DNA from: Owenia fusiformis
Lineage: Eukaryota > Annelida > Polychaeta > Sabellida > Oweniidae
NCBI GenBank assembly: GCA_903813345.2
Contig: CAIIXF020000007.1
Coordinates: 11,785,730 to 11,849,729, forward strand
DNA: 64,000 nt
Reading direction: 5' to 3'
Positions 1 to 64,000 of the stretch are shown in pieces (positions within the stretch are counted from its first letter, which is position 1; every line of letters begins with the position of its first letter). The notes beneath the pieces were generated by a model that did not search any database, was not told the DNA's origin, and saw nothing but the letters and a program-made list of their open reading frames with translations. The translations under genes were made by a program, and so were the position numbers.

Positions 1-850
1 ATCAACAAAATCACTCCACTACTTTTCGAGTTATAGTAAAATACATTAAAAAAAAATGGCCGCCTTCTACCAAAAGTGTCATAGGACAGTGTGCCAATGC
101 TTATAGTATTCACATACCAAATATGAACAAATTTGCTCCACTTCTTTTCGAGTTATAGTAAAATATGTTAAAATGGCGGCCATTTTTCAATTCTTTTTCA
201 AAATGGCCGCCTTCTACCAAAAGTGTCATAGGACAGTGTGCCATGCTTATAGTATTCACATACCAAATATGAACAAAATCGCTCCACTACTTTTCGAGTT
301 ATAGTAAAATATGTTAAAATGGCGGCCATTTTTCAAAATGGCCGCCTTCTACCAAAAGTGTCTTTAGACAGTGTGCAATGCTTATAGTATTCACATACCA
401 AATATGAACAAAATCGCTCCACTATTTTTTGAGTTATAGCAAAAATCGTAAAATGACGAGTAAAGGCAGCCATTTTTCAGGATGGCTGCCATGTGCTTCT
501 TTAATATCTACATTTGTAGCATTATTAATGTCCTTTATAATTTTTTTACATTTAAAACATATTGCTATTACAGTTTTACATATAACACCTAAATTACTGT
601 AAAATCGGCACTAAAATGGCCGCCATTTTGAAATGAGTGGCCATTTTGAAAATCGGCTTTCGAGCAGAACTTCTACCCCCATAGGGTATATGTGTACAAA
701 ATATGAACAAAATCGGGCCAACGGTATTTGAGTTATTGCCCGGACAGACAGACGGACGGACGTACGTACGGATGTACGTACGGACGGACGGACGGACGGA
801 CGGAGGCGTTCCCTATATCCCCCCGAACTTCGTTCGATGGGATAATAAAA
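1..850. repeat. Tandem ~140-bp repeats with (GGAC)n tail
   Basis: About four degenerate tandem units of roughly 140 bp (recurring near 1, 121, 267 and 404) carry the motif ATGGCGGCCATTTT and its complement, so each unit can pair with its neighbours. The block ends in a GGAC-type tetranucleotide run (about 743-805) and the distinctive stretch CCCGAACTTCGTTCGATGGG. A second copy with the same ending lies at 1546-2150 and related pieces lie at 13480-14045, so this is a dispersed family rather than a local satellite. The class is not recognised. Short open frames in it are by-products of the tetranucleotide run. Confidence 0.7.
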
Positions 851-1545
851 CAGGGACTCTACATATAATGCAATCATCAGTTTGAAAACTGTAAAAGTTT
901 TCTTTTTTGATATTTTGTCTTCTCATATAATAGCACTAATTTAATGCCTTAATGCCTGACAACCTTTCCAATAAACCTAGGTAAGGATGACTTTTAACCT
1001 TTACAATGTAATAAGAGGAATTTAGCGGTCATTTTCTATGTCTAAGACTACAAGTCAATGAACATCATAAACTGATCATGAAGGTATGTTCAAATTGATT
1101 ACAAGGCATTAACATGCAAAATGTCACTACCTGTCATTTGTTACATTTGATACAGGTGCTGAACACCAACCACCAAACACCAAACCTAGAATGCTGACAG
1201 CCATCCACAAAAAAGTTGGTGACTATAACAATATGCCACCACCACAAATTGACCCTTTCCCATGAAGTATGATTTTTAATCATTAAACATAATCTCTAGA
1301 AAAATGAACTTGATTGAAGGTATATAACAGAAACCAGAACAACGGCAACGCCAAAGCGTAGCGAATCCCATCGAACAGAAATGGCTGGCATTTTACAAAC
1401 GAAATATATAGCAAATATCATAAAACAACACACCAGAAAGGCCACCATTTTCAAAATGGTTAGCCAAGTTGTCATCAGAAGAAATAATATGCTTTTAGTA
1501 GCCACCTATAAAATTTTTGAAAAATCGCACACATGTACTTGTGAA
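851..1545. other. AT-rich spacer, no gene seen
   Basis: Nothing gene-like was found on either strand. Bases about 1447-1545 are repeated nearly identically at 1865-1965, inside the next repeat block, so part of this spacer belongs to the same repeat family. Confidence 0.5.
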
Positions 1546-2150
1546 ATAAGTAAAAAATGTAAAAATGACAGCCATTTTTTAAAATGGCCGCCTACTATCC
1601 AAGTGTCATGAGACAGTGTGCAAGGCTCGTGAGTATTCACATATCAAATATGAACAAAATCGCTTCACTACTTTTCAAGTTATAGTAAAAACGTAAAAAT
1701 GGTGGTCATTTTTCAAAATGGCCGCCTACTACCCAAAGTGTCATTAGACAATGTGCCATGCTTATAGTATTCACATATAAAATATGAAACATACCAAATA
1801 TGAACAAAATCGCTGAACTACTTTTCGAGTTATAGTAAAATACGTTAAAATGGCAGCCATTTTGAAAAATTGGTTAGCCAAGTTGTCATCAGAAGAAATA
1901 ATATGCTTTTAGTAGCCACCTATAAAATTTTTGAAAAATCGCACACATGTACTTGTGAAATAATTTTGAAATGAGCGGCCATTTTGAAAATCGGCTTTCG
2001 AGCAGAACTTCTTCCCCAATAGGGTATATGTGTACATAATATGAACAAAATCGGGCCAACGGTATTTGAGTTATTGCCCGGACGGACAGACAGACGGACG
2101 GACGGACGGAGGCGTTCCCTATATCCCTCCGAACTTCGTTCGATGGGATA
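1546..2150. repeat. Second copy of the (GGAC)n-tailed repeat
   Basis: The block has the same ATGGCGGCC-rich units and the same end as 1-850: an ATTGCCCGGAC stretch, a GGAC run, then CCGAACTTCGTTCGATGGGA. Sharing the order of parts and the terminus argues for a mobile family with a fixed 3' end. No coding capacity was seen. Confidence 0.65.
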
Positions 2151-2858
2151 ATTATTGATGATTATAAATTTAGTACCCCCTCATAAAAGTAGCCAGGGGG
2201 TATAAATGGCAATAATTTGCTGATGCTGAAAAACTAGACCCTATTATTTTCAAAATCAATAAAAAATGATATATTTCACAAAATTAACATAATTTGAAAA
2301 ATGCAATCCTGTAAGCAAAAACATGGACCAAGCTCATCCAGTACCTTATCAGTCAAAATGGAACACGAGTCACATTCTTTATAATTAGATGGGCTGAATA
2401 ATGGTATACGAGACAATAACAAAATGGAAGTGAATAAAAATTCAGTTTTCAGTTTTTTTTGATATTTTAAAAAGAAGAAACCGTAAAAAAGATGTGTTTT
2501 ATTCATTATTAAAAAGTGATTTTGCAAGAATGCAATTGTAACAATGTGGAAATAATGGGACGATATGTCCTCATTCTTCTTAAAGTATGTTATAATTACA
2601 ATTAATATCAGTTATATATGCTGACATTCTATGCTGTTTCTTATTGAATTAAGTTATCTAGACCAGTTGCATTATTAATCAAGTCAATGCACCATGTAAA
2701 GGCAAAAATAACTTACCAGAGAACAAAGATAGATTCAACAAATTGAAATGTACTTTACATGATATAGCAGGTATAGTTCTTAGGGGGTCATTGCACGACA
2801 TTATTCAAGAACTCAGACACAAAACATTTTAACTTTTCTTTGAAAATATATTTTGAGG
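2151..2858. other. AT-rich spacer, no gene seen
   Basis: No splice-bounded coding exon or recognisable protein was found. The short open frame at 2276-2527 on the minus strand has no domain and looks fortuitous. Confidence 0.4.
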
Positions 2859-3101
2859 TATGTAAATGATGAGTCTATTTGACTATGTAAAGAATGAGTC
2901 TACTTGACTATGTAAAGAATGAGTCTACTTGACTATGCAAAGTGTGAGTGTACTTGACTATATAAATAATGAATCTACTTGACTATGTAAAGAAAGAGTC
3001 TACTTGACTATGAATTAGTCTACTTGACTATGTAAAGAATGAGTATACTTGACTATGTAAAGAATGAGTCTACTTGACTAAGTAAAGAATGAGTACCTGA
3101 C
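2859..3101. repeat. 25-bp minisatellite, about 10 copies
   Basis: About ten head-to-tail copies of a 25-bp unit read TATGTAAAGAATGAGTCTAC followed by TTGAC. One copy is shortened to about 20 bp and several carry point changes. There are no spacers between units, so this is a minisatellite and not a CRISPR-type array. Confidence 0.85.
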
Positions 3102-4570
3102 TTCTCAAGTTGTAAAACATTGCCATTGACTCTTATACTGTATTATCTGCTTATTGTCATATTGAAAAGATGTCAATGTCTGCAAAGTTCTACTTAACCC
3201 TCTGTGCAAAGAGTGAAACATATTCTAACACTATATTTTCTTATAATGTGTATTGAATTCATGATGAGAAAAATGCAATCATTGCGAAGGTTTATATTTG
3301 AAGAGCAAGATAACTCCCTAATGTTGTAATTGAACCGGAGGAACCCTGGAAACTTGTGATAGATTCATTAATAGGCCACAAAATATCATTATGCATCATT
3401 TTTCACAATAAAGGAATACTGTGACCTGCCTCCAAAGAATTAATGAATAAAAATGCAGTTAACATAGAAAACTGATGTGCTTATGATCGGGCCATTTCAA
3501 TATAGAATGTTGGCTTATCATGGGATGATAGCACAGTCTCCATAGCACTACATTAAACTGATTGTATTGGTTATATAATGAGATATTGCATGTGTTTAAT
3601 ACACAGCAAAGGAGATTCTGATGCAATCCCATATGGATTGTAATTATTTAATTTCCTAATGTAACATCATTTTCTATAGTTAGCTTCATTTTCTGTGACA
3701 TTGTCATTTCCAAAGAATGACTTTTATGCATGGAATTACTGTATAAAATATAAATTATTATTATAACAAATGATGAGAATTACATAGAAACCATTTTATG
3801 ATGATTTCCACAAAGCAGGCCTTGATGACTAGAATCTGACCAAACTAGAACATTGCTGCATGGGACTGTTTTACCTCCTTTGCTTACAGACCATTTAATA
3901 AGTTGTAACATTCAAACTTGTGTGCTTATTGGGAATTTATCTTGGTCATGAAAGTTTAGGTTCGCCTTTTATGTCTTAACTCTCAAGGCAGAAGGATAAT
4001 TTACTATCAAAGTCAGCGAGTGCATACATAAAATAAGATGAATATAACCATAGTATGATTAGAATGGTTGAAGATATTCTTAAGATTTGCTATAGGGTTC
4101 CAAGAAATATATATTATCATATTACATTTACACATATTTGCATATTGTTATCAAGTTGAGAATGAACATATATGCTCTATACCAAGAAGGACTACCATAC
4201 TTTTTTATTAGATTAATATTGCAAGGGGGAATATTGATATCAGCCAAGGGGGACGCAATGACCAGAGGAGACACCAATAGTTTCATGGGGGAGAAACCCA
4301 ATATCAACTCTCCAGAATTCTGCCTCTCAAATCTTATGGATGGAAAATTTTTATTTGATATTAATTACAATTCTTAACATGTTGATCAAAATATGCCTAT
4401 TTCACATTTTCAATGGGGTACATAAGTTTTAGGAGGTTATTAGCCTATCTTAAAATCCTCAAGTGTCTTGATCTTCAGGGATTTAGAAATATTGGAGGGA
4501 TAAGGCTAAACATTTTTCAAATTAAAATAAGGCACATGACGTGAACGAGATCACACCATCAAAAAACTTT
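3102..4570. other. AT-rich spacer, no gene seen
   Basis: Low-complexity AT-rich sequence. The 79-aa plus-strand frame at 4138-4377 has no recognisable domain and no conserved feature, and was not called a gene. Confidence 0.4.
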
Positions 4571-4574
4571 CAGA

Positions 4575-5320
4575 GTGGTCGCCAGAAAAAATGGCTGCCC
4601 AGAAGTTAATCAGCTCTAGAACTTGATAACCTCTATATTGTGTGCAAATTTGAAGACAATTGGACAAGTGGTTTTCCTGAAATGGCGATGACAAGATTTA
4701 TCGGAAAGCCTTCAAAATAGCCACCAGAAAACAAGATGGCTGCCCAAAACTTAATCAGCTGTACAAATTGATATCCTCTATTATGTGTGCAAATTGGGAG
4801 AAAAATCCGATGAGCAGTTTTCCTGAAATGATGACAAGAATTCCCGAAAACCTTCAAAATGGCAATCAGAAAACAAAATGGCAATGACAAGATTTTCTGA
4901 AAAACCTTCAAAATGGCTGCCAAAAACAAGATGGGCACCCACAAGTTAATCATCTCTAGAACTTGTTATCCTCTTTCATGTGTGCGAATTTGGAGAAAAT
5001 CCAAAAAGTGGTTTTCCTGAAATGGCGATGACAGGATTTTCCGAAAGACCTTCAAAATGGCTGCCACAAAACAAGATGGCCACCCAAAAGTTAATCAGCT
5101 CTAGATCTTGATATCCTCTATCATATGTGCGAATTTGGATAAAATTCGATGAGCGGTTTTCCTGAAATGGCAATGATAAGATTTTCTGAAAAACCTTCAA
5201 AATGGCCACCAGAAAACAAGATGGCCACCCAAAAGTTAATCAGCTCTAGAATTTGATATTCTCTATCATGAGTGCGAATTTGGAGAAAATCTGATAAGTG
5301 GTTTTCCTGAAATGGGGATG
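4575..5320. repeat. ~145-bp satellite, about five copies
   Basis: The motif GTTAATCAGCTCTAG recurs near 4607, 4751, 4945, 5090 and 5236, giving a unit of about 145 bp with one longer interval. Units include CAAGATGGC and GGTTTTCCTGAAATGG. Minus-strand open frames here repeat the same nonsense peptide unit by unit, which follows from the satellite and does not indicate a gene. Confidence 0.8.
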
Positions 5321-7941
5321 ACAAAAAAAGCAGGACAATCGCGATCACAATCACGATCACGAAGACTATATCCCACCGATGGTGTGATAAAAATATATTT
5401 ATGGCATAAGAATATTAAATTGACTAAATAAATTAATCTACATTCATTACCCTAGATTGACAAAACAGTCGCAATGAAAACACTCTCGGCTAACCTAGTA
5501 AAATAATTACCATGGATGAATTTTATTTTGTTATTTATTAGTCTCTAATGCAGACATTAAAATCATTTTGTTAAGAACCCTGAAAAATATGTATTTTATG
5601 TTTTGAGGAAAGAATATAGTTCAAATGCATTCTGTTTTTAAAGGCTATATTGAAGGGAATATTGTCTCGAAGGGAAATGGTACCTGAACTGCCGAAAGTC
5701 CTTCTAATGTGTGTGAACAAAAATTGTTTTATACATAACCAAATTAGCAAATCCCAGGATAAGATATATGCTAAAAAAGGCCTCATGGTTTAAAAGGTCA
5801 ATTCAAAATATTTGTTTAAAGTGACCAGATTTGGTTTTAAAGTGTCATTTAACTGTGTGAAGCCCACTGGAGAATAATGTCCATTAATTTTTATTGAATT
5901 CTATAAAAATGATAGAAGTCTAAACACCCATAAGGCCAACAGAAAATAATTGATAAAAATTACCGCAATAAGTGACACCCCCTATGGGGGCCTCTTATTA
6001 TATTAACAGTGTTTTATAGTTTTATTCTTGGGAGAGCAGAACCTCTGCTTCAGTTTCAGACCAAATGTGACACAAGCATTGAGAAAAATCTGGACAATAT
6101 ATACAAAATCTTGTTTACTTTTATGCTGTATACCACAAGTATTGTATTTTTCATAAAAACTGTCATAATATCATGCATTTTTTATTCCTCCAATTAATTC
6201 ATAATACAGTTATATATACTTGTCTCTCGTTATCTAAAATATCAAATAAAGTTCTAAAGAGAAATGTCCTTTAGTCGTGTATATTATCATAGCAGGTACC
6301 TCAATTGAGCAAGATGCCTTAAAAGGATCATAAATTTTTTGAAAGGTGCCATCATCTTCTCGAAATACCTATTTGAAACAATCATATGATTATAATCATT
6401 AAATTAGTCTTTGGTAATGATATTGTGGGTATGGCAATTGGCAATAGAGCACTGAGTGGCAAACAATCAATAATCTTGATATAACAAAAGTACTAGACTA
6501 GAATAGTTATGAGCATGTTAATATCAATATCAGATATACTGGTAATTTAAGTATATCAGATACAAGTAAACAGCATTATCATATGAAATACCATTCTGGT
6601 TCTGACACCCATCAAAACTTTTTTTCTATTCTATATCTGATAAAATAATACAGATTTTTCAAAGATATGTCAAAATGATATTTTTCAGAGCTGCCCTACC
6701 ATATCTTATTAAAAACACATTAACTAACTTAGTACTAAATTGTCAATGTACATGTACATGTAGTAAATACTTTGAAAATAGGATTTAACTATCCTGTTTA
6801 ATGTTTCAATGCATTTATTGATATTTAAATGGTTATAACCCATTTAACAGACCTAAATATTGCTTAAATTCAATGTAACATCTAAAAAGCAAATTAAACA
6901 AATAATGTCACATTGACATTAAAATCACAAAAGCATAGTCTATTCTACTAAGTTGATTGCCTTTTATGAGGCCTGCTATATGAGAGAAACAACATCAACT
7001 CAAAGCAGATGTTCAGCCATATATAAAGTTGACTGAATTTATGAATATTGCTTTTCAACTTTTGACAAGTTTATGGATGCATTTAAATGTTTATATGCAC
7101 ATAATCATAAGTCAAAAGAGGATAAATTATGTATTCTTTCATTTTCAACCTATATAATATTCCTCAAATATTAATTATGCGTAGCTTGACTTTATGATAA
7201 ATATAGATGTTTGTTTTTAATGTTTAAGTTTCTCATAAACATGGGTTCCCTATTGTTATATATGACATATAATGCAAATCTAAATATAGGCTATAAATGA
7301 TACTGTGTTTGAAACATTTATGCTCAATGTTGTTATGTTTCAATTATACAAATGAAGACATTTTCTTCTAATATTTTTTATTAATGGTAAAAAGTTCACA
7401 TGTTCATTTTATTTATTTTTTGAATGTGAACATAACATACACTGTCAATTTGCTAAGGTAATCTTTAAATGTTAAAAGCTTAACATGTATAAATCACTCA
7501 AGCATATTTTGTTTTAAAGTTAATTGTATTTTTCAACGAAATATCTATCTATGAATAAAATTGACATTAAAACAACTATTAAAAAATAAAGGTATTCAGA
7601 GACAGAGAGAATCTTTTCCAAAAGGTGTGTTTTATTCAGTATATCAACTCATGTTTTTGCCACTTGTCATGCTATTTTGAAGTCTTAAAACATCGCAACC
7701 TACATGTATTCAAGGAAATACAAGATTTGAACATTTTCACTGTTTTAGCTTTACTGCCATAAAATATCATTCATGAGCTCAATATCTTAGTAAAGGCTGC
7801 AGCCAAGTCATTGATTGTTAGTAATATATTAGGAATATGGTAAATGACATCTGGCAATAGAAATCATAAATGTTGCTTATAATTTTGCGATCCTTGTATC
7901 TCTGATTATGCATGTTGCTTTGAGAAGTATAAAATACTTAC
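5321..7941. other. AT-rich spacer, no gene supported
   Basis: No confident gene was found. An AATAAA on the plus strand lies near 6244 after a short open frame (6009-6197), which could be a 3' end of something unrecognised, but no coding exon with flanking splice sites was identified. Confidence 0.35.
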
Positions 7942-8024
7942 AATAAATGCCCCAACGTATATTATTCTGACTGGATGAGAATTTGTTAAGCGCTGATCCA
8001 CTTGTCGAGAGTGGGCATAGGATT
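7942..8024 (-). CDS. Possible orphan internal exon (unrecognised)
   Basis: An 83-nt open segment is bounded by a good acceptor (TTATGTTTCAG) and a consensus donor (GTAAGT). In phase 1 it reads through without a stop and includes SRQVDQRLTNSHPVRIIYVG. A second minus-strand segment with a hydrophobic start (about 8826-8880) ends in GTGAGT and might belong to the same gene. No protein family was recognised, no complete model could be built, and the exon may be spurious. Confidence 0.25.
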
Positions 8025-9250
8025 CTGAAACATAAGAGTATAAAATAAAAAGTGGTTGATAACAGTAACTCCCACATGTTAAAAATTGATATGCCATGAA
8101 TTCAATTCAATTAATCCCGCTGTTGATCCTAATTTGCTTTATATCCATATCATTTCAAAACAGATAAATAAACACATCTGTTTGCCACATTAGTAAAAAA
8201 TGTTAGTCCCGCTTCTAAAATTGTTCTCCCTGTCTAATTTCTTAACAATATTCAAAATAAATTCATCAGTACCAATTTACCTGTAAACATGACAAGACTT
8301 TCTGCGACAGTAAACTGCTTACTCGAATAAAGAGAATCAGTTCTGATAGTTAGAGAGTAATTTGTTTTCGACTTACTATTATTATAAATCATCAATCACT
8401 TACTTTCTGCGATAATGTCCATAAATGACTGTACTAAATATAACAAATGGATCTGAACGTACAAAATGTCTTTTTGATGACCAATAAAAGCCCCATACAA
8501 CATCTACATGTAATTAGATTATCTCAGTTCTGTTTTAATGCTTTGTAAATAAAGTGAGCCATTATATATTGTCAGTAATATAATGAGCACTATGATGCAC
8601 TAGCAAATTACACATATTTCACGATGACATGTGCCACTAAAAAACATTATGTTGTTGCCGGAAGTTATGAAATTGATTGAATATCTTTCATACACGGAAG
8701 TAGAATCCAATTAAATGTGCACCCATTGGAACAGCCAACACCAAATCATTATTATATTCATTGATAATGTCATCCAATCAGTATTCACTGTGAAATCAAG
8801 AGAAATGCGGCGAACTTTCAACTCACCTTGGAAGGGTAATAAATTACCTCCAGATTGAAGAGCTAACACGACACACATTATAAAAGCTACATGTATTTGC
8901 AAATCTTCTAAAAATACTTTATCTATTTATAATGAAATTACACTGGATTTTTTAATAAAATCCTTTATTACATTTAATAAATAATTATGCTGCTATATCG
9001 TGAGAATTAAATCATAAAATGTAAATACAAGTTTGTCCATATTTTGTCTGTCATGTTTCAAGGTCATTTAGAAAAGGTTGCAAAATATATTATAAATTTT
9101 CTTAACTTTACGTGTAGAGCATACGAAGGCATTGTTGAGAGAAACTCCAAATACATGTGAATGATAAGGAAGTCATGCCCCTTGGGAAAAACACTAAAAT
9201 TGCAATTGGTTGGTGAGTATTCTTCTCAACTCAACTTTCCACAGTTCCAA
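8025..9250. other. AT-rich spacer, no gene supported
   Basis: No confident gene. The minus-strand frame at 8711-8902 has a hydrophobic stretch (MCVVLALQ) and a possible donor, but no partner exons could be fixed. Confidence 0.3.
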
Positions 9251-10460
9251 ATTTTTACTATTTTTTTCATGGCCTGAGTTCGTCGCTAACATGCAGTGCG
9301 CGAAATAGACGTCCGACATCGGCCATTGGCCTGACAAAATTATAGATGGCTTGTTTTGATAAAAACACCCAGTCATTTTGGCCTGCTAGACATTTGTGGC
9401 ATTCGTTAGATTGCCCATGAATAGAACTTACATATCAGTCCGGAAATACTCCGAATTCCCTGCGTTTTCGGCTTATTTCATGACTTTTGTTGAAGATTTA
9501 AAAACATTTCAAAATATTTTTGTTTGGTACCGAAGCACAAGATATAACGTGACTTTCGATTGGCTGTTGTTGTTTGTTGAAATTACGGTGATTTTGATTG
9601 GCTATGAATGACTCATTTCTTAATTGTCGTTCGCAAATCGAGTGCATTATTAGTATGCCGGATGTAGGAAAGAAATTGAAAAATCGAGCCGGCATCTAAG
9701 TCGAAAAAGTCGGCAGTTTGGAAGTATTTTGGGACTCCGATATCACAAGGTAAAAGAATTGGTGATAGTACACCATGCAGACTATGTGAAATGCCGATCA
9801 CATTCGCGGCAGATGCTTTATATTTGATTTAATTGACGTATTTCTGAATGTGATTTTGAAAAGTGAAACTGAAAGTGAAAGTGAAACTGTCATCATCAGA
9901 CGATTGTATCATTTTTAGTGTTCTGTCTGTCCCGTCCCGTCCCGAAAGTACCGTATCCCGAGACCATTTGTACCGATCCAAACCGTACCGAATTTTTTTG
10001 ACCGTGACACCAATAATATATACCTTGAATTTTAGTGGAGTCTGTGTACATTATATGTGTTTTTGAATACCTTGAAGCTTCTGATTTCTGAGCAATTCTA
10101 AACCGACCAAAATCAGTACAATTTAGTTTGATCAATATGTACATGTTCCTCATGTTTTTGCAAGGTGAATCTAGGGGGGGGGGGATCAACACACTCAGGC
10201 TGTTGGTTAAGTCATCAAGTACAGTATAGTGAATGATACATGACATGCAATATGCAATTAGTTTTATCTTTGTTAATATTGTACTAAACTAAATCTCAAT
10301 TTAGAGTGGTTGTGGAGAAATATGGTAAGTGAAATTTTTGGCCAGAGAAGGAAGAAACAGCCTGCCAAAAATTGGCCTGAGAAAAAATGATATGGCTTGT
10401 TAAAATCAGGCAGGCCTGCCAAAATGTCTAGGTTAAAAAAATCCTTATTTCATGCACTGA
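9251..10460. repeat. Repeat mosaic flanking a foldback element
   Basis: The stretch near 9251-9297 is the reverse complement of 12053-12092 (shared CGCTAACATGC and TTTTTTTCATGGC). Bases about 9325-9390 also resemble 10345-10430 in direct orientation (ATTGGCCTGA, ATGGCTTGTT). This suggests repeats that inserted into, or duplicated around, one another. No gene is seen; the open frame at 9896-10246 is in repeat-like sequence. Confidence 0.45.
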
Positions 10461-12056
10461 CATGCTAAATATAAGAGTTAGCTGACGTTTGGGAGTCTGA
10501 CTTACCTTCTAAAGGTTAGAACCCGAATCTTAGTCAATATGGTACAACGAAAATGGGACTTCTGCGCATGTTAAAATTTTTCGTCAAAACTCAACTTTTG
10601 TTCAAGTTGATACGATTGTCTTTCGAACTAGAGACTTACCTCATTCGAAAGATCATAAAAGACTTTATCTATACCGAAAATCTTAGATCCAAACATAGTA
10701 GAATACGCCGTCAGTCCGCATTTGATTTTTTGAAGTGAGTTTCGTAGATCGTCAGATTTCTCCGACTGATATCGGGTTATCTCAAACTGGTTCGTTTATA
10801 AATACGAATTTGTTTACCGTTGTAAGGCGCATGCGCAAAATTGATTTATAAACCTTATTGGTTGATGGTTTTTCTCCTGCGCATGCGTGAAGTCTGATGA
10901 ACACTTATGACGAAGACCGGAGCAAACATTACTAGCTCTTGAACGAAATTCCAAGATTCAGGTCATTTCGCCGTGTTTGCTAAGCGTGTATACGTGAATG
11001 ACAAGCTGTTTTGAGTAGATCGGGTACCTGTTTTAGACACAACATTGATTTAGTTTGACATTGATGTGCACATTGGCACTTTTGAGCATGTTAATACAAG
11101 TTTTTACACTCTTAGCACGAGACGGGTTTTCGAAAAATCTGTTATCTGATTCACTCGATTATCGTATGGATATGTATTTCTGCTGACATTTCAACACCAC
11201 ATCACAAAACAACTACTAAATTCCACTTGTTATTTCACAGGAGGTAAAAATGCAAACTGCCTAGATTCTTTGTAAGGGTCGTCAGACATCGGATTGGCCA
11301 CCATATTTGAAATGAAAATATCACTAAATAAAGGTCTGCGCATGCCTCAACATTTCGACTGCTTAATGAAACCATATCACCTTTGTTCCGTCAACCATGG
11401 AGCATTTGCCACAACATCCAAGAGGTAAATCATGGACCGTGAAAATGAATGATTTCCTTGTAAGTTCCGGAAGTTTCAATACGAAAAATTACCGAACATA
11501 TGTGAAAACCGAATATTTGTTCGTTGTTTTCACGATTTACAGGTTCGTTTGTTCTCCAATGTTTTGGTCTAAATTATAAAGCATCACCAACAGGTCTTAC
11601 TCTATTAATCGACTAATACAGCAGACGGCTCATATTTCTACGTAGCATTTCGTTCAAACCAATAGTGGGAGTGCAGATCACGCAGTTTCATTCGTTGCGT
11701 ACTTCACTTGAAATTGGTAATTTTAAATATTGCCTACTTCACTTAGCTTGGCGGATGTAGAACATTGCTTAATATTCTTTTAATTTTCACACCAGACATG
11801 CTTGGTTGACACGTCAACAAAGTAAAGTTCAAGGGTCAATGCGTTATTTCGTGATAACTACAACGCCTTCCCGGAAGTCAACATTGATGAAAAATGAAAA
11901 AGTCGGAAAAGCATTTACACTAATTTCTATCAAATGCTGTGTTTATGCATCATCATCAACGCAACAATGGTGATATGGTTTCATTAAGAATCGGGTTCTA
12001 ACCTTTAGAAGGTAAGTCAGACTCCCAAACGTCAGCTAACTCTTATATTTAGCATG
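10461..12056. mobile_element. 1.6-kb DNA element with 72-bp terminal inverted repeats
   Basis: The left end (CATGCTAAATATAAGAGTTA and onward to about 10532) is an almost perfect inverted match, about 72 bp with one visible mismatch, to the right end (about 11985-12056). The near-identity implies recent insertion or gene conversion between the arms. The interior has no transposase frame, so this is a non-autonomous element. A target duplication could not be fixed because the flanks are repeats too. Superfamily unknown. Confidence 0.8.
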
Positions 12057-13326
12057 TTAGCGACAAACTCATGCCATGAAAAAAATAGTAGCCTAGCACA
12101 ATGGCCATGATATCTAGGACTAGGGACATCTTGAAGTCTACATCCAATGATCCATGAAGACGAACTTGTGACTAAAACTAGCGGCATGAACTTGGTGTAA
12201 GATTACTATAGATAGTCATATAAATCCGACCGTTGTATGCTGTTCTTCGATGTTCCTTGTTCTTATTTGGATATTTATTTTTTATCATTTTCTTGGCATA
12301 TACGGTCGTAGATATAATATGGAACAAGTTGCGCGAAACGCTTTCCTGGCCTGTCTGGGTATCCATACCAACCAAAGTCACACAAATTATCACTTTAATA
12401 TTTTGCTCCAACATCAAAGTGTTAAATCTTTCCTTAGACATGTAAAACGCTTGCTAATTAAAGAAATATAATCAATTGAAGTTTATTTTCATTATCGCCC
12501 GCTATGTTACTAAATTCTGTTTCCGGTAGTCTAAATGTAAACATGGATCGAAACGGAATCATAATTTTTTATTACACAGAGATTCAAAAGCTGTTCTTGC
12601 ATACTACTCACTTTTCTCATTTCTGAAAGAATAACTTCTTCACGTTATTTCCCTTCTTAATGACACTGCGTTTCTTCCATCTGAATCTTCGTGTAACAAA
12701 TACTTATGATTTCGTTTTGATCTAAGTTTTACATCTAGACTATCAGATTAACCCGGAAGTGACCTTGGTATGCAAAATGAGAAAATTTAAAAATTCAAGC
12801 AGCATGCTTATATATCTTCAATTACCAAGCGTCTTACGTGCCTAAGGTAAGATTAAATACTTTATAGTTGAAGCAAAGAAATTAATTTATCATTTGTGTA
12901 AAAACGACCCTAATTAATAAACGTTCACATTTTTGCAAAGGCGGATTTGGATGACGGCAAACCTGGTTTTTGAGGGTGCGACTTATGGCAACAAGTACTT
13001 CTGCATTTTAGGTTTCGCAAGATCTCTTGACTTTCGATTTGCTACAAAATAACTTGCGCTAGCTAAATATGAATAGTCACATGATCTTTTAGCGGCAATG
13101 CCCATGCACATGTAAAGTATAATGCGCATGTGCATGCATGTGCAAAAGTTAAAAATGGTGCGCACCAGGTTTGGAATTTCTCCACTTTAATTGCAAATTA
13201 CACAACAAGTAGGACTTATTGTCACCACGTGTCATGAAAAGGGCAAGTTACATTCAATTATCTTCTTAAATACCGTTAACTTAATCCGGCGCGCCTGCTG
13301 GAAGTTGGAGAAAACCACTTCACAAG
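12057..13326. other. Spacer upstream of the small membrane-protein gene
   Basis: No gene was found. The region contains several GC-containing stretches and probably the promoter of the gene beginning at 13327. The overlapping open frames at 12178-12471 lie on opposite strands and have no domain. Confidence 0.4.
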
Positions 13327-14592
13327 ATGGTATATTTCCATCGCTGCGTCTCCTTTTTTCGGTCAAATGAAGCGTATCTACAGTATACAATTTAAACAAA
13401 ATCACTCCCGACCATTACTTTCCCAGTCAAAAACATAAATAAAATAAGTAAAAATAATCATAAATTTATAGCATAAGATATTGGCCACCATTTTTGCAAG
13501 ATAGCCACCATGTTTTTTCAAAAAAAATTAGATTTTCAACTTAATTCCTATTCTATATTTTTTGCATTTCAAACTACTATTGCATTTTTAAATGTTGTAC
13601 CTAAAATACTGTAAAACTGACACTAAAATGGTGGTGATTTTGAAACTGGTGGCCATTTAAAAAATTCTCTTTCGAGCAGAACTTATGGAAGTGTTCCACT
13701 TACATAGGTGTTCCGCTTTACAGGTTTTATTAGAAATGTGAAATATAAACAGTAATAATATTACCTCTGTCTCACTGGGGTTCGTTTCATTGTCTGTGTC
13801 TCAAAATGCAATGAAAAAATGTTGGACCAAGAAATAAAAATGAACTGCGTTTTTTGGATGACTTTACCATTTTCAAAAATGATGGCCAGTTTATGTACAG
13901 GTATATGTTATTTTACATTTTTGCTATAACTGAAAAAATAGCGGAGCGATTTTGTTAAAATTTCATATATGAATATTGAATACTTCACTGTCTAATGATA
14001 ATTCAGCTAATAGGCAGCAATTTCCAAAATTGGCAGCCATTGCTCTTCAATTGGATTTGCTACACTTTGGCATTGTTGTAATTGGGAATCTACTTTGGTT
14101 TACTTATGTTTAGGAGGCCGTTTAGAAGACACTTCAAAACAGCAACATTTGAAAAATAAAACAAAACAACCCTCTTTAATATGGATATTTAATATCTTTT
14201 TGTGAATGATTTAGAGTTCAGTTTACTGAAGAAATGATATGTTGTTCGTCAGAATTTGCTGCCCTCTGCAATTGCCATTTTCTGGTTAATTCTTACTTTG
14301 ATAAAGCCTCTGGTCCTTTACTCTATTATTTAAAGCCTCTGGTCCTTTGCATTTGCTCTATTATTTCTTACCCATGATGTGCAATGTTGTTACTGAATGA
14401 GCAATTAACCAGCTGTATGTTTGTTTTAGGGGAGCAATCATTGTTACTGGAATAAGCGCATTTGTGTTGGCCAAAAGACAAGTAGACAAAAACAGGTACG
14501 AGATCTACAGAGTAAAGCAGCGAATCAGAAAACAAAGAGACATAGACGCTCTGGAAAGAGATCAAGAAAAACACCAGCAACTTAAGAGTTAA
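13327..14592 (+). CDS. Predicted small single-pass membrane protein, 2 exons, 65 aa
   Basis: Predicted exons are 13327-13361 and 14430-14592. Exon 2 follows a clear acceptor (TTTGTTTTAG) and reads GAIIVTGISAFVLAKRQVDK, then NRYEIYRVKQRIRKQ, to TAA. Exon 1 encodes MVYFHRCVSFFR and joins in phase 2 through a weak donor (GTCAAA), so the first exon is less certain than the second. The protein has one hydrophobic segment (about residues 13-27) followed by a basic, coiled, charged tail, as in small mitochondrial inner-membrane proteins. It resembles DUF4748-type proteins from memory only; function is unknown. The intron carries repeats (13480-14045). LAMTOR5 follows on the same strand 85 bp downstream. 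Confidence 0.55.
13480..14045. repeat. Intronic remnant of the ATGGCGGCC repeat family
   Basis: Bases about 13560-13690 share the order TTTCGAGCAGAACTT and ACTGTAAAACTGACACTAAAA with 540-680 in direct orientation. Bases about 13860-14040 carry the tandem unit in reverse orientation (GCTATAACTG, GCGGAGCGATTTTGTT). Both are diverged from the copies at the window start. Confidence 0.55.
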
Positions 14593-14604
14593 CTATCCTG
14601 TTTA

Positions 14605-14610
14605 AATAAA
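14605..14610 (+). terminator. Polyadenylation signal AATAAA
   Basis: AATAAA lies 13 bp after the stop codon of the small membrane-protein gene. If used, it gives that mRNA a very short 3' UTR and leaves less than 70 bp for the LAMTOR5 leader. Confidence 0.5.
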
Positions 14611-14677
14611 CATACATCTGTATTTTGTACAATAGTTGAGCAGTTCAAACAGTTACACTGAGTTAACGTGGATAATC

Positions 14678-14944
14678 ATGGAAAAACCAATCCACCATCA
14701 CGTGAAGGATATCATGGAAGCGGGTGGAGTAAAGCGAATCATTTGTGCTGACAAGCATGGGCTCTGCTTGGAGAGTATGGGTGAGGTAGTAGAAAAACAA
14801 GCAGGTCTCATTGTTGGTGTTGCAGCAATGGCCAAAGCCCTAGAACCTGATAATACTACGCCACCTATAATATGCATTGAGGATGAAAATGGCATGACAC
14901 TTATTAAAACATCTGGAGATGTCACAACTGCCATCTTTAAATAA
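14678..14944 (+). CDS. LAMTOR5: LAMTOR5 (HBXIP), Ragulator complex subunit, 88 aa
   Basis: LAMTOR5 is one of the five subunits of Ragulator, the lysosomal scaffold that anchors Rag GTPases and recruits mTORC1 in response to amino acids. The 88-aa frame has the expected length and the roadblock/longin-like order seen in family members: an N-terminal helix (MEKPIHHHVKDIM), strands around IICADKHGLCL, a central helix with EKQAGLIVGVAAMAKAL, and a C-terminal sheet with PPIICIEDENGMTLI and TTAIFK. The first ATG in frame is 14678; an upstream in-frame TTG at 14636 was not accepted as the start. The whole coding region is one exon, whereas vertebrate LAMTOR5 is split, so this could be a retrocopy or an intron-poor lineage gene. 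It is intact and AATAAA follows at 15125. Confidence 0.85.
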   Translation: MEKPIHHHVKDIMEAGGVKRIICADKHGLCLESMGEVVEKQAGLIVGVAAMAKALEPDNTTPPIICIEDENGMTLIKTSGDVTTAIFK

Positions 14945-15124
14945 CATTTGAAAAATTTAGCATATGGCCACCAACATTCATTCTCAAGAACAGAAATACA
15001 TATTTTTCCAATATCACAATGTGAATGATGTATGAAAAGATAATAACTATTAAAAACAACCTACTCATGATATTCAGCTCTAAAATAATTTTGAATGTGT
15101 ATTGTAAATTGTAAAGATGATTTG

Positions 15125-15143
15125 AATAAAAAGGTACAATAAA
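15125..15143 (+). terminator. Two polyadenylation signals after LAMTOR5
   Basis: AATAAA occurs at 15125-15130 and again at 15138-15143, about 180 bp after the stop codon. This fits a complete transcription unit. Confidence 0.6.
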
Positions 15144-16065
15144 ATGTAATCGCATTTTTATCTTATGAGTGTTATACAGTGTTACCAGATTCATTGTCAT
15201 ATTGTCTATCCTTTGATTTCCCAGTGATCTCCTAAAATTTATCATGTTTTTAATAGAGGAGTTTCTATATAGCTTTGAAATCTCAATAATTCTTGAGTTT
15301 TGTGAGATTTTAAGAGATTTGCACATTAAACCTGTAATGATTGCCTTTCACAGGGGTTTCACTAAAATTTCTCACAACAGGCGAAATAAATGAAAACAAC
15401 AGGCAAAATTTATGGAAATCATAAATTTAACATGGAAAAGTTGAAAAGTCCTTAAAACAACGGGCTATTTTGTGAATACAACCGGGGAAAATCACCTGCT
15501 GCTAATGAAATCCCTGCTATCATATTTGAATTCAGTGGAAAGTTTTGATTTATACAGTAATGTTTATATCAATCTAAAAATGCATTGGCCAAATCTCCAT
15601 TGATGCATTGTTAAAATTCTTGAAAACCTTGGTTTATTCGTTCAACAACCTATATTTTCATAATTAATCACAATATGTACATTAGCAGGTTCATCCCAAT
15701 AATAAACCATTCATGTTTTAAACAGATTCAACCAACAGCTTTTGATAAATCATGAAATCAAACAACTTATTGAAAGGTTTTAAGATTGAATCTTTCTGTT
15801 TATAATCTTCAAACAATGTTAATTTTGACTTCATATTTACTTACATGTTTAAAGATTCAACATCTAGAGACTATTATTTAAAGGTATCATTAATTTTCAA
15901 GATTTGGAGCTTTTTTGTTCATCCAAGAGGGGAAATACCCAGAATGCATCTCCATGTAAAGATGAACCTCTAAAGGTATTCCGGGTGCCTCCTCCTTTTT
16001 TAATCGATACTATTAAACAAGTTGAATTATTTGCCATCCATTGATAATCCTCAGACATTACTCAA
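15144..16065. other. AT-rich spacer with a dispersed-repeat fragment
   Basis: No gene was found. A short stretch near 15255-15285 (GAGGAGTTTCTATATAGCTT) matches, inverted, sequence near 31378-31400, so part of this is a dispersed repeat. Confidence 0.4.
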
Positions 16066-16197
16066 GCATGAGGTCCATTGCTCCCATGCTTAAGCGTGGG
16101 ATCCATAGCTCCTGTGCTAAAGTGTGGGGTCCATTGTTCCTATGCTTAAGCGTGGGGTACATTACTCCTATGCTAAAGCGTGCGGTCCATTGCCACG
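16066..16197. repeat. ~32-bp minisatellite, four copies
   Basis: Four units of about 32 bp alternate GCTTAAGCGTGGGGTCCATT-type and GCTAAAG-type versions, each with GTCCATTGCTCCTATG. They are diverged, so the array is not very recent. Confidence 0.7.
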
Positions 16198-16342
16198 CCT
16201 AATGATCGACAAGGTACAGTGACAAAATATACCGTAGTACACTTAACATGTACGATGTCACTATTTAACCGATTTGAAGCAAAGACAATGATGTAGGCAA
16301 AAAGACGTTATCATCAACTAGCATAAATCACTTATCCTCCAT

Positions 16343-16643
16343 TTAACCTCTTGAATACCCAGAGTGACGGATATATCCGTCACAAATGAAATAAGACTGG
16401 TGCCCAGAGGGACGAGAAAATCCGTCACAAAATTTATCACAAAAATTGCTCTCATTTGAACAATTTTCATCCAATTTACACAAAAATTGTTTTAAAACGT
16501 GTAGAAAGGATCTCTGCCGTCCAATTTTACTAAGCTGAGCATCTAAAGTTGTATAGGTATGTAATAAAATGTCAAAAGGTGGCAAAAAATGAAAAATTCT
16601 CTGGTTTCATGCCAATTTTAGAGCCTGGGATTCAAGAGGTTAA
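16343..16643. mobile_element. piggyBac-like MITE with TTAA target duplications
   Basis: A 293-bp element (16347-16639) is flanked on both sides by TTAA. Its ends form an inverted repeat, CCTCTTGAATACCCAG on the left and CTGGGATTCAAGAGG on the right. TTAA duplications with CC-starting ends are the hallmark of piggyBac elements. Inside is a perfect palindrome, TGACGGATATATCCGTCA, and related TCCGTCAC repeats. It has no transposase, so it would be mobilised in trans. It lies about 590 bp past the stop codon of gene A. Confidence 0.75.
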
Positions 16644-17229
16644 AGACTTTCCTGTGGAACCTCCCCCCGGAACCTCCCAAGCGAAGTGCAACCAACTACG
16701 TATTTTGAATGGCTGTCTGCCGATTAATTTCCAAATAAAATCATTGAATGACTACTTCAAACTTAGTTTATTATGTTTTTATTCCCTAATAAATACCTAA
16801 ATAACCTCAACAAAAGTTGTGCAATTAATCATTTTTATGCTTCATCTAACCATGGGCTTTCAATTAAAAAGTGGACATGGTCGATCCAAAAGTTTCCTTT
16901 TCGACATCTTAAATATATGTAAAACGTAACGTTTACCATTTGGACAAAGTCGCGGTCGCATCATGTATAACTGTATAATGAGTTCTACTCATTGTCAATT
17001 GTGTCTATCGACCTATGCGAAGAGATAGGGGTAAGCCATGTGGATATGGTAAAGGACAGAAAATGCGTCAAAATCAAATACAAGATCATAGCACTTATGA
17101 AAAGGTTATTATTGCGCTAATGGAAAAAGTATGGACTTGAGAATATAGTGACGGGTGAGGTAGAACGCTTATATGAGGGATTATAGCGAATTAGTTGTCT
17201 TTCCTGGTGAGAAAATGTGTCTGATCCGT

Positions 17230-17392
17230 TCACGCTTGTCCTGCATAATAATCATATGTGTTGTCAAGAGGTTGCCAACCACTGGTGTTTACCATGGCAA
17301 TGGGTTCTTCAAACCTGGGAATGTCATTCGCTCGATCATTTAATAGTTCATTTCGGGCTTTTTCCATACTTAGTTTTCTTTTCTTCTTTTCT
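17230..17392 (-). CDS. Gene A exon 13: cytoplasmic tail
   Basis: A basic membrane-proximal stretch (REKKKRKL) leads to IPRFEEPIAMVNTSGWQP and a tyrosine-rich end (YDYYAGQA). The core PRFxEPIAMVNT is shared with gene B, so it probably binds a conserved cytoplasmic partner. The stop is TGA at 17232-17230. Confidence 0.8.
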
Positions 17393-20300
17393 CTGAAAGA
17401 AGAAGCAAAATGCAAATCTGGTTAAATGTCAATAGGCGGTGAACGTCAAAAAAAACGTTTGGTCTAAAACAATGAACAGAGGTGGATAATTTGCCCAGTT
17501 AACCTCTGGCTCGGGTAATTAAAGCATACTGTTACTTTGTATGGTACATCCTTGTATGATGAATTGATAATAATATGTTATAGCAACCAGGGATTGTATG
17601 TTAATTAATACTCTTTGCATAAAAAACTCTTACCTCCTTTTGATAATAATGTAGATGGCAATAAGCAATATAACTGCCACTCCAAAGACACCTGATAACA
17701 CAATTGGTAGCAAAGATCCATCTAGCAAAGGCATACAAAACATAAAAACATGTTGTGAAGTTACTTTCCTTTAAAATATATCAATATTACTTATGTGGAA
17801 ATAATAAATTATTCTGCTTCTTATTTTTATTTTATTTTTTTTAATATTCTGCTTCTTATTGATTACATTACTCTAATGCCAACAGCTAGCAATGATAACA
17901 ACCCTCTCTCAAAGAAGTGAAAGTACAAAGAAACAATAAACAATTATAGCGAGTGGATGCAGTTCCTCAATTCTTCCCAAAGTTGGTCAAAATGATATAG
18001 TTCACGATTTTCGCATCTTCAAATGTGTTTCGAGCCTATTTTCAAAGTTTCAGACGAGTACAGACCCAACTTCCAACACGGACTAGAACATTGCCAGAAT
18101 GGTAACGATTGAGTGATACCATCTGACCATGAAACCATGGTTTTTGATAGAATCGAATGGCCATACATAAAACCCCAAACCCACCTGTACTAAACTGTCG
18201 GTTTAGGTTGTCCGATCCAGATCCTGTTTCATCATTTCACATGGTGTCAGTTGAATGGGTTGGTGAAGAAGAAAATAACATTAGACAAATTATTGTTACG
18301 TTTTTATGTATTGAAGTGACATGAGTGACTGGCAATAATAGCGATACAATAATGTAAATGAAATTCTGCTTTCAATGTAATTCAAATAATTATCATTTGT
18401 GATCTGGATTTGGCACCTTTTAGTAATATCCAAACTCACTTATATTTAAACAAAATCATCATTACGTTCATAGTGTCATTGTCACAGGAAACAAATGTGA
18501 CATCCTCTTTTTAAATATTTATAAATCCGATATTTTTATTCATTTTTATCATTAGATGACTGACCTACACACATTCTGCCAGGTAACGACGCATCTTCAC
18601 TTTCATCCTTAAATCCACTCTTGCACTCACAAGCATACGTTCCATTCATATTTGTGCATTTAGCCTCCGAATGACAATCGCTGGTTTCTGTTACACATTC
18701 GTTGTAGTCTAAAAGGAACACATTATTGCATATAAAATGGGCACAACCAGAAAGTGCTGACATTTTGTTGTTTATTGTGACCACCATTTTTCTCTCGAAA
18801 GCACATGCTGTGTCCGGTGCTCAACGTTGATTTCAGGGTTTGACAATAGCTGTGGATATACAAATCAATGGTTGCACTTATTTATGCCTCTGTGTCAAGG
18901 ACTCCCAGTAGAACAGATTCTGTCCCCTGGGATCATTGTTTCCCCTAAATGTGCGATTAATTAATGCACCAATTTATGAACATTGAGACCAAGCGAGAGA
19001 AATTGGATTACACTGAATTACAAATACAAAGAAAATTACCCTCAACAGATACTGGCTGTTTGTCATACCAATTGTTAAGGCCACTTCCTTCATTTGCTGC
19101 TGAGATGTTAAACGCCGATTTAACCTCATCAAATGTCAGCGGTGTACTAGGTGCAGTAGAGCTTGGTTCTAACGTTAAGGTAAAGTCAACAACGACAGAG
19201 CCTCTCGTAAGCTTGTTCACTTCGATATATGGAGTGTAAAAGGTCCAAAAAGCTCCATATAGAAACCCAAGGCGAGCCTGCGAAAACAAGGATCAATGCC
19301 TTAATTATAGTGTAACCAAAATCTATATCACAGTAGTTTTTGATATGGTTTTCATTGGCGACTAATTGTCAAAATGGTTTTATACAAAATGAAAAGTGTG
19401 TCTACAATACTAAATTCACTGTTTAAATAACAAGCATATTGTATGATGCAGAATGTTGATCTATCAAGACAGATATGAAATGGACGTACTGAATAGATAA
19501 ACTGAACAGTGAACGCTATAAAGCCTGGCGATTTGCTGTCATCAAAGTCATCATTGTAAACTACTCCAAGAAGTATGATGCGGATGCTGAATACGTGTGA
19601 ACCTATAAAGAAAGGAAAGGTCGTGAATGTTAACGACAGTGAATTTGTTTCAAATGACCTAAGAGGAAAATACCCACTTTTTGACTGTCTAAAGTCCTTT
19701 GCACTTTTAAATGCAGTTTTTGTACGTGTGACTCGATTTATTGATGATTTTAGGCTGATTTTCTTATATTCCCTAAAGATTAAATAGCAGAGAATGTATG
19801 TTTTGTCAAGATGAGCATTTAACATCTAGATATGTGTTGATTTCTTAAATAATTTGAACTATTTAGATATCTGGATTACATATCATGAATAACTAGACAT
19901 GTAAATTGAACAAGTTCAATTTAAGACTCTAGATTTCAGACTTTTTTTAAGCTGAGTCATCCAAATACTTGTAAGCTGAGTCATTCAGAATAAGCTGAAT
20001 CAGCTAGAATATAGACATTTAGACAACTCTTAAGAATGTTATCTTCGACTCAATTGGCTTAACATGGGGATATCATCATATCGACTTTTCGAGACTTCAA
20101 ACCGCTATAACTATCTAATCAGAAGTTGGCTCGAAATTTGATTTAAAGATTCTGATTCCTGAGAAAATTCTACCCTTAATTCATAACTCATACGTTAAAT
20201 TTGGAGAACTTTTTATTTTGACCTACTTTTCAGACACCATATCTCAAAAGTGGGTCAGAATACTTTATGACGGCAGAAGGCTAACACTATAAGCACACTC

Positions 20301-23300
20301 TTTGCTACCAGTATACAAAATTTCGAAGCAAATCATTAAAGTGTAATGTCAGAATCGCAAAAATAAGGAAAAACTATGAATTTGACCTAGATTTTGACCT
20401 AGGCATTTTGGTGTCCAAATTTTAAAGCGAGATAACCTTCGAGGTCCCCTTCTTTTATAGGCTTCCAGAATGTAAAGCTGTACTCAGTTTATATCTGGTT
20501 TTTTACACTTCAAAAAATATTTTTTCTCATTGACATAACACGGGGCACCAAATTAAGCGATTTTTGAGCTTTAAAAACGCCATAACTTCCGAACCAAAAG
20601 TCGGATTGAAATTTGGTTTGCAGATTCGGATTCCTGGGAAAATTTCTTCCCTTAATTTATAGCTCAGATGTTAAATTTGGAGAACTTTTTATTTTGACCT
20701 ACTTTTCGGACACCATATCTCAAAAGTGGGTCAAAATACTTTCTGACGGCAAAAGGCTTTCACTATAAGATTTTGACCTAGGCATTTTGGTGTCCAAATC
20801 TTAAAGCAAGGTAGCTTTTGAGGTCCCCTTCTTTTACAGGCGTTCATTATGTTAAGCTGTATTCAGTCTATATTAAGTATTTTACACTTCAAAAAAATCT
20901 TTTTTCCCATTGACTTAACATGGGGCACCAAATTTAGCGTTTTTTAGCTTTCAAAATGCCATAACTTCCGAATTGGAAGTCAGATCGAAATTTGGTTTGC
21001 AGATTTGGATTTCTGAGAAAATTCTACATCTTTTTCATAGCTCACATATTCAATTTGGAGGATGTTCAGTCGTGACCTACATTTCGGACGCCATATCTCA
21101 AAATCGGTAAGAGTAATCAAAATTCTGATGTCATATCTTTGATTCGCCTTTTTCAAAGCTACATGATGAAAAAAAGATGAAGGAGTTACGATGAATATTG
21201 ACGAAGATATTATGAAGAATGTTGAAAATGTAAGATTTGACCTAGTTCTTGACCTTTGACCTAGATAAAAATTTGACCTAATTTCCCAGAAAGCCAGAAA
21301 CATTCCTTAGTTAACCATGTAAGTTGGTTTAAGTAAGATGTTATAGTTGGAGAGAAAATGTGTTAGGAGGAAGAAAGAAAGAAAGAAAAAGAGGAATAAC
21401 TAGATTTTGGAAATTGAACGAAGTTCAATTTCAGACTCCAGATCTAGACTTTTTTTAGCCGAGTCATCCAGAATAAGCTGAGTCATCTAGAAAGAGATGG
21501 ATAAATAAAATAGGAAGGTAGGATAGGATAGAATAGGAAAGAACGATAGGATAGAATAAGAAAGAAGGATAGGATAGAATAGAATAGGAAGAAAGGATAG
21601 GATAGGATAGGAAGGATAGGAAGGAAAAGATATGAAGGAAGGATAGATAGGAAGGATAGGGTAGGATGAGATAGGAAGGATGGATGAATTTTTCAATATT
21701 TTCTTCTCTACTCTTGACTTTCTATCAGGATACCATCAGATCGATTTTTCTCGAAATTTCAAAACGCTATCACTTCCGAACCGGAAGTCAGATCGAAATT
21801 TGGTTTGCAGATTCGGATTCCTGACAAAATTCTACCCCTAATTCATAACTCATACGTTAAATTTGGAGATTTTTTATTTTGACCTACTTTTCGGACACGC
21901 CATAACTTCCGAACCGGAAGTTGGATCGAAATTTGGTTTGCAGATTCGGATTCCTGACAGAATTCTACCCTTAATTCATAACTCATATATTCAATTTGGA
22001 GAACTTTTTATTTTGACCTACTTTTCGGACACCATATCTCAAAAGTGGGTCAAAATACTTTCTGACGGCAAAATGCTAACACTATTAGCATATTCTTGGC
22101 TACATGTATACACAATTTCGAAGAATATAATTAAAGTGTAGTGTCAGAATCGAAAAAATAAGGAAAACCTATGAATTTGACCTAGATTTTGACCTAGGCA
22201 TTTCGGTGTCCAAATTGTGAAGCTAGATGGCTTTTGAGGTTCCCTTCTTTTAAAGGCTTTGATTATATGAAGCTGAACTCAGTCTATATTCCGTATTTTT
22301 CACTTCAAAAAAATATTTTTTCCCATTGACTTAACATGGGCACCAAATTTAGCGATTTTTGAGTTTTCAAAACGCCATAACTTCCAAACCGGAAGTCAGA
22401 TCTAAATTTCGTTTTCAGATTCGGAATCCTGAGAAAATTTCCTATAAGACTAATATCCTGCACATTTGATTCGGAGAACTTTTTTTTGGACCTCGTTTTC
22501 GGACACTGATATCTCGAAATCAGTTTGAGATATCAAAAAACTAAATCGACCCTAGGTTTCCTACTTTTTTATAAGGAACACAATGAAAAAAACCCGGATC
22601 GAAAATATTGAAGGACGACCGAGAAAATCGAAAAAAGTGACAAAGTACTGGATTTGACCTAGTTCTTGACCTTTGACCTAGATAAAAATTTGACCCCATT
22701 TCCCACCAACTAGATACTATACCTATATTGACCATATAATAGTCTTGAAAAGATGTCTTATAGTTGTTGAGAAAACTCGATCAGTATAATAAGAATAAGA
22801 AGAATAAGAAAAAGAAAAGAGGCAAAAACAATAGACTCCAGATTTCATCTGGAGTCTAACTACTACATAATAACTATGAAGTAATTTAAACTCTCCAATG
22901 GGCCTTTAAAGAATAAGTAAAAAGAGGCTTTAGTTTACTCACGCGTTTTACAACCACTGCCTCCATAACCAACTGGACATGGTGCATCTGTTGTTCCTTT
23001 TTCAGTTGTCGATGGATAAGAAGTTGAAGTTGTATCAGCATCTGCTTTTCCAGTGCTAGCTGTACCAACTGCTGTTCTAGTTGCATCAGCAGTGGTTGTA
23101 TCATCAACAGTTGCCGTTACATCAGCAGTGGTTGTACCAACAACAGTTGCAGTTACATCAGCAGTGGTTGAATCATTAACAGTTGCAGTTACATCAGCAG
23201 TGGTTGAATCATCAACAGTTGCCGTTACATCAGCATTGGTTGTATCATCAACAGTTGCCGTCACACCAGCAGTGGCTGTATCATCAACAGTTGCCGTTGC

Positions 23301-26300
23301 ATCAGCAGTGGTTGTATCAACAACAGTTGCCGTCACACCAGCAGTGGTTGTATCAACAACAGTTGCCGTTACATCAGCAGTGGTTGTATCATCAACAGTT
23401 GCCGTTACATCAGCATTGGTTGTATCATCAACAGTTGCCGTTGCATCAGGAGTGGTTGTATCATCAACAGTTGCCGTCACACCAGCAGTGGTTGTATCAA
23501 CAACAGTTGCCGTTACATCAGCAGTGGTTGTATCATCAACAGTTGCCGTTACATCAGCATTGGTTGTATCATCAACAGTTGCCGTTGCATCAGGAGTGGT
23601 TTTATCATCAACAGTTGCCGTTGCATCAGCAGTGGTTGTATCAACAACATTTGCCGTTGCATCAGCAGTGGTTGTATCATCAACAGTTGCCGTTACATCA
23701 GCATTGGTTGCAACAGCAACAGTTGCCGTTGCATCAGCAGTGGTTGTACCAACAACAGTTGCCGTTGCATCAGCAGTGGTTGTATCATCAACAGTTGCCG
23801 TTACATCAGCATTGGTTGTATCATCAACAGTTGCCGTCGCATCAGGAGTGGTTGTATCATCAACAGTTGCCGTTGCATCAGCAGTGGTTGTATCAACAAC
23901 AGTTGCCGTTGCATCAGCAGTGGTTGTATCATCAACAGTTGCCGTTACATCAGCATTGGTTGTATCATCAACAGTTGCCGTTGCATCAGCAGTGGTTGTA
24001 CCAACAACAGTTGCCGTTGCATCAGCAGTGGTTGTATCATCAACAATTGCCGTTACATCAGCATTGGTTGTATCATCAACAGTTGCCGTTGCATCAGCAG
24101 TGGTTGTATCATCAACAGTTGTCGTTACATCAGCAGTGGTTGTATCAACAACAGTTGCCGTTGCATCAGGAGTGGTTGTATCATCAACAGTTGCCGTTGC
24201 ATCAGCAGTGGTTGTATCAACAACATTTGCCGTTGCATCAGCAGTGGTTGTATCATCAACAGTTGCCGTTACATCAGCATTGGTTGCAACAGCAACAGTT
24301 GCCGTTGCATCAGCAGTGGTTGTACCAACAACAGTTGCCGTTGCATCAGCAGTGGTTGTATCATCAACAGTTGCCGTTACATCAGCATTGGTTGTATCAT
24401 CAACAGTTGCCGTTGCATCAGGAGTGGTTGTATCATCAACAGTTGCCGTTGCATCAGCAGTGGTTGTATCAACAACAGTTGCCGTTGCATCAGCAGTGGT
24501 TGTATCATCAACAGTTGCCGTTACATCAGCATTGGTTGTATCATCAACAGTTGCCGTTGCATCAGCAGTGGTTGTACCAACAACAGTTGCCGTTGCATCA
24601 GCAGTGGTTGTATCATCAACAATTGCCGTTACATCAGCATTGGTTGTATCATCAACAGTTGCCGTTGCATCAGCAGTGGTTGTATCATCAACAGTTGTCG
24701 TTACATCAGCAGTGGTTGTATCAACAACAGTTGCCGTTACATCAGCAGTGGTTGTATCATCAACAATTGCCGTTACATCAGCATTGGTTGTATCATCAAC
24801 AGTTGCCGTTGCATCAGCAGTGGTTGTATCATCAACAGTTGTCGTTACATCAGCAGTGGTTGTATCAACAACAGTTGCCGTTACATCAGCAGTGGTTGTA
24901 TCATCAACAGTTGCCGTTACATCAGCATTGGTTGTATCATCAACAGTTGCTGTCACACCAGCAGTGGTTGTATCAACAACAGTTGCCGTTACATCAGCAG
25001 TGGTTGTATCATCAACAGTTGCCGTTACATCAGCAGTGGTTGTATCATCAACAGTTGCCGTTACATCAGCATTGGTTGTATCATCAACAGTTGCTGTCAC
25101 ACCAGCAGTGGTTGTATCAACAACAGTTGCAGTTACACCAGCAGTGGTTGTATCAACAGTTGCTGTTACATCAGCAGTTGTGCTATCATCAACAATCGCT
25201 GTTGTGTCAGCAGTAATATCACTAACAGTCGCCGTTACACTAGCAATGGTGCTACCATCAGCAGTTGCAGTTACATCATCAGTTGATATACCATCAACAG
25301 TCGCTGTTGTGTCAGCAGTAATATCATCAACTGTCGACGTTATATCAGCAGTGGTGCTACCATCAGCAGTTGCAGTTAAACCATCGGTTGATATATCATA
25401 AACAGTTGCATCATCAGTTGTTATACTATCAACAGTCCCTATTGTGTCAGTAGTAATATCACTAACAGTCGCCGTTACACCATCAGTTGATAAATTGTCA
25501 ACAGTCAATGTTGTGTCAGCAGTCGTTGCACCAATATTAGTGACATCAGCATCAGCTGTCGTTGCACCAATAGTAGTTACATCAGCATCAGCTGTCGTTG
25601 CACCAATAGTAGTTACATCAGCCTCAGCTGTCGTTGCACCAATAATAGTTATATCAGCCTCAGCAGTCGTTACGCCAAGAGTAGTTACATCAGCATCAGC
25701 TGTCGTTGCACCAATAGAAGTTATATCAGCCTGAGGTGTCGTTGCACCAATAGTAGTTACATCAGCCTCTGCTGTCGTTGCACCAATAATAGTTATATCA
25801 GCCTCAGCAGTCGTTACGCCAAGAGTAGTTACATCAGCATCAGCTGTCGTTGCACCAATAGAAGTTATATCAGCCTGAGGTGTCGTTGCACCAATAGTAG
25901 TTACATCAGCCTCTGCTGTCGTTGCACCAATAGTAGTTACATCAGCCTCTGCTGTCGTTGCACCAAGAGTAGTTACATCAGTCTCAGCTGTTGTTGTACC
26001 AATAGTAGTTACATCAGCCTCAGCTGTCGTTGCATCAATAGTAGTTACATCAGCATCAGCTGTCGTTGCACCAATAGTAGTTACATCAGCATCAGCTGTC
26101 GTTGCACCAATAGTAGTTACATCAGCATCAGCTGTCGTTGCACCAATAGTAGTTACATCAGCCTCAGCTGTCGTTGCACCAAGAGTAGTTACTTCAGCCT
26201 CAGCTGTCGTTGCACCAAGAGTAGTAGTCGTAGCAACAGTAGCTGTAGTAGTAGTAACAGTTGTTGGTGTTGTGCAGGCTTTATCATTATCAGGTATGTC

Positions 26301-29300
26301 TAAAGAAAAACAAAAGAAAAAAAGTAGAAAGTACTTGTGTATGGCAATAGAATCATATTCTTCCTTAATTTTACCTTTGATCGATTAAGCCATCATGATT
26401 CACAAGGTTTCAGTTGCTCCAACTTCAACTTTGTTATAAGCACCTTGGAACATCCGATTATGCAATGTGAATACTTACTTAACTGAAGGGGCAACAGACA
26501 CGTTTAGTGTAAGAACCGTTAATAAAAAAAGAAAAGAGAAAACCAAGGACCATTCGTCAATTTCGACATTTAAAATTAAACACGCATGTGTAAGTATATG
26601 TATAGGTATGTGTATACCTATATCAAAGAGACATAGCAGGAGACTTACTTGCATTATAATCGTTTTCAACACAGTCAATATCAACAAAAGGGGAGAGTGC
26701 CTTTTCTTCTTCTGTTGTCTCTCTATATCCTTTACTACACACGCACGTCCCAGTTGCATTGCATTCTTGCTCCATGAAATCTTGGCATATCTGAATTATA
26801 TTATGGAGCCATGAAGTTAACATTTATTTACATTCATCCATGGGCTTAATAAATTCATTTAAATGTTGAATTAGAACACGACGACATGGACCAGCAAGAG
26901 ACATTTACCTTTCGGTTGAGCCCATCCTCTTTACAATCTTCCCCTAACAATGACCACGTATAAGGATGGATGTTTGAAATATCTTCTTTGCATCTTCTGT
27001 GATCCACCTTTACATATCCTTCCTTACATTCACATATGCCTTCAATACAGACTGTGCTACCCCCGGGACACCGGATAGTATCATTGCAACCCATGCCTAT
27101 CTCTGTCACTACAACACAACATTAGGCCATGAGGGGTTAATGAGCGAAACGGGGACATCAAAATATCACCTATCTAATTATCTGTTCGTCTATGAATATG
27201 ATTCATTATTTATTCATTTATTATTCAAATAAATACATATTTAATCTACATGATTGTAATCAGTAAATACTTAAATATACCAGAATACGATATTTTCGGT
27301 GAATAACACTGGGGGATTTCATTGATACTGGAAAAATCCATTCCAAAAATAGTATTATAACTTTAAAGTTACAATCGTCTTCAGCTGGTCGTCTCCCTAT
27401 TTTATTTCCTATATTGTTTTTCTAAAATGTATATATTTCACCTTCGGTCCCTCGGTAAATAACATATTGCCGCTTTGCTATTTAATCCCTCCCAGTAAAA
27501 GCTTAACATCTTTAAATTTTTATTGTTATTATATCTTACGACTATTTCGTTTTTTTATTTTATTTTATAGCTGGAGGCAAGGCAAATATTTGAACCTCGT
27601 GTGGCACATTTTATTTTTAAAAATACAAATTCGGTCATTGTTATAGGACGGGATCATTTCAATGAAATGTTAATCTTACCTCCCAAACACAGATCGTTCG
27701 CATCATTTGAAAGAAAACCCAATTCACAAAGACAAACTTTTCCATCACATCCTCGAGGTGTACAATCCGCATTTGGAACGCAATTTGCTTTTGACTCACA
27801 TTCTTCATAGATTTTCACTGAAATATAAGGTAAAAATGAATGGTTTCATTATGATTTCATGGGAGGAAAATCTTTCGGATTCTGAAATGTATTTTCCGTG
27901 TTTTGGAGGCGAATGCTAATACGCAACTATATTCAAAAATCTATTGAGATTAAATGGGTAACAAGCCTTGTAGAGCGAAAATTCAATTTTTTTTACTTTT
28001 TCTGAGCTACCAGGGTAACATTTGGCTTAACATCTTCTTTGACATACCCCTTTCCTTAAAATTTGCACGAGGAGCATTTAATTTAATTACGTCATATGGA
28101 CCATGGTTCCATTGGTTCAAATTTTAAAGTCAATGTATCTCACGAAGTCCTGAAATTTCCTAAATGCTTGTAAGAAGGGTGATGCTATGTCGGCATCAAA
28201 TTTCATGTAAAAATGATAAAATCTCCTCTCCTGAGAAGCTTTCGTGCAAAACCTTTCGAACGACACTTGTATAAACAATTTTTGCTAATGCCAGCACTGA
28301 AAGACTTGAGCCATATTGTGATTTACTTTCTAAAAATAATTTGATTTTAAGGTTATCTGGCTATAATTTTATAAAAATAGGAAAAGTCCCATTTTCTGAT
28401 GAGTTTAGACATTTCTACATCTTAAATCTTAGTAGTTGATCAGATTTATCTAAAATCAGATGATATAATGGATTATAAGGATTGTTTTCAAGAATTCAAC
28501 TTTCTGCAACATTTAACACTCTCTATTGTTTTGAACCCCTTTAACTGAACATGTACTTACTAATGGGCGGTGGTGTCGGGCAGGTTATGTTTGTATTATT
28601 CACTGGAATATAAAATATCTGTAATAAATCGAATTATTCGTTTAAATTATAATACATTAAGGAAGTGTGGCACAGTGCATATTTCGATACCCATTAAATG
28701 ATCTTATTCATGTCTATCAAAGTATATGCGAAATAAAATTATGTTATGCATAGTTACTCATAACCAAATAATATTTAACCATTTTTTTTGTTCGGAATGA
28801 AAATCCAGAGACAACGACTGTTTTTTTATATCTAGCTAGCACACTCCCTTGAGGTGGGGTCCAGTAGGGCGATTTTGAACTTGTTTTAATATGTATACTC
28901 AAATGCAGTCTTACAATTACCCAAATGCGAGTAGGTAGTTACCAGTTTCACCACCAGGTGGCTGATTCGGGTCAATTAACATGGCAGGTATATAAGAAAG
29001 TTCCCTTAAACTTGAATATTATCAATTTAAGTGGCTCAATTTTCATATAACCCTTATGCGTCTGATACTTATACTAATGAAAATATGTCCAGTAAAGCAA
29101 AATATTATCTGTCCACTAAAAGAAAAGATATTTCATTTTTTGTGATTTTATAGCATGGGGTCTATGGGGAATCTCCCCGAGCTAGAAGTCACATTTTTGA
29201 AGAAAATTAATTTTTCAAAGTTGATAAACACTTTTTAAAACCACATTTCTAGATGTAATTTTACATGTAGATTTCAAATATGATATTACTTTGACTGAAT

Positions 29301-32086
29301 TTTGAATTTTTAATGACGTAAATCAAGATTATTTCTACTCGCATCTGGGTTATAACAGTGAGAGAATACGAACTCACTTTATGTATACGTATAAATATTG
29401 AAATTTAAACTTAAGAGTTCTCAATGTATCACCAAATTAAACAAATATTTACGATAGGAAAGTCTTCTTCCGATAAAATGAACTTGTATATGAAACAATC
29501 TGATCATTATCACGTAGTTAGTTCATATTGTACATTATTGGTCAGTGTATTCCTATTAGTCATAAGTTACGATTGACAAAGATGTTTTTTTCATGATATA
29601 AAAGTGTTTTGCTTTTTCAGGGGTCATAGGTGACAATAAATCCAGGGCGTCAACGACAATAATATATGAACGAAAAATGAAATTAATGGCCTCTCTAACA
29701 TTGAAGATATGATTCCAATGAACTACAAATCATAAATAAAATCTTCAACAGAAATAAATGTTAACAATAAAAATAAATAAATGCTAAGGGAAGGTAAGGT
29801 GATACATTTATCTTGTTGACTAAAGAGAATGCATATGGCTTGAATTTTGAATTTTTTCTGCATTTCCTCATTGCCAAAGCATGTAATATGTGTATAGAAG
29901 AATGAAACATGGTTGATTCAGTTCGCCATAAAATCCATCAACTTTATGTACTTTCGATGTGATTGTTTGTTTGCTTGACTACTTACTTATATGAACATCT
30001 AAGCGACATTCAAATGTATTGGACGGTTCTAGATAAATATCTGCAGTCGTAGCTTCTCTGTATCCCTCTTTGCATTTACACGTTCCAGATACACAATCTT
30101 GGAAAAGTCCAGAGCAATACGCAAGTGAGGCTTCATTACATGGTTCATTAAGTAGACGGAATGATAGTCCATTTGCAGATGGTTCCTGTCTACATTTCTC
30201 TTCATCGTATGACAGTTCATATCCTTCATCACAAGTGCAAACGTTGTCAGTTGAACTACAATGGGAGTTCGCTGGTAGGCACTGCTTGCCAATACACACC
30301 TCGTCTAATCCCACCACTGAAACATGCATTTGAAGAATTAGAATGTTTATACTCGAAGCATTCTTTACAATGGGCAACTTTTTTTCACAATGGGCAACTT
30401 TTTGAAATAAAGATTATAAACTTTTATTTCATATTCAAACATGACCGTGCTCTATTCGAATTTCTCAACCAATCAGAATGCAGCATAGCCAAAATAGAAC
30501 GTTCTCTAATTCTCCATAGATGCACGACCATGCTCTATTCAATCTGCAATTTGCATTGTTTTGAGTGACGTCACATCTCAGCTGCACATCTGGGGCTCTG
30601 TCCGGGGATAGCATGCGTATTCTTCCTTCATGCCCGTTCCACAGACACCAGACACGGCTTTTACTAATTTTTATGTTTGAATCGGAATAAATAATGATAG
30701 GCCATTCAATATGGTGAAATTCAGCACTCGTTGGACAGAATGTTAGTACAAATGCACTCACCTTCGGTTCGTGCTTTGTACAACATTCTGTCCAACTCGT
30801 GCTGAATTTCACCATATTGAATGGCCTATCATTATTTATTCCTTAATCATTAGATTTTAGATCATTAGAATTATATCAAATGAAATTGAAAAGCTGAAAA
30901 TGATTTTCGTAGACCCACAGCTCACACCTCCCAAATATAAATGAGAAATCGAAGATTGTGACGTTTTCGCCCAAAATGTGAGTCGCAATATAGCTGAATA
31001 AAGTGAATGAATAGATGTCAGCACTTGTTTTTTCTTGGGACAAGACTACCATGTAGGATTCAATGGTAAAAACTTGCAATAGCCACTTAACTTCATGATT
31101 TATCAAAAAGTATTGATTGAATCTGTCTAGAACACGAACGGCATACTAATTGGGATGGCCGTTTTATGTTCGTATTGTAATTGAAAGAATAAACCAAGGT
31201 TTTAAATAATTTTGACATTGCATCAATCAAGATTTGGCCCACACTCTTTTAGAATCTTGAAAAGTCATGTAAAATGATTAAATAACATAACTGTATAAAT
31301 CAAAGTTATTTATGTGGGAAACATTTTACTGAATTTCACAAGAGTAGCGAGAATTTCACAAGAATTGGCGAGATTTAAAAGCCATATAGAAACTCCTCTA
31401 AGTTGAGATTTGTCCACGCAATGGTGTGAAATTGCCTACCTCCTTCACAACCTGTTTTGTTTTCTGATGGGAAAAATCCAGTGTTACAGACACAAACACT
31501 TCCGTCACAGCCTCTTGCAATACACGTAGCATCTGTTGGGCAGTCACTCGTAGACGTACAATTGCCTTCTACATAGGCAGCTCCTGCAACAATATCAATT
31601 CATAATGTCCTGCACCGAGTACCTACCATGAAACGCCTAGGACAGCGATTGTATACGACCCAATCAATTACAGGGTGTCCATAAATACTAAACCATCACA
31701 ATACAAAGTCAATGTAAAGCCTAGAGATTTTATGGGCACACTCTGTATTATTATAGACTAAGTGCTATCTTTTAGTTAAACATCTTGCAAAGCGTATTAA
31801 AATCCCTGAATTGTCCATTATTATAGACATGTCAATAAAAGTAATATTGCTTAATAGCTCTTCTTAGCTTTTTCTTTTCTAGTTGGAATTAATATATTAA
31901 GTGAATCAAGGAAGTGGACATCACCCCACTCCCCACGCTCCAGTTACTATACTGTTTAATTGACACTCGCCCGTAGGTCATGTGATACTCACAATCATAC
32001 GTACACAAGATCTACTCACCAACATATTGAGTAAGAACCACAAACACAATACACACCACAGAAATTCTCATTTGAAACCGCTCCAT
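17230..32086 (-). CDS. Gene A: transmembrane mucin with EB/EGF-like modules, SEA domain and EGF (13 coding exons)
   Basis: Exons in coding order: 32086-32020, 31583-31440, 30316-29987, 28602-28561, 27817-27680, 27108-26909, 26790-26649, 26299-22943, 19602-19490, 19277-19040, 18708-18565, 17721-17634, 17392-17230. All have GT-AG borders, phases close throughout, and the product is 1,721 aa. The order is signal peptide, cysteine-rich EB/EGF-like modules, a ~1,119-aa Thr-rich mucin region, a partial EGF, a SEA domain with G-SVVV, a calcium-binding EGF, one transmembrane helix and a tail ending YDYYAGQA. Mucin plus SEA plus EGF before the membrane matches the architecture of animal membrane mucins. 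The protein is probably an apical surface glycoprotein. It is the most complete of three tandem paralogs. Its ligand and tissue are unknown. Confidence 0.8.
17634..17721 (-). CDS. Gene A exon 12: transmembrane helix
   Basis: Reads DGSLLPIVLSGVFGVAVILL, then IAIYIIIKRR: an uninterrupted hydrophobic helix with a basic stop-transfer end. The exon is 88 nt, phase 1 to phase 2, exactly like its partner in gene C. Confidence 0.85.
18565..18708 (-). CDS. Gene A exon 11: calcium-binding EGF-like domain
   Basis: Starts DYNEC, the calcium-binding EGF consensus, and has six cysteines in EGF order ending CECKSGF...MC. The exon is 144 nt and phase 1-1, so it can be gained or lost without breaking the frame. 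It has no counterpart in genes B and C. Confidence 0.85.
19040..19277 (-). CDS. Gene A exon 10: SEA domain, second half, with cleavage motif
   Basis: Contains LTRGSVVVDFTLTL: the G|SVVV motif is where SEA domains of membrane mucins cut themselves during folding, leaving two chains held non-covalently. It is followed by TFDEVKSAFN, the expected last helix. The exon joins exon 9 in phase 0. Confidence 0.8.
19490..19602 (-). CDS. Gene A exon 9: SEA domain, first half
   Basis: Reads SHVFSIRI...VVYNDDFDDSKSPGF then IAFTVQFIYS, matching the SEA opening pattern: a strand ending in RI, a variable loop, D..S..F, then a helix. Acceptor TTCTTTATAG, donor GTACGT. Confidence 0.75.
19890..21400. repeat. 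Intronic dispersed repeat, copy 1 (~1.5 kb)
   Basis: Begins near TTGAACAAGTTCAATTT and carries internal ~480-bp direct repeats: TTCCGAACC, GAAATTTGGTTTGCAGATTC, GACCTACTTTTCGGACACCA. These recur near 20100, 20580 and 20960. No coding frame was seen. It lies in intron 8 of gene A. Confidence 0.7.
21405..22860. repeat. Intronic dispersed repeat, copy 2 (~1.45 kb)
   Basis: Repeats the order of copy 1 from the start (TTGAACGAAGTTCAATTTC, GACTCCAGAT) to the end, with the internal unit recurring near 21770, 21900 and 22375. Copy 2 starts within a few bases of the end of copy 1, so this is a tandem duplication or back-to-back insertion. The start contains the palindrome TTGAACGAAGTTCAA. Confidence 0.65.
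21495..21690. repeat. GGATAGGAA-type microsatellite
   Basis: About 200 bp of imperfect GGATA/GGAAGGATA repeats interrupt copy 2 of the intronic repeat. The low-complexity minus-strand frame of Ser/Pro/Tyr across it is not a gene. Confidence 0.8.
22943..26299 (-). CDS. Gene A exon 8: giant mucin-repeat exon
   Basis: One 3,357-nt exon, phase 1-1. It opens NIPDNDKACTTPTT. Next come 12-aa units of the type TTIGATTADADV (26270 to about 25500), then less regular units, then about 58 units of the type TADVTATVDDTT (25190 to 23060). It ends CPVGYGGSGCKT, an EGF-like fragment that precedes SEA domains in other mucins. Threonine supplies O-glycan sites and aspartate makes the region acidic; proline is scarce, which is unusual for a mucin. 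The exon has no in-frame start codon in its first 790 nt, as expected for an internal exon. Confidence 0.85.
23060..25200 (-). repeat. 36-bp coding minisatellite with 576-bp higher-order repeat
   Basis: About 58 units of 36 bp code for the 12-aa mucin repeat. Rare variants recur exactly 576 bp (16 units) apart: a GCAACAGCAACAG variant near 23701 and 24277, and an ACAATTGCC variant near 24041 and 24617. This shows a recent block duplication by unequal exchange. Confidence 0.85.
25500..26270 (-). repeat. Second 36-bp coding minisatellite of gene A
   Basis: Units of the type ACTATTGGTGCAACGACAGC (20 of 36 bp shown) code for GATTADADVTTI. The period matches the downstream array but the sequence differs, so both arrays probably descend from one 12-aa ancestor. 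Confidence 0.75.
26649..26790 (-). CDS. Gene A exon 7: EB/EGF-like module, second part
   Basis: Reads ICQDFMEQECNATGTCVC and then SKGYRETTEEEKALSPFVD, ending in VENDYNA. It completes the six-cysteine module begun in exon 6 across a phase-0 intron. Highly similar exons occur in B (36939-37083) and C (59893-60028). Confidence 0.85.
26909..27108 (-). CDS. Gene A exon 6: EB/EGF-like module
   Basis: Six cysteines in EGF/EB spacing (GCNDTIRCPGGSTVC, GICECKEGYVKVDHRRC), then WSLLGEDCKEDG leading into the next module. 200 nt, phase 1 to 0. Conserved in B and C. Confidence 0.85.
27680..27817 (-). CDS. Gene A exon 5: cysteine-rich module
   Basis: Reads KIYEECESKANCVPNADC, TPRGCDGKVCLC and a closing cysteine (seven in all). 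138 nt, phase 1-1, identical in length to its partners in B and C. The core RGCDGxVCxC is also in exon 2, so the two exons arose by internal duplication. Confidence 0.85.
28561..28602 (-). CDS. Gene A exon 4: 42-nt linker exon
   Basis: Codes for NNTNITCPTPPPI, with an N-glycosylation site (NIT or NNT) and one cysteine. Phase 1-1. The equivalent is 42 nt in B and 33 nt in C, which supports its being real despite its size. Confidence 0.75.
28920..29349. mobile_element. Harbinger-like MITE in intron 3 of gene A
   Basis: The 430-bp element is flanked by TTA on both sides and has inverted ends CCCAAATGCGAGTAG / CTACTCGCATCTGGG. A three-base TTA/TAA target duplication is typical of PIF/Harbinger elements. 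A relative, inverted, sits in a gene C intron (about 52850-55978). Confidence 0.65.
29987..30316 (-). CDS. Gene A exon 3: double EB/EGF-like module
   Basis: Twelve cysteines form two six-cysteine modules: CIGKQC...CTCDEGYELSYDEEKC, then LNEPC...CKCKEGYREATTAD...C. 330 nt, phase 1-1, the same length as in gene B (44474-44803), where it is the most strongly conserved exon. Gene C has no equivalent in view. Confidence 0.85.
30684..30842. repeat. Hairpin-forming inverted repeat (~65-bp arms)
   Basis: The left arm (GGAATAAATAATGATAGGCC onward) pairs with the right arm ending at 30842, around a loop of about 30 bases. The arms include TTGGACAGAATGTT. It lies in intron 2 of gene A. The surrounding 30430-30680 also looks repetitive. 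No target duplication was seen. Confidence 0.8.
31440..31583 (-). CDS. Gene A exon 2: EB-like module
   Basis: Reads AYVEGNCTSTSDCPTDATC, IARGCDGSVCVC and a final GC pair (seven cysteines). 144 nt, phase 1-1. Close partner in gene B at 45039-45182. Confidence 0.85.
32020..32086 (-). CDS. Gene A exon 1 (coding): signal peptide
   Basis: MERFQMRISVVCIVFVVLTQ then YV, a typical secretory signal. The ATG sits directly after a splice acceptor (ATTTCAG), so at least one non-coding exon lies upstream; gene B has the same arrangement. Donor GTGAGT, phase 1. Confidence 0.8.
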
Positions 32087-32629
32087 CTGAAATAGTGAGT
32101 TTGAAAGAGTGTAATTATTGAAGGAATGTAATATTTGATATTGAAAGTGGTAGCAACGATGAATTAAGAGTGAAAAATGCCTTACAGTCCTAATTTTATT
32201 ATCTAAAGAAATATCTGATAAAATATGAAAGTTATTGAAGATTTGTGATGAAAAAAGTCCAAATCCATGAAAATTTTAAATTTGGCTAACCCATAGATAT
32301 CTAAACTTAGAACTGTTGAACTTTTTTTAAAAACGAATAAAGGCTTTTATAAAAAAAACTCAGAACTGTTGGACTTTAATTCACGATAAAGTCTTAAACA
32401 TGGAATGTTGTGAGCGGACACCACTATACGATACATATTTCGCTCAGAAATATCAACATTAATTATTCTGATATAACATGACAAAACAGCTAGAAGTTAA
32501 ATGAACTCAACATTATACTGAGCAAAAACAAACAGTTTTCATTTGTGGTACTGTGTTATTTCCTTTCGTCAAAAAATGAGAAATGTTTCTTTTATTTAAA
32601 GTAAGATATTAAATGTTCATTTATAAATT

Positions 32630-32945
32630 ACATTACCTTTAAGTCCTTAATTTATCCTATTGGAAAGTCATTTTCTGGCATTTTACATTACACTCCTCAA
32701 TTTTGACAATGTGTAAATACCTCATGTCAACGTACGCGTTTTTCGCAATCTGTTCACTTTCGTGATCATCATACAACGTTGACAAGTCAAAATGTAACAA
32801 AAACAATGAAACATCACTTGAAAGTGGTATCATAAAGACATAAACCTAAACGAGGGCCTCTTCAACAAAGATTTAATGCCCTTGATGTATAACATGCCCT
32901 TTAGGCTCTGGCATGTTTTCTTAGAATAACCATGCCGATTCGAGA
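32630..32945 (-). promoter_or_regulatory. Probable non-coding first exon and promoter of gene A
   Basis: A donor-like AAAG|GTAATG (minus strand, near 32637) follows CCAATAGGATAAAT, and GCTCTGGCAT occurs near 32900. Gene B has the same items in the same order about as far upstream (46390-46690), so this is conserved between duplicates. The exact start site cannot be seen. Confidence 0.35.
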
Positions 32946-33792
32946 CCCACCCAAAGGAAATGTCATATTAAAGAAACGCAATGCCAAAGATAATAGTAAA
33001 CACCCCACATACGGTTACATGATCGTAGCCCGAGTAAGCCACAACATGTCTCAAATATTCAGCATCAAAATTTGATAAAAATGATCGCATCAGGGTCACT
33101 TTGTTAATCGTTGAAGCAATCAAAGTACTGGTCAAGGAAGGTGTCCCTTCAATATAATTGTAACCTTGTTTGTTAGTTCGGTATTATAGTCTCTATGGAA
33201 AATAAAATATTACCCATTTTTCACCAAACATACCTTTTAGATAATTATCGGTTCCCTCCATTCAGAGACATGTCTCTGATCCACTGCATCATTCGAGAAT
33301 AGTTCATAACATTACGATGATTGATGTCATGGATTCAATTGCTTTTAATATCGTTATACATTTATTACTATCATAAATAAGTCAACATACAATTTCAAAA
33401 CACAAGAAGCTGTTTATCTTTTTATATTTACATGGTATATCGTAGCGTTTTTAAAATTGTAACTTATCATAATAAAAGCGGAATAAATCATGTAGCTAAT
33501 CCGGAACATAGAATTCTTTCCAATGATGTATTGCATGTGTAGACTAGTAACTTATGCTGATGAGGGGACAGCCGCCATTTGACACACAGAATATATGTGA
33601 GGTGTTCTACAATCCAGGTCAGGACCACATACACTCATAATAAATAACCCTTTGGGTCATGTCCGGTTTTTAAACGGTCCATGTAAATTATTTACATTTT
33701 AAATGTCTAGAAATAGTGAGGTAGCACTTTAAGTGGGTGTCACAACTGCGTATTTCCTTAGAACACAATAAGCCTGATATGATTATATCATT
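32946..33792. other. Intergenic spacer between genes A and B
   Basis: No gene was found. It probably contains the 3' end of gene B: a minus-strand AATAAA lies near 33360-33365, about 430 bp past the stop codon. Confidence 0.4.
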
Positions 33793-33985
33793 CTAGTATA
33801 TAGCATATACATCCTGTGGTTGTCTGGCTCCAGTGTTCATAGCATATACATCATAATATGGTTGTCTGGCCCCAGTGTTCACCATAGCAATGGGTTCATC
33901 AAACCGAGGAAAGTCATTTGCATCATTAGTATCTTCATTTTTGTCTGCATCTCTGTCCAAATTCTTTTTTCGTTTTCTCATTTGT
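33793..33985 (-). CDS. Gene B exon 10: cytoplasmic tail
   Basis: Basic and acidic proximal part, then FPRFDEPIAMVNTGARQP, YYDVYAM, and a second NTGARQPQDVYAIY to the stop. The end unit is duplicated, doubling the tyrosines relative to gene A. Confidence 0.8.
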
Positions 33986-36900
33986 CTGAAAGTAGATCCG
34001 TCAGATGCTTGGTGTAATCATTTGATGAGGAAATACTCCGTTATTCATACAGGATGGACCTACCTCCATATGGAGACTAAGCTCTAAAGTTTCACGTTTA
34101 TATGAAGATGGGCTCGTCTATGAATTATTGGAGTATTCCCCTCTCATAATCATCATGCTGTTTCGTTGAGTTTAATTCGAATGAATCGGAAAAAACACAC
34201 AAAATAACTTTTAAACTGCGATATAAATGTGCTATACATTACCTCATTTTGATGATCATGTAAATTGCAACAAGGACTAGTACTATAGATGTCACCCCCA
34301 ACACTGCTGGAAGAACCACTGGCAGCAAAGATGCACCTACCAATATCAAATTATAAAATATTAAGAATATGTTTTAAATATACAGTAATTCAAATACACC
34401 TCCTCAAAAACTATTTTATGAGTTCAATTTCTCCAAACTTAAATACATCGCACGAATCTGCAAATTAATTGCTTTTTTTAAATTAAGGGTAACTCGCAAA
34501 ATATTTACTTTCGGATCCGTATAACATTACGATGTTTGAAGAAATGGACAAATGTATAATGATGTATGTATTGAACTAAATGAAAGGAAATGTGATAAAA
34601 TTGCAACTCTTTTTCCTTCCAGTCCATTCCCAATCAACAACCAGTACCGGGGCCTATACGGAGAGGACAACAATTCCCGGGAAACAATGATTTGCAATGT
34701 ATGATTTCATATGATCTTCATAATTCTTACCTGTCGTATTGTTTGATCCCCCATCTCCAATAGTTGTGGTTGGTTCACTTGTAACTGATGTGGTTGGTCC
34801 ACTTGTAACTGATGTGGTTGGTTCACTTGTAACCGATGTGGTTGGTCCACTTGGAACCGATGTGTTTGGTTCACTTGTAACTGTTGTGGTTGGTTCACTT
34901 GTAATTGTTGTGGTTGATTCACTTGTAACTGTTGTGGTTGGTTTACTTGTAATTGTTGTGGTTGGTTCACTTGTAACTGATGTGGTTGGTCCACTTGTAA
35001 CTGATGTGGTTGGTTCACTTGTAACCGATGTGGTTGGTCCACTTGTAAACGATGTGTTTGGTTCACTTGTAACTGTTGTGGTTGGTTCACTTGTAACTGA
35101 TGTGGTTGGTCCACTTGTAACTGATGTGGTTGGTTCACTTGTAACCGATGTGGTTGGTCCACTTGTAAACGATGTGTTTGGTTCACTTGTAACTGTTGTG
35201 GTTGGTTCACTTGTAGCTATTGTGGTTGGCGTAGATTCAACAGACGTTGGTTGCATCGACGTAGATTCAATAGATGATGGTTGAACTGACATAGATTCCA
35301 TAGATGTTGGTTGAATTGACAACGATTCAATAGATGTTGGTTGAACTGAGACCGGTTCAATGGAAGTTGGTTGAACTGACGAAGATTCAATGGAAGTTGG
35401 TTGAACTGACATCGATTCAACAGATGTTGGTTGAACTAACGAAGATGTTGGTTTAACTGACAAAGATTCAATATATGTTGGTTGAACTGACATCGATTCA
35501 ATGGAAGTTGGTTGAACTGACATCGATTCAATGGAAGTTGGTTGAACTGACATCGATTCAATAGATGTTGGTTGAACTGACGTAGATTCAAGAGATGTTG
35601 GTTGAATTGAAAAAGATTCAATATATGTTGGTTGAACTGACATCGATTCAACAGATGTTGGTTTAACTGATATAGATTCAACAGATGTTGGTTGAATTGA
35701 AAAAGATTCCACAGATGTTGGTTCAACTGACAAAGATTCAATAGATGTTGGTTCAACTGACAAAGATTCAACAGATGTTGGTTCAACTGACACAGGTTCA
35801 ACAGACGTTGGATTAATTGACAAAGATTCAATAAATGTTGGTTGAACTGACAAAGATTCCAAAGATGTTGGTTGAACTGACCTAGATTCAAGGGATGTTG
35901 GTTGAACTGACAAAGATTCAAGAGATGTTGGTTGAACTGACGTAGATTCAAGAGATGTTGGTTGAACTGCCAAAGATTCCATAGATGTTGGTTGAACTGA
36001 CGTAGATTCAAGAGATGTTGGTTGAACTGACAAAGATTCCATAGATGTTGGTTGAACTGACGTAGATTCAAGAGATGTTGGTTGAACTGACAAAGATTCA
36101 AGAGATGTTGGTTGAACTGACGTAGATTCAAGAGATGTTGGTTGAACTGACAAAGACTCCATAGATGTTGGTCGAACTGGCATAGATGTAATAGATGTTG
36201 GTTGAATTGACATGGATTCAATTGGAGTTGTTTGGATTGACATAGATTCAGCTGACGTAGGTTGAACTGACATGGATTCAATGGATGTTGATTGAACTAG
36301 GATTGATTCAATTGAAGTTGGTTGAATTGACAAAGATTCAAAAGAAGTTGTTTGAATTGACATCGACTCAAACGATGTAGGTAGAATGGATGTTGTCTCG
36401 ACAGATATTTGCAATGTTGACTCAATCTCTAATATTGAAGTTGGCACTATACTTGACGACACTTCCGGTTTGGGGCAATCTGTGTTGTTCTCGTTAGGTA
36501 TACCTGGATCAACACAGAATAACATTAAAAGGACTTATATAGAACAATATTCAAACGGTCAATAAGAATCGCTGACTTGAACCAAAAAATAAATGAGCTG
36601 TGGCGAAAAGGATGACTCGAATGATCAATTGCAAATTTCCAAAAAGTGAAAGAGATTTGATGTTCAACTCCAGATATCTTTACAACATTGATGTACTTGT
36701 AGACTTCTTCAATCAAAACGTGTTTTTATTCCTAATAATAGAGTGCATATTTAGCAGGATTTTTTCGTCACTTTAATTATGTTGCTACTATCTGACTTGA
36801 CCAATTTGGTGTTACTAGTTTGAAGTTTCTTGTATAAACCGTTCACCTCTTTTCAAATGGACTCGTCGAGAGTAAACACTTTGATTGTCAGAACAAAAAC

Positions 36901-39900
36901 ACGTTATAAAGAGATACATAATACGATCGGAGACTTACTAGCACTATAAGCGATGTCAACACAGTCAATATCAACAAACGGGGAGAGTGCCTTTTCTTTT
37001 TCCGTTGACTCTCTATATCCGTCTTTGCACTCGCACTTCCCAGTTGTTGCATTGCACACTTGCTCCACGAAATCTTGGCATATCTGAAATGTATGACATA
37101 ATTCAAACATATTCGCCAACATTGTACTGATTGATTTAAACGTCAGATTACATAGTACTAAAATAAACATACCTTTTGGTTTTCGCCTGTTTCTTTACAG
37201 TCTTCACCTAGCAATGACCACGTATATTTGTTAGAAACATCCTCTTTGCATCTCCTTTCATCCACCTTTACATATCCCTCTCGACATTCACATATTCCTC
37301 CTATACACACCGTGCTAACCCCGGGGCACAGGATGGTGTCATTGCACCCCTTGCCAATCTCCGACACTGTAAAAGGCATCAATGAATGATGTATACCAAG
37401 AAATACATACTCTTTGCCAAAACGACAGAATCAAATTAAGAAAATGGAATCTCATACAATGTTTTGAAACCATATTACTTAAATTCAAAAAGGCTTAATG
37501 CGTACTGAGAAGAAAAAATGGACACAAAACGAAACACGATTGTCTTTTCGAATTTGTTAATGAAAATATCAAAGAAACGAAAAAATAATTGATTTAGAAT
37601 ATAACATTCCATCTTTCATTTGGCATTGCAAAATATATTTTTGATAATTGATTGTAAGCTCCAGAGTGGCCCGTTTGAACTGTCGTTGCTGTCAAATTTA
37701 AGTACTTATCAATCCATTGGAAATACAATGGGATGAAAAGTATAGGTCTTTACCTTGTTAAAAACAAAGAAAAGTAAGCATTACGGCACCGATAATTAAA
37801 AAACAAAGTAAATCTTACCGCCTAAGCACTTATTGTTCTCATCATTTGATATATAACCAACATCACATACACAAACTTTGCCATCGCAGCCTCGAGGTGT
37901 ACAATCAGCATTTGGGATGCAGTTTGCTCTTGTTTCACACGACTCATATATGTTTACTGCAATATAGAATAACGGTCTAATGACTGTTATAAGAGACATC
38001 ATTTCTCAGAAATTCGCTTGACGTTTCTTGTACATGAAATGAAGACAAGACTAGCTTCGCTTCATTACACAGCACAACATAACACAAGACTAGCTTGTCT
38101 TCACAACACAGCACAACATAACACAAGACTAGCTTCTCTTCACAACACAGCACAATATAACACAAGACATTGCTTCATAACACAGCACAACATAACACAA
38201 GACTAGCATCGCTTCACAACACAGCACAACGTAACACAAGACTAGCTTGTCTTCACAACACAGCACAACATAACACAATACTAGCATCGCTTCACAACAC
38301 AGCACAACGTAACACAAGACTAGCTTGTCTTCACAACACAGCACAACATAACACAAGACTAGCATCGCTTCACAACACAGCACAACGTAACACAATACTA
38401 GCTTGTCTTCACAACACAGCACAACATAACACAATACTAGCTTCTCTTCACAACACAGTATAACATAACACAAGACGTCGCTTCATTACACAGCACAACA
38501 TAACACAAGACTAGCTTGTCTTCACAACACAGCACAACATAACACAAGACTAGCATCGCTTCACAACACAGCACAACGTAACACAAGACTAGCTTGTCTT
38601 CACAACACAGCACAACATAACACAATACTAGCTTCTCTTCACAACACAGTATAACATAACACAAGACGTCGCTTCATTACACAGCACAACATAACACAAG
38701 ACTAGCTTCATAACACATCACAACATAACACAAGACTAGCTTCTCTTCATAACACATCACAACATAACACAAGATTTGCTTCAATTCATAACACAGCACA
38801 ACATAACACAAGACTAGCTTCAATTCATAACACAGCACAACATAACACACGACTTCGCTTCATAACACATCACAAAATAAGACAAGACTAGCTTCTCTTC
38901 ACAACACAGCACAACATAACACAAGACTAGCTTCAATTCATAACACAGCACAACATAACACAAGACTAGCTTCGCTTCACAACACAGCACAACATAACAC
39001 AAGACTAGCATCGCTTCACAACACAGCACAACGTAACACAGGAATTCAATTCATAACACAGCACAACATAACACAAGACTAGCTTCGCTTCACGGCACAA
39101 CACAGCACAACATAACACAAGACTAGATTCGCTTCACAACACAGCACAACATAACACAAGACTAGCTTCGCTTCACAACACAGCACAACATAACACAAGA
39201 CTAGCTTGTCTTCACAACACAGCACAACATAACACAATACTAGCTTCTCTTCACAACACAGTATAACATAACACAAGACGTCGCTTCATAACACAGCACA
39301 ACATAACACAAGACTAGCTTCATAACACATCATAACATAACACAAGACTAGCTTCTCTTCACAACACAGCACAATATAACACAAGACATTGCTTCATAAC
39401 ACAGCACAACATAACACAAGACTTCAATTCATAACACAGCACAACATAACACAAGACTAGCTTCGCTTCATAACACAGCACAACATAACACAAGACTTCG
39501 CTTCATAACACAGCACAACATAACACAAAACCTCGCTTCATAACACACCACAGCATAACACAAGACTAGCTTCTCTTCACAACACAGCACAACAGAACAC
39601 AAGACTAGCTTCTCTTCACAACACAGCACAATATAACACAAGACATTGCTTCATAACACAGCACAACATAACACAAGACTAGCTTCATAACACATCACAA
39701 CATAACACGAGACTAGCTTATCTTCACAACACAGCCCAACATAACACAAGACTTCAATTCATAACACAGCACAACATAACACAAAACCTCACTTCATAAC
39801 ACACCACAGCATAACACAAGACTATCTTCTCTTCACAACACAGCACAGCATAACACAAGACTAGCTCCTCTTCACAACACAGCACAATATAACACAAGAC

Positions 39901-42900
39901 ATTGCTTCATAACACAGCACAACATAACACAAGACTAGCTTCATAACACATCACAACATAACACAAGACTAGCTTATCTTCACAAAACAGCCCAACATAA
40001 CACAAGACTTCAATTCATAACACAGCACAACATAACATAACACAAGACTAGCTACTCTTCACAACACAGCACAACATAACACAAGACTAGCTTCATAACA
40101 CATCACAACATAACACAAGACTAGCTTCATAACACATCACAACATAACAAAAGACTTCGCTTCATAACACAGCACAACAGAACACAAGACTAGCTTCTCT
40201 TCACAACACAGCACAACAGAACACAAGACTTCGCTTCATAACACAGCACAACAGAACACAAGACTAGCTTCTCTTCACAACACAGCACAACATAACACAA
40301 GACTTCGCTTCATAACACATCACAACATAACACAAGACTAGCTTCTCTTCACGACACAGCACAACATAACACAAGACTAGCTTTGCTTCACAACACAGCA
40401 CAACATAACACAAGACTAGCTTGTCTTCACAACACAGCACAACATAACACAATGCTAGCTTCTCTTCACAACACAGTATAACATAACACAAGACGTCGCT
40501 TCATAACACAGCACAACATAACACAAGACTAGCTTCATAACACATCATAACATAACACAAGACTAGCTTCTCTTCACAACACAGCACAACATAACACAAG
40601 ACTTCAATTCATAACACAGCACAACATAACACAAGACTAGCTTCGCTTCATAACACAGCACAACATAACACAAGACTAGCTTCTCTTCACAACACAGCAC
40701 AATATAACACAAGACATTGCTTCATAACACAGCACAACATAACACAAGACTAGCTTCATAACACATCACAACATAACACAAGACTAGCTTATCTTCACAA
40801 CACAGCCCAACATAACACAAGACTTCAATTCATAACACAGCACAACATAACATAACACAAGACTAGCTACTCTTCACAACACAGCACAACATAACACAAA
40901 ACCTCACTTCATAACACACCACAGCATAACACAAGACTATCTTCTCTTCACAACACAGGACAGCATAACACAAGACTAGCTCCTCTTCACAACACAGCAC
41001 AATATAACACAAGACATTGCTTCATAACACAGCACAACATAACACAAGACTAGCTTCATAACACATCACAACATAACACAAGACTAGCTTATCTTCACAA
41101 CACAGCCCAACATAACACAAGACTTCAATTCATAACACAGCACAACATAACATAACACAAGACTAGCTACTCTTCACAACACAGCACACCATAACACAAG
41201 ACTAGCTTCATAACACATCACAACATAACAAAAGACTTCGCTTCATAACACAGCACAACAGAACACAAGACTAGCTTCTCTTCACAACACAGCACAACAT
41301 AACACAAGACCTCGCTTCATAACACATCACAACATAAGACAAGACTTCGCTTCATAACACAGCACAACATAACACAAGACCTCGCTTCATAACACATCAC
41401 AACATAACACAAGACTTCGCTTCATAACACATCACAACAGAACACAAGACTATCTTCTCTTCACAACACAGCACAACATAACACAAGACCTCGCTTCATA
41501 ACACATCACAACATAACACAAGACTTCGCTTCATAACACATCACAACAGAACACAAGACTAGCTTCTCTTCACAACACAGCACAACATAACACAAGACTT
41601 CGCTTCATAACACATCACAACATAACACAAGACTAGCTTCATAACACAGCACAACATAACACAAGACTTCGCTTCATAACACATCACAACAGAACACAAG
41701 ACTAGCTTCTCTTCACGACACAGCACAACATAACACAAGACTAGCTTTGCTTCACAACACAGCACAACATAACACAATAGACTAGCTTCAATTCATAACA
41801 CAGCACAACATAACACAAGACTAGCTTCGCTTCACAACACAGCACAACATAACACAAGACTTCGCTTCATAACACATCACAACATAACACAAGACTAGCT
41901 TCTCTTCACAACACAGCACAACATAACACAAGACTAGCTTCATAACACATCACAACATAACAAAAGACTAGCTTCGCCTTATAACACACCACAGCATAAC
42001 ATTTACGAATGAACACAACACAACACGACATAAGAAAATATAGCAACGGAACAGAAATTAATCATCAAACCTTTTAAATAAGTTCGTAGTAATTAATATT
42101 TTTTGATTGTGCTATCATTTGAAGTCATACGTACCCAGGGGCGGTGGCGTCGGACAGGATATCTCAGTATTATTCACTAAAAAAGGAAACAATAAATAAG
42201 TATCAGGGAAACCAATTGGTCCCTCAAAATACTGGTCCACTAGGGAGGTGTTCCACCTACAAAGGTTCATTTTAGAAGGGTTCGTTTAAGTTTTTACTGT
42301 AGTTATGCTGAGATAGAGTTCTTTCATTGATTGATAAAAACGTTACATAACAGTCGTTCCTATTGGAGAAAATTACGCGAAATTACGCGAGCGATGTAGT
42401 TTAACAAGACACCGTACACTGATCATTGTGAATTCAAATATCAACATAAATACCAGAATAGATTGCAAATGTTCTCTTACGCAAACTTCAACCAGAGATT
42501 ATTTTAAAATTGAGATGGCTTCATGAGGATGTGGCTTGTAGCATTATTCATGATAGAACCCTGTTATTATTAACTTACCCCCCTATCACACCAAACTCGT
42601 TCTTACCCGTTCTTGCCAGTCCTACGAAAACGTCGTAAAACGGGCTCAATCTGGCTGTGGTCGGGAAATATGTCTGAAATAATTAGCTTCTTCGTTCTTA
42701 AACAGTCTTCAATACGTCCATCTCGTTCGCAGTTCGTTCAGGTCGCACCACGTCGGTGTGCAACGCCGTAGAACGCGTCCCTTAGTCTAGAAGGTCATCA
42801 TGACCTGATAACAGAACGTTATGGTCGCAATCGAATTTTGAATCGATTCAAAATTCTAAAATCACATTCCCGTCTGAGAACGTTCATAAAGTTCGTAAAT

Positions 42901-45900
42901 AGACCTTAGAAAGTTGCAGCTACATTCATTCCGTTCGCACACAGTTTAAAACCAGTTTTGAAGAACGCAGTGGCAACTTGTTTGGTGTGATAGCTATATT
43001 TTTGCTAACTCGTTCATAAGCAGTGTTAAATACGTTCTTAATCAGTTTAAACCCGTTTGCAATGAGTTCTACCTCGTTCTCAACACGTCCTCAGACAGTT
43101 CAACTCGTTGTTAAAACGTCCCTAGTAGGATTGAAGTACGACGGTTCCGTTCGTAGTACGTCCAGTTCGTCGTTAGTACGTTGTCACTCGTTCTAGTTGT
43201 AGAACGTGACGACCACGAGAACATTTTGAGCATTGTCTAAGTTCTAGAGGACCTACCCGTTCGAGTACGTTCGATGAAGTTTGTAAATAGATCCCAAACG
43301 GTTCTTAATACGTCCAGTCCGTTCGTACACAGTTGAAGCCCGTTTTCGAGAACGTAGTGAGAACTAGTTTGGTGTGATAGTAGGGTTAAGTAATGCTTGA
43401 GGTTGGTGACACAAATATTTTAGATGAGAATAGGATGACGTATTACTCATTTTTGTTGATTCATGAACATAATATTGCTTTTGTCAAAATCATATGGCAT
43501 TTCCTACTTGAAATGTAGTTCTCCGCCTCAACTAGTAATAATGTGCATACACTCCCCTCCATAAGTTTGGCAAACTTTTTTCCCCCATTGAACTACGTGT
43601 TAAAGCCTCTTTACCTTTGAATTTTTATTTACTTAACCGGCGATGAAAATACTTATACTATTGATGGAAACGTAATTTGACTTTAATTCCAATACCTCCA
43701 AATTTTCTCAATTTTTTCCCTCAATTACAATAGGTCGAAAATTGATGATAAATTTGATGAATTTTTGAAAATCGACATTCCCATGTTAACCAATGGGAAA
43801 TGGTAGGTTTGCCGCAACTCATATGATATGACAGAATATCCATCCATCCGAGTCTTTTCAAAAAATACGAGTTAGGCAGGCAATTGAATTTGCTAACTTT
43901 ATTTAACAAAAAATTGATATGTTTCTTCAGGTTCAACAAAGTTATAAGGCTTTAAAGTCAAAATTGTTTTTCAAAAAACCTCTCCCATTGAAATAACACA
44001 GGAGGCGAAAAATTATTTTCTAAAATGACTTTGAAGCGCTGTAACTTTAATATTCATCAAATAAACTAAACACTTAGTGTTCATAAAGCTAGACAAATAT
44101 ATTTTTTGCTGAATCTTTCACTGAAAAGATATCCTGATTTCTGATTTGCCCCGAACCCTCCATTTCCCACTGGATTACATGGGAATGACGATTTTCAAAA
44201 ATTCATCAAATTTATCATCAATTTTCGACCTATTGTAATTGAGGAAAAAAATTGAGAAAATTTGGAGGTATTGGAAATAAAGTCAACTTTACGTTTCCAT
44301 CAATAGTATAAGGTATTTCATCGCCGGTTAAGTAAATAAAAATTCAAATGTAAAGAGGCGTTAACACGTAGTCCAATGGGGAAAAAAGGTTGCCAAACTT
44401 ATGGAGGGGAGTGTAGAAGAAAGGTTATTCTTGGTGTTCAGAAGAATGTTTGTTTGTGTGACAGGCAACTTACCTAAAACAACATCTCGGCGACACTCAA
44501 ATTTATTGGACGGTTCTAAATAAATGTCTGCAGTTGTAGCTTCTCTGTATCCCTCATTGCATTTACACGTTCCTGATATACAATCTTGGAAAAGTCCAGA
44601 ACAAACTTCAAACGAGCTATCGTCACAAGGTTCATTAAGAAGACGGTAAGATATTCCACCCGCAGATGGTTCCCTTCGACATTTCTCTTCATCGTATGAC
44701 AGTTCATATCCTTCATCACAAGTGCAAACGTTGTCAGTTGAACTGCAATGGGAGTTCGCTGATAGGCACTGCTTACCAATACAAGACTCACCCAGCGCGG
44801 CAACTGAAAAAAATAATTTCACTACATAATTCTTTGATTACCTTAACAACTGACAACTTGAACTACAAAATCACACATATTCATTACTGTATTCTACGGA
44901 ACAACGAAGAAAGAGAAAACTATGAATACGATCCAGTTTAAAATCGCTCTAAGTATTCAAATTTTAAAAATGGTAAAAGGAAAACACAAAAACGTCAACT
45001 AACCACCTGTGTAAATTCAGAATAATGACAACGTTTACCTTCTTCACAGGCTGAACTGTTCGCCGATGGTAAAAATCTAATATTACACACACAAACACTT
45101 CCGTCACACCCTCTTGCAATGCACTGGGCATTTGTTGGGCAGTCGCGTGTAGACGTACAATTTCCTTCTACATTGGCAGCTCCTACAACAATATCAAAAG
45201 ATGAAGACAGTGACCGTGGCGGATATGAAATTATAGGTGAATCAAGGGTCATTACCTACCCAATATTTTGAGTTCGCTTCCTCAAGAGAGAGTCCCATCT
45301 CCATTCTTTAAGATAATCATTTAGCCTAACCAATCACAATACTGTGAATTTTTAATTTTATGTTTTAATAAATGCCTGACCATCGTTTCTATTAAAACTC
45401 TCAGTAATGGAGTAATAGGTTCTTTTGGGGTCACGAAGATCTTATCTGATGAAAAATTGTATATTTATTTCTCCAATTCAGAGCCTTGCATTAGACCCTG
45501 ACACCCAAGGTTCGAGTTTCCTCGACTTGTTTTTTGTTTCATTATCATATATAGTCTATAAAGTCCATAGTCTTAAGGCATGGCTTCACGAGAGTGATAA
45601 AAATACCAAGATGAAATAACTGAATGACAATTAATAATTTTGCACCTCTCGTCAACCCTGCAATAGTTTTTTTAGTCTTACATTGGGCCAAATGTTAAGA
45701 ACTTCAAGTTGCCAAACTTTTTTTTATTTCTGTTTATTAAGTCACGTTGCAAATAAATTTCCAATGTTACAATTACATTGCCACCCGCAGATGAATCAAG
45801 AGTCATTACCTACCCAATATAATGAAGTATAAGATAGTGTCACATATTTTCCAAAATTGTGGGTAAAATACATTTTTTCTTATTGAGAGGGGTGTAGATC

Positions 45901-46001
45901 ATTACAGACTGCTACCCCAGAGTGTACTCACCAACATCTTGAGTTAAGGCAAATACACACAACATGGAGACCATATATATTTTCCATTTCACCTGCTCCA
46001 T
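33793..46001 (-). CDS. Gene B: transmembrane mucin with EB/EGF-like modules (10 coding exons)
   Basis: Exons in coding order: 46001-45932, 45182-45039, 44803-44474, 42176-42135, 37956-37819, 37366-37173, 37083-36939, 36503-34731, 34336-34243, 33985-33793. All phases close to give 1,040 aa. The first seven exons match gene A exon for exon in length, phase and cysteine pattern. The mucin exon is different: 10-aa units (QPTSLESLSV) then 8-aa units (TSEPTTSV). It splices straight to the transmembrane exon; no SEA or EGF exon exists in the 395 bp between. The tail ends with a tandem pair of NTGARQP...DVYA. It is probably a surface glycoprotein like A, but without the self-cleaving domain, so it should remain a single chain. 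Confidence 0.8.
34243..34336 (-). CDS. Gene B exon 9: transmembrane helix
   Basis: Reads GASLLPVVLPAVLGVTSIVL, then VLVAIYMIIKMR. SLLP...IIK matches gene A. 94 nt, phase 1 to 2. Confidence 0.85.
34731..36503 (-). CDS. Gene B exon 8: mucin-repeat exon with two repeat types
   Basis: One 1,773-nt exon, phase 1-1. It opens IPNENNTDCPKPEVSS, nearly the same as gene C (GGSCPKPEVSS), then carries about 39 units of 10 aa followed by about 19 units of 8 aa. It is Ser/Thr/Pro/Glu-rich and a good O-glycosylation substrate. It ends GGSNNTT. Confidence 0.85.
34755..35225 (-). repeat. 24-bp coding minisatellite
   Basis: About 19 units of 24 bp code for TSEPTTSV and variants TSGPTTSV and TSEPNTSF. The variant block recurs 120 bp apart (near 35051 and 35171), showing duplication of five-unit groups. 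Confidence 0.85.
35226..36410 (-). repeat. 30-bp coding minisatellite
   Basis: About 39 units of 30 bp code for QPTS[LIVM]ES[LMT]SV. Outer units are more diverged than central ones, as expected if exchange occurs mostly in the middle. Confidence 0.85.
36939..37083 (-). CDS. Gene B exon 7: EB/EGF-like module, second part
   Basis: ICQDFVEQVCNATTGKCEC, then KDGYRESTEKEKALSPFVD; close match to gene A exon 7 with one extra codon. Confidence 0.85.
37173..37366 (-). CDS. Gene B exon 6: EB/EGF-like module
   Basis: GCNDTILCPGVSTVC, GICECREGYVKVDERRC and YTWSLLGEDCKETG. Two codons shorter than in gene A; phase 1 to 0. Confidence 0.85.
37819..37956 (-). CDS. Gene B exon 5: cysteine-rich module
   Basis: NIYESCETRANCIPNADC, TPRGCDGKVCVC; 138 nt, phase 1-1, as in A and C. 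Confidence 0.85.
38030..42010. repeat. 4-kb intronic satellite, ~33- and ~40-bp units
   Basis: About a hundred units built from CACAACATAACACAAGACTA and CTTCACAACACAG or CTTCATAACACAT fill most of intron 4 of gene B. Long units of about 40 bp contain GACTAGCTTC; short ones of about 33 bp lack TAG. Some multi-unit blocks recur, for example ATTGCTTCATAACACAGC near 38165, 39385 and 40710. All reading frames over it are artefacts. Confidence 0.9.
42135..42176 (-). CDS. Gene B exon 4: 42-nt linker exon
   Basis: NNTEISCPTPPPL, phase 1-1, same length as in gene A; followed by the satellite-filled intron. Confidence 0.75.
42578..43385. mobile_element. Harbinger-like MITE (808 bp) in intron 3 of gene B
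   Basis: Flanked by TTA on both sides. Ends CCCCCCTATCACACCAAACT on the left and, inverted, CCCTACTATCACACCAAACT on the right. A related copy in opposite orientation lies at 48123-50124 and carries a nested insertion that this copy lacks. No transposase frame. Confidence 0.8.
43550..44413. mobile_element. Tc1/mariner-like foldback element (864 bp)
   Basis: Inverted arms of roughly 240 bp start CACTCCCCTCCATAAGTTTG and are flanked by TA on both sides, as for Tc1/mariner elements. The arms carry CTTAACCGGCGATGAAA. The right end is only 61 bp from exon 3 of gene B, inside the donor-side flank of that intron. No transposase is encoded. Confidence 0.75.
44474..44803 (-). CDS. Gene B exon 3: double EB/EGF-like module
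   Basis: Twelve cysteines: ESCIGKQC...CTCDEGYELSYDEEKC and LNEPC...CKCNEGYREATTAD...C. Same 330-nt length and phase as gene A and nearly identical over long stretches. Confidence 0.85.
45039..45182 (-). CDS. Gene B exon 2: EB-like module
   Basis: ANVEGNCTSTRDCPTNAQC, IARGCDGSVCVC and SSAC; 144 nt, phase 1-1. Confidence 0.85.
45932..46001 (-). CDS. Gene B exon 1 (coding): signal peptide
   Basis: MEQVKWKIYMVSMLCVFALT then QDV. The ATG directly follows an acceptor (CTTTCAG) exactly as in gene A, so transcription starts in an upstream non-coding exon. Confidence 0.8.
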
Positions 46002-46384
46002 CTGAAAGTTTAGTTTCTTTAAAACTGTGCTTTAATGTCAAAACAACGACCAATGCTTTTGACCTAGTTTTTTACGTTAGTCCTTGACATCATGATTATG
46101 GAGCGATACTAGAATGTCGAAACTTTTACAAAATTTACACACTGCATGGCAAAGTATGAACGAATCTAAAACTTTGACAAATTATAACATTTCAAAGTGT
46201 TCAAAGCGTTTTAAAGTGTTACATTAAAAAGACGAAGAAAATTGAACCAACATAGCATTTTCATTGATATTCTCAGGAATAAACATCTTTAATCGAGTCA
46301 AATTATTTCAGATCTCTTCGGTTATATTAGACTATCCCACAACAAACAACTAATGTATTTGTTTTTTTAAATAGATAAATGTAA

Positions 46385-46700
46385 ATGTATATTTACCTCT
46401 CCTATAAAATCATTTATCTATCCAATAAGAAATTATCAGAAATATATCTCGAGTTCCTGAAATGATATTTTCTTTTAGGATAAACTTACGTTTTACGTAT
46501 TGTTGACTTAAGTGATTGTCCAGTACACATTGAGCACTTCAAAATGTCATAAAGAACAATTACACATCACTTGGTCATATGTAAATCAATATTAGAATAC
46601 ATGTTTCAATAAGAGGACCGCTTCAACATGTTACAGCCTCTCAAGCTCTGGCATTTATTTTCTTTGAAAAACGATGACTACTTTATTCGAATAAGGTCCA
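46385..46700 (-). promoter_or_regulatory. Probable non-coding first exon and promoter of gene B
   Basis: A donor-like GAGAG|GTAAAT (minus strand, near 46397) is preceded by TTATTGGATAGATAAAT, and GCTCTGGCAT lies near 46655. These match gene A at 32630-32945 in order and approximate spacing. Confidence 0.35.
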
Positions 46701-48122
46701 CCCATATGCAATATTTACACAACTGAAACACGAGGTGTAACAATTAAAACAAAGAATGGCGAGATCCCAAATAAACAACACATTGTCTCATGTTTGAGAA
46801 ACATGATTCTCGAAAATTGGAATTGGAACTATTGAAAATGGTTCAGCAACATAAAAGTTATTCTGAATATCTAAAATAGTAGTACAAGTATTTTTTTAAA
46901 TGACATCCCAAAAATCTCTTCAAATGTAATAAAAACATAATTTTTAAAACCAATAAATGTATTAAATTAGACTAAAATTATCCAGAATATCATGACCACT
47001 TATCTGTGGTCAAGCTTGCGCAGAGCATTCAATAGCCCGCCCAGCCTTTGTTCAAAAGCCGACGATTTCCGACTAGCTATACGCATGTATACTATGCTAA
47101 TCATTATTATGATATCAGTATCAATTTCAGTACAAATGGCTGCCATTTGATATAAGAAATATCAGAAAAAAAGTTGCTTCACTTTTAGTTTTCACAATGA
47201 GCACAGTTTTCCGGTTTAGGTTTTATGACTGATTCTGACTCTGCATCACCAGGGTCATGTATAGGGATTATAAAATTGAAACCAAAATGTTGTGCTCAGC
47301 ATGGATATGAATGAAATATGTGTATCTTCACCAACACAATTGAAGTCTCAAAACTGGATGCTCAGTAGCTTTGACTGACTATAACCCCTTGATTACCCAG
47401 ATAAACAACAATTCACTTATCCAGAAATACCATTCAATGTCTATACAAAGAAAGTAAGCAATGTTTCGGAGGATATGTTTCAAATTTTTGTATAAATAAT
47501 TCTTTTAATATTTGCCATTGATTTTTTCAATTCAGACAAAGTGATATGCACTGTCTTTGATGCTAATATTCTTCATCAATTGTGATACAAATTGATATTT
47601 TTGTAATCTCAGAAGAAGGATAAGATATTGAAGTTAAATAATATGTGTGATTGAGTTGGTTTTTCAGACATTAAAATTTTCAATATTTTCTAAGTCGATA
47701 CCCAGACTCATTCCCAGACTCATCCTTTCTTGTTCAGAAAACTTTAAATTTTGAGTATTTACATATTCCTTGGTGCGGATATTAACGGTCATTTTTGAAT
47801 TTGAAGTTGTGATATTTCATACACGAAGGCATGTTGGGTACTCAATTATAATCATGCATTTGTATAGGAGATCTAATAAAAGAGAAATCTTGTCTACAGT
47901 TCTATTCTTCATTCTTTAAAGACGCAATAAGCAAAGATCGTCCTTGCTCCATATCACAGAATTTGAAATTGCTGCTTTATTACAGTTCACAGCCTTCATT
48001 CAGTATTGGTGATCGAGATGACCAATCAATATATTAATTAATTTTGCATTTTGAAAGTCATAAACTTTCTGTATGAATTTTTAAAAAATTGGAAACATTT
48101 ATCTGATAAGTGCTACTTCTAA
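46701..48122. other. Intergenic spacer between genes B and C
   Basis: No gene was found. A diverged piece near 47777-47820 (TTAACGGTCATTTTTGAATT) resembles the arm of the palindrome at 61204-62039, so an old relative of that element sits here. Confidence 0.4.
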
Positions 48123-50124
48123 CCCTACTATCACACCAAACTAGTTCTCACTACGTTCTCGAAAACGGGCTTAAACTGTGCATGAACTGATTTGACGTAC
48201 TAAGAACTCACTAAGAACCGTTTGGGATCTGTTTACAAACTTCATGAAACTACTAGAACGAGTAGGTCCTCCAGAACTTAGAGCATGCTAAAAAAATTCT
48301 GGTGATCGTCAAAACGTTGCCGAATCGGTTTTAAACTGTGTGCGAACTGAATGAACGCAGCTACAACGTTCAACGGTCTGTTAAAGGCCCGGTCACACCG
48401 CCCGGACGTTGCTGGAGCGTTCCTTGAACGTTGAAAAAAATCATCAACGCTCGTAAACGTTCACCACCGTTTAACAAAAGTTGGCATCCGTTAAAGCAAC
48501 GCTGTAAACGCTCGGCCAACGCGGATGTTTCTCGAGTGGCCATCCTAACGCTCCAAAAGTTTGAGCTGCTCAAAATATTGCGAGCGTTGAAAAAGGGACA
48601 ATTGTACGCCCTGGCAAAGTTTATCACCGCTCCACCAACGCCCAGTCAAAGTTTGGCACCGCTGGACGCAAGTTCGTACACGCTTGAATCCGCTAGACCA
48701 ACGCAGAAATCTTAAACGCTGGACCACCGCTGCTTCGCCAGCGTTGCCCGGGCGGCGATTAAACGTTGCACAAACGTCGGTGGAGCGGTTGTTAGCGTTT
48801 TATCAGCGTACATGGGGTTGTTGGAACGGTGTCGGACGTTGTCGCAGCGTTCCATGGCGGCGATGAACTTTGCTTTGGCGTTGGTATAGAGGTGTCGGAG
48901 CGGGACCAGAATTTGGCCATAAATACGTGGAGAAATGCACCACTGTGTAGAACACTGTGGAGACACTTGTGCATTTTACATTTGATATATATTCATGTCT
49001 GGCATTTCAATTTTTTGCATTGTAAATTCCTAAATTAAGCGCTCAAAGTTTGTGACCTTTATTCAAATATAGTATATACCTAGTGTTTTCACGTCAAGCA
49101 ATTCAATAAATTATCTGTGAATTTTCTGCGCAGCTTGTAAAATGTTGCACTCGTCATGGTATTATACAAAAAGTTGATGCGCGCACAGCAATGCAAAAAT
49201 TTGTCATGCGTCATGATTATAACTTTGCTGTAAATGTTATTTGACATTGTTAAAGCAATTTGAACGTAAATCGGTTCCAAGTAATGGAAATGCAACGATT
49301 AAATTGTGATATGTTCGTTTGAAATGATATGAGAGATTATTAAAGAAAATTGTAATGTTATTCATTCTTAATGTCATATTACATTAATAGAAGCACTTTA
49401 CATTTAAAACATTTCTTCTTTAATCCTTGAAGGACTTTTGTTAAAGTTACAAATTCCAATAAAGGTCTTTACTCTTAAACACTTCCCACTTGAAATAATT
49501 TCCCAGTAGTCAAACGCGACATGCTGCTAAACCAACGCTGCTGCTATTTATACCCACGCCGAGGCAACGCTCTCATGCGCAGAACGCCGCTATACCAACG
49601 CTCGCATTACCGCTAAACAAACGCTAGCTACCGCTCGCAACCGCTTAACCAACGCCGAAGCAACGCCGGCTTCAGCGGTGCACCGCTATGCCAACGCCCG
49701 TGTTTTTGTTTTTTTCCCCATTTTGTGCGCGTTGACGAGCGTTGATGAATTTTTTCAACGTTCAAGGAACGCTCCAGCAACGTCCGGGCGGTGTGACCGG
49801 GCCTTTACGAACTTCATTGACTCTCCCGGACGGGGTATGTGATTTAGAATTTTGAATCGATTCAAAATTCGATGGCGACCATACCGTTCTGTTATCAGGT
49901 CACGATGACCTTCTAGACTAAGGGACGGTTTATACTACGTTGCACACCGACCTGGTGCGACTGAACGAACTGCGAATGAGATGGACGTATTGAAGACTGT
50001 TTATGAACGAAGTAGCTAATTATTTTAGACATATATCCCGACCGCAGTCAGATTGAGCCCGTTTTACGATATTTTCGTAGGACTGGCAAGAACGGGTAAG
50101 AACTAGTTTGGTGTGATAGGGGGG
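48123..50124. mobile_element. Harbinger-like element with nested insertion (2.0 kb)
   Basis: TAA on both sides; ends CCCTACTATCACACCAAACT and (inverted) CCCCCCTATCACACCAAACT, matching 42578-43385 in reverse. About 580 bp of its own sequence is split by a second foldback element at 48384-49804. Both have three-base TTA/TAA duplications. Confidence 0.8.
48384..49804. mobile_element. Nested foldback element rich in AACGCT motifs (1.42 kb)
   Basis: Inverted ends of about 70 bp start AAGGCCCGGTCACACCGCCC; TTA flanks both sides. The interior is GC-richer than its surroundings and filled with CCAACGC / GCGTTG motifs. The ends pair closely, so the insertion is probably young. The open frames on both strands here (48370-48974) are repeat artefacts. 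Confidence 0.8.
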
Positions 50125-50784
50125 TAAACAAGCGTTGTGGATATCCGTCACTTTACGGATATTCGTGGATACCCGCACTGCTTAATTAGAGGTAGCACAT
50201 TTTTGTTTAATGTTTCCCATTATGTATAGAATCACACAGAAATCTTTCAACTTTCAAAATGCAAATATAATTTGTATTGAAAGATAGATCACCAACAAAG
50301 ATCTGATTCTGCTTTTAATTTCCGCACCTTGCGCACATGATATCCACACCGCTTGTTTTCGTATAGCACAGTCTGAATAAAGTGATATAGATCGAGAGAA
50401 GTTATGCATTTGCCATTGCACTCATTCATTCACTCATTCATATACGGGTCAGCAAGCTTTGGTAAATATTGAATTCCACGGGTCTCAGCACATCCACATT
50501 GTATATATATAACTGTTCGAAACTTATTGTCTAATATTTACAATTGTAACACAAATGAACACTAAAAACATTCTTGGCATAGGAATTGAAGAGTTGCACT
50601 TTACAAACGAACAACTACTTGTATTTTTAAAAGATATGGCATATATAGTTATGCAACAATATTTGTGTCGTCAACGGTACTTGACAGGCTTACAAACTTA
50701 ATGTAACTTTATCAGCGGGAAAGGGTGGCCCTCAAGGGAGGAACATGGGCCGACCAGGGGGTAATATGCAATATGTATTTATTC
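50125..50784. other. Spacer, no gene seen
   Basis: No exon, domain or clear repeat was identified. Confidence 0.4.
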
Positions 50785-51400
50785 TGAGTGTACCGACCTT
50801 GGGGAAGGTACAATAATAAGCAAAGCTTTATGTTTGTTTTTTCTTGATTGGTAGTTGCAACGTCAACGCGGCAGCCTGACGTATTTGCAACAAACGATTA
50901 TATCTCCTAAGCAGCTATAAATACATTTTAGTATTACTCGCATATTTGTATTTATATTTATGTACACTTACTATACACAATAATTTAGAATTGCACCATA
51001 GGGCAACACCACCTTTCTTCAATTTACAAAAATTGTATATTTCTTTTACTAACTTACAAGATATTGAAAGCATCTCATACTTTCATACAGTACCGACTTT
51101 GGGGAAGGTATGATGATACGCTATGTCTTCCTTTTTATCTTTATAGAAAATGCAGATCCATAATGTCATTATTTATTAATCTCAAGAGTGTTAGGTAACA
51201 GGTCTATCTAGGCCTACGGCGTGCGTCTACGCGGTAGCTAGGCGTCGTCGTCAGTACAAAAACAACAACAAAACAATGAATGTTTGTAAAATATAGTCAT
51301 TTTTTATAATTGCGTTACAATTAGGTGCTAGGCCAATTTTGGTCGGCGGCGTGCGTCTACGCGGTAGCTAGGCGTCGTCGTCAGTCAAAAACAGCAATAT
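50785..51400. repeat. Diverged direct repeats with GC-rich core
   Basis: GTACCGACCTTGGGGAAGGTA near 50789 recurs near 51091, and GCGTGCGTCTACGCGGTAGC with AGGCGTCGTCGTCAGT recurs near 51219 and 51348. The core motifs are much GC-richer than the surroundings and contain short palindromes. Class unknown. Confidence 0.6.
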
Positions 51401-51761
51401 TGTTTGTTTGTAAATAGTGATTATTTTTAATTTAACATTTACATAATTTGTATACATGTATCTCCTTTATATAAAGGGCAATAAATATATACATACACAT
51501 ACACACAATACATATTGTCTTTATTCTGGATATTTAATTAAAATGTGGTATATTATTTGATGGATGTTCACAGCGCCAACAATATTTTACATGGCAAAAC
51601 TATCTTGATTACAGTTTTTTGTCAGGTAAATTTCTGCTACTCAATCCCAGGACACTAGTTATGTAAATGATTCTTATAAACGAGATTTGTTCATAATATT
51701 TATAATATAATTTGTATCATCATTAGGTACAAATCTGAAATGAGGATCGAGAGGCCTGACT

Positions 51762-51945
51762 TCATTTTCGACCCCTTCTCAATTTTGGATTCACAGATCC
51801 ACCCCTGATCGTGTACGACTCAGTAGAAGGTGAACGCCTTGGCTTGACACTTGAGTGTTGCGGGACACTTATTAACGGATACTTCGATCTATTCTGTTTG
51901 TCGATATTTTTCGTTCCAAGTAATCGTCCTTTACTCGACAGAAAT
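51762..51945 (-). CDS. Gene C last exon: divergent basic tail (tentative)
   Basis: After AG|A in the right phase: FLSSKGRLLGTKNIDKQNRS, KYPLISVPQHSS and a basic end to TGA. The length (about 60 residues) suits the family, but the acceptor has a poor pyrimidine tract and the sequence shares nothing with A or B, so the true tail could lie elsewhere. Confidence 0.4.
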
Positions 51946-54900
51946 CTACATTGCTGATGTACTAGACTAGTCAATGAATTCTACAATACAACATGTAAAG
52001 ATTAGGAGTTGAATAAGTGTCCATACTTTGCATTAAAATTCCCCGAACAGTTTAAAGACACAACGGCATTAACACGTCCAAGCGTTGCACTTCATTACGC
52101 ATCACCGAGTCTAGATCTGTCAAGACGTCATCTTCCCATGCTAATTGTAGAAAGAGCATATAAATAGCTTTGAATTTACACTACCATTGTGTTAGGGCTG
52201 CCAAGTATCAGGATTATTTGTGATTATGGGGCTTCTAAAAGATGGCATATCTTGTTCCGCACTAAGTTCTTCCCTTGTTCCATCATTGCTAGTTCTGAAA
52301 CATGCAGCGGATTATTTAGTTAGAGGCCCAATATTTGAAATCAAATGTGTACTTGACATCATGCAATCTCTACCAATGGAACTGCGTCCCGAACTGCGTT
52401 GTCCCTTTTCAATTGTCATGATACAAAAGATTTATGCGTCGTGAATCTTCGATATCCCCTATTTCTAATCAAATACCTCAATTATAAAAACTATTGTAAG
52501 GAAAACATTGCCATACTTTTTGAAAACATTGCTTCCAAACACTTTACACTTTATATTCTTTTACTTCCATTTACATACCTCTTTTTATGTATGATAGATG
52601 CTCCTATTAACGCCACGGCAGTCAAAGCCAATACGCCAGCAAACGCAACAGGAAGCAACGAGCCATCTGTAAAATATGATGAATAAAATCAAAGGACGGA
52701 ACATCTTACTTAAAAGTTATGTAGCGTTTTTGTAGAACTACAGATACAAATGAACCTGGTTAGTAGTGTTTACTACCTCAGTACTTACTAATATTGCCTG
52801 GATTACTTTAAAAAATTCCAAGCTTGGGCCTCTTAAACCCAAAATCGGGCCCACATTTTGAAAATTTAAGGCCTAAAAAGCCCATGTTTTAATTTTTTCA
52901 AAATTCAGTTTAAATGTGACTTCTAGTTCGGTGAAATTCCCCAGAGACCCCATGTTATAAAATCACAAAAAGTGAAATATCTTTTCTTGCATTGGACAGA
53001 TGATATTTTCTTTCACTGGACACATTTTATAGTTTGCATAACTGTTAGATACATATAGTCTGGCAGAAATATAGGGTATTTTGACATTCAATCGTTTTCT
53101 TTGGATTACAATGTTTTTTTAACTTATCAACATGAATATAGGATTGGGACCTCAAAACCACCGGATGCCGGTGCGGCACCCTTGGGCAACTCTCTACAGA
53201 GCATTTCTTATACCCCCCTGATAAAATATACAGGGGGTACTATAAGACACCCTCATATCTCAGATACTGATAAATATATTAACTTGAGATTTTCAGGAAT
53301 TAGTTTTAGTATGATGCTTGACATGTATGACAAAAATCAAGAAAAAATCTTAATCCGTTGCTATAGCAACAGTAACAGAACACTATTTGTTACCGTAGAG
53401 ATGCATTATTTTGCTGATTTTCAACATTTCTTCGTATAGTTGATTCTTAAACTAGTATATAGTATTACACTGGTATATAGGACACTGCATATTTTATATT
53501 TAGTATATACATGTATATCAAATGAAATCTAATGAATTCATACAGTAGTGAGGTTGGCATATAGCCTAGACCTTGGCATTTAGAACATGCATCATAATAA
53601 AATCTAATGTAATTATACAATAGAGAGGTTGGCATAGTCTAGATTTTGGCATAATGTCAAAATTTTATAAGCATTGGCTTCCTCATCTGAGCAATCAGAC
53701 TACTGGGGGGCCCTGTATAGCTTCTGGGGGGGGGGGGCACTGGGACCATCGTATAGCTTTTAAAGGCACTGTGAATATTTGATTTAACATTGAATTCAAT
53801 TGGATATTTCTCTAACAGTGAAATTTAATGGCCATGAAACATTTCAGATTGACAACATCGTGAATTTTTTGTCAGTAAAAATTTGGGCTTACTTCTGGGG
53901 GCCACTGGGGGCCCTCGTATGGTTTCTGGGGGCCCCTTTATAGCTTCTAAGGCCACCATATAGCTTTTTTGGGCCACTAGGGGCCCCTGTATAGCTTCTT
54001 GGGGCCACTAGGGGCCCCTGTATAGCTTCTTGGGGACACTTGGGGTCACCATATAGATTTTTGGAGCCACCGTATAGCTTCTGGGGGCCCCTATATAGTT
54101 TCTTGGGGCCATTGGGGGCCGCCGTACAGCTTCTGGGGGCTACCATATAGTTTCTGGGGGCCACTGGATGCCATCCTATAGCTTCTGGCGGCTACTGGGG
54201 GCCACCGTATAGCTTCTGGGTGCCATCATATAGCTTCTTGGGCCTACCATATAGCTTCTTGGGGCCACTAGGGGCCCCTGTATAGCTTTTGGGGGCCACT
54301 GTAAAGCTTCTTGGAGCCACAGGGGACCACCATATAGCTTCTGGGGGCTACTAGGGGCTGCTGGATATGCTTCTGGGGGCCACCATATAGCTTTAAGGGG
54401 GCTTAGGGGCCACTGTATATATTCTGGGGGCTACTGGGGGCCCCTGTATAGCTTCTGGAAGTCACCATATACCTTCTAGGGGCCATTAGGAGCCCCTGTA
54501 TAGCTTCCGGGGGCTACCATATAGCTTCTGGGGGCTCCTGTTTAGCTTCTTGGAGACACTGGGGGGCCACCATATAGTTTTTGGGAGCCACCGTATAGCT
54601 TCTGGGGGCCCCTGTATAGTTTCTTGGGGCCATTGGGGGCCACCGTACAGCTTCTGGGGGCTACAATATAGCTTCTGGGGGCCACTGGATGCCATCCTAT
54701 AGCTTCTGGCGGCTACTTGGGGCCACCGTATAGCTTCTGGGTGCCATCATATAGCTTCTGGGGCCTACCATATAGCTTCTTGGAGCCACTGGGGATCACC
54801 ATATAGCTTCTGGGGGCTACTAGGGGCTGCTGGATATGCTTCTGGGGGCCACCATATAGCTTTCCGGGGCCACCGTATAGCTTTAAGAGGGCACTAGGGG

Positions 54901-57900
54901 CCACTGTATAGATTCTGGAGGCTACTGGGGGCCCCTGTATAGCTTCTGGAAGTCACTATATAGCTTCTAGGGGCCATTTGGAGCCCCTGTATAGCTTCTG
55001 GGGGCTACCATATAGCTTCTGGGGGCTACTAGGGGTCCCTGTATAGTTTCTGGGGGCCACCTTATAGCATCTTGGGGCTACTGGGGGCCCCTGTATAGCT
55101 TCTGGGGCCACTGGGGTCCATGGTATAGCTTCTGGGGGCCACTGGGGGCATTTTTTTTATTTGAACCTTGAAAATTAATCTATTTTGCTAGATTTGGTGG
55201 CTGTCGAGGTGGGGTAAAATTAAATTATAATTTTCTTTTCAAATTCATGTGACTATTTATCTCTAAAGCAGCACTTTTTTACCTAGGGAGCATAACCTTT
55301 TCAAGAAGTGTTATTTTGGACCACCTTTTTAAAGAGAGTGAAATGTAAAAACTTGATTATTAATTGATGTTACCATAGCAACTGAAATGCTAGATATATT
55401 GCATAAACCATATGATGAATTATTTCATCTTAACTTCTAATCATGTATATAACAGATGCTTTAAGAATCAAGAATATGAAGAAAATTATGAAAATCAGCA
55501 AAATAATGCATTTCTACGGTAACAAATAGTGTCTATTTCTGTTGCTATAGCAACGGACTAAGATTTTTTCTTGATTTTTGTCACATGTGTCAAGCATCAT
55601 ACTAAAACCAATTCCTGAAAATTTCAAGTTAATATATTTATTAGTGTCTGAGATATGAAGGTGTCTTATAGTACCCCCTGTATATTTTATCAGGGGGGTA
55701 TAAGAAATGCTCTGTAGAGAGTTGCCCAAGGGTGCCGCTCCGGCATCCAATGGTTTTGAGGTCCCAACCCTATATTCATGCTGATAAGTTAAAAAAACAT
55801 TGTAATCCGAAAAAAACGATTAGCTTTGAAGTTTCTGCCAGACTAATAAGGGTGATATGAAAATTGAACCACTAAAAACTAATGAAAATTTAAGTTAAAG
55901 GGAACTTTCTACAATACCCGCCATGCTACCTGACCCGAATGAGCCACCCGTTCGTGAAACTGCCTACTCGCATCTGAGTTATTAACATAATAGAACTCAC
56001 CAGTGAGGAACTGAACTTTATTAAGGGCAGCTTCATCTGAAACACTATTGTCAATTGGAGCTATTGTCGATGATGGGGATACAGCTGTTGACAATGAGGA
56101 TACAGACGATGGTGATGAAGATGTCGATTTTGGGGATATAGATGTTGATGATGGGGATACACCTGATGATGATGAGAATACAGATGATGATAATGGCGAT
56201 GTAGATGTTGACAATGGGGATACAGATGATGGTGATTGGGATGAAGATGTTAGTGATGGGGATAATAATGTTGATGATTGGGATAAAGCTGTTGACGATG
56301 GGGATACATCTGATGATGCTGAGGATACAGATGATGATAATGGTGACACAGATGTTGATAATTGGGAAATAGATGTTGATAATAGAGTTAAAGATAATGA
56401 TAAAGGATCAGATGCTGAAGGTGTTACAGTCATTGACATAGATTCAGCTTCAGATGATGGAGTTAAAGAAAACAATTGAGAATCAGATGTTGTAGGTGTT
56501 AGAGTCATTGATAGAGAGTCAGATACTGATGACGGGATTACTGAGAGTGATTGAGATTCCGATGATGACATTGTTGCAGTCATTGATAGAGAGTCGGATA
56601 CTGATGATGGGGTTAAAGATTGTGATTGTGGTTCGGATAATAAAGGTGTTACAGTCATTGATAGAGAGTCAAATACTGATGATGGGGTTCCAGACAATAA
56701 CCGGGAATTAGATGCGGAAGCTGTTACACTCATTGATTTAGAGTCAGATACTGATGACAGGGTTACAGATAGTGATTGAGATTCAGATGCTGAAGTTGTT
56801 ACACTCATTGATAGTTGGTCAGATATTGATGATGGGGTTACAGATAGTGATTGAGAATCGGATGCTGAAGGTGTTACACTCATTGATAGAAAGTCAGATA
56901 CAGATGGTGGAGTTACAGATAGTGATTGAGAATCAGATGCTGAGGGTGTTACAGTCATTGATAGAGAGTCAGATACTGATGATGGGGTTATAGATTGTGA
57001 TTGAGATTCAGATGCTGAAGGTGTTACACTCATTGATAGAGAGTCAGATACAGATGATGGAGTTACAGATAGTGATTGAAAATCAGATAATGAAGGTGTT
57101 GCAGTCATTGATAGAGAGTCAGATACTGATGATGGGGTTACAGATAATGATTGAGAATCAGATAATGAAGGTGTTTCAGTCGTTGATAGAGAGTCAGATA
57201 CTGATGATGGGGTTACAGATAATGATTGAGAATCAGATGATGAAAGTGTTACAGTCATTGATACAGGGTCAGATACTGATGATGGGGTTACAGATAGTGA
57301 TTGAGAATCAGATGGTGAAGGTGTTACAACCATTGATAGGGATTCAGATACTGATGATGGGGTTACAGATAATGATTGAGAATCAGATGATGAGGGTGTT
57401 ACAGTCATTGAAAGTGAGGCAGATGCTGATGATGGGGTTACAGGTTGGGATTGAGATTCAGATGCTGAAGATGTTACAGTCATTGATAGAGAGTCAGATA
57501 CTGATGATGGGGTTATAGATTGTGATTGAGATTCAGATGCTGAAGGTGTTACACTCATTGATAGAGAGTCAGATACAGATGATGGAGTGACAGACAATAA
57601 TTGAGATTCAGATCCTGGAGTGGTTTCAGTCATTGACAGAGAGCCAAATACTGACGATGGGGTTACAGATAGTGATTGAGAATCAGATGTTGAAGGTGTT
57701 ACAGTCATTGACAGAGAGCCAAATACTGACGATGGGGTTACAGATAGTGATTGAGAATCAGATGCTGAACGTGTTACGGTCATTGATAGAGAGTCAGATG
57801 CTGATGATGGGGTTGCAGATAGTGATTGAGAATCAGATGCTGAGGGTGTTACAGTCATTGATAGAGAGTCAGATACTGATGATGGGGTTACAGATATTGA

Positions 57901-60900
57901 TTGAGAATCAGATGCTGAGGGTGTTACAGTCATTGATAGAGAGTCAGATACTGATGGTGGGGTTACAGATAGTGATTGAGAATCAGATGCTGAGGGTGCT
58001 ACAGTCATTGATAGAGAGTCAGATACTGATGATGGGGTTACAGATAGTGATTGAGATTCAGATGCTGAAGGTGTTACAATCATTGATAGAGAGTCAGATA
58101 CTGATGATGGGGTTATAGATTGTGATTGAGATTCAGATGCTGAAGGTGTTTCACTCATTGATAGAGAGTCAGATACAGACGATGGAGTTACAGATAGTGA
58201 TTGAGAATCAGATAATGAAGGTGTTGCAGTCATTGATAGAGAGTCAGATACTGATGATGGGGTTACAGATAGTGATTGAGATTCAGATGCTGAGGGTGTT
58301 ACAGTCATTGATAGAGAGTCAGATACTGATGATGGGGTTACAGATAGCGATTGAGATTCAGATGCTGAAGGTGTTACACTCATTGATAGAGAGTCAGATA
58401 CAGATGATGGAGTTGCAGATAGTGATTGAGAATCAGATGATGAGGGTGTTACAGTCATTGATAGAGAGTCAGATACTGATGATGGGGTTACAGATAGTGA
58501 TTGAGAATCAGATAATGAAGGTGTTGCAGTCATTGATAGAGAGTCAGATACTGTTGATGGGGTTACAGATAATGATTGAGATTCAGATGCTGAAGGTGTT
58601 ACACTCATTGATAGAGAGTCAGATACAGATGATGGAGTTACAGATAGTGATTGAGAATCAGATGCTGAACGTGTTACACTCATTGACAGAGAGTCAGATA
58701 CAGATGATGGAGATACAAATAGTGATTGAGAATCAGATGCTGAGGGTGTTACAGTCATTGATAGAGAGTCAGATACTGATGATGGGGTTACAGATAGTGA
58801 TTGAGATTCAGATGCTGAAGGTGTTACACTCATTGATAGAGAGTCAGATACAGATGATGGAGTTACAGATAGTGATTGAGAATCAGATGATGAGGGTGTT
58901 ACAGTCATTGATAGAGAGTCAGATACTGATGATGGGGTTACAGATAATGATTGAGAATCAGATAATGAAGGTGTTTCAGTCGTTGATAGAGAGTCAGATA
59001 CTGATGATGGGGTTACAGATAATGATTGAGAATCAGATGATGAAAGTGTTACAGTCATTGATACAGGGTCAGATACTGATGATGGGGTTACAGATAGTGA
59101 TTGAGAATCAGATGGTGAAGGTGTTACAACCATTGATAGGGATTCAGATACTGATGATGGGGTTACAGATAATGATTGAGAATCAGATGCTGAAGGTGTT
59201 GCAGTCATTGATAGAGAGTTAGATACTGATGATGGAGTTATATATAGTGATTGAGAATCAGATGCTGAAGGTGTTGCAGTCATTGATAGAGAGTCAGATA
59301 CTGATGATGGGGTTACAGATAATGATTGAGAGTCAGATGAAAGTGTTACAGTCATTGATAGAGAGTCAGATACTGATGATGGGGTTACAGATAGTGATTG
59401 AGATTCAGATGCTGAAGGTGCTACAGTCATTGATTCAATTGCTGTTGGTTGTACCGATATTGAGTTGGTTAATCTTGGTAAAATAGATGTTTGCTCTATC
59501 ATTGACGTTTCTGGGGGTATGTGTGCTGTTGATGACATTTCAATCGATGGAATAGATTGCATAGTGGATGACACTTCAGGCTTTGGGCAACTACCGCCAT
59601 TAGCTGATACACCTGAAATCAATTAAATTGATCTGTTATTGTTCTCCACATCTTGATTTACAAAGTTTCAATACTATACTAGTCATTCAAGTCCAATGAA
59701 GCTTTTATTATCACTTTGGAAGTCAGGGATGAGTTATCCACAAGTCAGGGTTAAATAAGCTAACATTTAAAATAAGCATGAGTTTATTATCCATAGTTTT
59801 TATATCTGTTACTGCGAATGGTAGGAGAACATTTTGGTGCTTAGCAATATATAAGTAATATATAACATTAGTAAGTTGTAAAATATTCTTACTTGGATCA
59901 TAATCGTTTTCAACACATTCAATATTAACGAATGGGGAAAGAGAATTCTCTTCATCAGTGGCTGGTCTGTAACCATCTTTGCATTGACAAGTCCCATCTT
60001 TACATTCTTGTTCTTTCTCTTGACATACCTAGTTGTATTAAACATATTTGGAGTTAATTTATAAAGGTAATTTTTAAGAAAATACTTCTTACTGGTTTTA
60101 TTCTTAATAATTTAGCTGTCCCTCGATATTATTAACCTTGATCATGAATTTTGGAAGAGTGGATCAGAAATTTTTACTTTTTGGTTATCACCAGTTTCTT
60201 TACAATCTTCTCCCAACAGTGACCAGGTGTAGTCTTTAAAGTTTGAGATGTCTTCTTTGCAACGTGTGTCGTCCACTTGTATGTAGCCCTGTTGACACTC
60301 GCATATACTGTTCACACATACAGTCCTACCCCCGGGACACATAATGGTGTCATTGCATGATCCCCCAATAGTAGAAACTGAAAAGAATGATATATAAATA
60401 AATTTGTTTAGTTTAAAAATTCCCACTTGTGAGCTGCCAAAACACAAAATAAGATATTAAACGTTATGAACTCTAAACTAATGATCTCATTATTTGTGTA
60501 TTATTTGCACAAAATGTAATGGCTCATAGAGAGGCAACATTCCAGTATTTAAAGATGAACGTAACTCCGTGTAAAGATTCTGGGTTATTACCTCTCTTGC
60601 CTAAGACGCCAGTAGGAAAACTTCCGAATGTTTACCTTGATAAATTTCTTAAGGGACAAACTGAATATATGTAATTGTTCTAGTCTTGCAGCCTGGCTCT
60701 TAATCTCCACCGACCACCTTGTGGAGATGAGGTGTGGAGGAGCACAAGCAAGACTTTTATCAGTTCATTCCCTAATTTGATAGAGATAACACCCATTTTC
60801 TATACCTTACCTTGTAAACATTGATCATTATTAACGTTTGATATTGTTCCCACATTACAGATGCAAATATTTCCGTCGCATCCCCTGGCCTTGCAGGCTG

Positions 60901-63321
60901 CATTTAGGATACAGTTTTCCTCCGAATCACATTCCTCATAAATTTTAACTAAAAAAACAATGAACGATGTTACTTCAAATGGTTGCCAATGGGAGAAGCC
61001 AAACATGTTTCAGGCAAGGCAACAGCCTAACCAAGATTTTACTGAAAATACTTATTTATGCAGACATTTTTCAACAAAAACTGTGAAAATGAAGTGTAAA
61101 GAAAATTGTATTCCTTCTTTACCCTTTGTATCGCTCATTTACATTTATCTTGACTACGCCCCTGTTAGCTGTAATATCTGGTCCATTCTACGGAGTTCAG
61201 TTCCACCCTATGCAGACAGAGCCTGTGGGAAATATTGGGTGCTGCGCAAATGAGCGGAGGGTGCGGAGCTAACGGTCATTTTTGAATTTAAAATTGGGAT
61301 ATTTCTGAAACTAATAATATACCAAGATATGTGTATTTGACACCAAATATCAATAAAATTGTGAAAATAGTAGTGCAATTCATTTTATAGCGACGCAGTA
61401 TGCCTTAAACATTTCCCAGACCTATATATTTTGAGACTATCCTTTTAATTCTGCGTCCCCAGCATTCATAAAAAATGGTGTTCAAGATACACTACCCATG
61501 CAAATTATTTTTGCATCTTGGAAGCCAGGCAGTATCTGTGTGATTTTATAAAAATTCGGAAATGTTCTTCAGATATGAGCCCCCTCTAAATATTGGGTGC
61601 GGAGGTACGTTTATGGAGCTCCTCCGCACCCAATATTTAGAGGGGGCTCATATCTGAAAAACATTTCCGAATTTTTATAAAATCACACAGATACTGCCTG
61701 GCTTCCAAGATGCAAAAATAATTTGTATAGATAGTGTACCTTGAACACCATTTTTTTATGAATGCTGGGGACTCAGTATTAAAAGGATAATTTCAAAATA
61801 TATAGGTCTGGGAAAGGTTTAAGGCACACTGCGTCGCTATAGAATGAATTGCGCTACTATTTTCACAATTGTATTGATATTTGGTGTCAAATACACATAT
61901 CTTGGTATATTTGAAGTCCCAAAATGTCTTAGTTTCAGAAATATCCCAAATTTAAATTCAAAAATGACCGTTAGCTCCGCACCCTCCGCTCATTTGCTCC
62001 GCACCCAATATTTCCCACAGGCTCTGTTTGCATAGGGTGAGTTCATTACAATGCGTAATCAAATCTTGAAAATACATTACCCCCAAAAGACGAAACTATT
62101 CGTACGTACCTATAGGTGGGCAGGAAACCTGGGTATTGTTCACTAAAACAAGATTTAGACATTGTAATTAGTTAAACATTTAGTTTGAAATAATACAAAT
62201 AGTACTAAGTACACTATAATTACTTTTTTTTCTTTTTTCATTCATTTTATACTATCCTAAGAATGTAATATGATTATTGATTACAGAGAACAGTCCACAC
62301 AGCAACAAATTACGAGAAATTATAAGATATAAAGCTAATTCAGAATGCAAAATAAAAAAGTATAGGGTCAAACTAAAATGTAAGACCCTGTTATGAAAAA
62401 ATTAAAACCAAATGAACAAAAAATCCTAAAATTATAAAGTACTAAACTGTACCTATGCCACGCGAAATTAAAATATAATATTTATAAAGATTGAAACAAG
62501 TAATAAAAAGAAACAAGAAATAAGTAAATAACTTAAAATAAATGACACACAAATAAACAAATAAATTAACTTTTTCTATTTCTACTTGATAAAACTAACC
62601 AATAGGTTTACTGAGATATTCTAAAATTGAAGGATTAAAATTGATTTATATTTGAACCATCTAACAGGCAGATCGGATCGGATTGGCTGTTAGATGTTGT
62701 CCTACTCTATCCTTAATTCTTCATATGGAAGAAAAATAGAAATGGATTCGGAATATTCTTTGTCTGGTAATTTTAGATCATATGAACATAATCCAGCCTG
62801 TAATCACTATTTGTAATAAAAAACAAATACTTTTGGACTTGATATGTATGAATTTTTTTATGTATGAATATTAGGTCTTGCCAACATTGAATAAGCCTTC
62901 TCAATGCAACTTTCATATGATGAAGACAGCATAATGACCAAACAAAGAATGAATCTTAGAAATACACTTTTACTTCATAAGTCATGAGACGGATTTACAA
63001 TTATATGATAAATTATCCCACAGATGCAAGGGACTCAGGGACTGGTGGCTCCAGCGTAATACTTCCCAGTTTCGAAAGTATAACATATCTTAGCGATTAA
63101 AACAGTTGACTATTACACTTTAATCTTGCTTGTTGAAGAGCAGATATGTTTTTAAATGATATCAATTTTCAACTACAAAATTTCGGAATTGATTGTGAGG
63201 TGATTTTTGGAGCCACCATACCCCCATATTTATCATAATAATTAATTAAAATAGAAAAATGTTGAAGCTAAACTGTCAATAATCTATGAATTGCTTCATT
63301 TACCTACAACAACATTAGAAC
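51762..63321 (-). CDS. Gene C: transmembrane mucin, 5' end outside window (8 exons seen)
   Basis: Exons in coding order: 63321-63304 (micro-exon), 62142-62110, 60948-60811, 60377-60178, 60028-59893, 59612-56001, 52666-52579, 51945-51762. Phases close over 1,468 codons plus stop. Linker, cysteine-rich modules and transmembrane exon match genes A and B. The mucin exon is entirely different, a Ser-rich 25-aa repeat. No SEA or EGF exon is seen before the membrane. The signal peptide and the exon 2 and 3 equivalents are not in view; they may lie beyond base 64000 or be lost. The tail exon has no PRFxEPIAMVNT and is the least certain part. Confidence 0.75.
51946..52578. other. Probable last intron of gene C
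   Basis: No conserved coding segment was seen, and in particular no copy of the tail motif found in A and B. The plus-strand frame at 52220-52444 has no recognisable domain. Confidence 0.4.
52579..52666 (-). CDS. Gene C transmembrane exon
   Basis: DGSLLPVAFAGVLALTAVAL, then IGASIIHKKR. DGSLLP matches gene A; 88 nt, phase 1 to 2. Confidence 0.85.
53090..55821. mobile_element. 2.7-kb element with ~360-bp inverted ends and minisatellite core
   Basis: Left arm (about 53090-53445) and right arm (about 55455-55821) are inverted copies starting AATCGTTTT...GGATTACAATGTTTT and including TACCCCCCTGATAAAATATA. Between them is a long G/C-rich minisatellite. It inserted into an older Harbinger-like element in the intron before the gene C transmembrane exon. 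Superfamily and target duplication are unresolved. Confidence 0.75.
53700..55160. repeat. ~30-bp minisatellite core (TATAGCTTCTGGGGGCC)
   Basis: About 1.4 kb of degenerate units built on TATAGCTTCTGGGGGCCACT and GGGGCCCCTG. A longer block recurs about 540 bp apart (the GGCGGCTACTTGGGGCC version near 54185 and 54707). Open frames over it repeat Gly/Pro-rich nonsense and are not genes. Confidence 0.85.
56001..59612 (-). CDS. Gene C mucin-repeat exon (3.6 kb)
   Basis: One exon, phase 1-1, starting VSANGGSCPKPEVSS and ending NKVQFLT. It has about 39 units of 25 aa, SVTPSSVSDSLSM plus TVTPSASDSQSL, then a shorter, less regular Ser/Pro/Thr tail. Serine makes up nearly half the residues, unlike A (Thr) and B (mixed). 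It is a heavily O-glycosylatable stalk in principle. Confidence 0.85.
56480..59440 (-). repeat. 75-bp coding minisatellite with 1,800-bp higher-order repeat
   Basis: About 39 units of 75 bp. Bases 57121-57388 are identical, as far as I can read, to 58921-59188, exactly 1,800 bp (24 units) apart, showing a recent large block duplication. Confidence 0.85.
59893..60028 (-). CDS. Gene C EB/EGF-like module, second part
   Basis: VCQEKEQECKDGTCQC, KDGYRPATDEENSLSPFVN, VENDYDP. Homologous to exon 7 of A and B; acceptor ACAACTAG, donor GTAAGA. Confidence 0.8.
60178..60377 (-). CDS. Gene C EB/EGF-like module
   Basis: STIGGSCNDTIMCPGGRTVC, SICECQQGYIQVDDTRC, YTWSLLGEDCKETG; 200 nt, phase 1 to 0, same as gene A. 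Confidence 0.85.
60811..60948 (-). CDS. Gene C cysteine-rich module
   Basis: KIYEECDSEENCILNAAC, KARGCDGNICIC; 138 nt, phase 1-1, as in A and B. Confidence 0.85.
61204..62039. mobile_element. 836-bp near-perfect palindrome (foldback element)
   Basis: Two arms of about 410 bp are almost exact reverse complements around a short centre near 61615. Ends read CACCCTATGCAGACAGAGCC and its inverse, and AGTTC flanks both sides (61199-61203, 62040-62044), a five-base target duplication. No protein is encoded. It lies in a gene C intron. Superfamily unknown. Confidence 0.8.
62110..62142 (-). CDS. Gene C linker exon (33 nt)
   Basis: NNTQVSCPPI, phase 1-1; three codons shorter than in A and B, having lost part of the proline run. 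Confidence 0.7.
62143..63303. other. Gene C intron, no further exon seen
   Basis: AT-rich. I looked for the 330-nt double-module exon that precedes the linker in A and B and did not find it here. Confidence 0.45.
63304..63321 (-). CDS. Gene C possible 18-nt micro-exon
   Basis: Bounded by TTATTGCAG and GTAAATG, phase 1-1, coding for SNVVV between split codons. The frame fits the next exon, but a segment this short can arise by chance. Confidence 0.35.
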   Translation of the reverse strand, partial: VLMLL

Positions 63322-64000
63322 CTGCAATAAATAAATTAAAATACACATAGTTTGGTATTAACTTTATTTTAATATCAATTTAATGCATCTGGATTTAAGC
63401 AAATTGAAATCATGAAATTGATAAGGGTTATGGACCTTGGTTACTGAATCTTCAGTGGCGTAGCCAGGATTTGGTGACCAGGGGTTCACTTTTTATATTA
63501 TCCACAAAGCTCCACCCCTTCATTGGGGTATTTTTGTAATTTTCCTACATACAATTTACACCCCTTCCAAAAGTGTGTCAACCGTTAACTCCCCCATGGA
63601 GTATTTAAGCCTCCTTATGTTTGAATTATTATTCGTATAATATGTACAGCGTAAAGGAAAAACCTGTTTTAGTGCTGGAAAAAATAAATTGACATCATGT
63701 CCGATACCTCCATTTTGTTTTGGCAAGATACAATTGAAGTTGAAAAAGTTAGAAAATTTGATTTCTATGTTAAAATAATGGTGAATCTTTTACTGAAATC
63801 TGAAGGCAAGATCATGATTTTAATATTACATTTGTTTAATGAAATTCAAATCAAGAGTTAACATCATTCTGATACTCAGACCATCTCTGCTATGCACAAG
63901 AATAGAAGGAAACTGAGAGAAGGCTGTGATATCTCACGATGAGTTAACATATATTAAGCTAAGTTTAAGGGCAAATCTTAACACATCTTCAAGGAACATA
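63322..64000. other. Probable further gene C intron or upstream sequence
   Basis: No signal-peptide exon or cysteine-rich exon is visible; gene C continues beyond the window or starts in sequence not recognised here. Confidence 0.35.

What the first reader, a model, noticed from the sequence alone, without database searches (positions are those of the whole stretch)
17230..63321. Tandem family of membrane mucins that keep heads and membrane anchors but swap mucin repeats
Three head-to-tail minus-strand genes share cysteine-rich exons of the same length, phase and sequence, and the same transmembrane exon, yet their giant repeat exons are unrelated: 12-aa Thr/Asp in A, 10-aa plus 8-aa in B, 25-aa Ser-rich in C. 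Selection seems to hold the head and anchor while the glycosylated stalk is free to be replaced. I do not know a described family with this exact layout. A role at a mucosal surface or in recognising microbes is inference.
Basis: partly seen in the sequence, partly recalled or inferred. Interest (0 to 1): 0.8.

Follow-up and report, generated by a model that had tools for sequence, protein, structure and literature searches.

The report
Three neighbouring membrane mucins, changing stalks
An animal genome carries three side-by-side genes for sugar-coated cell-surface proteins whose cysteine-rich tips and membrane anchors stay alike while the long sugar-bearing stalk differs, much like a known human mucin cluster but with a different kind of tip.

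Summary
Three minus-strand paralogues (A 32086-17230, B 46001-33793, C at least 62142-52192) can be modelled with 27 of 27 GT-AG introns and matching phases. A and B are complete in the window (1721 and 1040 aa): signal peptide, EB-module head (Pfam E=2.8e-18), one giant Ser/Thr exon, TM exon, tail exon. Gene C's front lies outside the window or is missing.

Tandem membrane mucins with conserved ends and diverging repeats are already described (MUC3 cluster, PMC9578598, passages).

'Unrelated' stalks is only partly right. Repeat consensuses show no cross-gene similarity, but the B and C mucin exons start alike (0 of 1000 shuffles) and C keeps one B-like unit (suggestive). So at least B and C look like one exon whose repeats were replaced from within; a 588-of-590-nt duplication inside A's array shows recent turnover.

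New variant of a known kind. No relative was found, but only viral and prokaryote collections could be searched.

The parts
32020..32086 (-). Gene A exon with ATG and signal peptide (MERFQMRISVVCIVFVVLTQYV...)
   Evidence: hydrophobic start, AG directly before ATG, GTGAGT donor, similar exon in B
31440..31583 (-). Gene A exon 1a, EB-type module (144 nt, phase 1-1)
29987..30316 (-). Gene A exon 1b, EB-type modules (330 nt, phase 1-1)
   Evidence: Pfam EB 3.8e-07 on the containing ORF
28561..28602 (-). Gene A linker exon (NNTNITCPTPPPI)
27680..27817 (-). Gene A exon 2a (EB-type)
26909..27108 (-). Gene A exon 2b (200 nt, EB-type)
26649..26790 (-). Gene A exon 2c
22943..26299 (-). Gene A mucin exon, 3357 nt, 12-aa Thr-rich repeats, S+T 38%, P 1%
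19490..19602 (-). Gene A probable SEA domain, first exon
   Evidence: Pfam SEA 16.7 bits, E=0.008 on the joined exons (below the curated cutoff of 26.4); the pieces tried gave no SEA match
19040..19277 (-). Gene A probable SEA domain, second exon with RGSVVVDF
18565..18708 (-). Gene A calcium-binding EGF exon
   Evidence: Pfam EGF_CA E=1.1e-09; phase 1-1
17634..17721 (-). Gene A transmembrane exon
17230..17392 (-). Gene A cytoplasmic tail exon with stop (NDIPRFEEPIAMVNT)
45932..46001 (-). Gene B exon with ATG and signal peptide
45039..45182 (-). Gene B exon 1a (144 nt)
44474..44803 (-). Gene B exon 1b (330 nt)
   Evidence: Pfam EB 1.2e-08 on the containing ORF
42135..42176 (-). Gene B linker exon
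37819..37956 (-). Gene B exon 2a
37173..37366 (-). Gene B exon 2b (194 nt)
36939..37083 (-). Gene B exon 2c
34731..36503 (-). Gene B mucin exon, 1773 nt, 10-aa then 8-aa repeats, S+T 45%, P 11%
34243..34336 (-). Gene B transmembrane exon, separated from the mucin exon by a 394-nt intron, no SEA or EGF found there
33793..33985 (-). Gene B tail exon with stop
62110..62142 (-). Gene C linker exon (first exon of C recognised in the window)
60811..60948 (-). Gene C exon 2a
60178..60377 (-). Gene C exon 2b (200 nt)
59893..60028 (-). Gene C exon 2c
56001..59612 (-). Gene C mucin exon, 3612 nt, 25-aa Ser-rich repeats, S+T 50%, P 8%
52579..52666 (-). Gene C transmembrane exon
52192..52294 (-). Gene C tail exon with stop (DMPSFRSPIITNN)

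Best explanation
A tandem family of type I membrane mucins. After signal-peptide removal, a disulphide-rich EB-module head (two homologous blocks, shown for A and B) sits at the far tip. Behind it stands a long Ser/Thr stalk of about 590 to 1200 residues, presumably O-glycosylated, then a single membrane helix and a short tail with a shared D-[IFM]-P-x-F-x-x-P-I motif. Gene A adds a probable self-cleaving SEA domain and one calcium-binding EGF just outside the membrane; in B and C the stalk appears to join the membrane helix directly. The stalk exon changes by expansion and loss of repeat units between fixed exon edges. 20 of 27 modelled introns are phase 1, and the SEA+EGF block as a whole is phase 1-1, so it can come or go without a frameshift. 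Most likely role: an extended cell-surface glycocalyx whose conserved tips bind something, with stalk length and glycan density free to vary. Shown from sequence: anatomy, head duplication, head constraint, repeat turnover. Inferred: expression, glycosylation, SEA cleavage, binding role.
For: Full models, A 1721 aa and B 1040 aa, no internal stops, 27 of 27 modelled introns GT-AG. EB modules E=2.8e-18 for the A head and 1e-14 for the visible C head. Set 1 versus set 2 inside one gene: score 217 (A) and 220 (B), best of 500 shuffles 85 and 84. dN/dS A-B 0.27 and 0.21 for the two head blocks. Only the sense frame of each mucin exon is stop-free among all six. With the observed number of differences between neighbouring units placed at random, 7.8 stops (B; fewest 2) and 15.1 (C; fewest 6) are expected in 200 simulations; 0 are seen. 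Recent duplication in the arrays: 588 of 590 nt at lag 576 in A, 465 of 471 nt at lag 1800 in C. B and C exon starts, first 60 nt: local score 30 against mean 12.3, 0 of 1000 shuffles; over the first 180 nt, 3 of 1000. EGF_CA E=1.1e-09. SEA 16.7 bits in the expected place. Each gene has its own stop codon and an AATAAA or ATTAAA within about 700 nt downstream (such hexamers are common by chance in AT-rich DNA).
Against: No transcript or protein data. SEA is below Pfam's curated cutoff (16.7 against 26.4 bits), its two exons were joined by me, and the three pieces or partial joins tried gave no SEA match; dystroglycan DAG1 (E=0.017) overlaps it. Constraint on Ser/Thr themselves is not shown: gains and losses between neighbouring units match random expectation in A (64 against 58.6) and B (38 against 40.8), and are only slightly low in C (65 against 80.9, lowest of 200 simulations 61). 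The stop test is uninformative for A (1.5 expected). A's stalk has 1% Pro, unusual for a PTS domain, and 19% Asp+Glu. For A, homology of the mucin exon with those of B and C is not shown at DNA level (first 60 nt: 451 and 32 of 1000 shuffles as good; first 180 nt: 928 and 309); only position and phase support it.
Confidence: 0.72

Rival explanations
1. One complex locus rather than three genes: symmetrical phase-1 exons allow heads, stalks and anchors of A, B and C to be mixed by alternative or read-through splicing.
For: 20 of 27 modelled introns are phase 1, so much mixing would keep the frame.
Against: A and B each have their own signal-peptide exon, and all three have their own TM exon, tail exon with stop, and downstream candidate poly-A hexamers.
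Confidence: 0.08
2. The stalks differ because whole mucin exons were replaced by exon shuffling from unrelated mucin genes.
For: Repeat consensuses of different genes show no similarity above shuffles in 8 of 8 cross-gene comparisons. A's exon start is not similar to B's and only weakly to C's (first 60 nt: 451 and 32 of 1000 shuffles as good). A alone has the probable SEA and the EGF, so A could be a fusion with a SEA-EGF mucin.
Against: B and C share the 5' edge of the exon (0 of 1000 shuffles), and C keeps a stretch 21/23 nt identical to an early B unit (1 of 2000). The same C segment also scored above shuffles against A (4 of 2000), so that second test is not clean.
Confidence: 0.2
3. The repeat arrays are intronic minisatellites and the proteins are short EB-head membrane proteins.
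For: The window also holds minisatellites that look non-coding (38045-42001, 53959-55149).
Against: Three of three arrays are open only in the frame, and between the splice sites, that fit their neighbours, while the two intronic minisatellites have stops in every minus-strand frame. Expected stops in B and C are 7.8 and 15.1, seen 0; for A only 1.5 are expected.
Confidence: 0.05
4. Function is mainly signalling or adhesion (a ligand or receptor with a mucin spacer) rather than a glycocalyx barrier.
For: Conserved cysteine-rich tip under purifying selection; tail motif shared by three of three genes and Tyr-rich tail ends in A and B.
Against: I recognised no known signalling motif by eye, tails are short and diverge quickly (29-54% identity), and A's tail, the only one scanned, has no Pfam match.
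Confidence: 0.3

Closest known systems
MUC3A/MUC3B/MUC12/MUC17 cluster, human 7q22 (PMC9578598, passages read)
   Same: Tandem membrane mucin genes; a long PTS-encoding exon; N- and C-terminal parts better conserved than the repeats, and repeats that vary between MUC genes; SEA (probable in gene A); TM and tail.
   Different: Here a conserved cysteine-rich part is N-terminal, before the stalk, and made of EB modules. SEA and EGF were found only in A. No evidence of descent from the vertebrate cluster. (EGF in that cluster is recalled and in general form from PMC9080433, not from PMC9578598.)
MUC13 and its neighbour HEG (PMC1552070, passages read)
   Same: Neighbouring membrane mucins, one with SEA (MUC13), one without (HEG), both with EGF and PTS.
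   Different: No EB head mentioned in the passages read; HEG keeps EGF whereas none was found in B and C here; chicken Muc13 splits the PTS domain over exons, here each is a single exon.
Mucin1-like with SEA, sea anemone Actinia tenebrosa (PMC9080433, passages read)
   Same: Signal peptide, PTS, SEA, TM in a non-vertebrate.
   Different: No EB head, EGF or tandem cluster for it in the passages read.
EB-module proteins (Pfam PF01683)
   Same: Head modules match the EB profile above its cutoff.
   Different: EB proteins with a giant mucin stalk and TM did not appear in the paper-search listings; none of those listed papers was opened.

Membership tests
Membrane mucin (type I, PTS domain) | Signal peptide | tested here: met
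   A and B: hydrophobic N-terminal exons. Hydropathy scan only, no dedicated predictor. C not visible.
Membrane mucin (type I, PTS domain) | Long Ser/Thr/Pro tandem-repeat region | tested here: met
   S+T 38, 45, 50%; P 1, 11, 8%. A is Pro-poor.
Membrane mucin (type I, PTS domain) | Transmembrane helix and cytoplasmic tail after the PTS region | tested here: met
   Hydrophobic TM exon and tail exon in 3 of 3 genes; no dedicated predictor
Membrane mucin (type I, PTS domain) | Dense O-glycosylation | not testable with these tools
   needs biochemistry
SEA-type membrane mucin (MUC1/3/12/13/16/17 kind) | SEA domain between PTS and TM | tested here: inconclusive
   A: 16.7 bits, E=0.008, below the Pfam cutoff of 26.4, but expected position and GSVVV motif; partial pieces gave no match. 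B and C: no tblastn hit of A's SEA within the B or C mucin-TM intron at E<=10.
SEA-type membrane mucin (MUC1/3/12/13/16/17 kind) | SEA autocleavage | not testable with these tools
   GSVVV motif present in A. That this is the cleavage site is recalled, not from a call.
MUC3/12/13/17 layout | EGF next to SEA | tested here: met
   A only: EGF_CA E=1.1e-09, next to the probable SEA; not found in B or C. The family's own layout is partly recalled.
MUC3/12/17 gene cluster (orthology) | ACHE / TRIM56-SERPINE1 neighbours | tested here: inconclusive
   Only LAMTOR5 was identified nearby. 10 of the 174 ORFs listed were given to Pfam in that call, and the window is only 64 kb.
EB-module family (PF01683) | Profile match above curated cutoff | tested here: met
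   66.2 bits (A head) and 54.7 (C head) against 24.3. Overlapping matches above their cutoffs in the A head: TSP1_TSH7A-B_C 31.4 against 27, cEGF 28.1 against 26.6.

The most novel reading that the evidence does not exclude
An animal lineage outside the described mucin clusters has its own tandem membrane-mucin family. An internally duplicated EB-module tip is kept constant while, inside one exon with fixed phase-1 edges, new repeat seeds take over the stalk, and a SEA+EGF block is present or absent in neighbouring copies. This would be a natural three-way series for testing what stalk sequence and SEA cleavage contribute when the tip is held constant.
Probability: 0.4. Interest if true: 0.55.

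Novelty: new variant of a known kind. Interest (0 to 1): 0.42.

Why it matters
Mucin stalks are known to diverge fast, but how one repeat gives way to another is seldom visible (my judgement, not from a search). Here two neighbouring paralogues share the exon edge and perhaps one stray repeat unit, while a third carries a different stalk plus a probable SEA and an EGF. That makes the order of events (repeat seed takeover, SEA gain or loss) testable with orthologues.

Tried and rejected
Relatives elsewhere: viral contigs with A set 2b+2c (4 pattern matches, none confirmed) and genome contigs with A set 1b (16 pattern matches, none confirmed). These collections hold viral and prokaryote sequence, so absence says little. 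No eukaryote genome was searchable and no whole genome is held for the window. Rfam at gathering threshold: 0 matches. PDB by sequence: the SEA stretch gave only two weak hits, neither a SEA protein (E=0.78 and 0.93); heads gave reelin E=0.028, NELL2 E=0.043 and a VSG E=0.5, not used. AlphaFold of exon 1b from two sequences: mean pLDDT 51.8, too poor, so no fold search was made.

Pfam matches set aside: B's mucin ORF matches PMG (E=3.8e-15), Keratin_B2_2 (4.7e-12) and Keratin_B2 (1.8e-09), all above their cutoffs, and Gp5_trimer_C (0.00019) and DUF2345 (0.37) below theirs; C's matches FAM186A_PQQAQ (4.2e-06) below its cutoff. I take these as matches of repetitive composition, not as membership; this was not tested further. 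A's mucin ORF matched nothing at E<=1.

Single-gene or splicing-cassette reading and non-coding-minisatellite reading: see rivals. Gene conversion between A and B was considered because exon 2c has low synonymous difference (5.0/27.0 sites against 37.5/67.9 in 2a+2b, Fisher p=0.0012; 1b+2c against 1a+2a+2b p=0.0053). Both comparisons were chosen after seeing the data, so I do not claim it. Tree of five head blocks: set 1 and set 2 separate with full support; the order of A, B, C is unresolved, so gain in A versus loss in B and C of SEA+EGF cannot be decided. A claim that C's 25-aa unit is derived from B's 10-aa unit was tested and not supported (score 16, mean of shuffles 16.0). C's own two half-units resemble each other (30 against 15.9, 5 of 2000). 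The consensuses come from units picked by motif (20 of C, 27 and 13 of B, 12 and 11 of A), not from all units.

Paper searches (10 of 10); several returned more papers than were listed (15 of 103). Papers opened (passages only): PMC9578598, PMC9080433, PMC1552070; other papers seen only as listings. That EB-module proteins are often annotated as 'prion-like domain-bearing protein 25' is recalled; the search on it listed one paper, on bumblebees, not opened.
Full report
WHAT IS THERE. Three genes lie head to tail on the minus strand. I rebuilt them exon by exon from six-frame self-comparison, reading of splice borders and assembly. Gene A runs 32086 to 17230 and encodes 1721 aa. Gene B runs 46001 to 33793 and encodes 1040 aa. 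Gene C is visible from 62142 to 52192 (1436 residues in the window part). All 27 modelled introns (12 in A, 9 in B, 6 in C) are GT-AG and all junction phases fit; 20 of the 27 are phase 1. I chose the sites for fit, so the fit alone is not proof, but the exon borders fall at the same place in paralogous exons and blastn similarity ends near them.

THE HEAD. A and B each have a signal-peptide exon, exons 1a (144 nt) and 1b (330 nt), a 42-nt linker exon, and exons 2a, 2b, 2c. Set 2 (2a+2b+2c) is a divergent copy of set 1 (1a+1b): score 217 and 220 against shuffle maxima of 85 and 84 in 500. The part before the stalk is 354 aa with 40 cysteines in both A and B, one of the 40 in the signal peptide. 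Pfam names the modules EB (A head 2.8e-18, 5 stretches; visible C head 1e-14, 3 stretches), with weaker overlapping matches to TSP1_TSH7A-B_C and cEGF. A-B dN/dS is 0.27 for set 1 and 0.21 for set 2. For set 2 against C, synonymous sites are saturated, so no ratio is given. In gene C only the linker and set 2 are in the window. Set 1 was not found up to 64000, so it lies beyond the window or is absent.

THE STALK. One exon in each gene: 3357, 1773 and 3612 nt. Repeats are 12 aa (A), 10 then 8 aa (B) and 25 aa (C). Ser+Thr is 38, 45 and 50%, Pro 1, 11 and 8%. Of the six frames only the sense frame is free of stops. Random substitution at the observed level between neighbouring units would give about 7.8 stops in B and 15.1 in C, with minima of 2 and 6 in 200 runs; none is present. 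For A only 1.5 are expected, so this test is not informative there. Constraint on Ser/Thr themselves could not be shown in A or B and is slight in C. Differences between units fall mostly at second codon positions in A (138 of 248 at lag 36), so A's units do not show the usual third-position excess of protein-level constraint.

HOW THE STALKS RELATE. Consensus repeats of different genes are no more alike than shuffles in 8 of 8 cross-gene comparisons; the two within-gene comparisons gave 45 of 2000 for A's two types and 951 of 2000 for B's two types (consensuses from motif-picked units). Yet the first 60 nt of the B and C mucin exons match (score 30, mean 12.3, 0 of 1000 codon shuffles; first 180 nt, 3 of 1000). 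Just before its own array C has a stretch matching an early B unit at 21 of 23 nt (1 of 2000). The same stretch also beat shuffles against A (4 of 2000), so I treat this second point as suggestive. A's exon start is not similar to B's (451 of 1000) and only weakly to C's (32 of 1000; over 180 nt 928 and 309). Within arrays, 588 of 590 nt agree at lag 576 in A and 465 of 471 at lag 1800 in C, against a synonymous divergence of 0.45 to 0.67 between the head blocks of A and B. The arrays are thus being rewritten much faster than the heads. For B and C the best reading is one exon whose repeat was replaced from within. For A, replacement from another gene is not excluded.

Between stalk and membrane, gene A has two exons that together give a Pfam SEA match of 16.7 bits (E=0.008; cutoff 26.4) with the sequence RGSVVVDF; the single ORF and two shorter pieces tried earlier gave none. 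An EGF exon follows (EGF_CA 1.1e-09). Splice phases run 1-0, 0-1, 1-1, so the block as a whole is 1-1. In B the mucin and TM exons are 394 nt apart. In C they are 3334 nt apart, with a minisatellite and an inverted repeat pair between. No trace of A's SEA or EGF was found in either intron (tblastn to E=10). Tail exons of all three share D-[IFM]-P-x-F-x-x-P-I; C's tail exon is at 52294-52192.

HOW IT PROBABLY WORKS. Type I membrane mucins: a disulphide-rich tip on a long glycosylated rod anchored by one helix, with a probable SEA and an EGF at the base in A. Anatomy and selection on the tip are shown; glycosylation, cleavage, tissue and partners are inferred. I put 0.72 on this description and about 0.3 on signalling or adhesion rather than barrier being the main role; the two overlap.

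KNOWN KINDS. The human MUC3 cluster has tandem membrane mucins whose N- and C-terminal parts are better conserved than their PTS exons (PMC9578598, passages). MUC13 and HEG are neighbours with and without SEA (PMC1552070, passages). [quoted passage not shown] The EB head at the far tip, and SEA+EGF in only one of three neighbours, are the differences. Searches for EB module or EB domain with mucin and related terms listed no such family; the papers listed there were not opened and only part's 103 hits was shown. The species is unknown to me; that an invertebrate is likely from the EB modules rests on recall.

VERDICT. Real as sequence, well preserved and informative, but a new variant of a known kind rather than a new kind.

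Noticed in passing
14636-14941 (+): Intact LAMTOR5 (Ragulator subunit) reading frame, full-length Pfam match (E=1.6e-22) in a single uninterrupted stretch; possibly an intronless copy.
   Followed up: partly
38045-42001: Four-kilobase 39-nt minisatellite with strong strand skew in the intron between linker and exon 2a of gene B.
   Followed up: partly
53090-53451 and 55460-55821: Inverted pair of about 360 nt, 93% alike, flanking a GC-richer minisatellite in the mucin-TM intron of gene C.
   Followed up: no
20050-22780: Several direct copies of a dispersed repeat in the intron between mucin exon and SEA exon of gene A.
   Followed up: no
36939-37083 and 26649-26790: Exon 2c of A and B has unusually few synonymous differences (5.0/27.0 sites) next to neighbours 2a and 2b (37.5/67.9); perhaps gene conversion, noted after the fact.
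   Followed up: partly
33793-33985: Gene B tail ends in a short internal duplication (NTGARQPYYDVYA / NTGARQPQDVYAIY) rich in tyrosine.
   Followed up: no
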